Assembly: GCF_000003815.2 (NCBI RefSeq)
Contig: NC_049979.1
Coordinates: 19,974,291 to 20,038,290 of the forward strand
DNA from: Branchiostoma floridae
Lineage: Eukaryota > Chordata > Leptocardii > Amphioxiformes > Branchiostomatidae
Reading direction: 5' to 3'
DNA: 64,000 nt
The position numbers and the translations under genes are program-made. Positions 1-64,000 of this stretch are shown piece after piece (the first letter of the stretch is position 1; the number at the start of each line of letters is the position of its first letter). The notes under the pieces are model-generated. The model was not told where the DNA came from. It was given only the letters and a program-made list of their open reading frames with translations, and did no database searches.

Positions 1-3000
1 AGGAGAAGGATGTATCTCGGTGGTGTCAACTTGGTCAGCACTAAGTTGAGCAAATTTACAGAAGGGTTTGAACTGACACCTACACTGCCAAACACACTTT
101 ACACCCCAGCATTCTATCCGCATGTAACGCAAACCCAACCCAAAACAGCTTTCATTTATCTCCTTTTCACGGCCTCTTTGATCTACACATACCCTGTGTT
201 GAATCAATTTTCATCAGATGATCAACATGCAAGAGTCAATAAAGCAATAGACTCCATTATATAAATATGCAATATCAATTAGTCTTACTTTCATTAAACT
301 GGACTAGAAAAAGTCTGAAACAACTTTGAACTCAAATCAATAGTTCCTGATTTGTACAAAATAGATGCTAACCAAAGTTTTGCAGTGATTAAAAGACACA
401 TTCCCTTCTTTGATACACAAACTTTAACTAGTTTAAGACTCTGCAGTGCTACACATGTATTTCCAAAAGTACTCATTATTAGGGACATTACAATTTTCAA
501 AATGTCTTTGAAATTGGAAATCTAGAAACTGTAAGTAAAGCAGTGTATATGAAGATGCATTCATGGAAACTTTGGAACACTTCAAAGTTCACACATTTTA
601 CAAAATATCAAATATTTAATTTGTTAAAACAATATTGATTTGCCAGGGATGGAGTCACTGATAGGGGGAAATGGGGACAGGACTGTTTGCTTGTGTGTTC
701 ATGCATGCAAGGGACAAGTGGGATAAAAGCTAGGAAGTGGACAGAAGTGTGCTGAAGGGTCATCAACCTCTACTGACCATTGGATGGACATAAATGGTCA
801 TGAGTGGACAACAGAGGTCTTGCTGAGTCAACTGGATTGTTGGGTTTCAATCTTTCAAAAAACTTTCTGAAACAATACTACATTTTATCTCATTTGTATC
901 ACTTTTTAACGAAGTTGTCATCAAATTGATAACAATGATATAAAGATATGGCTTGAATGGAAAAGCAATGTCTGTATATTCTAAGATACAGTACAGGTAT
1001 TTTAGATATGTATAACAAGAAAGCTGAGCCGAAAGTTTCAATATACCAGGTGTATCCTGTAGCAGTTCCAGTCAAGTAATGCCGACAGAATTTGATCAGC
1101 ATATACCCTGGATTTCATCTATTGAAAGTTAACAACTGCTCTTCACAAGGTATGAAAGCTAAATTTTGGTCAGCGAGGTTGAAAATGTAGGGTGTAAAAG
1201 GATGTTGGCAACGAAAGATGTCAAAAAATTATGGTAGGGGATGGTAAGAAGCTTGTTTGTCTACACCCAGTGTACCCATATTTCATCATAAATATAATGG
1301 GTAACCATTCAATTTCCCTGTTTTTAGAAGTATGTAAATGTGGATTCATGCATGTATTCACATCAACAGCCTTCACATTCTATATATGTAAATTTGGACA
1401 GTCAGTATTAGTAAAGTATACTGTCAGTGACAGGGGGCCAATACACATAGTCCAGCAAGATCTGTTGGTAGACTGTCTAGTGGGACTCCTGGGAGAGACA
1501 AGGTAGTCTAATGGACCTCTTCAACCTAGAAATGGGGTCAGCATGAAACTTGACAAAATGGGTCTCCTCCTCATGTGTCACCTCCTACTGACTCTATCAA
1601 TTACCACCTGTCATCAGTCCACCCACCTTTGGTAACTAACATCTCCCAGGTATAATCCATGGGTCTCAATAACTCTGGAACCTACCATCCTTGGCTGCAA
1701 CAATACAAAGACAACCTTAAAAGCATCATTTTAAGCTCTCGAGGCTTGAAATCTATCAGACAAGAAATCTGAATGGTACAGAGGTGTTGGAGCAAAGAGA
1801 AAGGTTTTTGATGAGAGGTATAATTGATTATGGACTGTATTTACTGCACACTATGACTGAAAACTGATCTGTAGGGGCTCTTTCAGGGTTACCTGCTGAC
1901 ATGGTGGTCTGTAGGGGCAATGTTTGCAAACAGATCTGCAAAGAAAACAAGCAGACATTGGCAGTGGCAACCACCTGGGGTAAAAAAGAGTAATAAATCT
2001 GCAATAGCGCTACCTGGCACAGGCACCTGGCACATGTTGAACTTCGCAGGTGGAGCACCTGTTGTTACAACATGTACCACTTGTTGTGTGCTGACCTGAA
2101 ATTTTCACCCATAACTTGATCTTAACCTGTTGCCAACACAAGCCTACATCGCTACACAGTCTGGCTGCCGAGTGAAGGCCTTTCTTGCATAAATCCATTA
2201 AGTCTTTACCGTCCTGTACCCAATATATATCTGTCTGGGAATGAATAACCATGAACTCAGTGGGGTGGGAATGGGTAACCCTACCCCTGGTGGGGAACTA
2301 GACAATACAGGGTTCGGCCCTTTACATTCACCTGTTTCAGAATGGATCAGTGGATCGGTTGCAGTCAGTTGGGGCAACCGTATTTTTGTTCAAGTGGCTT
2401 CTACAGAACTTACAACTGTCCTAATAAGCCCCCAGCATTCAGGACCAACAGGGGGACAGAAAGCCCATTCTCTGCTCAACCACTTTTCTGGGGATCCCCT
2501 TTCCCCATTAGCTAACTATGGGTGACAAAGTCATGGTGGATCTCTGGCAATAAAATATATTAGAAGTTCAGATACAAGCATGTTGTAACAGCTAACCTGG
2601 CATCACCCTAACACTTGTACAGGCCAGGATAAGAACTTTCAGCCACTTGATAGAGATCAAAAGCGGCACAAAACACTTGTTCAGAAAGCCGAAATCACAT
2701 TAAGGGCTTCAGAAACAAGACCCTGGGTTCACAGGGGGACAAAGAATAGAACCAACTCTGTTGCGAACACATCCATTAGCCCTCGCAATGGGCCAAAAAC
2801 AACAAAATGAAGAACAAAATGTGGGACCGTTGGGAAAAACGCCAGTTAAGTACACTTGTTGTCATTAACATTTAACAGGGGTGGAACAGATGTGTGTGAC
2901 ACTTGTAAAGGCTTCTCCAGATCAACGTTTCGATGTTTAGAAAGTCAGGAAATTTTAACCCAAACAAAAACAACAGCCTATTGACAGGGGTATCCATGTT

Positions 3001-4268
3001 GACACCAGTAAGTAGACAGACTGACATCAATAGGAACAATGGTACTTTGCCCTTGTCTTTTTCTTTTTTTACCCCTGAAAATAATGCTTCACAGGAAATT
3101 AACACTTGGCTTCAGACAAAAAGCAATGGCAACAATCTAAATGAAAATGATTTATGACAAATATGTTTATACAGTAACTTACACATTGTTGTGTTGTGCA
3201 ACTCAAAATTAATGTGTCAATAACGGAGAAATGCAAAACTTCATCAAGCTAGACAAACAAATACTTATGAATAATTGTAATTCTGATATACATTTTTTTG
3301 TACTACATAAAAAAAGGAACATGTACTTGTCATGTCTTCTGAACTTCACCAGTAACTTTGACTACCGGTAATAAAGTCCTTTACTTCTTGACCTATTTTG
3401 CTGCTGGACTAAGTCTGACCTCTGGCAGAATCCCTGGAGATAGACAAGTGTTTCACAAGGATTCCTGCCATGTTCCTTATGAAGACTGACAGCACAGCTG
3501 TTTTGGGTTGTTCTATATACACACTGGCAGTGGGCGTGGAACAGACCTACCCTGGGAGCCTGACTCAACTTGTCTCAAGTATCTGGGCTTTTCCCTGGAT
3601 TTCATTATGTCTATATATGGCTGACAGTTTCAACATCTTAATTCTTCTTCACATAATGCACAACACTAGCTGCAGGCATCACATTATTACTCCAACAGAA
3701 TTTAAGAAAATAAACATCATCAAACATTTCTGTTGGGGAAAATGGTGACCTTGTCAGAGACTTAACAATGTTTGGCTTAAAATGGATTGTGTGTAGCCTA
3801 CTCTTAGTAAATTACAAACTATACCCTCACAAGAATAAGACCAAGCACTACAAATAGTACAATATGGTTAGAGACAGGGTCTACTTCAAAGAGTTGATTG
3901 CATGTTGACGTCTGACAATGTTGTGATGTTTTGGGAATAGAAATTAAATAAAAAAAGGTCTCTTTTTCATTTCTACTTGTTAATTAAAACAAAATTAATC
4001 TGTAATCACATAGTTTGTTTCCCTATAGATAACTGTATAACACAAAGTTACTGGAATAAAGCATAATAAGCTGCACTGCCTATGCAATCCCTTGTCTTCA
4101 TACAATCATAGATGATATCTGTTTAATTACTGCATCTGGATAATCCCTAGCTGACACCTTCCTCGTGACGTCTCATTATGTTCTTCAGTTTTATCTGATG
4201 ACAAAACAAAACATTGCAGACAAGTTGTAATTGTAATGACAGTCAAAACAATACACATCTCATCAATT

Positions 4269-4368
4269 NNNNNNNNNNNNNNNNNNNNNNNNNNNNNNNN
4301 NNNNNNNNNNNNNNNNNNNNNNNNNNNNNNNNNNNNNNNNNNNNNNNNNNNNNNNNNNNNNNNNNNNN
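4269..4368. other. Assembly gap (100 N)
   Basis: Exactly 100 N, the usual placeholder for a gap of unknown size. Confidence 0.98.
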
Positions 4369-5267
4369 GGAGTGGTAAGAAAAGTTCATCATGAGGTTAC
4401 TGTTGATGGAGAATAATCATCCCCGACCAGGTCAGACAGTACATCACAATAGTGACCGGTTGCCAAACTTCTAAAAATAGATCATTATAATGATAATAAG
4501 ATCTGGGCACACAAACAGATCAAGGGAAGAAAATGGTGTTTTCGCTGGAAAGAGGCATTGAGAAACCCCATTCCTTTGTGCGCTTCATTCAGATTTTTCA
4601 ATGCCACTTTAAATTTCAAAGCAGTCGTTGTTCTATTTTGGGAAAGAATGGCCTGATCACTCAGGTTTAGTATGATCTGGGATTTATTAAAACATGGCAC
4701 AAAAATGTAAACTATTCAGGGCAACGGATATGCACTTCACTAAATCACAGCAACAAAGGCATATACTAGTACATGAAATTGGAGGGTAGTCATTGTTTTA
4801 TAACCACAATAAAACAAATAGTCCCAACCACCACATGGTCAGGATGGCAGCTATTAGGAGTTGTCAAAACAAAAGCATTTCTTACAATGTATAATGATTT
4901 TGTTATGTATTTTCCAATCATTAATCATTCATACCAAAACATGTGCAGACTGACATGGCACAAAGCACTATTACCAGTGCTCTAGCCCTTTGTGAGTAAT
5001 ATGGCCATACACAAACCCCCCACGGGTTCCCTAACCCAACAGCTGGCAAAGGGGTGTGAAGTACGCAGTGCCACTTTTACAACAATCCCATTATAACAGT
5101 GATGTCTGGCACGTTTATGATCTTCAGAGTCTGTCTATTGTAACTTAGCAAGCTGGTGCTAAGAGTCTTTATGGTTATGTAATGTATTGCACAGTGAAAC
5201 ATGTATTCCACTTGGTGGTTGAGGTGGTATTGCAAGCTGTGCATGTGATGGCAACAGGTCTGCATGT

Positions 5268-5367
5268 NNNNNNNNNNNNNNNNNNNNNNNNNNNNNNNNN
5301 NNNNNNNNNNNNNNNNNNNNNNNNNNNNNNNNNNNNNNNNNNNNNNNNNNNNNNNNNNNNNNNNNNN
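5268..5367. other. Assembly gap (100 N)
   Basis: Exactly 100 N, a placeholder gap. Confidence 0.98.
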
Positions 5368-8029
5368 CTACATTTAGCATGAATATGAACGAAACTTCCA
5401 TTAGAACATTTGTGGACTATGTATGGGTGCAAAGTATCCATTAAACAGAGGGTTTGGAAGACAATATCTTCCTCAGATTCCTACAGCATTCCAAATGGTC
5501 CCCTCTGATATTCCTCAGCATATGGGTGAGGTTTCCCAACTTCCAAACAAGGTTAGGGATCAAGGGGACCTTCCATAAACTGGAAATGTCACCTGTCCAT
5601 GTAATGACTAGTTCCTTATGCTTTCCACATGGTAGCATGCTTCTGAGTCATTAGTAGAGTCTCTTGGGATCATATTGTAACATAAATTTTACGTCTTTAT
5701 ATCTATTGTAGAATATATTGAATATACACAGTAAAATTCATTTTAAAAAATGGTAATTACCAATGCCTTCAATATCTTTTCTACACCCTTTTACCTTAGG
5801 TCATAAAGCCGTGTACAAACAGGTTATAAGGACCATTTAAAGTGATTATCATCTTTGTCAGATAGTTTAACAAGGTACTTGATGAAAAAAAAATTCCAAG
5901 AAATCTACCTTAAGATACCAAATTGCCCCCAAATTTTTCCTTTGTTTGCCAAGCTTCAGAAATATTTGCAATGTCCATAATCCGCTTTACCTGAGGCGTG
6001 GCAAGTAGGTCACCTCTGTTTGGCCATTGCCTGCGTTTTGTATGAGGGATCTCTGGTAACCATTAGTCCAGAATACACATAGAACCACAGAGAAAATCCT
6101 TCAAGTTATGACAGAAACAGGACAGATCCAACAGAGCATGAATGCATGACACAAACAACCTTAACATCCTTCAGATGCACTGTTTGAGCAGTGCTAGTTG
6201 GCAGTCCAGTAAGGCCTGTGCACTATTCCTGTTGGCAGATACTAATGTACTCCTCAAACAAAAACGGGGTAGACAAACATAGTTTAAGTGTAGACCCTTA
6301 GCATGCTTCGACTGTCCCCAAGCCTAATTACCAGGACTGCACGCAGACATCCTTTTGAAAGAAGACCTTCATGATTGAATTGATGAGATAAACGAATATA
6401 ATTAAATATAGTAGTAAACTGTCTCTGGCTTAAAATTCTTTTGTGTAACCAGTTAGTCACAAAGATAGCAAGAGAGGGGTAACAAGCATTAGGATCAGGA
6501 ATGTGGCATGCAGGCAGCAAACAAGGAGGCCATCCTTGCATACCTGGATCTCCTCAGAGATGCAGGCATGCTGCAAAGTGAATAGTTAAGAGTCCATGGA
6601 GGGCCATGTATGTATGTATACCACATATCATCTTGTATGTGGTCTGGGACCTCTGGTGATGAAACAGATGCCTCACATACCCTTTCACTGAAGACGGATG
6701 AAAGAGAAGATATGCAATAATGGCAAAATTAATAACTTGTCAATGAAACTGCACCAAGATCTGCATAATGTTTCGAGATTTTGTGCAAAAGAAATATCGG
6801 TAATAACTCTTGTAGTAATGTACAAATTGATATCAACGTAACAGAAGAGACTTTTTCTACTTGTATATATCTATACAATTTAGCTTTTCAAAATTTATTC
6901 TTTAAAGGTCTGAGTCGATTCAATGCTCATATTCTCTTACCTCTTCTGGTAGAATATTCAATGAATGACCTACTCATAATAGACATCTTTGTGCCCTGGC
7001 TGAGGAAACTATTTTACTGTAACAGTGTTACAGGGTCAGACTGCTGTGGAGTGACATCAGGAGATAGTGCAAGGATACCAGTGGTCAAATATAGTCAGAG
7101 GGAACCCCATAGAGAACTCAAGAGCATGTGCCTGGGACCACACAGTGTATCAGCAGGACTATGAACAGGCTATTGATGGAAAAACAAGGCCCTGTGCAGG
7201 GAAGGCTGGAATTCTTCACATTTTCCATGAATGAAGCAAGCCAAATGCTTTAGCTATAAAACATCTTACAGGAGAGTATGTCTGGCGTAACTAAACAGCG
7301 TGCCCAAAGTTTACGATACCACTTTGAGGTTTAGTCACCTTGAACCAACAGGTTTCTTCCAGGGCAAGCTGCCTGACAGTGACACCTACATTTGGCAAAG
7401 TGTCAGAAGTCACATCACAAGGCTACAAGGCTTACAGCAGACTGAAATCTGATCCACATCTTTCAGCAGGTCAGCAGCCAGGTTCTTCAGAGAGCTGCCA
7501 GTTCCATCATTACCTCACACTGATGCTATATAAGCAGTTCCCTATTTACCCTTGTACAGTTGGCATTTGTAGGACAGAAGGTCTCTTTGGTAAAGTGCAG
7601 CTGTAACATGTCTGTATCAACAGTGGAAGGAGAAAAGTCACACATAGTTCAGTGTATAACTATGTACAAGATCCAGACCTGCCCAGGAGCTAAGACAAGA
7701 TCTTTAAATGTCTGGCAGCAGCTGGGAGATAGAGATAAGAATCTTAAAGAGTATTGAGGAGGATGTCTTGAGGTCAGGATGCCCCTAAGACCCTGGGAAG
7801 TGATTTCCAGATTTTGTAAGTCTCCCAGGCAGCAGAGGTTCAAGGTCTGGAGAACAACATGGTCTGTAGGTCAGCTGGGGGAATGGAAAGAATCTTAACT
7901 TTTACACTACTTCCTGTCAGATCTATCCAGAGGGTCAGACAGAGTGAAACCTAGCACTATGTACTGGAGCAATTCTAAAGACTGTGGGTGTTAGAGAGGA
8001 CAGGGGACGAATTGGGGTAGTAGCATTTT

Positions 8030-8074
8030 GAAGTTTAATTTGGCTGAAGTTTGATTTGGCTGAAGTTTGATTCC
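8030..8074. repeat. 16-bp tandem repeat, about 2.8 copies
   Basis: The unit gaagtttgatttggct is repeated in tandem (first copy with one change). Nothing suggests a function. Confidence 0.8.
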
Positions 8075-8807
8075 TGCGTCTTAGAATATGTGTACAATGT
8101 ACTTGCACCCTTGAAGACATAAGACACTGAGTTTGATCCTATCAAATGGACCAAAGACCTTCTGCGGCACCTTGATGGGGGGTTGTCTTCAATATGTGCC
8201 AAGAAAGCATCCAGGCTTTCAGAAAGAGTGTCAGTGCAATATCTGCTAACAGATGACAAAAGGGTACGCTATATTTGCCATGGCACATATGCAACACTGC
8301 ATTTACACAATTGCTGGCTTTGTATCTTGATGACAGATCAGTAGTTCATCTTCTGATGATAAAATTTCCAAACTGACATTTTCTTTGAGGAAAGTCACAG
8401 ATACTTATTAACTTTGGGGTATACACATGTATCTACACAATCTAATTGTGTTGAATAGAGATACAGGGATAGGCAATTACTCAGTCCAAAAATACTATCC
8501 TTATTTGAATTTTGTTTTTTACTTTTTTATGCACCAGGCTACTTTTGCGATATCAAAAATCTTCAACAAAACCCCAACACAAGCTTTTCATATAAAGACA
8601 AATATTAATCTAGATGCTTTGACAGCAATGTTGCCTTATTTCCTAGTCATTTAACCTTCTGAAATGTATTGTACATTTAATTACCAATAATGAGGCTGAG
8701 GAACATCCCAAACCATTTCTGCTATTTACTCGGTGTAAAAACAACTTTGCGACTCATTTCATGTGCTAATTTATCCTGGAACTGCCTTTGAATCTAACAG
8801 GTCTTCA

Positions 8808-9117
8808 ATCACCTAATCTTACTCCAAACAATGGTTCCCGTGATTAGGCCATATGAAGAGTGGGCACCCTTAAGAGCATCATTACTCCAGCCCATAAACA
8901 TACCCCAGGCTNNNNNNNNNNNNNNNNNNNNNNNNNNNNNNNNNNNNNNNNNNNNNNNNNNNNNNNNNNNNNNNNNNNNNNNNNNNNNNNNNNNNNNNNN
9001 NNNNNNNNNNNTTCATCACCTAATCTTACTCCAACAATGGTTCCCGTGATTAGGCCATATGAAGAGTGGGCACCCTTAAGAGCATCATTACTCCAGCCCA
9101 TAAACATACCCCAGGCT
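8808..9117. repeat. Near-identical direct duplication flanking an assembly gap
   Basis: The 104 bases 8808-8911 and the 103 bases 9015-9117 differ by one A in a short run, and they sit on either side of the 100-N gap 8912-9011. This is the signature of one locus written twice at a scaffold join (unmerged overlap or two haplotypes) rather than a biological duplication. Confidence 0.85.
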
Positions 9118-10069
9118 ATATTCCTGTATGTCTGAACAAAGGGTGAAACTAAGGTCACCTGGCATCCTTCCCTACTGCTTTAAACAATAAACATTGCACA
9201 TTAAGCTAAACTATATTTGATACATCTCAAGATAAAACAAACAATGCACCTAGATGGAATACACAAAGGTAACTAAATCACAGAAAGCACAGACACCACT
9301 GTTCCCCAGAGACAGGGGCATCACTTAACCTCTTTATTATCCAAATCCTGACAGGTAAACTGGATCAGCAACACAGGTATAGACAAGTGGATTAAGGGGA
9401 TTAAAGGCCAATTTTCTGTCTAGGAGATGACCTTGTTGTATAACATGCATCTGATTTGAACATGTGAAAATTTCCAATATTAATTCTGAATGTAATAAAA
9501 TATTGCAGCCTTAAAAGGTGATCGATTGACAAAGCAAAGCCTATAGGCATCAGACCTGTTATGCTATTTTTATGATGATGACTCTCTTTTTATTTTTAGG
9601 CAGTTTGGTGGGAACTTAGCGAGTCCTTGTTATACCATCACATATTGTTTGTTGTTTTTCTACCAGACAGACTTTACAAGATCACAATTCCATGTCTAGA
9701 TGTTGAGGGGTCAAACCCTGGCATAGAAGGGAAGGCCAGTAGTTCATGGGTCAACTCTCACATAACCACCAGGGAATTTCACAGGTCCAAGGTGCTAGTA
9801 TTTGATGGAAGAGGTCACAGTGTTTACACAAGTTCAGATGTCACAGGCAGCATGGCAAGGGTACCATGCAGGGCAAGGGTACCCGAAAACTGTAGATCTT
9901 GAAACGTTTCACTTTCACAGTAACTTTTCTACCACAAAATATATACCTTTTCCATTGTATTACTATGGTGCTACATAATTGTTGCAACCCTGAACTGAAA
10001 ACACCACAAAAAAATCTTTATTCCCTCCTTTCCATAAAATATAGACCCTGGGAAACAACTGAATTTACA

Positions 10070-10185
10070 GTATTTTTGCTTGGCCCTCCCCCCAAGTAAA
10101 AAAATTTTTGCTAGGCCCTCCCCCTGGCAAAATATTTTTTTGCTTGGCCCTCCCCCCCCTGGCGACCGGCCCTCCCCCCTCGCTA
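10070..10185. repeat. C-rich imperfect tandem repeat
   Basis: Three to four imperfect units contain ttttgcttggccctcccccc with A/T-rich spacers. It lies in presumed intronic DNA. No coding or regulatory role can be read from it. Confidence 0.7.
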
Positions 10186-13100
10186 AATGCCGTACGGTCC
10201 CTAATGGAAGCACATGGTAAGGTTTAACATTATCATACTGGGCTAGGTCAGACAACATGGTTTGCTGACGCTAGAGAAGGTAGTGACCTAGGTCGACATT
10301 TCCAACTCCAATAAACCAACTCAGAATTCCTTACTGGAGAGGGGGGGAACGAACCTTCCCACAGAAGAAGAGATGTGGACTATTACACAAAATAGCTGCC
10401 TTGAATAACAAGCAGATGTTTTGTTTTGTCTCAACAAACTGTAAAAGTCAAGCCGTTGGCAAACTACCATGTCATCTGTGTAAGAAGAAAGGAAGGCATC
10501 GGTTTGAATCTCAAAGTAAACTGTTGTGCTTTTTTTCTTCGAGGATGGACACTGTCTCACAGATCATCAGATAACAACATGACTTAACAAATGGAGAGAT
10601 CTGGGGATAAAAGCTAAAAGAAAAAACTACAAATAGACATTTGATATACCTGTTTTCCTTTTCGTCACACTTAACTGTGAAGCTAGAAATAAGCATCCAT
10701 TACCACAACAAGACGTTGCTAAATGAATGCTACTGTTTACCTTACAAACAAGGATGTTGTTTTTTCCAGTACATTTATTCATTGCTAAGTCATCAAGACT
10801 AATTTGAGACTTATGGCCTTTTTCAGCTGGTAAGTAGTCAGTGTGTAAGTAAGAAAGAACAGGTAAAGGTACTGAATGCTACTTCTACCAAGTTACTTTG
10901 GCCTTGGCTGTACTAAAAACCTCAACGAATTTAGCAAATGTAACAACTATCACTTCAATTTGACAATGTTGGCAACCAGATGGCAAATGAACTGAATGGC
11001 CTGGGAGACAAGACATCTCAGCCCCTTTGTGCTCTCATGTCCCCTTGCCTAGGGATATACTTAGACTGGGACAGATGATCTCACAAGCTTTTGTCTGTAT
11101 CCACAAAATGTCTCGTAACCTCAGGTAAAACGTCAGAATAAACATTGCCAACCGAATGCTTCAATGCAACTGCAAAAAAATATAGCCACAGATGTCTTGT
11201 TTTGCTACGTGGTATTCAGAAAATACTGCTGCTTATCTTTTATTTATCTTTTTCTTTCTATTTTAGAGTCAATATGTTCTTCTTACAGCAGTGAGTACAA
11301 ATGGAATGCCAAAAAATATTTGTCTTATCCTGTTTGCAAATCCTTGTGTAAACAGAGGTACCTGGTATTAAGCACCTATACATGTGACTGGGAGGGGTGC
11401 AATGATAACAGAGTTAGGAAATATTTAATTTGGAGGGATGGTCATCTGCCTGGCTATTTGTGCCAGCAATTTGTCTAGTTTTGATCTATATTTACCTAGG
11501 AAAGGACCATTTAAAAGATGGTAAAGAGGTTGGAAGTAATAATGTGATTATAATAATTTATAACTGGTACCACTTGATTTGAGGAAAGTATCACTGAATT
11601 CACTTAGACCTTTATAGGAAGAAGAATTCATTTGTTAGTAAGTTTTGCAAAGAGCTATACAACTGCTTTTGGCACCCCCCGCCTAGTACACATCCTCAGG
11701 ACATAATTAAATCAAGAATACTTTTACCTGACTTTTGCTGACAGTGCCAGACACTAAGATGGCATAAAACACAAACATGTAGCTAAGCCGTACAAACAAT
11801 CATGTCTATTGGCATGTTGTCCTTGAAGATAATGGCAATCAACACCTTGACACAATCTGAACTAAAGAAAGTAGAAAATTTGATTCTACAAAATGTAGGT
11901 CACCTGTTCAAACTTGAAGATAAGATGATTATCCAACATCTAGTACATCTGACATTCAGTACCTTACCTGACCTTTCATTTTCAAAAGAATAGTATGAAA
12001 CTGTGTGGTATTCAGGGCAAACTGTGAATGAAAGGTCATATGGTTGGGGGTAGCAAAGCACACTCCCCATCAAATTTTAAAATTCTCTTTTGCATTGAAT
12101 CGAAATAAGCCATCGTCATTTGTCTGATAGTTGAACGTTATCTACAGCCTAACTGTCAATAACAATCTTAGATAACAAAACCATTCTGTGAATGAAATGG
12201 TAATGTAAGGAAACTCAACCTGGTCAGAACATGTTTACATATAATTAAAAAAATGCTAGTCAAACTTCTGCTGACTTGCCTAGCTACAGGTTCAGCGAGA
12301 CAGCTATAGAAAAAGTAACCAGTGGTCAAAAGAAGTTCAACTACTGTTATACAAGCTTAAGGTAAAGCTTCCTGAGGATTAGTGTTAAATAGGTAGGAAA
12401 GCAGACATTTGACAGTAAGTACTTTGGAATAGGCCAGTTCATCAGATAAGGAAAGTAAATGAGCGCCAACATGTGTTGAATAAGCAAAAGTACAATTAAC
12501 ACAAACCAGGGGTCATGCCTACTGCTGCCAGGCACTTCCAAACATGGGGAATAATTAAAATAATATGTGAAGCTTGTAACACAGAGACTTTTACATGTGC
12601 TAACAGCTGAGGATGCTGTGCGGTTCAGGGTTTGCAAACCAGAAGGGGACGCTGTGCAAAGAATGAAGCTGTCCTCATTAAGTGTGCGGCTACTGGTATT
12701 TGAATTCACTGCAGTATCCGAGCAACATAGAACAGGGTTGTTGCTAGCTATCAACTCACTGGTGTATAGGGCAATGCTCAGGTCAACCAACTCCAACTAA
12801 CATAGCTCAGCACACTCATTTGTAGTGTCATCACTACTCTTTGCTAACCATTAACACAACATTTATTACAGCTGAGGACAGCTTATCTTCTCCACAGACT
12901 GACCTGTCAACAAATTGACCAGGCCTAATATAGAGCGAGTGTCCCTTTTAAGGGCAGTCGTGGCCATACGGAACAAAGCAAACGGAAATTGTAAATACTA
13001 CAATAACATGGTGTGAATTGCTCTTGCATATATGTAAATAATAACCCTTTTTCAAGAATTGGTTGATGAATTCATAATTCAGGCCATTTCGTATGATGAA

Positions 13101-13493
13101 TGACTCAATAAAAGAACAGACATGTCAAGACATGAGACCCTTCAACTCCAAAACCTACATGGATACTTATAAAGGAACTCTACGTTATAGAGGACCACCC
13201 TCCAAAGTCTAGATTACAGCTAAACAGTTAGGTCTTATTTTAGAACATTACCAGACACAATAAACTGTTTCTCCAAGCTTTGTACAAAATTAATCGGCAT
13301 CTAACGAGATAATTCTGCACAGGAATTGGGGGCAAACTAATGAATGGACATAGTCCGGTGAGTTACAACTTAACTCCTCTGGGTTAGTATATTCAAAGGA
13401 TGCCAAGCGTAAATTTCCAGTACATTTTTGGCAGGGGTAGAGTTTCCGTTTGAACCAGCATGGGTTCGTTTGGCAGTTCAGAAGAAAGTTACC

Positions 13494-13850
13494 AGTAAAA
13501 CTGAATCTATTTTCTTGCACTTAATAAAGTTGGAAAGAGTTGGAATCATGTGAGTCAGAAGATTTTGTTATTGTTAGTGTAGACTTCCATGCGTTTGTTG
13601 TGCTTATATTCACAACAACAGTTGATATTCAATCCACGTTGGGAACCTACCTGTTCCTTTGCGGAATAGTTTCGAGTAAAACTAAATCTGTTTTCTTGCA
13701 GTTAGCAAAGTTGGAAAGAGTTTGTATCATGTGTGTCAGAAGATTTTGTTATTAGTGTAGACTTCCATGCATTTGTTGTGTATTCACATTTCACAACAAC
13801 AGTTGATATTCTATCCACGTTGGGAACCTACCTGTTCCTGTGCAGAATAG
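13494..13850. repeat. 181-bp tandem duplication spanning the KIF16B exon 3 donor
   Basis: Copies 13494-13669 and 13675-13850 align along their length at a period of 181 bases. The right-hand copy contains the last 19 bases of KIF16B exon 3 and its splice donor (minus strand GAACAG|gtaggt). The left-hand copy repeats that exon end and the donor but not the rest of the exon, so it is a decoy donor inside intron 3. Confidence 0.8.
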
Positions 13851-15919
13851 TCTGGTGAGTTCTGGTCCACAGACCAGTAGGAATAGTCGAAAACAAAATG
13901 TTTCAGCCTTTCCCGCGTGTCTCCGTAGCCTTCCTGGGTGCCATCCAGCTGAAGGAGAAAGGGGGGACAAAAGGTGGTACAAATGTAAACACGACCTGCA
14001 CCCCGTGGTGTTGTACTTTCTTTAAGCCACCCAGGAAGCCTTAAACCTAAAGGGTGGCGTACAACTTATGAACTGGAGCAGGTTATAAGCACTAATATTG
14101 TAAATATGCTATAAATACTGGATTCTGGCAAACTACGAAAAAGTATAACGTCTTTTTTTATAAGTATAAACAAGAACTGGCACCAGCACGTGTATATATT
14201 ATAATACGTGTTGTGTATGGCCGTCTCAGTTCCGTAGTGTTTCTTAAGACGTCCTAGGTCCAAGATAGGGGTATTTTTGTCAACCACTTTGCATTGAGAT
14301 TCAAATGAGGGGGGCTTTCCACTTCTTGGGCTGATGGAGCAGAAAAGTCGTGCATTTTCCACACAGTCTCCACTTTGGGCTACAAAGGGGAGCATGCATC
14401 CACATGCAAATGCTGAGTTTTTATAGACCTACCCATACATATGTACACATGCCCTAGGTTTGGCTGGCATGCGAGCTCACGCCCCTTCCAAAAACAATAA
14501 AGCACAAAGTCCACACTTTCTTCTGTGGGTGCTTGCTAAGTGCTTAATTCTCGTAATCAAGCCATACCTTGATGTTGGTAACTGACGTTGTGTTTTCGTT
14601 GATCTGTATAATAAACTGTGCCTTGGCATCGAGTTCCCTACAAAAGATGAAAGAAAATATGTTAATACACTTATGGATAAAAGATAATACACCACAGCCT
14701 TCCCTAAAGCTGACCTTGGACCTGTGTAGTTAATCTGATGACGACAACCATTGTGGAGCGTGTTACCTGGGTAAAACACGGTATATGAGCCAAAGAAAGC
14801 AAAGGTGTTCTCTGACCTTCCCCCTTTGTGTGCCATTAATACCCTCTTTACCTGCATTATTTTCTCATAAAGGATGACTTTGCTCTCTACTTAGAGCGTC
14901 TCTGCATTGAAGACTTGCCTTCTTGGAATGACAGCGGTCATTCACAACTTTGGCACTATGGTAGAGACAGACCCAAAAGTCGTTGTTGTTGTTGTTTACT
15001 TTTTTCCACGTTTTCATGAAACCAGTTGCAAACTTTGCAAAAAACAACAACATATTCTAGTTACAATCACAGCATTTTCAAGAATATAAGATTGTCATTC
15101 ATGTTTTCGTTTCTTTGTGAATTGGTGCTGTACAGTGCAAAGAATATGAAAAACGTGAAAATATACCACTCAACATCTGCTTGGAGATTATTGCCTAGCT
15201 CAAATTATAAAAACAAGTCATACCGTACCTTCTCTCCAATAGTAATTTATTTATTATTAATTTTCTTGAACGTGGAAATAGTACCAGGCTTTTTTTGTAT
15301 AAACATTGTCTAGTGAGCCATGTAAACGAGAAGTTAGGCAACGCCAAGTGAACTTGGCCCGGAGGGATTTTTGGCCAGAGTTGGCCGTCCTGACAGAAAA
15401 GGACGACAGTTTCCCTCCACTCACTCCCCCAAACTACTTGTTACCGTCCTGTGAACTGTCTTTTCTGTGGGCGTTTCGGATTCAAGAGAGACAATTTCTT
15501 TGCACCATCCTGGTCAGAATCTAAAGAGCAAACAAACGGGGGAAAATCCGAGTACGAGGACGCAATTCAAAACTTGTGAATTTGAGAGGCAGGCAATGGA
15601 GGCTTTCTATCGTCTGTTTCAATCATCAATCAAACGCGACATGCAACAGGCTGTCAGAAACTTCCGTCATTTTGGTGCTTCTATAAAACTTGAGTACGTT
15701 TGTGAGGTAAAATATAGACTTTACCCTACGAGTTCACACCTATAGGCAAACAAAAAGCAAACCAATGCATGCCAGCGGCGACAGGCGGCCACATATGCCT
15801 GTTGACCGGAGCCACCGGGCTCGGGCTACCGACATGGGGCCGACCCGCGCCGCCGGGCCTGCATGCACTCACCGCTTACTCAGCGGTCGGACTCGGATGG
15901 CCACTTTCACGTTCGCCAT
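13832..15919 (-). CDS. KIF16B: Kinesin-3 family motor, KIF16B-like (first three coding exons)
   Basis: Three exons read in the correct order and phase. Exon 1 is 15873-15919, starts MANVKVAIRVRPLSKR and ends at a phase-2 donor gtgagt. Exon 2 is 14568-14637, contains AQFIIQINENTTSVTNIK and is bounded by tag and gtatgg. Exon 3 is 13832-13948, contains RERLKHFVFDYSYWSVDQ and SPDY, and is bounded by cag and gtaggt. Together they give 78 residues: beta-1 of the kinesin motor (VKVAIRVRP), the first sheet edge, and the F-x-F-D-Y-S-Y-W-S core before the P-loop. The FIIQ and SPDY stretches match KIF16B better than KIF1 or KIF13; STARD9 shares the exact PLSKR start, so it is the main alternative. KIF16B moves early endosomes along microtubules through a C-terminal PX domain, which is not in the window. 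The P-loop exon was not found. The gene is divergent from STYX, about 3.9 kb away. Confidence 0.85.
15765..15872. other. GC/CpG-rich segment at the start of KIF16B intron 1
   Basis: This stretch is clearly richer in CpG than its surroundings and directly follows the first coding exon, as expected for DNA just downstream of a transcription start. The minus-strand promoter should lie a little to the right of 15919, but I see no TATA box that fixes the start. Confidence 0.4.
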
Positions 15920-18900
15920 GGCGAAATATCCACTCTTGTGCTTGTGACTCAAGTCATCTTCAATGTTGTGTCCGTTGTATATCCATTGGAATCGTGTAAA
16001 TCCGTGGCAAAACCCCAGGCCGTAGTCCGTACGGTACAACACTGCGCGCGGCCTCACTCACTTCACACACGGTTTGAAATCCGAGAGTTCATTCATGCGA
16101 GGCTGTGAATGGAGTAATGGGCGCCACCGGTTTGCATTTAAAATGATAACACTGCAATGCATGGATGCTCACAGCTATTTTATGCGTGCCCGTCATTTCC
16201 TTCAAACTATATTTTTGATACTTTTTAACATTGCAACTTTCATAGCAATGCGATCTGGCAACTTAAGAGTACTTTGAAGTTGCACCCATTGTTTGTTGAG
16301 TTACATGAATGAGGTGAAAGAAAACCTACACGCGAGTAATTACATTTGTACTAGTAAGTTTTTGTTCCATGCCTTCACGATAGGCTTTCAGATTGCCCAT
16401 ACACCGATTTTTCAAATATTTATAATTCAGAAAAAAATACGCCGCAAAAAGTTTCAAATATCTCTCAATACCTCATGCAGGCCCTTTAGGAGCACAAGCG
16501 CCGCGTTGCAACCGCATCAAACCGAGGACTGTCCCATTTGCGGATTTGATATAAGGAGAACTCGTATGGTACCAAATTAATACAAGGCACTTAAAGTATT
16601 TCTTAAAATAGGTTTTACTGATTTGTATGTCATGTATTTTCAAAAAACTATTTACTCCAGGTAAGTTTTGCTTCTCTTGTTCATACGTTTGGCTGCGCTC
16701 GAAGGTGGCAAAGAACAAACAAAGCAAACTTTATGAATCACATTGTCTTGATGTGTGCGATTTGTATCACTAAAAAAGTGACGTCATGTGACGTCATGTC
16801 ACGATGTACTACATTCCCTGAACATATGTGTTTTGCCGAATGTGTGTGCATTGAGTTATTTGGGGGGTCAAGATTTGGGAGGTTTCTACCATCTTAATCG
16901 CATATCTTTGCTTCACACCTCGTCTAAAGGAAATAACAAAGAGTTCTGAAAACCTGCAAGGTCTTATGGGGATGATGGACTGGAAGTTACATTACAGCTT
17001 TCAAATCCCTCAAATAAAGTGTCCTTCCAAAGCAATTGTTCTAGTTCTATCAAAATGTATAATGTAATTGCTTTTACCCTTTTCAGATATATATGACCCA
17101 ATGCTAATGGTGGTCTTGGAAAATGTATAACGTGACGTTTATAATACCAGGTATCTACCTTTTATGTTCGTCAAAGTCAACCGTACTAGTAATAGTAGTA
17201 TAAACTGTGTAGTATGTTTGCGTCATCATACATTGTCATAGTCAGCATACCGTATTATTTATGTTTTGGTTACGTTTATCCTTGCTTTCCACGTAGGTTT
17301 AACAGTGTGGCTACAAACAGAACCGTTTCTTTGGTGGTGATGTGTAACGTTACTTGTTCTGTAATTCTTAGATATTTGAAACAAAATTTACAGGGAACAA
17401 TAGCTACCTTTTGAAGGGTTGCATGTTATGTGACCGGTTATATCGCTTACAATACATTGCATACACTTGCACACTTGGGTTATTTCAATTTCCTCCTCTA
17501 GCGGTATGGCAAGAGAAATTTTCCACTCTGACAGGCACAGCTACCACCTGTAACGTTACACCTGGGAACAAGAGTGAGGGAGCTCCACGGTGGGCAGTTT
17601 TATAGTTGACGAAGAACGTCAAATAAAGACGTAAACATATCTGGAAAGAGTACTGTGATTTGAGGGAATTGTATATATGTATATACACACATTGCTGTCG
17701 GAAAAACAGTATACATTCCTACAGGTTTCCGTCATCATGACCGCTGCTTGACCTGTATTTTCCTGCCAGTCTGCTTGGTTGCGTCTTTACAGCTAAACGT
17801 TTGCTGACCGTTGAAGCGGTTGCATACATGTGTGCAAATTGTCATCGCCATGGATACCACGGACGCCGATTGAAGTCAACTTTGGGTACATGAGAGACAA
17901 ACGACGATAGACAAAAACAAGAAGTTTAGAAACTGGTACTAAGAGCGACTGAAGCAGCAATGTTTGTGTAGATTATTTTTCTTAAATTGCTCACTTTTCC
18001 GAAAACTTATGGTTTCGTGTATAGGAAACGTGTATTTCTCAGAATGCTCATGACGCTAGATGACTACCATAGATCTACTACTGACATCATCCAATAGTAT
18101 TACTCTTGTTTGAATACTGCGTACACATGAAAGAAGTTATTTGTCTAAACAACCCATTGGACCAGAGTTTGTTTGTTTGTATGTTCTTTGTGTATATATT
18201 TAGCAAGTTTGTAAAGAACATGTTTTCCTTCACATCTACTTTAACCAATGAGGTTTATCATAAAACCTTTAACAGGATTCGGACGGGGACCGAAATATTG
18301 TTAACCTTTTTTTGCCGAATGTACGTATACAGGTATACTTCCAGATGAACCTTAATCATCAATTAAAATTACATACATGTATTAGCAATTACATAGACTA
18401 TGGAAAATTCACACAGGTCTCTGACCTGATATTCTTCGAATTCCTCTTTGAAGGTACCAAACATGTAACGGACGAAATAATGAGACTGATATTTCAAACC
18501 CGTCCTCCGACATACATGACATAAAGAGCTTTCAAACCACGACCCCATTTGTTGAGAGATATTGGAAGCAATGTGGATATGATCGTTTGAAAATAGAAAA
18601 TTTGTCAATAGCAAAGTTGCCCATTGAAATACATTGCGCCGGGTGATCTATTTTACTTTCCGAACTTCGGCCTCGACACTGTAGCCTTGTTGTACGTGCT
18701 GTATGACATGTGTCGCAGGTCGCACACAGCCAACACTATGTAGGTATTTGTGAAACATTTCCCCCTTCTTCAAACTTTATAGCAAGTAACGCATGCTTGT
18801 TCGTCATTGACCCTAGAAGACTTAGTTCCAAGCAGAACGTTTCTTTAGATATATGACTTCATCTTCAATGGCCCTGTTACTTATATATCGTCAAAATGTT

Positions 18901-19828
18901 CCATCGAGATGAAATATTCCTAAAGAAATATTCCAGATGAAGATATTTGTTCTCAATTCAATCCTCCCCTCAATCCTGCAACGATAGATGTAACGTTCAA
19001 TTGCGAATACAGTTCTTTCCCTTATAATATGATTTTAGCAAGGTGATAGCTGTACGTACACGGGTGTAGTCAGACAGCAGCGCCAACTAGGGACCAAAGT
19101 AGATACTACACCTTTCCTCTACCTTTCAATTGTTTGGCTTTTGTGGCAAAAGAACCCGCCGGCCACTGATAATGTGATTTTCAACATTGAAAATAGATAA
19201 ACCCAGTTTTACATTTCAATAGAATATTTGCATTTTCATGACATAATCGTTCATGCGGCTGATATCAGAAAGCTAGACTGAGACGCAATGTAGAAGAGAG
19301 GCGGATCCGGAGAAAAGAAGTTTGCAACAGACCTGAGTCAGTTGTGGCGGAGACTGAAATTCTCATATTGGGCCGTTTGGTCATAGCAAAAACAATATCA
19401 GTTAGGATTTTAGTCATTTTATCATCGTCAATATTGATTAAAGGACGCAGAAGATGTCGCTAACGCATTAGGCGTGATTCAAATTAAGGCAAGAGATGAT
19501 AAACTATTGTTTGGGTAACTTTGCCTGAACATTCACAAATCATATAATTTCGTCCTATTTGCATTTATCCTTTGCAGTGTTCATTGAGAAGGGGTTCGTT
19601 TTTTTTTGATGACCATTACCATTAAAGCCACTAATGCTCTCGAGTGCTAATGCTCACTAATGCTCTGCAAAGGTCGACAAGCGGTTATATTTTACCCGGC
19701 TATGCTAACAGTGATGGGGTTATCAGGCACGATCGGTGACCTTTAACCTTTACGCACAGAAATGCAGAAGTTGGATCTTCCTGCATAAGAAACGTGTAAT
19801 TATCGTCATTATTACACCTGGCAGAACA
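15920..19828. other. Intergenic region between divergent KIF16B and STYX genes
   Basis: No convincing exon is visible on either strand in 3.9 kb. The minus-strand side should hold the KIF16B promoter and 5' UTR and the right side those of STYX. The distance argues against a compact bidirectional promoter. Notable contents are a pair of CRE octamers (listed separately), several taacgtta palindromes near 17345 and 17550, and a short ctaatgctc cluster near 19630-19665. Confidence 0.5.
16779..16796. promoter_or_regulatory. Two consensus CRE octamers spaced one helical turn apart
   Basis: TGACGTCA occurs at 16779-16786 and again at 16789-16796, 10 bases start to start. The octamer is the palindromic binding site of CREB/ATF bZIP factors. 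It lies about 0.85 kb upstream of the KIF16B start codon on the far side from its exons. Binding is inferred only from sequence. Confidence 0.45.
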
Positions 19829-19837
19829 ATGGGTTAA
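19829..19837 (+). promoter_or_regulatory. Minimal upstream ORF before the STYX start
   Basis: ATG GGT TAA ends two bases before the STYX start codon. The STYX ATG itself has a better context (aaccATGG). Such a one-sense-codon uORF could reduce or tune initiation, if transcription starts upstream of it. Confidence 0.4.
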
Positions 19838-19839
19838 CC

Positions 19840-22800
19840 ATGGATGGAATCGTCACATCATTGGAGTTTCCAGAAGTCCCAAATAGCGAGGATGATACCA
19901 GGGTAGGTGATGGGAACGAATACATTTGTTGTTGATGAAATGCCCCCCTCCCCATCTTCAGCTCCAAGTTCTTGTGTGTGATTTTGGATAGAGGTGTTTT
20001 GGATGACTAAATTTGCCATTTTGGCATATATAAATGCCGAATATATGACGTAACAGTACATGTTGTTATTTTCCAATGCTCAGGACTGGAGCTACACCAT
20101 GAGAAGAAGTATGCAGGTGCGTGCAAAAATAAAAATATAAGATGTATTTATCCCAGGAGCTTTTATCAGGCTCCTTGATTTATCAGATCTTTTATTACCA
20201 ACGTTACCAAACATAACGTTACCATTTGAAACAACTTAAGTTGATTACTGTGCACTGTAGTCAAAGGTTTTATTTTACCCATTTCACTTTTTGTTCCATT
20301 CAATATATTTGAAAGAGACTGAAAACATGTTTTTTGTCCACAGGAAATTCTTCCCAATGTGTTCCTGGGGCCATACTCTGTAGCTACAAAGAGAAATGTA
20401 AGCTATATAATATGCAATGTTAGATTATTTTTTCATTTTCTACCAGTACGATTGTAAGAATACTTTATATTGGATATTGGATATTGGATGATGTTGTTAC
20501 TTTTGATAAAAGGTAATGAAGAAATAGATATCACCATTGTTCATCTTCTGAAGGCATTAAAGAAATTTGCAAGGTTCAGTCTCCAATGTTGACGATACAA
20601 TATAGCACTTGTGTAACTGATAGTCGTGTGTGACTGTAACAGTTCAACCTTGTAACTCATTGAAGGATTTAAAAAAAAATGTAAATGCAATTTCAAAGTT
20701 AACTGCTAGGGGCCAAAACATCCATACCATAGTGCACCCAAAAGATATAATGTTATTGATATAATGATTGAGCGAGGCTATTGACACACTCAGTGTGGCG
20801 ATAGCCTGTTTAGGCTATTGACACACCCAGTGCTAGAAACCACTAAAAAGAGGAAATCTTACGATTATATTTGACAATCAACACTCTGAAAAATACAAAT
20901 GGCATCCTGTGTCCATTATCAACCCAAAATACGATCTTTTTCACATGTTTACGGCACAATTTTAAACATCGGAATCTGCTATCATATAGGGTGCTAGTTT
21001 TACTGTCACCGCATGTGATCAAGGCAGCCATGTTGGATCGGTTAGGAACACGTTTTCAGCTGTGTTTAAAGACGAATTCCTGCCGTATTGGAGAATTTGC
21101 GGCCTCAAAACGTATATCACTAAGGAAGCGAAGTTATAGTTGTTGTTTTACCTCCATTATTTTTAATGTGAAAGAAATATTCTTCCGAGTCGCTGCCGAT
21201 AGCGCCGGATCCACACGGCCGAAAATTGTGACATGTTTTGTGGTCAGTGTTATTTTTGGTTTATGATGTTAACAGAAACTTGAAAATTGTTTATATATAA
21301 AATATTCTTATATCAAATGGATGTTTAAAAAGGGACAAGAAAAATTGAAAAAAAAAATTAAAAAAACTCCGGCGTGGACTCGAACCGGGTCGGAGCTGTT
21401 ATCATGAATTCCCGGGTCAACGCTCTTCACCATTACGCTAGGCCAAACATACACGATGAAGGCTGTATTAACAGGTATCCAAATGTAGGGCATAACTTGA
21501 ATACGTCCGTTCATTCCAATGTCTAATTTACTAAAGTTGAAGACTCTAATCCTCCGAACAATGTCTAATGCATGTCTAATCAACTATTGCTTGTGTAAAA
21601 TATTGCCGGAAAGGCATGTTACAAGCTCTGATTGGCTGACAGGCATCTCGGTGTGTCAATAGCCTGTTTGGCTATTGGCACACTGAGTGTGTCAATAGCC
21701 ACAGCGATAATGATTTCCTCATTGATTATGCAGATGTTGTATGATTTCCATTTTATCTTGTACATCTCTGTCCAAGCTACTTACACATACTTACCCAAAT
21801 TTACCAGACTGTGTAAAATCCATGTTTCCCCTACAGCTTTCCAACCTGTTGGATTTGGGCATCACCCATGTTGTGTGTGTTAGAGATACCCTGGAGGCCA
21901 AAATCATCAAACCAAACTTTTCAGATCATTTCAGGTGAGTTATAAGGAATGTGCTGTTGAAAAGAGGGGACATTTTAACCCTCTCACTCTTCGTTTTAAT
22001 TGCTACATGTATTTCCTAATTACTAGTAATTGATTGAATTTTTCTTCTTTGCTAGTTTGAAGATAACAGCCCTTACTACATCCCCTCCATTGAATATTGA
22101 GTCTTTGACCTTTGATTGTACTCCAGACATCATAGTTGTAAAGAAATATAGAAAAAAGCAATGATTTTATTGGACAGTAAAGGTTATCATGGTAAATGGG
22201 TTTCAGTAGAAGGATAACTGTCATAATTTTTCACAAATTATGAATAAATCACAAAATGATGATCATTATGATTGTAATTTTTCTTGTTCTGTCTTCCAGA
22301 TACTTGGTTCTAGATGTTGCTGACAAAACTACAGAAAATATAATTCAACACTTTCCTAAGGTGCTACTCATGTATTTGGTTCGGATGTTGAGGTTGACAA
22401 AGAGACTAAGGATAATGCTTTTTCATAGCAATAACGTGTTATTGCTCTTAGTTAGAGGCTCATTGCTACAAACCATAAAGATAAAATTGTTGTGCAAGAA
22501 AAGGAAAATCATATAGCTCACCATGGAGGTGTTGCATAGAAGTGTACATGTATGACATTGTACACCATGCATTGGCCAGTATTGAATATTTATGAATGTA
22601 TAAGTAAATGAATTGGATCTAAATCAAACTGGCATAACAACATTTTTATCTCTCCTTCCCCAAAATAAAAACAGGTTAAAGAATTCATGGATCAGTGTCT
22701 GCAAACTGGAGGTAGGGAGAAGATAGAATGAAGTCTATAATGCTACAGTTTGCTTTGTGTGTTTCCTTGTGTCCTATTAGTTAGATTAGAAGCCAATGAT

Positions 22801-24399
22801 TCTCTGTACAGCTATTTTTGCTTCTTGTTTCTTGCAGGAAAAGTCTTGGTACATGGCAATGGGGGGATATCCAGAAGGTATGTATGATCACTGTACTGAA
22901 ATAGGTACTATATATGGCCTCCTTTGGTCAGTTATCTAATTAGCCATGGTAAAATCCTCTTTAATAGCCGCCCTGTAGCTTAGCTGTGGCTATGGGTAAA
23001 CAGTTCTATATAAGAGTGGCACATCTGTAAACTACCTGAGGTCTGTTGAAAGTTCTTTTCTCTGTATCCGTGTTTCTTCTTCACTGTGTATAAGTCTAGC
23101 TTCTCCTGATATCAGCTGCCTGGACAGTGTGTATCTCCAGCTGGATCTGTCATTTGCAAGGTTCTCACAATAAATATGCAATGCTCTGTGTCATTAGGTT
23201 CTAAGAACAAATAAGCTGTTTTTAGTTTGTTTTTCCCCAACAAGTTGTTGATGTCTTGTATTGCTTCATGTTTTCACAGTGCTGCTCTGGTGATAGCGTA
23301 CATAATGGAGACTTATGGGATGACTTACAGGTGAGTCTTATTTCATACTTTCCAAAGATGTAACAAGAGATCAAATTGACATTGTGCTCAATCTTGCTTT
23401 GTTTAACTGTTCTGTTGAGATTTCTTTCTGGACTAGAAGACAAATTCATTTCTTAATGCCTCATCGGTTCATCATTCAAAGTTTTGCAAGAATGTAGTTA
23501 TAGGAAAAGAAGCATTAGATATGTCTTTTTTTAATGAAACTTTTGCTCAAACTTTTCTTCCCAATTATGTAGTATGTACTAAGTGGTAAAAGTTGAAATG
23601 AAAAAAAGAATGGTTCTTTGGTTGTAAATGTATTTATACTAAACATGTCTATGTATAGTAATACAATATCTGGGTTCTTGTGTTGGTAAACATTTATACT
23701 GCCCTAGAGCAGAATAACTGTATATACCTGTTATATGATGTCAGAGCTGCGTTCCACCACGTACAACAGAGGAGATTCTGTATCCAGCCTAACGAGGGCT
23801 TCGCTAACCAGCTGATGGAGTATGAACCTATCTACATGGCCAGACTCACCGTCAGACCTGGGACCTGCTGGGGACAGAACAACACACATCTCCATGGTAA
23901 TACACTTCTCCATGGTAACATGTGTCTCCATGGTAACACTTGTTCCCTTGGTAATGCTTATCTCCATGGTAACACACAATGCCATGGTAACACGTCTCTA
24001 TGGTAGCACACAGTCCATTGTTACATAGTGATTTTTCCATTAACTTCGAACAGATATGGAAACATGTATCTTAAATTTCCAGACATTTCAATGCAAATGT
24101 GCATGAATGAGAGATTGTTAAATGAGTAGATAGATAGCTATGTGGAAAGTGAACATGGCTACCACATAAAATATAAAAAGAAACTTTAAGTGTTTTCCTT
24201 CCTAAGACCTTACACATTTGCTCTGTGGATGTTTGGATGATTTGTTTGACAGCTTAGTTGACAGTTTTCCGTTATTGGTTGTTCCTCCCCAGGTGGTAGA
24301 AAACGTAGTCTGGATGATGAGGCTGAGGAAGAAGCCATGGACCAGACAGGAGACCCCAGTCTGGACCCACAGAACAAGTCGCATCATCCTCACACTTAA
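19840..24399 (+). CDS. STYX: STYX: catalytically dead dual-specificity phosphatase (complete, ten coding exons)
   Basis: Exons with GT/AG borders and continuous phase: 19840-19902, 20084-20116, 20344-20397, 21837-21934, 22300-22360, 22675-22711, 22838-22877, 23280-23330, 23745-23896, 24293-24399, giving 231 codons (human STYX about 223). Motifs seen: DWSYTMRRSMQ, EILPNVFLGPYS, IKPNFSDHFRYLVLD, then VHGNGGISRSAALVIAYIME near residue 120, QQRRFCIQPN, and an acidic tail GRKRSLDDEAEEE. The signature HCxxGxxR loop reads HGNGGISR: the nucleophile Cys (residue 122 here) is Gly, as in vertebrate STYX, so the protein should bind phosphorylated substrates without hydrolysing them. STYX is known as a nuclear ERK anchor and an FBXW7-binding pseudophosphatase. 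The tail following exon 9 may vary because of a donor-bearing minisatellite. A two-codon uORF precedes the start. Identification is firm. Confidence 0.95.
20155..20175. repeat. Short hairpin, AGGAGC...GCTCCT
   Basis: In STYX intron 2, AGGAGC and GCTCCT flank TTTTATCAG. A longer form of the same hairpin lies at 27024-27047, suggesting a dispersed short palindromic element. Confidence 0.5.
20770..21706. mobile_element. Non-autonomous TIR DNA transposon in STYX intron 3
   Basis: Both ends carry inverted copies of about 60 bases built around GGCTATTGACACACTCAGTG; each arm is itself partly palindromic and holds the GGCTATTG block twice. The element is bounded by the 9-base direct repeat ataatgatt at 20761-20769 and 21707-21715, the target-duplication length of Mutator-like elements. 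It is about 937 bases with no transposase frame; the 131-codon frame inside (20871-21266) has no recognisable domain. A tRNA-like sequence lies near its right end. Superfamily is inferred from duplication length and long TIRs only. Confidence 0.7.
21370..21444 (-). other. tRNA-like sequence with pol III A and B boxes (pseudogene or SINE head)
   Basis: Reading the minus strand, TAGCGTAATGGTGAAGAGC resembles a tRNA D-arm/A box and GGGTTCGAGTCC at 21375-21386 is a good B box. The T-stem and anticodon stem do not pair properly, so this is not called a working tRNA. It sits inside the TIR element and may be a tRNA-derived SINE fragment or a decayed tRNA copy. Confidence 0.45.
23880..24007 (+). repeat. 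18-bp minisatellite carrying a repeated splice donor
   Basis: About seven units of the type cacttctccatggtaa run from the last codons of STYX exon 9 into intron 9. CATG|GTAA-type donors (one TTG|GTAATG) follow exon ends 23896, 23914, 23932, 23950, 23968 and 23986, exactly 18 bases apart; a weaker ATG|GTAGCA sits 16 bases further at 24002. The reading frame stays open through the array to a stop at 24006. Confidence 0.85.
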
Positions 24400-27350
24400 G
24401 GACAGATGTGTCTCACAAGTTACCTGTACACTTTCTGTTGATGTTACAATTACTGTTTGAGGTTAACAATGGTTTTCGACAGGTTTAAGGGTCCATTTTC
24501 TTAGCAGTGACATTTTGTACCCATATCCAAAATTTGCCCTGGATAAAACTCTTCTACATTATACACATGTGTATGTATAGATAGTGACAACTCTTTTTTT
24601 CCTTTCATCAAAACAGATCAGTCTGTATCTATACATACGTTTTGCTAATTATACATCATTTCAATTGGCCATAAAATCCACAGCTGTGCCATGGATAAGT
24701 GTAAAAAAGTTAGTTATCAATTTAACATTTTCATTATGTAAGATGTTGCTGATATTACTTTTGAAACATTGATGATTTACTTGACAGGGACCAAGGTTAT
24801 GATTTTGGATGCACATTTCTAGATCGATTTTGCACTAAAAGCAGAAAGCATTTTTTTCTAAATAACAAGCAATTTGTAGTTGAGCTTTGAATCATCATAC
24901 TTTTTTAAAGTGCAATGGACAAGGTGACAAAGTCGATGTGAATGTGATAGGAGACACAGATTTAGCTCAGCTAAGGAGAATGGTCATTGCAAAAACATTG
25001 CATTCTTATGCTATTCACTGATTTGAAGAAGTATGCTGGATAGAAATTGTGGTGGTTTGTGTGTCAAGTGTATATATATATATATGTATATGCATAGACA
25101 TGTGAACATTTTCACTGATACATGTACATGTCTGTATATGATGAGGACCATGTTGTTATCAGGGTCGACCACTGTGCCTTAGCTTTTCTTGTGCTTCTAA
25201 TTGTTTACATTGATTTGTATACTCTGAAGTATTCATAGACAAAGTTGCAATTTGCTAAAATGTTGCAGAAGTAGAAAAAGGTCATTTTGATGTTTGTTGC
25301 TGGCATTTACATGTACATGGCGACAGCAACAGGCTCTTGGGCCATATCAACTAATGTGTAGTAAGTGAGAATTTAGAAACTTGTAGCCTATCAGAGCACC
25401 CTATGGAAAGAGAGGTAGGGTGGTCCTCTGTCTTTGGGGTGGGTACATGAGGGGTGTAAACTAGTAAACTACAGTAAAAAAGGATTCAACAAAGGTATGC
25501 AGAAATGATGGATTTTTAGCAATTCCTCTCAAGATGTCTTCATTTCAAAGAATTTCATTATTTGCTGTTTGTACAGTGAACTTCTATCCTTCAATGTTAA
25601 ACAGTGCAACAAAATCTATCTATCAAAGAGAAATTCAGGCTCCTTTACTGCTTGAATAAGAAATCATTTACAAGGAAACTATCATAAAAATGTACAATTG
25701 ATACAAGAGGGGGAAAAGCTTTTATAGTAAGCTACCCTGTAGGTGTATGCACATATCTACATTTTCTCTGTGGCTGTTTGGATCATCTGTTTGACAGCCT
25801 AGTACTAGTAGTAGTGTTCTGTAGTTGGTAGAGCTTAGGAAAATTATTGTTGTGTTATGGTCCTAGAGAAATTAGAACCCGTAGGTAGAGATTTTCTTTC
25901 TTTTTTTAGGTTTTGGCCAAAGTGACCCAACAAACAAACTATGTAAGACTGAAAAGCATCAGGACTCTGGCATTTTCAACATCATATCATATGTCATACA
26001 GGCTTAGGCTAGGTGTTGGCAGGTTCTTGCTTGAGTCAGTTTGGTATAGCCGGAAACACAACATTTCCTTTACTAAGTACAAGCAACATCATGATCGAAT
26101 GGTTACCCGCAACGCAATGTATATCATAGGAAAGGAGTTAGTGTAGAGATTTTTAAATGTGTACATCGCAGTGATGTTTCCTGTATGTGCGAATGTGGAC
26201 TTAGATGAACTAGGCTATAACACAGTTGTAGAAAAATGACCCAGTACAAATGAATGTATTACTGAAAAAAAAAGTTGTTCAAGCAGTTGTTTGTCAGTCT
26301 GAAGCTTATTGAATATCATTTTAAGGGGTTTCAAAAGGCATGGTAATACTTTATCAACAACTGGTAGACTGGCATTTCTTAACAATGAAGTATATATAAT
26401 TTCAGCATCAAGACATCAAAGTCAGGGATCGTTTTGGACCCAAAAGGTTAAATTTCCAAAGGTCCTCGGTTATGGGTCATGAAATATGAAAAGGTAACAT
26501 CCATTTCACATAATGTTAAAGTTTCTTGGATAAGGGGCAAACATGGAAGGGTTTGGGAAAGAAGAATCAACCATTTCATATGGGGTTAAGGGTCTTAGGA
26601 ATGGAGCCCAATCTAAAAAAAAAACATTTCTTTTCAATTCTAGTGTAAAATAAACACTACGCATTTGATTACGACCTAGGCCTGTTTATTCAGTATCGAT
26701 TGTTCACAAAATAGATGAATTCAAAGTGTACGTACAAATCTGTACAAATCTCAAAATCGCACAATACAGTACTAGCACTAAAACTACAATTACCCTTACT
26801 GTAGGACACAGTGGCCAACAGAGCCAAGAATCAGTAAATCTTAACATCGACAGTACATCGTATAGAGGTAAGCTTGGAGCCTTTGTACTTGAAGAATCAT
26901 ACAAAGTTTTTTTTGCAGTCTAAGGCTTAGGCATGGAGCTGATTGTTAGTGTTCGATGGAATATGTTGCATTAGTATGTTAGTGTGTTTGGTGAGGTTAG
27001 TCTGTTAGTGTATGTGTGTGTGCAAGGAGCTTTATCAAAAGCTCCTTGGTGTGTGTTAGTGTCAGCGCCAGCCTAAGTCTTAGGTAGGGACATTTCTAAA
27101 TGACTGATTTAAAAGGATACAAACAACCTCTACACAATGAGCACAAATTAATAGACATCTACTGAATAACAATAATACATGTGAAATGCACAAAACACAA
27201 AGGCTAAGTGAGAACAAAAAACAGTACCTAACTGAAGCAAGCGTAACTATTATACCTAACATATATACATATATATATATGACGGCTGTAAAACTTTACA
27301 CTTTGCTTCCTGTTTGCATTGTTTCTGTAAATGCCGATACCAAGAAGTGT
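24400..27350 (+). other. STYX 3' UTR and downstream non-coding DNA
   Basis: After the STYX stop there is about 3 kb without a recognisable exon. It is A/T-rich with a short (TA)n run near 25072-25084. No polyadenylation signal can be chosen with confidence among several AATAAA-like hexamers, so the transcript end is not placed. Confidence 0.4.
27024..27047. repeat. Perfect 10-bp stem-loop AAGGAGCTTT-ATCA-AAAGCTCCTT
   Basis: Stem 27024-27033 pairs perfectly with 27038-27047 around ATCA. It has no T-run, so it is not an obvious terminator. Related to the hairpin at 20155. Confidence 0.6.
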
Positions 27351-27690
27351 TTCTAGAGGAATAAACTACTACATGTAATATTGAATTGTGCCTTCAACCT
27401 GTCTTCCTTTCTGGCCTGTGTCATTGTCTTGGTTCGGGACCCAAGATAATGACACGAGGCAGCTTATGTAATGGTCTAGGTTCCCGACAACCACTGACCA
27501 CGACATAAAACAGAATCTAAGTAATGTAGAAAACAATGTCGGCCATCAACAGTCACAGAAACCAAACCACCTACACATAGGCCTGTACACCATAGAAACG
27601 GACTAAAGCCGTGAGTGCAAAAGGAGTATTCATTTACAGAAGGTCTTATCAGCAACATCACTCGGCATGTCAACATTTGACCAGGGCTTG
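27330..27690. repeat. Duplicated segment, copy 1 (partner at 29450-29850)
   Basis: Shares blocks such as cctgtcttcctttctggcct, ggtctaggttcccgac and cagaaaccaaacca in the same order with 29450-29850. The copies bracket the four histone-H4-like fragments. Frames inside do not look coding. They may be the shared downstream or regulatory sequence of a duplicated ancestral unit. Confidence 0.65.
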
Positions 27691-27741
27691 ATGGCACAAA
27701 TAAAACCCTTCTCGTACGTAACTGTTGGAAAGACTGTCCTT

Positions 27742-27843
27742 GGCCTGGTGATGAACTGGATGTTGCCACGAAGCAGCTTCAGTGATGGTAGCTCCTGGTG
27801 CTTCCATTCCCAGCTACTCTCCTCCTTTAGCACGCCCAGACAT
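27742..27843 (-). pseudogene. Histone H4-like fragment A (decayed)
   Basis: On the minus strand it begins aaATGTCTGGGCGTGCTAAAG (MSGRAKGG, then a stop). About 70 bases on it has GCTTCGTGGCAACATCCAG and ATCACCAGGCC, matching the H4 LRDNIQGITKP codons in order and near the expected distance. Sequence between the landmarks is scrambled by indels and an in-frame stop. H2A shares the MSGRGK start but lacks LRDNIQ. Confidence 0.6.
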
Positions 27844-28289
27844 TTCTGCCAAATCAGTAAAAGAAACAGAGCTCACACACCTAACTGTCACTGATTGAAA
27901 CTGTAAGCTTGAATGTGCCAACACAAAGGGTAAAAACATTCTTTGACAAACACTGCTGTTCTACAATTAAAAACAATCTGCTTTCACACATGGTACAATT
28001 ACTATTGTGGGTTTATACAGACTGACAATACTGTGCAAACAATATACATATGTACAATGCTACCTGCATGCATAAAGCTATAGGCCGATAGCCTGATTTC
28101 ACACAAAACAGCGCCATACCTTGTCATATGTCTGTGAAAGACTGATTTCCATCAGGTCTTTTAGAGATGACTGACATACGAACTGTCTCTAAACATCCAG
28201 TTCTCAAGAAGCTGACGAAAATGACTTCCAACGAATCCCACTATGAGAATCGGAGGCACCATGCGCGTTCCACCAGGACCACTGTCTCT

Positions 28290-28375
28290 CTGATCTCTCT
28301 CTGGATGTTGTGTCTAGCACAGTCAGTGTCTGTAGCTCTTCCCTTGCCCACCATTCCCTTTGCACGTTCAGACAT
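28290..28375 (-). pseudogene. Histone H4-like fragment B (decayed)
   Basis: The minus strand reads ATGTCTGAACGTGCAAAGGG, then GTGCTAGACACAACATCCAG where H4 has the LRDNIQ codons. It is the most diverged of the four, and its frame runs on without H4 sequence. Confidence 0.45.
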
Positions 28376-28554
28376 TGCTGTATAATCGGTAGAAGAACAC
28401 AAGCATCAGCTGTCTCACCACTACTGCAACAAACACAAATAAATGGCTCAACGCCTGTCCACTGGCAAGTACCAGAGGCAAGTACTAAGGAACTGGACAC
28501 ACACTGCGATAGAATATACTACCTTGTCTATGTCTCGAGGACTCGTGCCCCCTT

Positions 28555-28656
28555 GGCTGGGTGACACACCGGATGTTGTCACGAAGCAGTTTCAGTACGC
28601 CGGTGACTTTCACATCCATTCTCCAGCTCCGTCCCTCGCATACTACGTCTAGACAT
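28555..28656 (-). pseudogene. Histone H4-like fragment C (decayed)
   Basis: The minus strand reads ATGTCTAGACGTAG and, 70 bases later, CTTCGTGACAACATCCGG, which matches an H4 LRDNIQ coding stretch at 17 of 18 bases, followed by GTCACCCAGCC (H4 ITKP). It has the same 7-base spacing offset as fragment A, so A and C share a decayed ancestor. Confidence 0.65.
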
Positions 28657-28731
28657 TTCTAACAAATCAGCAAAAGTCAAAGAGACAGACATGCATCAGC
28701 TGCTCAAGTACCTAGAAACCGGAGACCCCGA

Positions 28732-28826
28732 ATACTACTACTACTACTACTATACTATACTATACTATACTATACTATACTATACTATACTATACTATAC
28801 TATACTATACTATACTATACTATACA
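28732..28826. repeat. Microsatellite (ACT)n followed by (TATAC)n
   Basis: About seven ACT units run into about fifteen perfect TATAC pentamers (28751-28825). Confidence 0.95.
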
Positions 28827-29008
28827 CTATCTGGTATTCAGATCAAGAATGTTTATGGCAAGCCTTTTCACAAGACAAACAGTCCAACCGTGATACATTG
28901 GCAAAGAACGTTGATGTACATATATACCAAACGTTGTCCTAAAGCGGTGTGCTTTCACACAAAACGGTACAGTACCTGTCTATTTGTGTGGGAAGACTGT
29001 TAACGTTC

Positions 29009-29059
29009 GGCATCTTCCATCCATCGCTCGTCCTTGCCATCCTTTCCACGTCCAGACAT
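29009..29059 (-). pseudogene. Histone H4-like fragment D (5' part only)
   Basis: The minus strand reads ATGTCTGGACGTGGAAAGG then GGCAAGG, encoding MSGRGKDGKDER, the best preserved of the four N-termini. A stop follows at codon 20 and the LRDNIQ part is missing. This portion alone would fit H2A as well as H4; neighbours A and C favour H4. Confidence 0.55.
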
Positions 29060-29449
29060 TTCTTCCTACGGTGTGGTGCGATGATCCTCGATCGGAAGAA
29101 AAGACGAGACAAAAATTAAAACTTGACTCAGAAATATGAGAGACTATACCTAATTCATAGATAGAGCTTAACTACGCGTATGGGGCATGACAGGAAGTTA
29201 ACTTGGTTTGTGATTATAATTTCAGTTCTAGGTTTAACATAGAAATAGCGAAACATGATCTCTCGTTTGGTGGCAGGGTGTTGAGTGCGCTTTGATGAAA
29301 TCCCAAGTAATGATGCCGTTTATAAATTTGTTTTGGTTTAATTTTCGAGAGCAATGTTGACTTTTGTAACGTTACACATTTCTTCAGTCTGTTTCTACGT
29401 TATACAAGCCCAAATGAATAGCTGATTCAGTTTCTGTAACTGTGTCGAC

Positions 29450-29850
29450 GCCGATAGTGTTTCTAAAGAAATATACTACTAATATTGAATTGGCTCTTCA
29501 GCCACCTGTCTTCCTTTCTGGCCTGTGTCGTTCTCTTGGTTCGGGACCCAACAAAACAACACGAGGCAGATTATGTAATGGTCTAGGTTCCCGACTACCA
29601 CTGACCATGACATAAAACAGAAATGACAACAGATGGTGAACCAGGGAAGACCCTGTTTGTAAAGAACAGAATTAACAGTAACTGACCGAATACAATCCCG
29701 GCCATCGAAACATTCACAGAAACCAAACCAGCCACACACCAGGCCTGGACAACACAGAAACGGACTGAAGCCGGCCGGAAATGCAAAAGGAGCATCAATT
29801 AACAAAAATATCTAATACGTACCGGCAACATCGCCCGGCATGTCAACAAA
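29450..29850. repeat. Duplicated segment, copy 2 (partner at 27330-27690)
   Basis: Colinear with 27330-27690, with about 60 extra bases near 29625-29690. A further short match to the same unit (gtgccatcaagcccgg on the minus strand) lies near 30150-30170. Confidence 0.65.
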
Positions 29851-30510
29851 ACACACTCACGCACCTTACCATCAACCAAGAGATTGTTCAATTAAAGCAA
29901 CCTCGCAATTTATCTATTACTTCCTATCATGCCGATGACAAATTAGTCCCCTTCCCATATCTAAGACATATTTCCGTTTTACACCCCGTAAGACAAAACA
30001 GAACTTAACTTAGTTTCAGGTCCGCTGGTAGGGTGTACACACGAGCACCGATCTTTCTGGACGTCACCGTACAGCAAGACGTGGAGATGGCTTCGGACAA
30101 CCTCTCACCGGTCACCAGGATAAGTCCCACCATGAACATGCATTTGCAGTTGATCCGGGCTTGATGGCACCAATAAGATACTGGAACCAAGAAAGTGAAA
30201 TGACAATTAGGTCGAGACAGACTAACGTCAATACATGAATATGGCACTAGAAAATGCACAAGCGTGCCTTACGTCTGCGTTTTTCTATCTTCCGACGGTC
30301 ACAAAAGAATTCAAAGTTAACGTTACTGATTATTGACATAACACTGAACTGATAACTTGTACAAAACGTATAAACACACATAAAGGCACTCTGTGAACAA
30401 CGACTCTACTAACCTGCCTAAGGTAGGACGCTCAAAGCACAAAGGTCTCACACAGCGGCCGTGATGTTGTGAAGCACTAGGAAGCTACTAGGTTTTTATG
30501 TCATTAACCC

Positions 30511-30612
30511 CAGACAGCCGGCAGACGAATGGCGCGACACTTGGGGCTTCAGACAGGTGACCAGACAGCTGACAGACGTATGGCACGACACTTCGGCCTC
30601 CAGACAGGTAAA
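30511..30612. repeat. 51-bp tandem duplication
   Basis: Two adjacent copies at 30511 and 30562 begin cagacagc and end cagacaggt, differing at several bases. Confidence 0.8.
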
Positions 30613-30879
30613 TACAGGAGCTAGACTAGTCTACCATTGGTCTAGTTTAGAAAATCCCCACGATGTCATTGGTCAAAGAAATGCACTTGTACGATTGGTT
30701 ATCTGAAATAATGAAATTAATTGCAGCGCACGAGCGGGGGTAGCAGTTGATTACGGTACTACACCTGGAAAAGAGCCTTGGATCATGTTGGATGGGTACC
30801 GTCCTCTGTTGTTACCGCTGACTCAGTCTTAAATACCTATTTCGGATCATGTTTAATCCGCTTGTTCTTTTTTGGGTGT

Positions 30880-31200
30880 GAACGGGGTCAAAGTTTAGTT
30901 TGTTTCACAAGTAAAGTGAAGAGACAGGTAAACTGGTTAGACGACATTTGCATATAGTGACATTGACAGATCAGCCCTGCAAGCTAGCTTGAAGATCGCC
31001 GACGTTATCGCCAATTTTGTCTCACAAGTGAGAATATAATTTATTTACTGTACAGATTCTGGGTGTGGGAATGAAACTGTCTTCTGTCCCTGCGAACTGG
31101 TTTGAAAAGCTACATAAAAAGGTATTACGCAGTTATTATTTTACAAAACATGAACTGATGTCTAATCATAACATGTAAAACGACCAAAAACAGTGTTCTT
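30880..31200. repeat. RTK-upstream repeat block R2, copy 1
   Basis: Contains caagtaaagtgaagagacag, cattgacagatcagc and the gaaactgtcttctgt...ttgaaaagctacat run found in the copies before the third RTK gene. It is intact across the site where the 44-kb copy is interrupted by Helitron-like DNA, so it serves as an empty-site reference. Confidence 0.75.
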
Positions 31201-31369
31201 CACTGGCTTCTGGTTTTCAACATGACGATACGCCCGAAACTTAACTAAAATCTTCTTCTCGAAGGACGCCCGAAACTTTCCAAAAACTTAAGTAGTGTAT
31301 ATTGGAATACATGTACGTATTAAGGTGAGGTATAGGTCACAGACGTATTGGAGCCAGTTTAGTGAACTG

Positions 31370-31890
31370 CGACGTGATAGTTCACAAAGGTACGTCGTAG
31401 TTGGCGGAAGTAAGTCGTAATTATTGTTTTTTTTACCTTTGATATGATCTCGTTGCGTTGCACTACCGATAGCTCGCCTAACAACAACTAATGCTGTTAT
31501 CTATCACTATCCTGTCCATGTCCAATTCCATTGAATTATTTGTATTGTCTTTATCTCTATCAGCAGGGCTAGCAATTTGTCATAGCCTCAGGCAACCAGT
31601 AAATATACATTTGAATTAAGAGAAACAAAAACGGAACAACATGGTAGCCTGAAGTACGTAGCCTTTGTAGACCTATCCGATGAGCCTTCATGGCATACCC
31701 TGGTGCCTTCTATCAAAAGGCACCATTTCCGTGTGAGGCCTTTCGTTGTGTCTCCATTACATTGCCTTACATGTTGCGGGGACATGTAAATGCACCATTT
31801 CCTTCTAATGTTTTCAAAGCACCATTTCCGTGAGTGACATTTCGTCGTGGTGTCAATGACAGGGCATGTAAAACAAATCATGTGAAAGGA
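31370..31890. repeat. RTK-upstream repeat block R1, copy 1
   Basis: Carries the R1 hallmarks: gttgcgttgcactaccgata, cctaacaacaactaatgctg, cctgtccatg, a diverged tagcc stretch, and ggcaccatttccgtgtgag with tttcgttgtgtctcc. R1 follows R2 here, as in the cluster at 44-49 kb. Confidence 0.75.
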
Positions 31891-32579
31891 GCTGGCGATT
31901 CCAAGAACAAATTAGTTACACATAGGAGCTCCTGTCTATAAGGAGTACATTCTTCCATGTAAAACAAATCGTGTGAAAAATAGAAGCAAGAGTTCGGAGA
32001 CCACATAATGCTAGTTCCGTCTTGGGAATATCAAGTCGACGGACGGTGGTTTCAAATGGAAATGCTTATAGTAGTAATGAAACCTGTGTTGATTTCATCG
32101 GCGTCCTGGGGCGCCGCCATGATGAATTTCGACGTCATGCAGGGACCCTTCTGTTTCCGGTGACGTCAAAACCAGTCATTTCATTTATCAATCACCTGAT
32201 CATCATGTCACAAACAACACATCTGATTATTCCTTACCTGAGTCTATTAGCTATGCGATGAAATCAATTAATACTCCATTGCATTCTTCAACGTCCTTCC
32301 CTTATTAGTAACTTTTTGTACCACCTAAAGTGCCTGCTTCCAACTATCCTCAGGTCTTCAGTACATTCAAATGGGCTTAAAATGATGTTAAATAACGAAT
32401 GATCATGACTAAATTGATATTAGTGATGTTACTCACTAGATACATGATTACCGGTACTATAAACCTGGCTTCAGGTTGTTATTTGCATAATTCATTCAAC
32501 ACTGCTCGGCTTGACAATGTCCAATGCCCGATGTTCGATCTTCACGCAGCTACAAATGCAAACAATTATGTCAGCTGTT

Positions 32580-33212
32580 CGTAAATAAAATAGTGCAACC
32601 ACCTTCCAAGCAAGATGAAATTACTCGACGTTTACAGGATGAAGAGGACATAAAAAAGTATATATATGTTACCCTATATATGCTCACAAGAAACCAAAAT
32701 GCAGTACTTCCAGTACAAAATTATACACAGGTTCTTGACCACCAATGCATATTTGAAAAAGATAAAAATTAAAAACTCTGACCAATGCCCATATTGCGAG
32801 GAAAAGCAGACAATTGTTCATCTATTCGCGGAATGCCACACCGTCAAAACATTCTGGAAAGATTTCACTGACTGGTGGAAAAAAGAAAACCAGCATCCCG
32901 TAGGTCTCACCAACAATGAAATTATTTATGGTCACTTGTCCCACATTGAAAACAATAAAACTTTGAACAGGTATATCCTACAGGCCAAATATTACCTTTT
33001 CTGCACCGCCATTAGCAATGCCTACCCCACGTTCCGTGCTGTAAAACATAGACTACTAGAGTATGCTTAAGGAAGTGTTAGTGGTTTCAAAGTGATGTAA
33101 GTGTCTAGGAATTCGAGAGCCAATTGTAAAGTTTCATAATTATGTATCTGTTGTAGTCTGGTTTAGTTGTTATGGTTTTCAATAAAGGTTTTAAAAAATA
33201 AAAAAAAAATCA
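32580..33212 (+). mobile_element. 5'-truncated LINE (L1/Tx1-type) 3' end with poly(A)
   Basis: The frame 32666-33070 encodes the C-terminal end of a non-LTR retrotransposon ORF2: QYKIIHRFLTTNAYL followed by the zinc-binding CPYCEEKQTIVHLFAEC (C-x2-C...H-x4-C), as in L1/Tx1-type reverse transcriptase proteins. A related frame just upstream (SKQDEITRRLQDEED) is offset by a frameshift. After the stop, aataaaggtttt and an A-rich tail end the element near 33212. It lacks the RT and endonuclease, so it is a dead insertion. It lies between repeat R1 and the leader of the first RTK gene. Confidence 0.8.
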
Positions 33213-33329
33213 TGTCAATTGGAAAATATCTTCTGTGGCAAACAACTAACTAATTTATGGTTCGAAACTGCAACATGTATACACGGACGTAGAAGTGACC
33301 ATACTGTGCCTAATCGTCCTTTTACAATA

Positions 33330-33686
33330 GGTGGAGTAACTCATGGAAATGACAATACTGATTGTCTAGACTTTCTGCCCATCTAATGTCCATAAAATGT
33401 GCGGAAAAGACAAACTAATTATACATATTGTACTCATAGACAGACATATATTGATTGGTTCATTCTTGCCTACTGTGTTAATCATATCTGAATTTCTCTA
33501 CTGTATCCAAAGAGCCGTGTATGTAATTTTTTCTTGTTTGTGTTTGTCTAGCCCCACAGATGATGTGATCCCAGTCCGACATAATAACAGTAAGAAAAAA
33601 CAGAAAGTGGCTTCCAGGAGAAAAGAATTGCCCTTGTCATCAGCGAAAGAAAATGCGGTAATAGAGGCCAGTTCTACGAAGATAAG
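33330..33686 (+). promoter_or_regulatory. RTK1 5' leader with conserved 3' splice site
   Basis: 33330-33680 aligns with 49140-49540 before the third RTK. A pyrimidine-rich tract and tgtttgtctag end at 33551, 135 bases before the RTK1 start. The second and third genes have the same acceptor at 38955 and 49402. An upstream non-coding exon is inferred for all three; its donor is not identified here. An upstream frame ends with TGA overlapping the start (ATGA), but the frame is not conserved in RTK3. Confidence 0.5.
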
Positions 33687-36383
33687 ATGACGCTGCGTGC
33701 GACGTTCAGTGCTGCACTTCTGCTGCTGTCTGGCTTCCAGGCTTATCAGGACCTTTTCATTTCGGGTGAAAACGTCGAAATACCCGAGGATGTGTCAGTT
33801 GGTAGCACAGTGGTGCGGCTCAGGGATATTCTTGCGGCCAACTTTAGTTCTGCAGATGACCGCAATGGGAACATCACAGCAGGGGATGATTCGGGGCGAT
33901 TTGGGTTTCGTGCTCAGGACTTGACGCTGATCGTGGCGGCTCCGCTGGACTACAAGTTAGAGCCGCGGTACAACCTGACGGTGGAGCTGACTGATAACGG
34001 CAACAATAACGTTCTGTACGTGACTATCATCATCGTAGTCATGGACGTGCCGGGATACCCGCCATTCTATAACAAACGGTGTGAAACGCCAGTCCTTCGG
34101 GAAAGAGAGAGCGACAGGGTCCTCGGGGATTATACCGTACTCAGCAGTGATGACGGGTTTAAAGCGTATGTTAACGGAGAGGTTATTTATTCGTACGCTT
34201 ATGACTATCTTCAGACCAATTTGCCTAGGAGGTACGCGGCTAACTTCGTGTTGAAAGGTGATTGTTCCGGGAGATTCGTTGGAAGCACAAACGCACTTTT
34301 AGGCGACTTGTCTGCACTCATCGTGGTGCTTCAAGGACAACAAGGCAGAGCCGAATTCATATGTCGGGACCGAGATGGGAGGAACAAGGGGAACATTACT
34401 GTATTGGACATTTCCCTCGATGACGTCGACTTGCCTCAATGGGCACAAAGTCGTCAGTTCCAAACGGACGAAGGTGATAGTTTTTTCTTTATATTTCAGT
34501 TGATTGAAATATGGTCCACATCATCATACTGGATACGATGTGGCGGTAACTTCAGGCCCCCCGTTGCGGACGGGACCAGTCTGGTGGAATGGACATTTCA
34601 CTACAACGTAACAGGGTGTCCTGTGGGATCCTACGGTGTGTACTGTGACAAGAACTGTGTTTGCCAGAACGGAGCCCGTTGCCATGGCTTTAACGGTGCG
34701 TGTGAGTGCCGTCCGGGCTGGAGAGGGAGGGCATGTGACGTCTCCTGGCCTGAGGTCGTCATCATCGCGTCACCTGGCGATTCAGTCGTGAAGTACATCG
34801 GTACCAATCTGACTTTGACCTGCCTGGCCCCACACATCCACGTAGCAAATATGACATGGGCTTATCAAGCAGGAAAAGGACGTGATGACACAAAGGTCAT
34901 TGAAGAAGGGACAGTACAGAACAGGTCCATCATCTTTCAGCCGATCCTAGAATCAGCTAACGGCAGGTATAGTTGCATGGTACAGGACGAAGATGGTGAA
35001 CTGTTTAATGCGACTTTCACTCTAAACGCCACGGAATGCCGACCAAACTATCATGGGGAAGATTGCAGCCAAGTGTGTGACTGTGAGTACGGAGGGACGT
35101 GTGACAGGTGGGAGGGTTGTCTGTGTCCTCCGGGCCGTCATGGAGACAGGTGTGAGCACATATGCGCACCTGGCACATTCGGGTGGAACTGTAGTATGAG
35201 CTGCCATTGTGAAAACAACGCCAGGTGTGATCCAGGCAATGGCAGCTGCATTTGTGCTGAAGGACAGTCGGGTGAGTTTTGTCAGATCGTCTCCATCAGT
35301 CCTGATGATAATCAAGTCGTTGTTGTAGTGTTGGCGGCCGTTATCCCGATCATTGCTATAATCGGTTGTATCGCGACTGGAGTCCTGGTAAAACGACGCC
35401 ACCGCCGCCCAAGAAGTCCGGACCGCCCAACAGTGGACTTAGAACTGGCGTCCGTTATGGAAACTCTTTCATCATGGGAAGTAGAGAAAGAGGACATTCG
35501 TTTCGAGCACATGATCGGTGAGGGAGAGTTCGGCCATGTTGTGCGGGGAAGACTGCGCGTGCCCGAAGGATACGAGGTTTTGGTGGCCGCCAAAAGTATC
35601 CGACCTGACCGCATGACAGCCTCTGCTGTCCGTGACTTTCGCCGCGAAATGACCATCCTCACTAGGATCCACGAGGACAAAGATGGACACCCGAATGTGG
35701 TGAAGCTTTATGGGGTCGTGACTAAGTCTGAGCCGCAGTACATCCTTGTAGAGTACGCGAGCCATGAAGAACTGAGGCGGTACCTGTGGAGTCTGCGTGA
35801 ACATCTCAAGACCACGGGGAATAGCAAACTGCTGGAACGGCTAGGTTTTGCTTGTGACGTTGCCAGTGGCTTATCGGAGCTGGCACGTCTGAAGATCGTG
35901 CACCGGGACATCGCAGCTCGTAACGTCGTCATCAGCGACAGAAAGGTGGCAAAGATCGCGGATTTCGGGCTGTCGCGCGACGTTTATGTTTCCTCTGCGT
36001 ACGAACGCACCAACCGGGGCGGGGAGGAGGAGCTATTGCCGCTAAAATGGATGGCTCTGGAGTCGTTACGGGACGGAGTGTACACGTGCGAGAGTGACGT
36101 GTGGTCGTACGGCGTGCTACTGTGGGAGATCGCCAGCTTTGGGGAGGAGCCGCGCTATGCTGGTGGTCCGATGCACCCGGACGTGTGCACACTGTTGGAG
36201 CTGCTGAAGAAAGGAGTCCGTCTGCAGCAGCCGGAGAACTGTCCCAAGTCTGTGTACAAGATCATCAGGTCCTGCTGGATAGTCGACCCATCGAAGCGAC
36301 CGACGCCTGATGAACTGTTTCAGAAGATGGACCAAATGAGGCCACAAAGACAAGCTGCGATCCTGGCCAATAGCAATCGTTGA
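33687..36383 (+). CDS. Receptor tyrosine kinase 1: cadherin-like/EGF/Ig/EGF-EGF/TM/kinase, single coding exon
   Basis: 898 residues without intron. Signal peptide 1-19 (LLLLSGFQA). Cadherin-like domain about 26-126 (VEIPEDVSVGS, LDYKLEPRYNLTVELTDNG). A region of unknown fold about 130-308. EGF 311-350. Ig domain about 355-448 (Cys in LTC and YSC, Trp in MTW). Two EGF repeats 451-532. Membrane helix about 543-568 followed by KRRHRR. Tyrosine kinase about 605-885 with GEGEFG loop 611-616, Lys636, Glu654, HRD 739-741, Asn746, DFG 759-761 and activation-loop Tyr767 and Tyr772. All catalytic residues are present, so kinase activity is expected. The tail after the kinase is only about a dozen residues, leaving few docking tyrosines. 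I cannot place it in a named vertebrate RTK family; the domain mix recalls both Ret (cadherin-like) and Tie (Ig/EGF). Ligand unknown. First of three tandem copies. Confidence 0.93.
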   Translation: MTLRATFSAALLLLSGFQAYQDLFISGENVEIPEDVSVGSTVVRLRDILAANFSSADDRNGNITAGDDSGRFGFRAQDLTLIVAAPLDYKLEPRYNLTVELTDNGNNNVLYVTIIIVVMDVPGYPPFYNKRCETPVLRERESDRVLGDYTVLSSDDGFKAYVNGEVIYSYAYDYLQTNLPRRYAANFVLKGDCSGRFVGSTNALLGDLSALIVVLQGQQGRAEFICRDRDGRNKGNITVLDISLDDVDLPQWAQSRQFQTDEGDSFFFIFQLIEIWSTSSYWIRCGGNFRPPVADGTSLVEWTFHYNVTGCPVGSYGVYCDKNCVCQNGARCHGFNGACECRPGWRGRACDVSWPEVVIIASPGDSVVKYIGTNLTLTCLAPHIHVANMTWAYQAGKGRDDTKVIEEGTVQNRSIIFQPILESANGRYSCMVQDEDGELFNATFTLNATECRPNYHGEDCSQVCDCEYGGTCDRWEGCLCPPGRHGDRCEHICAPGTFGWNCSMSCHCENNARCDPGNGSCICAEGQSGEFCQIVSISPDDNQVVVVVLAAVIPIIAIIGCIATGVLVKRRHRRPRSPDRPTVDLELASVMETLSSWEVEKEDIRFEHMIGEGEFGHVVRGRLRVPEGYEVLVAAKSIRPDRMTASAVRDFRREMTILTRIHEDKDGHPNVVKLYGVVTKSEPQYILVEYASHEELRRYLWSLREHLKTTGNSKLLERLGFACDVASGLSELARLKIVHRDIAARNVVISDRKVAKIADFGLSRDVYVSSAYERTNRGGEEELLPLKWMALESLRDGVYTCESDVWSYGVLLWEIASFGEEPRYAGGPMHPDVCTLLELLKKGVRLQQPENCPKSVYKIIRSCWIVDPSKRPTPDELFQKMDQMRPQRQAAILANSNR

Positions 36384-37199
36384 CTTTTCTTTCATACCAA
36401 TCTCTCCCTTATCTTATACTGGTTAAACGCAACAATCTATATCGAAGCCAATGAACCATGGGAATCTATTGAAGTTCGGAAATGAATCATTATTTTTTAA
36501 CAGTGGTGTTTGCTAAAATTGTAAATAATTTTCTGTGGGTGAACAGTGAACAATGTTGTCCAGAGTGCCTCATCTTTCGAGGTGGACGGATGCCTACACT
36601 TGATCAAATACAGGCCTGGGATGCAAAAAAATCCATACAGTCGGATTAGGTTTAATTTATTTAGATCTATTCTGACTACTCAACTTTCCATGATATTGCA
36701 TATAATGTGTATTTCATTTACTAATTGATATGATTTATTTGATTCGATATTGTATCGTTTTATGGGGGAACGTGTCTAAAAGTTGAGACAGCGTTGGTGT
36801 AATAATAAATGTAATGCCCATACTTGTTTCGTTCCAACTTTTTTCATCCGAACAAAATTTGCAGTTAGAGGCCGCAGTTACGGCTGATACATCATTTTGA
36901 AAATTTTTGAAAATGTTCGTTACATGTTTCAGAGCAGTTTAATTTAATTCTACATGTTTCAGAGTAGTCTGAAACATGGCTAAACTTTACAATAAAAATG
37001 AAGCTCCGATTTATGAAATTTTTAGAGATATTTATGATATAGATATTTTTGGAACTTAAATGGACAGAAATATTACGCACAGGGTAATTTATGCGGACAT
37101 ATTTTTGCCTCTGTTAAAACGGAGATGATGTTTACTGCTGCGTTTAGAACGTTCAATTCGGACTACGAATGACATACAACAAGTCATTCAAGTCTGTAA
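36384..37199 (+). other. RTK1 3' UTR and flank
   Basis: The first 130 bases resemble the 3' flanks of the other two genes (shared ttttctttca, then gccaatgaacc and aatctattg). 36611-36750 matches 54223-54370 downstream of RTK3 (atacagtcggattagg, then tgatttatttga). A candidate polyadenylation hexamer AATAAA is at 36804-36809. No gene is seen in the remainder. Confidence 0.5.
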
Positions 37200-37731
37200 C
37201 GTTGACGACTATATATACGCCACCACCATTCCTTTTCACTCTCATGCTGACTTGAAGGGGAAGAAGTCTCACGTGCGGGCGAATCGGACGCCTTGAATTG
37301 GAGTAAATTTAACGTTGTTCTACCAAATCAGTACATTTTAAGATAAGAAAAGAGGCTCTCTGCGACATAGATATCCGCTTTCCTATATCTTTTACAATTT
37401 ACAGTACACAGTATATTGTTTTGCTCATTCATTTTGCGGCTTCTTTGTAGTATTTATAGTATGGAGTTTTTTGGTTGGACGAAAATTGATGCACGCGGAT
37501 GTCAATCATTTAATGAAGTCAGATTGGCCTTTCGGAAGTCTTGTGACTGGAAAAGTTTCAGGGCGAAGTTCATGAGGCAAAGGTCAGGTCTGTTTGTTGG
37601 TTCGGGGCCAGTATCCAGGATAGGGACTATGAAGTACAGGCTTGGCGAAGTTTTTATTCGACTCGCACGTTTTTTAATGAACTCGTTTGTTGGTATTTAG
37701 TCCGGGATCATCAAGGCGGATCTTGTAACAG
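37200..37731 (+). promoter_or_regulatory. Possible promoter and first non-coding exon of RTK2
   Basis: A TATA-like ctatatatacg lies at about 37209-37219. About 0.5 kb further, tcttgtaacag|gtaagtac gives a near-consensus donor at 37731. A transcript starting near 37240 and spliced to the acceptor at 38955 would supply the RTK2 leader. A 94-codon frame (37416-37700) inside has no recognisable domain. The other RTK genes have no matching segment, so the link is tentative. Confidence 0.3.
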
Positions 37732-38039
37732 GTAAGTACAAACATGTTTGTCAATTTTTCTATTTTGCCAGCTTTTCGTTTTCTTTGTGTGTACTACTTT
37801 TTTTAGTGTATCATAGCTCTTTGGACAGGGAACTGGTATTAAACTGGTCACAAATGGAAAAAAAATATGTAGCTCATTTAAATTCAAAGAAATTTGTAAC
37901 ACTTTTCAATGATGATGTACATCAAATCACTGCTTACACTCTTAACAGCCTCTTTGTCACTTGATGCATGAAACGAGAAGACTTCCTCCAGCGTCATCTC
38001 ACTGTGTCAAACGAATAAAACAACAGGTAATTCAATACA

Positions 38040-38450
38040 GTCTGTGTCAGCTCTAGCCAATAGCAGCCTCGTGCCGTGATGCAGGAAAGAGAACGAAGTT
38101 CCCCTAACTATTGTACTCAGTAACAGTTGATAGCGTGTCAGACACAAATGACTCATGTAGCAGAACAGTAAATAGGATACATCGGCATGCCTTCATAACA
38201 AGGAACAACAGAATTACATAGTGTACAAAATAAATAGTCATATGTCTCTTAGTAAATGCTTTGCTCTGAGATAGAGTATACATTGGAATCAACTTGTTAC
38301 TCTCTACGTAGTGGGTAGTCATCATCGTGCTAAGCTAGATGACGTCCGTTGGTTATTTTGTAGCTTAACTGGACTCAGTTTCAATCACACTTGTCGAACT
38401 TTACTTTTACTTGATGTTGAGGAAATCAACATTACGCCTCAGACATATAT
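38040..38450. repeat. Upstream segment shared with 59510-59830
   Basis: Colinear blocks shared with the 59.5-kb segment include gcagaaca, gtacaaaata, cgtagtgggcagta (one change), tagatgacgtc-gttgg and ctttacttt. Here it lies 0.6 kb before the RTK2 leader; the partner lies upstream of the LRR receptor gene. Confidence 0.6.
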
Positions 38451-38699
38451 ATTATACTTGTACTTGTTTTCAAATATTTAGCCGAAAGTTACTAAAATGT
38501 TGGGTGGAAACACAGAGAGATGGGTAGGATGATTCATAGGCGCGACCAGATGGTCACTTACAATCGGACCATTTCGTATGCTTATTCAAGCACATTGTAA
38601 TATGGATCCATGGTTTTATATTTCTACCAAAAGAGAAGTACCAACTAACACAGTTTAGCCAACTAAAAAAAAAACACTACCGGAAATTTGTTTCCCATG

Positions 38700-38900
38700 T
38701 TATAGATCAGCCCAACTACGACGTACTTACGTACTATCTCGTCGCGTTGTACCACTGATAGTTCGGCTAACAACAACAACAACAACAACAAGGCGTAAGT
38801 ACTTTTTAAAGGCACCGTTTTCGTGTGAGATCTTCAGATCAGTTGTATCCTTGATGTCGAGGACATGCACTTGCTTTTCAAAGGCACCTTTTCAACATGA
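38700..38900. repeat. RTK-upstream repeat R1, short copy
   Basis: Contains cgtcgcgttgtaccactgat, gttcggctaacaacaacaac and aaaggcaccgttttcgtgtg. The middle of the element is missing. Confidence 0.65.
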
Positions 38901-38955
38901 ATTTTTCAATTGGAAGAGTCGTACAAGTAAATTTGTTGTTTTGGTTTTTGTCCAG

Positions 38956-39079
38956 CCCTAAGAGAGGAAGAACAAGAAAGTGGTGTACACCGAAGAGAAG
39001 TGACGAGAAATGGAAAGAACCAGTCAGAAGCGAAAGAAAACGTGGTTTATACAGAGGCCCGTTGCTATAGGAAGATAAG
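38956..39079 (+). promoter_or_regulatory. RTK2 leader after conserved 3' splice site
   Basis: The acceptor ggtttttgtccag ends at 38955. The 124-base leader ends gaagataag before ATG, identical to the last bases before RTK1. Confidence 0.5.
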
Positions 39080-41791
39080 ATGACGCTGCGTGTGACGTTT
39101 TGTACTGTACTTTTGCTGCTATCGGGCGTCCAGGCTTATCAGGACCTTCTTATTTCGGGTGAAAACGTCGAAATACCCGAGGATGTGTCAGTTGGTAGCA
39201 CAGTGGTGCGGCTCAGAGATTTTCTTGATGCCAGCTTTAGTTCTGCAAAAGACGGCAATGGGACGTTTTGGTCGGTAAACATCACCACAGGGGACGATTC
39301 GGGGCGGTTTGGGTTTCGTGCGGAGAACTTGGCGTTGATCGTTGCGGCTCCGCTGGACTACAAGTTAGAGCCGCGGTACAACCTGACGGTGGAGTTGACT
39401 GATAACGGCAACGATAACGTTCTGTACGTGACCCTTGTCATCGTAGTCATGGACGTGCAGGGATACCCGCCATTCTATAACAAACGGTGTGAAACGCCAG
39501 TCCTTCCGGGCAGAGAGAGCGACAGGATCCTCGGGGATCATACCGTACTCAGCAGCGATGACGGGTTTTATGCGTCTTTTAACGGAGAGAGAGTGGCGTC
39601 GTACAGAGACTATCTTCAGTACGGTATGCCTATGACGTACGCAGCTAATTTCGTCTTCAACGGTGATTGTTCCGTAAGATTCGTCGGTAGCGCAAAGGAA
39701 TTCACAAATTCAGACGAGACTTTAATAGCTGCAGTGCTTCAAGGACCACGACAACAAGGCAGGATCGAACTCATATGTCATGACCGAGATGGAAGGAGTA
39801 AAGGGTACATCACTATATTGGACATTTCCCTCGACGACGGCTTGCCTCAATGGGCGCAAAGTCGTCAGTTCCAAACGGACGAAGGTGCCCGATTTTTCTT
39901 TATCATAGAGTTACTTGAGATGTGGTCCACATCACCATACTGGATACGATGTGGCGGCAACGTGGAGTCTCTCAGTGGAGACGGGACCAATCTGTTTGAG
40001 TGGACATTTCACTACAACGTAACAGGATGTCCCGAGGGCTGGTATGGTGCGTACTGTGACAATGATTGCGTTTGTAAGAACGGTGCCCGTTGCCATGGCT
40101 TTAACGGTGCGTGTGAGTGCCGTCCGGGCTGGAGAGGACGAGCCTGTGACGTCTCCTGGCCTGAGGTCGTCATCATTGCGTCACCTGGCGAGTCTGCCGT
40201 GAAGTACATCGGTACCAATCTGACTTTGACCTGCCTGGCCCCACACATCCACGTAGCAAATATGACATGGGTTTATCGAGCAGGAAAAAGACATGACGAC
40301 ACAAAGGTTATTAAAGAAGGGACAGTACAGAACAGTTCCATCATCTTTCAGCCGATCCTAGAATCAGTTAACGGCAGATATAGTTGCATGGTACAGGACG
40401 AAGATGGTGAACTGTTTAATGCGACTTTCACTCTAAACGTCACGGAATGCCGACCCAACTATTATGGGGAAGATTGCAGCCAAGTGTGTGACTGTGAGTA
40501 CGGAGGGACGTGTGACAGGTGGGAGGGTTGTCTGTGTCCTCCGGGCCGTCATGGAGACAGGTGTGAGCACATATGCGCACCTGGCACATTCGGGTGGAAC
40601 TGTAGCATGAACTGCAATTGTGAAAACAACGCCAGGTGTGATCCAGTCAATGGCAGCTGCATTTGTGCTGAAGGACAGTCGGGTGAGTTTTGTCAGATCG
40701 TCTCCATTCCAGGTAATAATCAAGTCGTCGTTGTAGTGTTGGCGTCCGTTATCCCGACGATTGCTATTGTCGGTTGTATCGTGACTGGAGTCCTGGTAAA
40801 ACGACATCACCGTCGCCCAAGAAGTCCGGAACACCCAACAGTGGACTTAGAAATGACGCCCCTCATGGAAACCTTTTCATCATGGGAAGTAGAGAAAGAG
40901 GACATTCGTCTCGAGCACATGATCGGTGAGGGAGAGTTCGGCCATGTCGTGCGGGGAAGACTGCGCGTGCCCGAAGGATACGAGGTTTTGGTGGCCGCCA
41001 AAAGTATCCGGCCTGACCGCATGACAGCCTCTGCTGTCCGTGACTTTCGCCGCGAAATGACCATCCTCACCAGGATCCACGAGGACAAAGATGGACACCC
41101 GAATGTGGTGAGGCTTTATGGGGTCGTGACTAAGTCTGAGCCTCAGTACATTCTTGTAGAGTACGCGAGCCATGAGGACCTGCGGCGGTACCTGTGGAGT
41201 CTGCGTGAACATCTCAAGACCACGGGGAATAGCAAACTGCTGGAACGGCTAGGTTTTGCTTGTGACGTTGCCAGTGGCTTATCGGAGCTGGCACGTCTGA
41301 AGATCGTGCACCGGGACATCGCAGCTCGTAATGTCGTCATCAGCGACAGGAAGGTGGCCAAGATTGCGGATTTCGGGCTGTCGCGCGATGTTTATGTTTC
41401 GTCGGCGTACGAACGCACCAACCTGGGCGGGGAGGAGGAACTGTTGCCGCTGAAGTGGATGGCCGTGGAGTCGTTACGGGACGGGGTGTACACGTGCGAG
41501 AGTGACGTGTGGTCGTACGGCGTGCTGCTTTGGGAGATCGCCAGCTTTGGGGAGGAGCCGCGCTATGCTGGTGGTCCGATGCACCCGGACGTGTGCACAC
41601 TGTTGGAGCTGCTGAGGAAAGGAGTCCGCCTGCAGCAGCCGGAGAACTGTCCCAAGTCTGTGTACCGCATCATCAGGTCCTGCTGGATAGTCGACCCATC
41701 GAAGCGACCGACGCCTGATGAACTGTTCCAGAAGATAGACCAAATGAGGCCTCAAAGACAAGCTGCGATCCTGGTCAATAGGATTTTATGA
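39080..41791 (+). CDS. Receptor tyrosine kinase 2: same architecture, single coding exon
   Basis: 903 residues, with signal peptide, cadherin-like domain, EGF, Ig, two EGF, one membrane helix and a kinase with GEGEFG, the catalytic Lys in VAAKS, HRDIAARN and DFGLSRDVY all intact. It carries five extra codons (TFWSV, 39263-39277) that RTK3 also has and RTK1 lacks. Compared with RTK1 and RTK3 the stretch about residues 155-305 is strongly diverged, and it lacks the VD pair before LPQW, while the kinase is almost unchanged. Ser/Asp-rich juxtamembrane and very short C-terminal tail as in RTK1. The divergent ectodomain middle suggests different ligand or partner recognition (inference). It lies 2.7 kb after RTK1 in the same orientation. 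Confidence 0.93.
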   Translation: MTLRVTFCTVLLLLSGVQAYQDLLISGENVEIPEDVSVGSTVVRLRDFLDASFSSAKDGNGTFWSVNITTGDDSGRFGFRAENLALIVAAPLDYKLEPRYNLTVELTDNGNDNVLYVTLVIVVMDVQGYPPFYNKRCETPVLPGRESDRILGDHTVLSSDDGFYASFNGERVASYRDYLQYGMPMTYAANFVFNGDCSVRFVGSAKEFTNSDETLIAAVLQGPRQQGRIELICHDRDGRSKGYITILDISLDDGLPQWAQSRQFQTDEGARFFFIIELLEMWSTSPYWIRCGGNVESLSGDGTNLFEWTFHYNVTGCPEGWYGAYCDNDCVCKNGARCHGFNGACECRPGWRGRACDVSWPEVVIIASPGESAVKYIGTNLTLTCLAPHIHVANMTWVYRAGKRHDDTKVIKEGTVQNSSIIFQPILESVNGRYSCMVQDEDGELFNATFTLNVTECRPNYYGEDCSQVCDCEYGGTCDRWEGCLCPPGRHGDRCEHICAPGTFGWNCSMNCNCENNARCDPVNGSCICAEGQSGEFCQIVSIPGNNQVVVVVLASVIPTIAIVGCIVTGVLVKRHHRRPRSPEHPTVDLEMTPLMETFSSWEVEKEDIRLEHMIGEGEFGHVVRGRLRVPEGYEVLVAAKSIRPDRMTASAVRDFRREMTILTRIHEDKDGHPNVVRLYGVVTKSEPQYILVEYASHEDLRRYLWSLREHLKTTGNSKLLERLGFACDVASGLSELARLKIVHRDIAARNVVISDRKVAKIADFGLSRDVYVSSAYERTNLGGEEELLPLKWMAVESLRDGVYTCESDVWSYGVLLWEIASFGEEPRYAGGPMHPDVCTLLELLRKGVRLQQPENCPKSVYRIIRSCWIVDPSKRPTPDELFQKIDQMRPQRQAAILVNRIL

Positions 41792-41930
41792 CTTTTCTTT
41801 CAGACTAATTTCTCCAATATAGAAGTTAAACTTATCAATCTACCAGTATTTTAAGCCGATGAACCATGAAAATCTATTGGTTATTCTTTATAAAAGCCTA
41901 GGCATATCTTTTTAACTATCTTTTTCTGCC

Positions 41931-42347
41931 ATGGACGCCTCTTGTATTACACAGCATGCAATGACAAGCAATACAATTAGAAAAATAGCCCTCGACGGTG
42001 AGTTTATGTGGTTCAGCACCTTTTTATGCACTTTCGGGCGTGACGCCTACGTGGCCACGTATGTACCTACCCTGCGTATACCGGGATATTTGGGCACGGC
42101 CGGACCCAGGATATTTTTAAACTCGCAATTAAAATCGAACTGGTACCTGGTGATAAATAGACGCCGTGACATAATCCTGAAAACACCGAGGTATTCGTCA
42201 GTGCCCCGGGACAAATTTGTGGCTTCTGTGCCCGACCGGGACTACACATCCGACGGACGCCGGCGCCATTGTGGCCGTAGCATAAGTTACTGTAGAGGCA
42301 ACATGATCAAACGAATGGAACACATGGAAAATACTTTAATTCAATAG
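41931..42347 (+). CDS. Uncharacterised 138-codon frame downstream of RTK2
   Basis: An open frame starting 139 bases after the RTK2 stop (MDASCITQH...), ending HMENTLIQ. It is basic in its second half and has no signal peptide, membrane segment or domain that I recognise. It could be 3' UTR of RTK2 or a transposon remnant. Length alone makes it worth listing; nothing else supports coding. Confidence 0.15.
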   Translation: MDASCITQHAMTSNTIRKIALDGEFMWFSTFLCTFGRDAYVATYVPTLRIPGYLGTAGPRIFLNSQLKSNWYLVINRRRDIILKTPRYSSVPRDKFVASVPDRDYTSDGRRRHCGRSISYCRGNMIKRMEHMENTLIQ

Positions 42348-42539
42348 TGGTAAATCATAGGAATTTCATTCTTGTGGCATTTGGATGTTAAGTAAAGGTA
42401 AACATCATTAGACTTAAATCATGCAAATAGGGGACTCATTTAAATCATTTGCTAGGGCATGCTAAAATTACCTTCTTTGCTCAGATCAGGCTTTCAGACA
42501 TTGAGCATTTGTTATTTTGTCAGAGTCATAGTACTTAAA

Positions 42540-43010
42540 CCGAGTAAGCCGTAGGTTAGGTGAGATACGCACGTGATAGCTCGCACAGGTACCTCGTAGT
42601 TGGCGTCGTAATTGAATTTTTACTGGAATGTAAAATCATAGATAAGATATCGTTGCGTTGTACCACTGATAGTTTGCGTGACAACAAGAACAACAACAAC
42701 AACAACAAATAATGCTGTTACCTATCATTATCATGCCCATTCCATTTGTAATGTCTTTGTCTCCGTCAGCATGATAGCTAGTCCTTTGTAATAGCCACAG
42801 ATTTGTTGGACACCCCAACCAATAAAACAACAACAACAACAACAACATGGTAGCCTGAAATACACTCTTTTGTACGGCCACCATTTCCGTGTGGGACTTT
42901 TCGTTGTGTCTCCGTGGCGCCGAGGACATTAAAAGGCACCATTTCCTTCTGTAGGTACCATTTGGTTTTAAAAGCACCATTTCCGTGTAAATTCTCTCTG
43001 CAGGCAGCTG
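42540..43010. repeat. RTK-upstream repeat R1, copy without R2
   Basis: Contains gcgttgtaccactgatagtt, a (CAA)n run, the cttgtaatagccaca block, a second (CAA)n run and three caccatttcc units. The long minus-strand frames here (poly-Leu/Val/Cys) come from the CAA repeats and are not genes. Confidence 0.75.
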
Positions 43011-44039
43011 GTTTTAAATCAGGCATCCGTTTGCATGGATATCTAATGATATGCCATTACCATTCTTTGTCGATGTCAGTTGTTTGAGAGTCCTTTTAAT
43101 GGACTTTCATCCTTTATGTAAATTAGATCGTGATTTGCCACTGATCATCTGATTATGTCCATGATCACTTAAGCTATCTAGATACTAATTGATAATCATG
43201 ACGACCATAATCTGGACCAGCTGTGGTCATGATTTTGGGTGGTAGATAGCTCTTTGGGAAGAGAGTAAGTGGTATAGGTTTGGTCTCCCTAGCTGCTTGC
43301 TTGGGAACTGCAGGGGTCGGTATAGTGTCAGATTTCAAAATGGAATAACTCAAGAAGGGGTTGATGGATCGTCATGATTTTTGGTATGTAGATAGCTTAT
43401 TAAGTGATGCTTCATATAGTTGAATAATAATTATGCAAATTGGGATCTAATTTGCATAAATAACGAGGAAATTGTAGGGCTATTGCAACGTGTGACATTG
43501 GTAAATGAGTTAGAGAAGGATATTGATAGACGAACATCATGCAAAGTATTCTGTATGTTCCATGTTGCAATTAGCCCTCAGGCAAGAACTTGCAAACTTT
43601 CTTTCTTTAAAATATTACAAGAATAGATGTTCAACACTCCAGTGACATACACATCACACATGTACCTCTCCACCCTCCCTACAAAGACTAATGATTAGAT
43701 TTTGGGCACCCTAGTAAGTCATTGCCATAAAATTTACACAAGCTCTTAATATTTCATGGAGGTATTAGGTCACCAAACTCTAGTTGATAAGACTTCGTGT
43801 GACTTTGTCAAATAACATATGAAATAAAATCTTTATGTCTACAGACATCTTTTTACATAACAAACCTGGTTTATTTGGCAAAGGTATGTGTTCGTGGAAC
43901 TCTAGTTTTAGGTTTTGGCAGTTTGCTGACCAACTGTTGTTTGAATGGAAGGTGAATCGGTTGTACAATATTTTCGTGCACTATCCTACGAAATGTGACA
44001 ATTAAAGCTTCTTTGTTGGATTCTCTCCTTTACTGTCAA
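43011..44039. other. Non-coding interval between R1 and R2 repeats
   Basis: No gene is seen. Two diverged stretches (about 43180-43250 and 43335-43400) share catgatttt-gg-tgtagatagct and may be remnants of Helitron-type internal monomers. Confidence 0.4.
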
Positions 44040-44465
44040 CATGCCTAAGATGTTAAACATTGTTGCACTGCCTGTCACGGTATCGCATCCGAGGGCAAAC
44101 CTGGCTTGCTGCTCCGTTCTGCACCACTTGGCGCTTTCCCTGCTCGCTTGGTTGTTCCCAGTAACATTGCATTTTTCTTGTCCAAACTGTTGTCATTGGG
44201 TTCAAGTTTCCCACGTCGCGATCGGTGGCTTTGACAGCTTGACTCAAGCTACAATACAAGTAAAGTGAAAGGTAAACCGCTTAGACGGTATTTGCAACTG
44301 CTCTCTCGTTACGGAGTCATTTATGCACTGATCTTTGCAGACAGTAGTGGCATTGACAGATCAGCACTGCAAGCTTGAAGGTCGCTGACGTCGACGTTGT
44401 CGCCAACTTGTCTCACAGGTGGGAATGTAATCTACATACACTAGTACAAGTTCTAGGTAAGGGAA
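44040..44465. repeat. RTK-upstream repeat R2, copy 2, left part (interrupted)
   Basis: Holds ttgctgctccgtt, cgctttccct, aaactgttgtcattgggttc, gacagatcagcactgcaagc and caacttgtctcacaggtggg, shared with the copies at 47.2 and 48.2-48.8 kb. It stops at tctaggtaagggaa and resumes at 46307 (tgaagctgtcttctg) after inserted Helitron-like DNA. Confidence 0.8.
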
Positions 44466-45185
44466 CTAGAAAGGCCGACATTTGCTTGGGAGCAAATACA
44501 GCATATTGCAATCCATCTTCATATGCATGCCAATCCCAAATTTAACAATTTTTGATTGATGTACACCATAGGTGTGAATAGAGCCCTGTGGCTACATAAC
44601 ATAGGCACCTTCATACCAAATTTCAGACCATTTGGTTTTCATTCATGGGTACAAGAGCCAAAACTTAACATTTTTAGTCCGTAAATGGCAAAAAATCCCA
44701 AAATTCATCAATTTAAAGTATTGTATGCCCAAAGTGAAAATGAAGTACTGTGGGTACTTGCCAGACACACTTTCGTGCCGAATTTCAGGTCATTAGGTTT
44801 TCATACAAGGGTATAGGAGCCAAAAGTATTCATTTTTTGTCAAAAATAGCCAAAACCCTAAAATAACTCATTTTTAAAGTGATCTATGGAGAAAGAGATG
44901 ATGGTTTTCTGTGCTGATATGTCCAATGCACCTCTGTACCAAATTTCAGGTCATTATGGTTTAATACCAGGGCACAGGGGCCCAAAATATATATATTTTG
45001 TCTAAAAATGACCAAAAACCCTAAATATCAAAATTTCTAAGGCCTCTATCAAAAAAGTGAAAAAAACACCTGGGGGTATTTGCTATCCCTACCGCCATGC
45101 CAAATTTCAGCTCATTTGCCACAAAAGTGAAAAAGTTGAATCGACTTGAAGATTTTGACAGGAGAAGAAGAAACTCAGCAAAAAC
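44466..45185 (-). mobile_element. Non-autonomous Helitron-like element 1 with ~160-bp internal repeats
   Basis: Read on the minus strand the 3' end is canonical: a perfect 7-bp hairpin ATTTGCT-CCCA-AGCAAAT (44480-44497), ten bases, then CTAG (44466-44469), matching the Helitron CTRR terminus. The body has about 3.5 diverged monomers of roughly 160 bases, each with ccaaatttcaggtcattt near one end. No Rep/helicase frame. Organisation resembles the pearl/HINE elements of molluscs (established class; membership is inference). Confidence 0.75.
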
Positions 45186-46306
45186 TAGAAAGGCCGACAT
45201 TTGCTTAGGAGCAAATACAGCATATTGCAATCCATCTTCATCCTTGAGAAAATCCCAAAATTCAACAATTTGAAATAATGTTTGCTGAAAGGGAAAAGGA
45301 AGTACTGTGGGCACTTGTCCTACACACCTTCATGCCGAATTTTAGGTCATTTGGTTTCAATATAAGGGCATAGGAGCCAAAAATATACATTTTTAGTTAA
45401 AAATGGCTAAAAATCCCAAAGTAACTCATTTTATAAGTGCTCTATGAAGAAAGTGTTGATGGGGTCCTGTTGTCATATGTCCAATTTACCTTTGTACCAA
45501 ATTTCAGGTCATTTGGTTTACATACAAGGGCAAAGAAGCCAAAATATACATTTTTTAGTCAAAAATGACTGAAAACCCCAAAATAACTCATTTTTCAAGT
45601 GATCTATGAAGAAAGTGTCGATGGGGTCCTGTGAGCATATGTTCAATGCACCTCTGTACCAAATTTCAGGTCATTTGGTTTCTATACAAGGGCATAGGAG
45701 CAAAAAATATACATTTTTAGTAAAAAATGGCCAAAAACCCTAAAATAACTCATTTTTGGAGTAAACAATGAATGAAGCGTTGATGGGGTTCTGTGGTCAT
45801 ATGTCAAACGCACCCATGTACCAAATTTCAGGTCATTTGGTTTTAATACAAGGGCATAGGAGCCAAAAATATACATTTTTAGTCAAAAATGGCCAAAACC
45901 CCTAAAATAACTCATTTTTGAAGTGATCTATGAAGAAAGTGTTGATGGTTTTCTGTGCTCATATGTCCAATGCACCTCTGTACCAAATTTCAGGTCATTA
46001 GCTTGTAATACCAGGGCACAGGGGCCCAAAATATATATATTTTGTCTAAAAATGACCAAAAACCCTAAATATCACAAATTCTAAGGCCTCTATTAAGAAA
46101 GTGAAAAAAACGCCTAGGGGTATTTGCTATCCCTGCCTTCATGCCAAATTTCAGCTCATTTGGCCCAAAAATGAAAAAGTTGAATCCATTTGAAGATTTA
46201 TTCAGGAGAAACAAAGAAAAAACAGTATATTGCAATCCCATACTATGTATGGATTGCAATATAACAATATATTGCAATCCCATACTATGTATGGATTGCA
46301 ATATAA
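45186..46306 (-). mobile_element. Non-autonomous Helitron-like element 2, abutting element 1
   Basis: It has a second CTAG end (45186-45189), a hairpin ATTTGCT-CCTA-AGCAAAT (45200-45217) and about 5.5 monomers (motif starts near 45333, 45497, 45658, 45820, 45980 and 46142, period about 162). Its 5' side ends with two 38-base near-palindromes built from tatattgcaatcc (about 46226-46305). Host sequence resumes at 46307, so elements 1 and 2 together sit between A (44465) and T (46307). Confidence 0.75.
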
Positions 46307-46450
46307 TGAAGCTGTCTTCTGTCGCTGTGAACAGGGTTTGAAAAGCTACATAGAAAGTTAGTATGCGGTTATTATTTTAGAAAACATGCACTGATGTCTC
46401 CTGTTTATATGTAAAACGACAAAAACAGTGTTATGCACTTTAATACTGAC
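46307..46450. repeat. RTK-upstream repeat R2, copy 2, right part
   Basis: Resumes exactly where 44465 stopped: tgaagctgtcttctgtcgct, ttgaaaagctacat, ttattattttag and cactgatgtctcc, as in the uninterrupted copies at 31.07 and 47.41 kb. Confidence 0.8.
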
Positions 46451-46489
46451 AGAAGTTTGCCCTTAAGCTTAATGAATTCTTAAGGCTTA

Positions 46490-46960
46490 CTTAAACCGAG
46501 TAAGCCTTAAGTTGGGTGCAACTTGGGTGAACTTCACTCGTGATAACTCGCAATGGTGCCTCGTACGTGGCGGAAGTACGTCGTAATTGAATTTTTACAG
46601 GAATGAAAAATCATAGATAATATGTCCTACGGTTGCGTTGTACTACTGATAGTTCGCCTAACAGCAACAACAACAACTAATGTTGTTTGTTACCTATTAT
46701 TATCCTGTCCATGTCAAACTCCATTTGTATTGTCTTTGTCTCCGTCAACATAGCTAGTCCTTTGTAATAGCCACAAACTTGTTGGACAGCCCAACCGATA
46801 AATAAAACAACAACAACATGGTAGCCTGAAATACGTCATTTGTACAGGCACCATTTCCGTGTGAGACCTTTCGTTGTGTCTCCATGCCATGGTGTCGAGG
46901 ACATGTAAAGGTACCATTTCCCTCAAAAGGCACCATTTCCTTCAAAAGGCACAATCACCA
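46490..46960. repeat. RTK-upstream repeat R1, copy
   Basis: Complete R1 with gtacgtcgtaattgaatttt, ctgatagttcgcctaacagc, cttgtaatagccacaaactt and five caccatttcc units. Confidence 0.8.
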
Positions 46961-47179
46961 CATTCTCTCCCTCGGCAGTGGAGATGAAAATAAAATAGAA
47001 ATGAGTAGTTGTTTACGAGTTGTTTTCCAGCTGCTTTCGAATTCTGATCGGTTGTGCGTGCTTGTTTTGACAGGTTTTAGGCGGTTTCGAGTTGCTTTCG
47101 GTGTTATTCGAGTTGTTCCCGGTAGATTTCAAGTTGTTTACCGCTGTTTTCGGTTGTTTTCGGTAGTTTTCGGTATTTA

Positions 47180-47570
47180 GTGAGACCGGAAGCAAACTGT
47201 TGTCATTGGGTTCAAGTTTCCCACGTCAGTTGCTTTGACAGCTCGCCTCAAGTTACAAGTAAAGTGAAGAGGCAGGTAAACCAGTTAGACTGCGTTTGCA
47301 GACAGTAGTGACATTGACAGATCAGCACTGCAAGCTTGAAGATCACTGACGTTGTCGCCAACTTTTCGTCACAGGTGGGAATATAATCTTTTTAGTGTAC
47401 AGGTTCGAGGAAATGAAGCTGTCTTCTGTCGCTGTGAACTGGATTGAAAAGCTACATGAAGGTATTACGCAGTTCTTATTTTAGAGAACATACACTGATG
47501 TCTCCTGTTTATATGCAAAACGACAAAAAAGTGTCCTACACTTACTGACAGAAGCTTGCTCTTGTGCTTA
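47180..47570. repeat. RTK-upstream repeat R2, copy 3
   Basis: Runs from gcaaactgttgtcattgggt through cacaggtgggaatataat and atgaagctgtcttctgtcgc to cactgatgtctcctg. Each R2 copy contains cac(a)g|gtgggaat, which could act as a splice donor, but no frame supports an exon. Confidence 0.8.
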
Positions 47571-47599
47571 ATGATTCTTCTGGTTTTCAAAATGGCGAT

Positions 47600-48200
47600 A
47601 ACGCCGAAAATGTCGTTGCGTTGCACTACTGATAGTTGCCTAACAACAACAACAACTAATTTTGTTACCCATTAATATCCTGTCCTTGTCAAATTCCATT
47701 TGAATTGTCTTTGTCTTCGTCAGCATGGCTAGTCCTTTGTAATAGCCACAAACTTGTTTGGCAACCGATAAATAAAACAACAACACCAACAACACGGTAT
47801 CCTGAAACTCCTTTTGTACAGGCACCATTTCCGTATGAGACCTTTCGTTGTGCCTCCATGCCATGGTGTCGAGGACATGTAAAGGCACCATTTCCTCCAA
47901 AAGGCACCATTTCCTCCAAAAGGCACCATTTCCTCCAAAAGGCACCATTTCCTTCAAAAGGCACCATTTCCTTCAAAAGGCACCATTCCTTTCTAAAGCT
48001 TAAAGGCACCATTTCCTTCAAAAGGCACCATTTCCTTCTAAAGCTTAAAGGCACCATTTCCTCCAAAAGGCATCATTTCCTTCAAAAAGGCACCATTTCC
48101 TTCTAAAGCTTAAGGCCATTTCCTTCTAAAGCTTAAAGGCACCACTTCCTTCAAATGCATCATTTCCTTCGAAGGTTCAAAGGCGCCATTTCCGTGTGTG
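47600..48200. repeat. R1 copy with an expanded caccatttcc minisatellite
   Basis: After the standard R1 body, 47820-48195 is an array of about 17-20-bp units, consensus aaaggcaccatttccttc, roughly sixteen copies with some longer units holding taaagctt. Long frames on both strands here (rich in WCLLEEMVPF-type repeats) are products of the array. Confidence 0.85.
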
Positions 48201-48780
48201 AGTGTGTGACTAGGGCAATCCTTGCTGCTCCGTTCCGCACCACTTGGAGGCGTTTGATGTTTCTAGCCAGTGTTGTTTTTCCCATACAGGGAACAGTAAA
48301 TCCAAGTGAGAGTTCTTCCTTATCCTATATAAGTAAGTTTGTGCCTCATTCTGTTCAGTTGACTCATGCTTGTAGCTCTAGCGGTGGCGCTTTCCCTATT
48401 CGCTTGTTGTTCCCACTAGCATTGATTTTCTTTTCCCATTGTTCAACGTAAGCAAACTGTTGTCACTGGGTTCAAGTTTCCCTCCTCAGTGACTTTGACA
48501 GCTCGCCTCAAGTTACAATACAAGTAAAGTGAAAAGACAGGTAAACAGGTTATTAGTGACAGTAGTGACATTAATAGATCAGCACTGCAAGCTTGAAAAT
48601 CGCTGAAGTTGTCACCAACTTGTCTCACAGGTGGGAATATCCTCTAGTCACCAACTTGACTCACGGGTGGAAATATCCTCTATTTTTGCACAGGTTCTAG
48701 GTGAGGGAGTGAAGCTGTCTTCTACTAAGATCTGTCACTGTAAATAGGGTTTGAAAAGCTACACACAGAGTTACCATGTA
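48200..48780. repeat. RTK-upstream repeat R2, copy 4
   Basis: Shares gctgctccgttccgcaccac and cgctttccct with 44.1 kb, then aaactgttgtcactgggttc, gatcagcactgcaagcttga and the paired caacttg(t/a)ctcac(a/g)ggtgg blocks (the latter locally duplicated at 48615-48675). Confidence 0.75.
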
Positions 48781-48789
48781 GTTATTTTG

Positions 48790-49145
48790 TTCAGGCACCA
48801 TTTCCATGTGAGACCTTTCGTTGTGTATCCATGCAGTGGACATGTAAAGGTACCATTTCCTTCTAAATGCACCATTTCCTTGGCCTTCTAAAGGTACTAT
48901 TTCCGTGTAAGGCAGTTTGCATTGTGCCTCTATACCATGGTGTCAAGGACATGTAAATGCACCATTTCCCTCTAAATCTAATGGCACCATTTCACATGTA
49001 AAGGCACCATTTCCTTCTAAAGCACAATTTCCTTCTAAAGGCACCATTTCTTTCTAAAGGCACCATTTCCTTCTAAAGCACAATTTACCATTTCCTTCTA
49101 GAGGCACCATTTCCTTCTTAAGACACCATTTCCTTGGGTGGTGTA
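48790..49145. repeat. R1 remnant with caccatttcc minisatellite
   Basis: About a dozen units of cacc-atttccttctaaagg type, some truncated, directly before the leader region of RTK3. Confidence 0.8.
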
Positions 49146-49402
49146 GGTGGAGTAACTCATGGATGGCGATACTGGCTCGCTAGGCTATCTGCCCATCTGA
49201 TGTCATGCCGCATGCCATAAAATGTGCTGGAAAAAAAAAAAGACAAACTCATTTTACATATTGTACTCATAGACAGAGAAATTTATGTTGGTTCATTCTT
49301 GCTATCTGTGTTAGTAGACATGACTTTTCAACATGAAGTTTTCAACTGTAACAAAAGAGCCGCGTTTATGTAGTAATTTCTGATTGTTTGTGTTTTGTTC
49401 AG

Positions 49403-49545
49403 TCCCAAAGAAGACGTGATCCCAGCCGGACAAATTAACAGCAAGAAGAAACAGAAAGTGGCGTCCAAGAGGAAAGGATTCACCTCGTCATCAGCGAGAG
49501 GAAATGTGGTAACAGGCTAGTTCTACGTTACTCTACGAAGATTAG
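49403..49545 (+). promoter_or_regulatory. RTK3 leader after conserved 3' splice site
   Basis: The acceptor tttgtgttttgttcag ends at 49402, 143 bases before the start codon. The leader aligns with RTK1 (aacagaaagtggc, tcatcagcga), but frames are not preserved, so it is untranslated. Confidence 0.5.
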
Positions 49546-52239
49546 ATGATGCTGCGTGTGGCGTTCTGTACTGCACTTCTGCTGCTGTCTGGCTTCCAGG
49601 CTTATCAAGACCTTTTCATTTCGGGTGAAAACGTCGAAATACCCGAGGATGTGCCAGTTGGTAGCAAAGTGGTGCGGCTCAGAGATTTTCTTGATGCCAG
49701 CGTTAATTCCACAGATAAACGCAATGGGACGTTTTGGTCGGTAAACATCACCGCAGGGGACGGTTCGGGACGTTTTGGGGTTCGTGCGGAGAACTTGACG
49801 TTGATCGTGGCGGCTCCGATGGACTACAAGTTAGAGCCGCGGTACAACCTGACGGTGGAGCTGACTGATAACGGCAACAATAACGTTCTGTACGTGATCA
49901 TTGTCATCGTAGTCATGGACGTGCCGGGATACCCGCCATTCTATAACAAACGGTGTGAAACGCCAGTCCTTCTGGGCAGAGAGGGCGACAGGGTCCTCGG
50001 GGATTATACCGTACTCAGCAGTGATGAGGGGTTTTATACGTATGTTAACGGAGAGATTATTTACTCGTACGCTTATGACTATCTTCAGACCGATTTGCCA
50101 ATGACGTACCCGGCTAATCTCGTCTTGAAAGGTGATTGTTCCGGAAGATTCGTTGGAAGCACAAGCGCACTTATAGACGACTTGTCTCCACTCATCGTGG
50201 TGCTTCAAGGACAACAAGGCAGAGCCGAATTCATATGTCGGGACCGAGATGGGAGGAACAAGGGGAACATTACTGTATTGGACATTTCCCTCGATGACGT
50301 CGACTTGCCTCAATGGGCACAAAGTCGTCAGTTCCAAACGGACGAAGGTGATAGTTTTTTCTTTATATTTCAGTTGATTGAAATATGGTCCACATCATCA
50401 TACTGGATACGATGTGGCGGTAACTTCAGGCCCCCCGTTGCGGACGGGGCCTGGCTGGTGGAATGGGCATTTCACTACAACGTAACAGGGTGTCCTGTGG
50501 GATCTTACGGTGTGTACTGTGACAAGGATTGTGTTTGTCAGAACGGTGCCCGTTGCCATGGCTTTAACGGTGCGTGTGAGTGCCGTCCGGGCTGGAGAGG
50601 ACGAGCCTGTGACATCTCCTGGCCTGAGGTCGTCATCATCGCGTCACCTGGCGATTTAGTCGTGAAGTACATCGGTACCAATCTGACTTTAACCTGCCTG
50701 GCCCCACATATCAACGTAGCAAATATGACATGGGCTTATCAAGCAGGAAAAAGACGTGATGACACAAATGTCATTGAAGAAGGGAAAGCACGGAACAGTT
50801 CCATCAGCTTTCAGCCGATTCTAGAGTCAGCTAACGGCAGGTATAGTTGCATGGTACAGGACGAAGATGGTGAACTGTTTAATGCGACTTTCATTCTAAA
50901 CGCCACGAAATGCCGACCCAACTATCATGGGGAAGATTGCAGCCAAGTGTGTGACTGTGAGTACGGAGTGACGTGTGACAGGTGGGAGGGTTGTCTGTGT
51001 CCTCCGGGCCGTCATGGAGACAGGTGTGAGCACACATGCGCACCTGGCACATTCGGGTGGAACTGTAGTATGAACTGCAATTGTGAAAACAACGCCAGGT
51101 GTGATCCAGTCAATGGCAGCTGTATTTGCGCTGAAGGACAGTCGGGTGAGTTTTGTCAGATTGTTTCCATTTCTGGTAATAATCAAGTCGTCGTTGTAGT
51201 GTTGGCGTCCGTTATCCCGACCATTGCTATAATCGGCTGTATCGTGACTGGAGTCCTGGTAAAACGACGCCACCGTCGCTCAAGAAGTCCAGAACACCCA
51301 ACCATGGACTTAGTCTTAGAAACATTTTCATCATGGGAAGTAGAGAAAGAGGACATCCGTTTAGAACACATGATCGGTGAGGGAGAGTTCGGCCATGTCG
51401 TACGGGGAAGACTGCGCGTGCCCGAAGGATACGAGGTTTTGGTGGCCGCTAAAAGTATCCGGCCTGACCGCATGACAGCCTCTGCTGTCCGTGACTTTCG
51501 CCGCGAAATGACCACCCTCACCAGGATCCACGAGAACAAAGATGGTCACCCGAATGTGGTGAAGCTTTATGGGGTCGTGACTAAGTCTGAGCCGCAGTAC
51601 ATCCTTGTAGAGTACGCGAGCAATGAAGAACTGAGGCGGTACCTGTGGAGTCTGCGTGAACATCTCAAGACCACGGGGAATAGCAAACTGCTGGAACGGC
51701 TAGGTTTTGCTTGTGACGTTGCCAGTGGGTTATCGGAGCTGGCACGTCTGAAGATCGTGCACAGGGACATCGCAGCTCGTAATGTCGTCATCAGCGACAG
51801 GAAGGTGGCAAAGATCGCTGATTTCGGGCTGTCGCGCGACGTTTATGTTTCCTCTGCGTACAAACGCACCAACCGGGGCGGGGAGGAGGAGCTGTTGCCG
51901 CTGAAGTGGATGGCCCTGGAGTCGTTACGGGACGGGGTGTACACGTGCGAGAGTGACGTGTGGTCGTACGGCGTGCTGCTGTGGGAGATCGCCAGCTTTG
52001 GGGAGGAGCCGCGCTATGCTGGTGGTCCGATGCACCCGGACGTGTGCACACTGTTGGAGCTGCTGAGGAAAGGAGTCCGTCTGCAGCAGCCGGAGAACTG
52101 TCCCAAGTCTGTGTACAAGATCATCAGGTCCTGCTGGATAGTCGACCCATTGAAGCGACCGACGCCTGATGAACTGTTTCAGAAGATGGACCAAATGAGG
52201 CCACAAAGACAAGCTGCGATCCTGGCCAATAGGATTTGA
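49546..52239 (+). CDS. Receptor tyrosine kinase 3: same architecture, single coding exon
   Basis: 897 residues, with the same order of signal peptide, cadherin-like, EGF, Ig, EGF, EGF, membrane helix and kinase. G-loop, VAAKS lysine, HRDIAARN and DFG are intact; the activation loop has YKRTNRGG instead of YERTNRGG. The start reads MMLRVAFC; the second Met has the better match to the other copies. It is a mosaic: the TFWSV codons (49729-49743), NCNCENN and GNNQ near the membrane agree with RTK2, while 50189-50448 is identical base for base to RTK1. The juxtamembrane is a few residues shorter. Located 7.8 kb after RTK2, with most of that gap filled by R1/R2 copies and Helitron-like DNA. Confidence 0.93.
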   Translation: MMLRVAFCTALLLLSGFQAYQDLFISGENVEIPEDVPVGSKVVRLRDFLDASVNSTDKRNGTFWSVNITAGDGSGRFGVRAENLTLIVAAPMDYKLEPRYNLTVELTDNGNNNVLYVIIVIVVMDVPGYPPFYNKRCETPVLLGREGDRVLGDYTVLSSDEGFYTYVNGEIIYSYAYDYLQTDLPMTYPANLVLKGDCSGRFVGSTSALIDDLSPLIVVLQGQQGRAEFICRDRDGRNKGNITVLDISLDDVDLPQWAQSRQFQTDEGDSFFFIFQLIEIWSTSSYWIRCGGNFRPPVADGAWLVEWAFHYNVTGCPVGSYGVYCDKDCVCQNGARCHGFNGACECRPGWRGRACDISWPEVVIIASPGDLVVKYIGTNLTLTCLAPHINVANMTWAYQAGKRRDDTNVIEEGKARNSSISFQPILESANGRYSCMVQDEDGELFNATFILNATKCRPNYHGEDCSQVCDCEYGVTCDRWEGCLCPPGRHGDRCEHTCAPGTFGWNCSMNCNCENNARCDPVNGSCICAEGQSGEFCQIVSISGNNQVVVVVLASVIPTIAIIGCIVTGVLVKRRHRRSRSPEHPTMDLVLETFSSWEVEKEDIRLEHMIGEGEFGHVVRGRLRVPEGYEVLVAAKSIRPDRMTASAVRDFRREMTTLTRIHENKDGHPNVVKLYGVVTKSEPQYILVEYASNEELRRYLWSLREHLKTTGNSKLLERLGFACDVASGLSELARLKIVHRDIAARNVVISDRKVAKIADFGLSRDVYVSSAYKRTNRGGEEELLPLKWMALESLRDGVYTCESDVWSYGVLLWEIASFGEEPRYAGGPMHPDVCTLLELLRKGVRLQQPENCPKSVYKIIRSCWIVDPLKRPTPDELFQKMDQMRPQRQAAILANRI

Positions 52240-54210
52240 TAACTTTTCTTTCAGTCCATTCTCTGCCTTGTACAGGTTTCATAAACCAACCAATCAATAT
52301 ACATCTAAGCCAATGAACCCTCTGAATCTATTGAAATTCTAAAACAAATCATTGTAAAGTGGATATATGGATATATGTGGGCACCCACATCTAGATTTTC
52401 AGGTAATTTTCTATTAGTACCTGGGCACAGGTGCCAAACCAAACATTTTTAGTCTGAAATAGCAAAAGGGTCCCAATATAAACCGCCCTGAATGAGTATA
52501 TTTAGAAAGTTTTGATGAATTAGAAGTTCTGTGCGCATATATCATTGGCGCTCGTAGTCCAAATTGCGGGCATGGTAAAAATAAGAAATTTATGACATAA
52601 TTATGGGTTAATTATGCGTCATAGTCTGCCACCTAGACACACATGTACTGGCACCTTTGTAAATATTTTATTTAGAATTTTTTTTTCTGTTGGTCCTTAT
52701 TACTATTAGAATGCATTGTTTTCGTCAAATGTTTTTTTTTACTCTGAAGGTTATGTGGTGTATATCTCAAGAACCGCTGGAAGGATTGGAATAGGTTTTG
52801 GTAGGTGGGTACATGGGTGTGTGGTGATGGTGCAGGTTGAGTTTGGGCCTCCTGTTGGTTGACCTTGGTACTGCAGTAGCACGTTTTGTATTATGTTTTT
52901 GCACATGGACTTGCTGTGGTGTTGATTGTTATGTGGTTGATAGGTGTAAAGTTGATGCTTATTTGGTGTAAATTTCGACCTGCTAGCTGTTTGCTGTGGA
53001 TCTGTAGGGTTGTTTGTTTTGTGGATGTTTGCTGTTTTCGGCGAATTTCATATTAACCGTGGATGGGTTGCCGTTATATTTGTAACGTGGTTAGTTGTTG
53101 GGGATCCAATCTTGGCTTCGCAATTTTTGGTCTTTTGGTGGTTGACTGCAGTACTCCAGCATGTACTTTACTTTAACATTTTTTGTATGTTTTAACTGCC
53201 CCGTTGTAAGAAGTGGTCTAGTCCTGTGATAGATTAACAAGAGTGACACCAAGGGTCAGAGTTGCTGAAATATAGGTCAGAAATAGAGGTCAACGCGCTA
53301 GATTATATATCAGTTACAGTCTTGAGTTTGGAGGAAATTGTTACAATGTTTTATATGGATTGTATATTATACGTGTTCGGGTGTACATGTCCGACACCAC
53401 ATTTTTCTCATATTTAGACCAAGAAAAAGGTCAGTTGTTTTATTGATATGTTTATAGGGGCCGTGTATTATACGTGCGAGAAGGGGTAAACATGTAATAC
53501 ATTACATTTCTCATTCATCTACATGTGTTACCGACCGAGTGGACACAATAACAGAGTTCTGACCCAAAAAATAAGCGGCTGCTCGAATACATGTTGCAGT
53601 TAGCGATGGGACATTCCGTTTTAGCCCATGTGATCTCAAACTTTAGATTGGTGAAAGTTTGTTTGTAACTGAGAAAAATTAAAGAACAATGTTCGATAGC
53701 CGCGCGCTAGGTCGGTGGTACACAGTTGTGGTGGCAGCGAAAAAGGGCCCATTGTTGTGCGTGAATAACAACATTTTGTAATTGTCACAAACAGACAGAG
53801 ATGTAAACATATCAACTGCAAATTATGCAAACTATGACTTAATTTGTATATGACGGAGTTCTGTAATCCCAGTGTTTTATGATAGTTTACCTAAATGTAC
53901 TCAAGGCCAAATATAAAATCAACAGATTCTAATTATGTAAAGGAGGTCCTCATTTGCAAAAGTGCTATGATTCCTAAGAAGGAAATGTTTGGAATTTTAT
54001 ATACTATATATTCTATATATATTGAATTTTTATACAATATATTATTTGCTAAGGTATGTTTGAACGTCACTGAATCAGACACAAACTTTCAAATATAACG
54101 CATACTGCAGTGGGTAAATCTCGGTAAAGATTGTTAGAAGTTGTAAAAAATGTATACGGTCACACTCATAGACCGGTTTTTATCCAAGGAAAATGTGGAT
54201 ATGCAAATAT
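52240..54210. other. RTK3 3' UTR start, then about 1.85 kb of extra DNA
   Basis: The first 115 bases match the 3' flank of RTK1 up to caaatcattg. RTK1-like flank resumes only near 54223. Between them lie one diverged Helitron-type monomer (about 52380-52570, with tgggcacaggtgccaaa and catttttagtc) and a second repeat-like stretch (52750-52870, tatctcaagaaccgctggaa). No gene is recognised. Confidence 0.5.
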
Positions 54211-54490
54211 AAGTATACGCCTGGGGTCCAAACGGACCCAATACAGTCGGATTAGGATTACGTATACTTAATCTAGATCTATGCTTACTACATTACTCAA
54301 GATAGTATTTCATGTAATATGCATTATTAATATCATTTACAACTTGATTTGATTTATTTGATTTGATAAATGGTGACCGGTTTATACGCCTTTAGCTTCT
54401 TACCGCTCTTGCACAGTTGTAGTGCCATTTCTTATTGTTTGCATTTATTGTAATCGGTATTTGGTTGTGCAAAATAAACAATAAACAAGT
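54211..54490. repeat. Displaced copy of the RTK1 3' flank
   Basis: 54223-54370 aligns with 36611-36750. Tandem AATAAA hexamers at 54473-54486 could serve as poly(A) signals on the plus strand. Confidence 0.55.
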
Positions 54491-55528
54491 CAGCAGATGA
54501 AGTTTGAACACTGATAGTTGTTGGCGATATGACATGTTACGCATGGTTGTAATTCATCTGGTACTCGGGGGATCCTCAGAATATTGTTGCTGCATAATGC
54601 AACTTCTACCTGGTCTAAATGCAGTGTCAAGTTGCTAATACAATTATCATTTTTATTATGTTTACCTTCACAGAAGGTACACATATTGTTTTTGCTCAGA
54701 CGTTCTTTTTTTCCGCGCACCTCAAAAACATGAATATCTCCGAAAGTAGAGCTTGGATTAACTTGAAAGCCAGAGTTATCTGGTAGGCCTGTACATAACG
54801 CACTGCACTGTGGTCATTCGGGCCCACATAGACCCAAAATAATGATTTTATGGGGCAAAAATGGGTGAAAAAAATAGCAATTTTAACACAAAATCGAACT
54901 TTAGAACACCTCTGGAATCTTGGAACGTTGTTCGAAACGAGGTCAACGACCGCCGCAGCTATCGAACAAGCCGCCGCGCCAGCAGAAAGAAATATGATAC
55001 CCCAAAAGTATCGAAATGTGTGCAGGGATAGGTCACTAATTGTATGAATATATATCAAGTCAAGATTAAGTGTCTGTTGGGCATATTATTTTTGATTTTG
55101 TTTAAGTTTAGTAACCTGAACGAGCCAGTTGTACCTTATCTCTAAGCTATCCAAACATTGATATGATTCTATGTTGTGTTCGAGTTACGTCAAATCGACA
55201 ACACACACGGTGTCGTACATTGTATGCCAGCACTAGTCTTTTGATTCAACTGTTTTTACAAGGTTGCATGCTCACGTACTAATTTGTAAACAAACGCATA
55301 CCGTCGACAGAGAGAATACGGATTGGTGTATAGTTAACCAAATTTTGAGTAAACAAGAAAAATTGTGCACAAAAAAACATGCTCTACGTTACACGCAAGG
55401 TCACTGCGTATTGGCGGCTTTTACGCACGAAGATCGTCATCCAAACTGAAAGATTTACATTTGACACATATTAGGTATGCAAAACACAAACGAGGGACTT
55501 GAGGATTTTATTTCGCAAATAAACTGAC
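54491..55528. other. Interval with no identifiable gene
   Basis: A minus-strand frame 54490-54720 has Cys pairs (CTFCEGKHNKNDNC, CVTCHIANNYQC) and could be a scrap of a transposon or zinc-binding protein, but it has no neighbours to support it. A 120-codon minus frame (54696-55058) overlaps a plus frame and looks random. Confidence 0.3.
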
Positions 55529-55613
55529 CTGAACAAGCAAGATAAACCGCAACGTGGAACGCCCTCCATCCCCATCGCACGTCGTCATAACTTCCGTTCA
55601 CCATGTTCATCAT
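55529..55613 (-). CDS. Candidate first coding exon of an unknown minus-strand gene
   Basis: Minus strand: ATG at 55613, 28 codons (MMNMVNGSYDDVRWGW..., ending VAVYLACS) and a donor G|gtcagt at 55528. The surroundings upstream are CpG-richer, as at a promoter. No continuing exon was found and the peptide matches nothing I know, so this is only a possibility. Confidence 0.2.
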
Positions 55614-58312
55614 GCAGTAACGTTACCACAGCGCTGGGTTGGTCCAGATTCACAAGTGAAGCACGAAACGGAGTCACGGTAAAGTACATTTAACCTACAT
55701 ACAGCTTTATACGCGTCGGGAGAGTTTACAAGTTCGTGGCCTTCACAGCACAAGTTTAACTGTTAGCACAAAATGGGACTGTTTACGCCGCTTGTTGCAT
55801 TCCAAGGTCGGTGAAGCCATGCCAACGTTCACGATCTGTTACTTCGTACCTCAATGACAGTAAAAACTTCATTTCACGCCAACGGCTTCGAAGTATGAAC
55901 GCGCAAAATTCTACATCTTTGTCACAACAACGAACAAAATTCCCGCCCATGGCAACACCGGAAACTAAATATGATGACCTTTGCCGTCTGATCGGCACCG
56001 CATTTGATCTCAAAGTACGCGGCAAATGCCTTGTTATTCCAGTCAGTTCAGTGCAAAGTCACGATATACTTTGAACCACATTTGTTTTTTTACTCCGCTA
56101 GTTGCTAGTGTTTTACACGGTTTATTTTTGGACAGGCAAGGAGAAATTACTTTCAATGGTGTTCGTGTTATGATGCATTCAGTGATTTACATATTCTCAG
56201 ATCGAACCGCTGCCTGTCAATCAAGTTGCGAACTTGGGAATCTAAGGTTTCATACAGACATGTTTGCTACATCAATATCCGTCGCATGCCGGCTTGTATA
56301 TCGTTAGCCGGCCACCGGGGATTTTCCAAAAGTTTATACGTCGTGCCTCAAACCAAAGGGGTTTTAAGCCTCATCTGTAAAACAATTAAATTTGCATGGC
56401 GATTTTTTAGTAAGTAAAAATGTAAGATGTGCCACAACGTAGAGACCATGCTTCGAACGTAACGTGTTAACCATTTTTAAAGCTCAAATTTCCTTGGCGA
56501 CGCAAAACTTGGCTATTGTACACAATCCCATGAATCCCGCGATTCATTCAGACGACAGCTCTGTGCAGAAATTTATACTCAGTGATTTTTTTAACCTCCT
56601 TGCTCCGTCAAAATCTTACAAGCAGTTAGTAAAAAGATCATGATCAAAAGCAAACTTATTTTTCACGGTTTATGTAAGGCCCCGCCCTTACATAAAATGC
56701 ATTGCAAGCTGGTGAGGTCTGAGCCCTTGTCGTCAACTATATTGAAAGTATCTTTGCCATTGGAATTTACATATCTATGTTCTTTTTTAAATTTGACTTC
56801 TGTACGTATGTGGTAGCAATAACTGACAGTTAATCGGGGGGGGGGGGGGGGTAATAACAAAAAAGTCAGCAATATGCGACTGACCCTAGCAGTAGGGGTG
56901 CGGGATTTTCCTACATACATATGCTGGCGGGTTCGACCGGTCGCTTCTCTCTAGCCGCCGGCAGGCGTTAGGAACTACATTGTGCATCATCTAAACCAGC
57001 ACCGTCTGCAAACACCCGCTGATTTTCTGTAGTATTTTTGCAAAATAATTGTCTACATTTACGCACCCATTTTGACGGCACCGACAATGACGGAAAGGAC
57101 AAAATCTAACTTATATATATGTATTCAACTTCCACTGAACTTCGCCGCGCGCGCTCTGCACCAAATCGGAGCACGAGACTAAGGCCACACCAAGTACATT
57201 TTATGGATGACATCAGCGTGCGCATTAAATTTCGCCTGATTTCAGGAAAAAAAAGAACTTTTGCATTTTGCCGCCTTAGCGGCAAAATGCCTTGTGGCCA
57301 GAGTAGTCGACGTTGGAATGAACGGACCTGTTCAATCTATGCCGAACATTCGTATACCTGTTAAAACTGATGTTTCCTCAGCATGTTCGCTCTAGCGCAG
57401 TGGAGGGAATCTTTTTAACTGTCTTTTTTTTTCTTTTTTACATCCATTAAAGTACTAATTTGAATATCCATTGAAATACTAATTAACAATACGTTTGTAT
57501 AGAACATTAAAACTCACCGTTGCACCTGTTCTACTTCTGCATTTTTTCGCTGTTGGGATGCTTGAATGAACGAACCGTCAGACGTGCGATACTCTGCATA
57601 TATGTCGTTCTAACTTTCCATAAAATGCCCATGCAACATCTATATCACAGAATTACACAAGAACAAACTGATTTTCTCGAAAATAACTGCATACTGTATG
57701 CGATATGACAAAAAGTTTCACTAAACAAATTCATTTTCATATTTCTGGACATAAAGTCATTTGCATATTTGTGAATCTCTCCATGTGCCCATATCAGGTT
57801 TAGTTACTCTGTTCTATTATATGACGTTCTAATAACTAGAAAAAAAAAACGTTCACACACCTTGGCAAAATGCCAGCTTTTTAAAAGCACTTGTTTCCTT
57901 CTGCAGGGATGGTCAACATGACGATAAAATACCAAGAAGAGCAAATATGTTGTGTTGTAGGCTTATAGTTGTACTTGTAGAAGGGACACTTCTAAGGTAC
58001 CCGAGACTGTAGTTGTAGAAATGAAACTTATTGGATAGTGTGGTTACCAACTTTGTTGGTGATGCCAGTCTACCACACTAGTGTCACTTTTACTACACCA
58101 GTACATGTCTTAAATACAGGAATGAATGCCTTCTTGGTTCTGATACCACGTTTTGTCCCTTTATTTCTTTTTACAACAGTCATCACAACTTTATGGTGCC
58201 TATTTTTGAAAATGATGCCACCTTTTTTTCACCCATTTTTTTTCCGCCCTATTGCACTATTTTTGCAAACTGCAGAGGATGTCATCCATAAAATTTACTT
58301 GCTGTGGCCTAA
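55614..58312. other. Interval with no identifiable gene
   Basis: Contains a 16-G run at 56836-56851, a perfect 11-bp stem-loop at 57263-57290 (GCATTTTGCCG...CGGCAAAATGC) and scattered CpG-rich patches. None of the 60-140-codon frames has a recognisable domain. Confidence 0.4.
57263..57290. repeat. Perfect 11-bp inverted repeat
   Basis: GCATTTTGCCG (57263-57273), loop CCTTAG, CGGCAAAATGC (57280-57290). Probably a transposon scrap. Confidence 0.7.
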
Positions 58313-59243
58313 AGGTGGGCTCCCACTGCACTCGCGTCACGATTGCGTCGCTTCGGGGTTCGTTCATTGTGTCACTGTTGTGTTATTTTCGCCGATTTTC
58401 TGTTGCGCTCCCACTGACATGCGTCACTGTTGCGTTTCTAGACTAAATTGACAGGTTATCGGAAGTCGCAGCGTTGTCAATGTATGAAAAATCACTGTAA
58501 AATGATGAAAATGCCTAACAATGAGATTTATAATGAAATAATTTCCCTTGTGATGATGCTTATGCTTATGAATGTTACTTATGTTATATGATAACCTTGA
58601 AAGACTTTTACAGTAAAAGAAGTAACCCAAATAAATGGACACGAACCATATACCAGATTTGACTCCATCGCTTATGTGTTTTGCAACAAGTATGTGTAAT
58701 GGTGTGTGTTAATTTGCATATTTCACAAATGAAAAATCTTGATATTTCCTACGTTTTAATAGGAAATAGACAAAATATAACCGTGATACTGTTGAAGGCA
58801 TGTTGGCGTCACTGTTAATGTTGTGTCACTGTTGTGTTACTCTTGGGTCACTGTTGTAACTGAAAAACTGTTGTAAAATGATATCCAAAATGTATCCAAA
58901 ATAGCTTTTCAATAATAAAATGATGTTTACTTTTGATACTTGGTGCAAAATAGACAAAATATAACTTGATACTGTTGAAGGCATGTTGACGTCACTGTTG
59001 TTTCACTGTTGTGTTCTCTTGGGTCACTGTTGTGTCACCCTTGGGTCACTCTTGGGGCATCTTGCCACTTGCGTTATTTTTTAACTTCCAAAAAAAAACG
59101 TCGCGCTTGCTTGTGTCACCTCTAGGTTTGCTTGTGTCACCTCTAGGTTCGCTCGCGTCACCTCTAGGTGCCGCGGGGTTACGTCTGCGTTGTCGAACCC
59201 CGAAGCGACGCAAGCGTGACGCGAGTGCAGTGGGAGCCCACCT
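58313..59243. mobile_element. Non-autonomous TIR transposon with TAA target duplication (PIF/Harbinger-like)
   Basis: A 50-base terminal inverted repeat, 58313-58362 against 59194-59243, with one mismatch; it begins AGGTGGGCTCCCACTGCACT. TAA flanks both ends (58310-58312 and 59244-59246), the 3-bp TWA duplication of PIF/Harbinger elements. The interior holds two copies of gatactgttgaaggcatgtt and many gtcactgttgtg units, and no transposase. Length 931 bases. Confidence 0.85.
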
Positions 59244-59373
59244 TAATGGATTTCAAAGTTTTTTTTAAACATTTGAATACATATCGTTGAAGGAAGCCAA
59301 TTTTTTCCATGGCTCTCTCCCCAATTTCCATGTAGAAATGTTAGGCTAGACCATGTGAAGGTAAACATTCTGT

Positions 59374-59400
59374 ATTTGCTTGCAAATGTTACCTTTCTAG
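59374..59400 (+). mobile_element. Helitron-like 3' terminus on the plus strand
   Basis: Hairpin ATTTGC-TT-GCAAAT (59374-59387), nine bases, then CTAG (59397-59400) followed by T. It is closely similar to the 3' ends of the two elements at 44.5 and 45.2 kb. The 5' end is not located; the TIR transposon just upstream may be nested in the same element. Confidence 0.6.
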
Positions 59401-61300
59401 TTCATAGATGTATTTTCTGCATACCCAGAACAATATCCCCTTTTGTCTAGGCCCCATTTGATTCAGATTAGAGTCGGTGATGATGCACAATGTTCACATT
59501 CCGTACACAGTGCGTCAGCCTCAGCCAATGACAATGATGCACGAAAAAGGAAGACTTCCTCAGTCACAGTTAAACAGTTTTAGTTTACTTTGTAGGTTAG
59601 TGCCAGCCACGAACGTCTCTTAAAGCAGAACAATAAACAGCATAAAGGGCAATAGCAGAACTACATACATGTACAAAATACCCACGTGGCTGAAAGTAAA
59701 TAACTATATCGTAGTGGGCAGTAATCCAGTTGGTGCTAGGATTAGTAGATGACGTCAGTTGGGTATCTTGCTTGTCGAGGCTTTACTTTCACTGGAGGTT
59801 GAGCGAATCGGCACAATAACTCAGGTATGTACATGGTAAATGGACAGCGGGTATTTATTATGTACTGGTATATGCCTAATTTTGACATTGTTCCAAATGT
59901 GTTCTGGATGCTACAGTCCAATATGTGCCTCGATATAGTTTACTATTGTTGTTGATGTTGAAATATACTACTGTCCAAGCAGAGGTTGAGTCGCGTAGAT
60001 ATAGTAGTATAAACTCCTCTGGTAGCAAAACTCTCCTGGCAAATTATTCTCCCCATAACAACCAGCGTAGTAAGTCTGGTAGAGACTAACAAATACATCT
60101 ATATGCGGTAATTGTTAAAGCCCTGAATGTCGTCTTCCTAATGAAATGTGATGATTGTGTCTAAATGTACACCTATACACATCTTCCATGTAGCATGTCT
60201 TATGACTTGAAAATGCCTACCTGTTAAGTTAAGTACAGATAACTGCAAGTGAAAACAGGAATAAACAAGAGTTCGTAGACCTCAGGCCTGCATGAAATGT
60301 ATTGGGTTTCTGTAGACCTATTGTGTATTTTTGCCTTTTTGTCTGTGGTACGTGGTTGGAAAAATGAGCTTTTTACCGTGTTGGTTGTGCACCATGCAAA
60401 AGTCTGACTCTGAAATTCCCTTTTCTGAATTTGTAAGTTTGGACATGGGTGAACATTACTTATTTTGGATTTCTTAAGTATGTAACCAACCACAGTACTT
60501 TGAAGTTGTTGAGACGCTACCTTTTTTTGTCTCAGATGGCCCATGCACATGTACTTACTCTGTCACATGATATACTAATATCTTCCTATTTCAATGTACT
60601 GACCTAATGCAGCTGCTAAGTCTCCTTGGTTTGTGTTCTTCCAATGATATTCATTAAAGATTTATTTCTGGGGTGTTATTCACTTGACATCGGAATGTTA
60701 CTCGCATAATTTGACCAATGATACTTTTATCTGTAGTTCCATAGACATTAGACAATATGAATAGTGGTAGCCCCCATGCAGCAGCAACAGTTAGTCCCCA
60801 GGGTGGTATGATATTTTCATTCAATCCATCCAACCCAAACCTAAATCTCCTGTAGTATCTAAGCCAAATTTAACAGCACAATTTACTATGAAAAATGTCC
60901 TTGTCAATCCCATTTATAGATGGCAAGCTGCTGGCAATGGAAGCTTTGAAAAGTTCAGAAGCTGTTGTAGTCAGAGCAAACACCCAGCAAACATCCCCGC
61001 AAACCAATGAGCAGTTGCTTAGAAGGGGAATTTCATCATATATTTGCCGCGACAAAATGCAACAAACGATACTGAATTCAAAACAGAACAAAGCTAAGCC
61101 TCCACCACTTAACCCTGCCTGTACCATAGATTAAGCAGGCCCAAAAACCAAGCGAATATGACTAGCCCAAAACAACAAATTACATGTATACAGTATGGAA
61201 ATGGCATTACCAAAGAAACAAAAAGAAACACAGGACAAATCATACACATACCTTTCTCTTATGCCCACACTCTATACAGTTCTCCTCCACATTAGAAAAT
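59401..61300. other. Interval with no identifiable gene; holds segment shared with 38.0-38.45 kb
   Basis: 59510-59830 is the partner of the segment upstream of RTK2 and includes a consensus CRE (TGACGTCA, 59750-59757); it ends in actcag|gtatgt, a plausible donor. Frames at 60224-60550 (minus) and 60895-61134 (plus) have no recognisable domain. Confidence 0.4.
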
Positions 61301-61319
61301 TGCATCTTCTTCTGTTTAA

Positions 61320-62260
61320 GTTCAAGTTCAACCATGATTGCCAACAGGGTAAAGGAACTTGTACCGGAACTTAAAACTCAGTACTATACAGCTCTAGAAA
61401 CACCACAAAGAGTAATAAGCAAACTCCAATTATACCTGACCAACAGATATATAATCTGGCACACTCCCGTCATCTGGCAAACTGTCAGTGCCACTAAGTA
61501 ACCTGATACATTGAAGGTGGCCCAGGCCAGATGATGGTTCTACACCCAACCATAATCTGTTTTTAAAACCAAGCAGATATTGGGAGGATGCCCCAACCAC
61601 ACTAAAACAGGGTCAACCTATACAGTATCAAGTTCAAGCACTAGGAGGCCCAAAATCAAACCTGACCACCAGGACACCACAAACAACTCACGTACCAAAT
61701 GGCAACACAATGGCACCTTGCGTTCCGGAGATACAGCGCACGCCCCGTGCCCGCACAAAAGGTAACCTAAAATGTCAAGTTCAAGCACCAAGGGCGCCAA
61801 AATCAAAATTGAGCATTATTCAGCCACCGCCGACACATGTGCCAAATATCATCGCGCCAGCACCAGCCGTTCAGAAGATATAACTCCGGAAACACCCCTC
61901 CCGGACACAAAATTCGACCTGCCGGGTCAAGTTCAAACGCGACAAGGCCCAAAGTCAATCCTAGGCAACAGGCAACAACCCCCCACCCATGCACCAAAAA
62001 TCGTCGCAATCGCGCGTATCGTTCCGGACACACAGCGCCAAAAGTGCCCCAAAAACACCAAAAATGCCACCTTCAATGTCAAGGTCAAGCGCCAGGAGGC
62101 CCAAAATCACACCTGAGTGTCAGGCTACCACCCCCAACCCACGTACCAAAAATCGTCGTGCTCGCACCATCCGTTCACGAGATACAGCGCCCTACATCCC
62201 CGGCTACCGAAAAGTTTCCACCAGCATCAAAACCATACCTGCATACATGCAGGTAATCAT
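61320..62260. repeat. Tandem array of ~150-bp diverged monomers
   Basis: The anchor tcaagttcaagc...ggcccaaaatcaa recurs near 61628, 61778, 61925 and 62084 with linked blocks (cgtaccaaaaatcgtcg, tccggagatacagcg). The overlapping 99-139-codon frames are products of the array, not genes. It resembles the internal arrays of pearl/HINE-type elements, but I found no terminus. Confidence 0.75.
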
Positions 62261-63369
62261 ATCCTGTTTCTGTTCTGCATATTTGCATTTCCTCCCCTCA
62301 TTCCAAAGTTGGAGTTAGACGTCGCTTGGTCTACACGAGTTCTAATCAAACATGTCTTCATGCCTGGAGATCCTGTACACCGCATATCTTCAAAGCCTGG
62401 CAGCATAGGTGAGTAGTCTTCACTGATTTTGACCTCCCTTTACTATACTGACTATCATGATCATTGTATCATAATTTTCATCTACAAAATGTCTTCCATG
62501 GTTGTTGAAACTGCAAGCATCAGATCTTTGTTTACTGAATTATACGGCTTAGCATATTGAGATCACTTCTTGAATTGTTCTATTTCAAAATCTGAAACAC
62601 ACAAAATCGCGATCGGCCCATATAGTAAACAAAAGCTGTCCCAACCCGAAGCACTTACTTCCTGCCCCAATATCTATCTACCAATTAAAAAAAATCACCA
62701 CAATGCATAGCATGTCCAGAGCACGAGATATAAAAAACGGAAGTTCTGCTGCAGTGCCTTAGAAAGCCGTTAGGGGGCCCATTATTGAAGGTTAACCTCT
62801 GTTTTGCTGACCCCTACCCACCCACCGGTCAAGTATCATATGTGTCCATCTATAACTTCACAACACACAAACGGTACCACAAACAAAACCTTTTTTTGCG
62901 AAGGGAATGATAGGATTTAGCAATGGAAACCTACTAGTAGCTGGATGTTCTCCTTTCATTGTATTGTTTGTTCTGCACTTCTCCATTCGTTTCCTTTTCC
63001 TTATTATTCAACCGAACTTGGCCACCATTGACAATTGTTGTCCAAGCGACCAAGAAACCCCCCCCCCCCCCGAACCGCAGTGAAAACAGAAGAAGAAGAA
63101 TGAATGGAAATTGAATCTTATCACAGAAATAGTAAGAAAGTCAACCAGCTGTACACCGCGTACCGCCATACTTGTCTTTACCTTCATGGGACATTTATTC
63201 GTCCTTCAACCCACATTACCCACGACCTTTACTAAATGTACTTCATGACTACGATTTGTGATTACGCTATCCTCGTACTTGTTACAGGTTTCACCATTGA
63301 TTCCAAGTTTTTCAACTGTATTTGAGTATTCCTGGCGACAGATTACGACCTGCGCACATTCGAAGCATC
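62261..63369. other. Upstream region of the LRR receptor gene
   Basis: No exon is recognised. A 14-C run is at 63058-63071. A pyrimidine-rich tract with acttgttacag ends at 63288, about 80 bases before the likely start codon, and could be a 3' splice site for a spliced leader exon. Confidence 0.35.
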
Positions 63370-64000
63370 ATGAAGGCAGCCAGCCTGACTTTGCTGTTGG
63401 TGGTATGTTCACATGAGGTCTGCATGTCTGCTTCTACAAGGGGAGGGCAATGGTGTTCGTACAAAACTCCACTATTCTCTTGTGTTAAAAAGGGTCTCAG
63501 ACATGTTCCTCTATTAATTCCCCGACAAACAAAAGAATTGCACCTTTCTATCAACTACATAGCGACTCTCTATAATGATTCGTTTGGTGCTATGGATAAC
63601 CTCCAATTCTTGGATGTATCAAGGAATCGTATACGTGACATTGAAGAATTCTTTGGAAGCTGAAATCATTACGACTGTTGAATCTAGGAGCGAATATGCT
63701 GACCGTGTTAAGTTCACGTGTGTTTAAATCCCTGTCCTCCCTGCAAAGGTTACAGTTAGATCGAAACATGTTCAAAAGCACAGCATCAATTGCTGCATCT
63801 CTGCACCCTTTACTCTCTTTGAACATCTTGAATCTAAATTACAACAAACTGTCTTGCATTCACTTAGAGCCAGCGTTTGCAACTTTGGCCAATCTGAATA
63901 CTATAAATCTAGCTGGAAACTTGCATCTATCTCTGCAGGCAGAGTCCTTCCAGGTTATGAGGAATCATTCCCTCACTCATCTTAATCTGGGAAGTAACAA
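63370..64000 (+). CDS. Leucine-rich-repeat receptor, Toll-like type (partial, one frameshift)
   Basis: The start chosen is Met at 63370, which gives a good signal peptide (MKAASLTLLLVVCS); an in-frame Met at 63322 would add 16 polar residues before it. A Cys-bearing N-cap (CSYKTPLFSC, LRHVPLLIP) is followed by 24-26-residue LRRs: ELHLSINYIATL, FLDVSRNRI, LLNLGANML, RLQLDRNMF, ILNLNYNKLS, TINLAGNLHL, HLNLGSN. The repeats up to about 63660 are in one frame and those after it in the next: FFGS is followed by a stop, whereas one added base would give a smooth LRR. The gene runs off the right edge, so membrane and TIR domains cannot be seen; Toll-like is inferred from the LRR style and N-cap. Expected role: extracellular pattern recognition. 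Confidence 0.8.

What the first reader, a model, noticed from the sequence alone, without database searches (positions are those of the whole stretch)
33687..52239. Tandem trio of receptor tyrosine kinases with an unusual cadherin-like/EGF/Ig/EGF/EGF ectodomain
Seen: three 897-903-residue proteins with signal peptide, a cadherin-like N-terminal domain, a 150-180-residue region of unknown fold, EGF, Ig, two EGFs, one TM and an intact kinase. Known RTKs with cadherin-like domains (Ret) lack Ig/EGF, and those with Ig plus EGF (Tie) lack cadherin. I cannot place this combination in a named family. The variable middle segment and nearly fixed kinase suggest receptors diversifying for recognition while keeping one output.
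Basis: partly seen in the sequence, partly recalled or inferred. Interest (0 to 1): 0.75.

Follow-up and report, generated by a model that had tools for sequence, protein, structure and literature searches.

The report
Giant family of variable lancelet receptors
Three look-alike cell-surface signalling receptors in this window belong to a family of more than 70 long intact-looking genes in the same animal, each keeping a nearly fixed signalling end while one outer segment differs sharply from gene to gene, as expected of a built-in repertoire of recognition receptors.

Summary
Three single-exon genes (898, 903, 897 aa) encode signal peptide, cadherin domain, a ~165-residue segment of unknown fold, EGF, Ig, two EGFs, TM and a complete tyrosine kinase. 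The trio is a small sample. In the same 513-Mb genome 85 kinase matches lie in open frames of 780 aa or more; 76 of the 85 match this ectodomain, 74 of them without a stop. The 40 family sequences read share the layout, truncations aside; several clades add a third EGF. The kinases are one clade (100/100) beside TIE, RET, FGFR, VEGFR and KIT, inside none; Ig-EGF-EGF is closest to Tie2. The unknown segment behaves as a cassette: neighbours with 96% identical kinases can have 35% identical segments, silent sites included, and types recur among neighbours. In the trio itself this is weak. A subclade (22 long frames, 34 sites in all) has HGD instead of HRD. Best reading: a lancelet-expanded, Tie-like receptor kinase family, germline-diversified for recognition, perhaps immune. 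Ligand, expression, cassette fold and occurrence in other animals are untested; a 2008 amphioxus kinase catalogue could not be read.

The parts
33687..36383 (+). copy A: single-exon receptor tyrosine kinase gene, 898 aa
   Evidence: open frame; Pfam; family match (C1:20007977-20010661)
39080..41791 (+). copy B: single-exon receptor tyrosine kinase gene, 903 aa
   Evidence: open frame; Pfam; family match (C1:20013370-20016075)
49546..52239 (+). copy C: single-exon receptor tyrosine kinase gene, 897 aa
   Evidence: open frame; Pfam; family match (C1:20023836-20026526)
49603..49950 (+). copy C, cadherin domain (residues 20-135)
   Evidence: Pfam Cadherin (at the curated cut-off); PDB phmmer hits Fat4, CELSR1, cadherin-3 and cadherin-23
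49987..50481 (+). copy C, variable cassette of unknown fold (residues about 148-312)
   Evidence: boundaries from identity profiles of other clusters; no convincing Pfam or PDB match; alignment
34113..34607 (+). copy A, variable cassette (90% identical to that of copy C)
   Evidence: A-C dS 0.05 in residues 136-310; identity
39521..40018 (+). copy B, variable cassette (65-66% identical to A and C)
50482..51168 (+). copy C, EGF1-Ig-EGF2-EGF3 (residues 313-541); Ig-EGF2-EGF3 aligns collinearly with Tie2 Ig2-EGF1-EGF2
   Evidence: Pfam; PDB; alignment
51187..51258 (+). copy C, transmembrane segment (about residues 548-571, by eye)
   Evidence: hydrophobic stretch followed by KRRHRR
51355..52197 (+). 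copy C, tyrosine kinase domain (residues 604-884), catalytic residues intact
   Evidence: Pfam; motifs; alignment; trees

Best explanation
The three genes are one tandem cluster of a very large lancelet-expanded family of single-exon, Tie-like receptor tyrosine kinases with an N-terminal cadherin domain. SHOWN: 74 long stop-free frames share the ectodomain and kinase; the kinase and EGF parts are under purifying selection and alike between neighbours; the segment between cadherin and EGF1 (residues ~148-312) exists as strongly different types that recur among otherwise nearly identical genes, with silent sites divergent as well. INFERRED: neighbouring genes exchange sequence (gene conversion or unequal crossing-over), so the signalling and stalk parts stay alike while cassette types are swapped or escape homogenisation. 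INFERRED: the cassette, with loops of the Ig domain, binds the ligand; binding clusters receptors, the two conserved activation-loop tyrosines are phosphorylated, and the kinase passes on one shared signal, mostly through other proteins because there is almost no cytoplasmic tail. INFERRED and least certain: the ligands are foreign or self-marker molecules, so the family is a germline-encoded recognition repertoire, perhaps innate-immune.
For: Family size: of 141 kinase matches (127 rows tallied, 14 weakest dropped), 85 lie in open frames of 780 aa or more; 76 of the 85 match the ectodomain of copy C, L053 or L051, 74 of them without a stop. Conserved machinery: lysine and DFG in 40 of 40, HRD in 38 of 40; activation-loop tyrosines 767 and 772 in every row that has a letter there; 0-28 residues after the kinase. 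Kinase dN/dS 0.03-0.46 in 15 pairs. Cassette: mean pairwise identity 17% against 57% for the kinase (38 of 40 rows); L038 and L039 have kinases 96% and cassettes 35% identical; their nucleotide identity is 93-100% over residues 31-135, 40-69% over 151-315 and 87-100% over 316-375. Fourfold-site differences, cassette/rest.19/.10.26/.11.34/.12.42/.12.33/.09 in five of six clusters. Tie link: Ig-EGF-EGF profile hits TEK at 1e-26. Context: genes present or absent between individuals are enriched for protein tyrosine kinase activity, cell adhesion and immune terms in two lancelet species (PMC12373286, section 9 read).
Against: No ligand, expression or binding data. The cassette ratio of replacement to silent change is below 1 (0.41-0.60): no sign of pervasive positive selection by that measure. 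In the window trio the strict fourfold test is not significant (0.112 against 0.090), and pairs that share a cassette type (such as A-C, L008-L010, L014-L016) show no excess. Elevated silent divergence could reflect old alleles or a local mutation bias as well as exchange; no formal recombination test was run. The Tie resemblance of the ectodomain rests partly on cysteine-rich EGF modules (bias 14-23 bits per stretch); the kinase tree does not single out TIE, and by profile the best PDB kinase is FGFR3, ahead of RET. The pangenome paper does not name these genes in the parts seen.
Confidence: 0.5

Rival explanations
1. Cell-identity (self-recognition) code like clustered protocadherins: the variable extracellular segment mediates matching between like cells in neurons, epithelia or gametes, and the shared kinase reports contact. 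Tandem single-exon ectodomains homogenised outside the specificity region are the hallmark of that system (recalled).
For: N-terminal cadherin domain; tandem arrays with a localised variable segment.
Against: One cadherin match only, and the variable part lies outside it: mean cadherin identity 37% against 17% for the cassette; the 76 confirmed members are spread over 14 contigs.
Confidence: 0.2
2. Ordinary ligand-diversified growth-factor receptors: a lineage-specific expansion of a Tie- or Ret-like receptor for a matching set of lancelet ligands in development or physiology, with divergence of the middle segment by relaxed or ordinary selection.
For: Kinase beside the TIE/RET/FGFR/VEGFR/KIT group; replacement/silent ratio under 1 in every part of the protein in the pooled counts.
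Against: Silent sites of the segment are about 1.9 to 3.6 times as divergent as the rest in five of six clusters, which selection on the protein alone does not explain; copy number far beyond any developmental RTK family known to me; broken copies beside intact ones.
Confidence: 0.18
3. Retrogene burst: single-exon copies arose by retroposition of one processed transcript and then duplicated in tandem; most are evolutionary noise in the course of decay.
For: Coding region in one exon in the members read; homology between copies ends close to the coding region in several pairs (A-B -51 to +91; B-C -20 to +97).
Against: 74 stop-free frames of 780 aa or more and kinase dN/dS 0.03-0.46 in 15 pairs speak against general decay; in other pairs homology runs 1 kb or more into a flank (L008-L010, L014-L016, L044-L045). 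As an origin story it remains possible and is compatible with the best explanation.
Confidence: 0.07

Closest known systems
TIE receptors (TEK/Tie2, TIE1)
   Same: Ig followed by EGF modules aligns collinearly with Tie2 Ig2-EGF1-EGF2; several clades have three EGFs after the Ig, as Tie2 has; the kinase as sister of TIE is not rejected (p-AU 0.185; 0.424 with TEK alone).
   Different: Cadherin domain and cassette in front; no fibronectin match; an extra EGF before the Ig; kinase on its own long branch; single-exon coding regions; dozens of copies.
RET
   Same: Cadherin-type domain plus tyrosine kinase; best single-stretch PDB kinase hit of copies A and C; kinase as sister not rejected (p-AU 0.17).
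   Different: RET has four cadherin-like domains and a cysteine-rich domain (PMC7619074, passages); here one cadherin match, Ig and EGFs. With a profile of 37 family kinases FGFR3 scores above RET.
CAD96CA / Stitcher of insects
   Same: Receptor kinase called cadherin 96ca and 'Ret-like' (PMC11908783, passages).
Clustered protocadherins
   Same: Works alike in genome design: tandem genes, ectodomain in one exon, a variable specificity part against a homogenised remainder (recalled).
   Different: No kinase; many cadherin repeats; variability lies inside cadherin repeats (recalled).
Plant receptor kinases of innate immunity
   Same: Large, clustered receptor-kinase repertoires (recalled); kinases lacking the HRD arginine are associated with innate immune signalling across kingdoms (PMC8463890, abstract start in search listing), and a subclade here has HGD.
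   Different: Unrelated ectodomains; serine/threonine kinases (recalled); parallel only.

Membership tests
Receptor tyrosine kinase | signal peptide, ectodomain, single TM, intact tyrosine kinase | tested here: met
   signal peptide and TM by eye
TIE family | kinase groups with TEK and TIE1 | tested here: inconclusive
   not in the best tree; held together p-AU 0.185 (TIE1 sequence recalled); p-AU 0.424 with TEK alone
TIE family | Ig-Ig-EGF(3)-Ig-FN3(3) ectodomain order (recalled) | tested here: not met
   only the Ig-EGF-EGF part matches; cadherin in front; no FN3 match reported
RET | kinase groups with RET | tested here: inconclusive
   p-AU 0.17; p-AU 0.246; best trees put RET with FGFR1, KDR and KIT
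RET | four cadherin-like domains and a cysteine-rich domain, no Ig or EGF | tested here: not met
   one cadherin match, plus Ig and EGF
FGFR and VEGFR/KIT families | kinase inside the family | tested here: not met
   FGFR1 p-AU 0.013, KDR+KIT 0.012 (KIT recalled); FGFR1 0.017, KDR 4e-5. FGFR3 is the best PDB hit of the kinase profile
AXL, MET, INSR | kinase groups with the family | tested here: not met
   p-AU 0.009, 0.004, 0.007 (AXL and MET recalled); in the smaller tree INSR was not rejected (0.089)
CAD96CA/Stitcher | kinase groups with insect CAD96CA | not tested
   no insect sequence available in the tools
Germline-diversified immune receptor family | copy-number and presence/absence variation between individuals, expression in immune tissue, binding of non-self | not testable with these tools
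   one assembly only; indirect support from PMC12373286

The most novel reading that the evidence does not exclude
Lancelets carry a germline-diversified recognition system made of receptor tyrosine kinases: dozens of one-exon genes whose recognition cassettes are shuffled between neighbours by sequence exchange while the stalk and kinase are kept uniform, including a subclade with kinases lacking the HRD arginine, in parallel with immune receptor kinases of plants. It would be a receptor-kinase counterpart, in an invertebrate chordate, of the variable immune receptor families of vertebrates.
Probability: 0.4. Interest if true: 0.9.

Novelty: new variant of a known kind. Interest (0 to 1): 0.74.

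Why it matters
Animal receptor tyrosine kinases are thought of as small sets of conserved developmental receptors. A chordate with more than 70 long, stop-free copies of one type, with outer segments of strongly different types, would show that animals, like plants, can build recognition repertoires on receptor kinases. The clear cassette boundary makes it testable: long-read population data show exchange directly, and cassette-swap receptors in cell lines show whether the cassette sets specificity. It also bears on where Tie and Ret came from, since one family combines a cadherin front with a Tie-like Ig-EGF block and a kinase next to both.

Tried and rejected
Rejected: member of FGFR, VEGFR/KIT, AXL, MET or INSR families (AU tests; INSR was not rejected in the smaller tree); assembly duplication of one gene (window copies differ by dS 0.11-0.19 over the whole gene, and stand in tandem); general decay. 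Tried without result: fold of the cassette by profile search of Pfam and PDB; structure prediction (18 attempts, machine full each time), so no fold search was made; a search for intron-bearing Ret or Tie genes in this genome (not answered: RET query; TEK query 105, 109, 113, 118, 125, 128, 131, 133, 137), so the parent gene is unknown; the L055 query (81 mistyped, 85 not answered) was dropped. Positive selection by replacement/silent ratio: not found for the cassette. Considered and not claimed: 5' non-coding introns; possible 3' splice sites stand upstream of the start in L027, L029, L030 and L033 (by eye), untested.

Literature: a large lancelet family of this kind was looked for; no title or abstract start in those listings describes one. 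The 2008 amphioxus tyrosine kinase catalogue (doi 10.1093/molbev/msn132; title seen in reference lists) is not held, so earlier description of these genes is not excluded.
Full report
WHAT IS THERE. Three open frames without introns lie head to tail on the + strand: A 33687-36383 (898 aa), B 39080-41791 (903 aa), C 49546-52239 (897 aa). Each has a signal peptide, a cadherin domain, about 165 residues of unknown fold, EGF, Ig, two EGFs, a transmembrane helix and a tyrosine kinase with a very short tail (signal peptide and helix by eye). The cadherin match is weak in the trio (24.8, 25.2 and 28.8 bits against a cut-off of 28.8), but passes the cut-off in relatives L033 and L053, and PDB hits are Fat4, CELSR1, cadherin-3 and cadherin-23. 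Lysine, HRD and DFG of the kinase are present in all three.

HOW MANY. The window lies at C1:19974291-20038290 of a 513,431,437-base assembly in 431 contigs; that size fits my memory of the Branchiostoma floridae chromosome assembly, and no call tested the species. Copy C as query gave 88 matches. The Pfam kinase model gave 141 matches; I tallied 127 rows by script, the 14 dropped being the weakest. Of the 127, 85 lie in open frames of 780 aa or more, 83 of these without a stop inside the match. Of the 85, 76 also have an ectodomain match to C, L053 or L051 at the same place, 74 of them without a stop; 9 were not reached by these queries. One of the 74 (C1:380743, L024) has a kinase match over only 161 of 258 positions; the other 73 cover at least 190. 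L016 and L022 hold runs of N. The searches score only their best candidates, so a full count may be higher. Large tandem groups lie at C8:24.05-24.14 Mb, C7:24.41-24.45 Mb, C12:0.60-0.98 Mb and C10:15.16-15.17 Mb. Broken or partial copies lie among them.

ONE LAYOUT. I read 40 family sequences at full or near-full length: L021 is cut at its start by the edge of the locus, L015 starts after the signal-peptide region, L016 and L022 hold N, L024 has an incomplete kinase. Five more were read later (L052 ends at a stop within the kinase). Across the 40 the cysteines of EGF1, Ig, EGF2 and EGF3 are 97-100% conserved. Members on C12, C10, C17, C7 and C8, and L047 on C1, have a third EGF after the Ig (by eye); L046 has lost part of it. 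Lysine and DFG are kept in 40 of 40 and HRD in 38 of 40 (L016 YRD, L049 HGD). Two activation-loop tyrosines are present in every row with a letter there, and 0-28 residues follow the kinase.

THE CASSETTE. Mean pairwise identity is 57% for the kinase, 48% for EGF-Ig-EGF-EGF, 37% for the cadherin domain and 17% for residues 150-310 (38 of 40 rows). In the C12 group (nine rows) kinases are 86-96% identical, while cassettes fall into types 31-41% identical to each other (some pairs of types 53-56%) and mostly 89-95% identical within a type (L039 and L045 64%): L038 and L039 have 96% and 35%; L041, L042 and L044 share one type. Nucleotide identity of L038 and L039 is 93-100% from residue 31 to 135, 40-69% from 151 to 315 and 87-100% from 316 to 375; it is also low in the signal-peptide window (47%) and falls to 67-70% in the Ig at 391-420, the second, smaller variable block of that group. 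Silent sites tell that this is not only selection on protein: at fourfold sites the cassette against the rest differs by 0.325/0.090 (C12, 28 pairs), 0.424/0.121 (C18, 3), 0.336/0.124 (C5, 3), 0.262/0.111 (C1 at 3.3 and 0.38 Mb, 10), 0.192/0.100 (C4, 3) and, not significant, 0.112/0.090 in the window trio (3) (50 pairs in six clusters, not independent of each other). Pairs that share a type, such as L008-L010 (0 of 64), L014-L016 and L021-L024, show no excess. By the NG86 method the trio shows it: cassette dS 0.37 (C-B) and 0.41 (A-B) against kinase dS 0.12-0.13, while A-C have 0.05 against 0.10, so A and C share a recently common cassette and B carries another. L008 and L010 have identical cassettes, yet EGF1 dS 0.36. 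This mosaic is what exchange between neighbours leaves; no formal recombination test was run. The ratio of replacement to silent change in the cassette is 0.41-0.60, so pervasive positive selection is not shown. Profiles of the cassette find nothing convincing in Pfam or the PDB. The region starts right after the cadherin end with a conserved YPPxYNxxCETP, and cysteines 137, 198, 231 and 290 are conserved in 90-100% of rows.

WHERE THE KINASE BELONGS. In a tree of 12 family members with 13 references the family is one clade (100/100) beside a clade of TIE, RET, FGFR1, KDR and KIT (86/81), the two together at 99/95; the SRC and ABL1 outgroup did not fall on one side of a branch. Holding the family together with TIE (p-AU 0.185) or RET (0.17) is not rejected; FGFR1 (0.013), KDR+KIT (0.012), AXL (0.009), MET (0.004) and INSR (0.007) are. 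A first tree with 17 members and 9 references agrees on the single clade, TEK (0.424), RET (0.246), FGFR1 (0.017), KDR (4e-5) and EGFR (0.026), but did not reject INSR (0.089). RET and EGFR letters come; TEK, KDR, FGFR1 and INSR were confirmed; the others are recalled. Against a plain Ret link: RET is the best single-stretch PDB hit for copies A and C, but FGFR3 for the profile of 37 kinases. No other lancelet or insect kinase could be added. The profile of Ig-EGF2-EGF3 (24 members) finds Tie2 first (E 1e-26, 97 bits), ahead of another EGF protein (3e-18), with one stretch running through Ig2, EGF1 and EGF2 of Tie2; EGF composition bias lowers the weight of this. So the family is Tie-like in its lower ectodomain, cadherin-bearing like RET at its tip, and shown to be a member of neither.

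A SUBCLADE WITHOUT THE HRD ARGININE. L049, L053 and L054 read HGD. A DNA pattern for HGDVAARN has 34 sites in the genome and none for the reversed control; 22 of the 34 lie in long stop-free family frames on C7, C8, C11, C15 and C18. Kinases lacking this arginine are associated with innate immune signalling across kingdoms (PMC8463890, abstract start in listing); here it is only a parallel.

HOW IT LIKELY WORKS. Shown: large family, fixed output part, strongly different types of one outer part, purifying selection. Inferred: the cassette is the main binding surface; binding clusters receptors and turns on the kinase, which signals through other proteins since there is almost no tail. Most uncertain: the ligands. 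In two lancelet species genes that vary in presence between individuals are enriched for protein tyrosine kinase activity, cell adhesion and immune functions (PMC12373286, passages and section 9), which fits recognition of non-self better than a fixed developmental role; the parts seen do not name these genes. A cell-identity code of the protocadherin kind is the main rival.

ORIGIN. Coding regions are single-exon in the members read. Homology between copies stops near the coding region in several pairs (A-B -51 to +91, B-C -20 to +97, A-C -402 to +117), but runs 1 kb or more into a flank in others (L008-L010, L014-L016, L044-L045). Retroposition followed by tandem duplication is possible; no answer came to the searches for an intron-bearing relative.

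NOVELTY. Seven literature searches (listings) showed no description of this family; the 2008 amphioxus kinase catalogue is not held, so its authors may have listed some of these genes. I rate it a new variant of a known kind.

Noticed in passing
L049, L053, L054; 34 genome sites: A subclade of the family has HGD instead of HRD in the catalytic loop, with the aspartate kept: 22 long stop-free frames and 12 further sites.
   Followed up: partly
window 32654-33070 (+): Fragment of a LINE-type reverse transcriptase (zf-RVT, E 9e-10) just upstream of copy A.
   Followed up: partly
window 63301-64000 (+): Leucine-rich-repeat protein in two overlapping frames, running off the window end; could be a Toll-like or other LRR receptor.
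   Followed up: no
window 44550-46195: Array with 162-nt spacing between copies B and C, copies 60-92% alike.
   Followed up: no
C12:17735875 and C12:22892764: Two kinase matches with the same score and the same open-frame length 5 Mb apart: a recent segmental copy or an assembly duplication.
   Followed up: no
C16:16614241 and C16:16619170: Two neighbouring kinases on opposite strands in open frames of 900 and 624 aa with the third- and second-highest kinase scores; not reached by the family queries, nature unknown.
   Followed up: no
L046, residues after EGF3: The third post-Ig EGF present in its C12 relatives is largely missing in L046.
   Followed up: no
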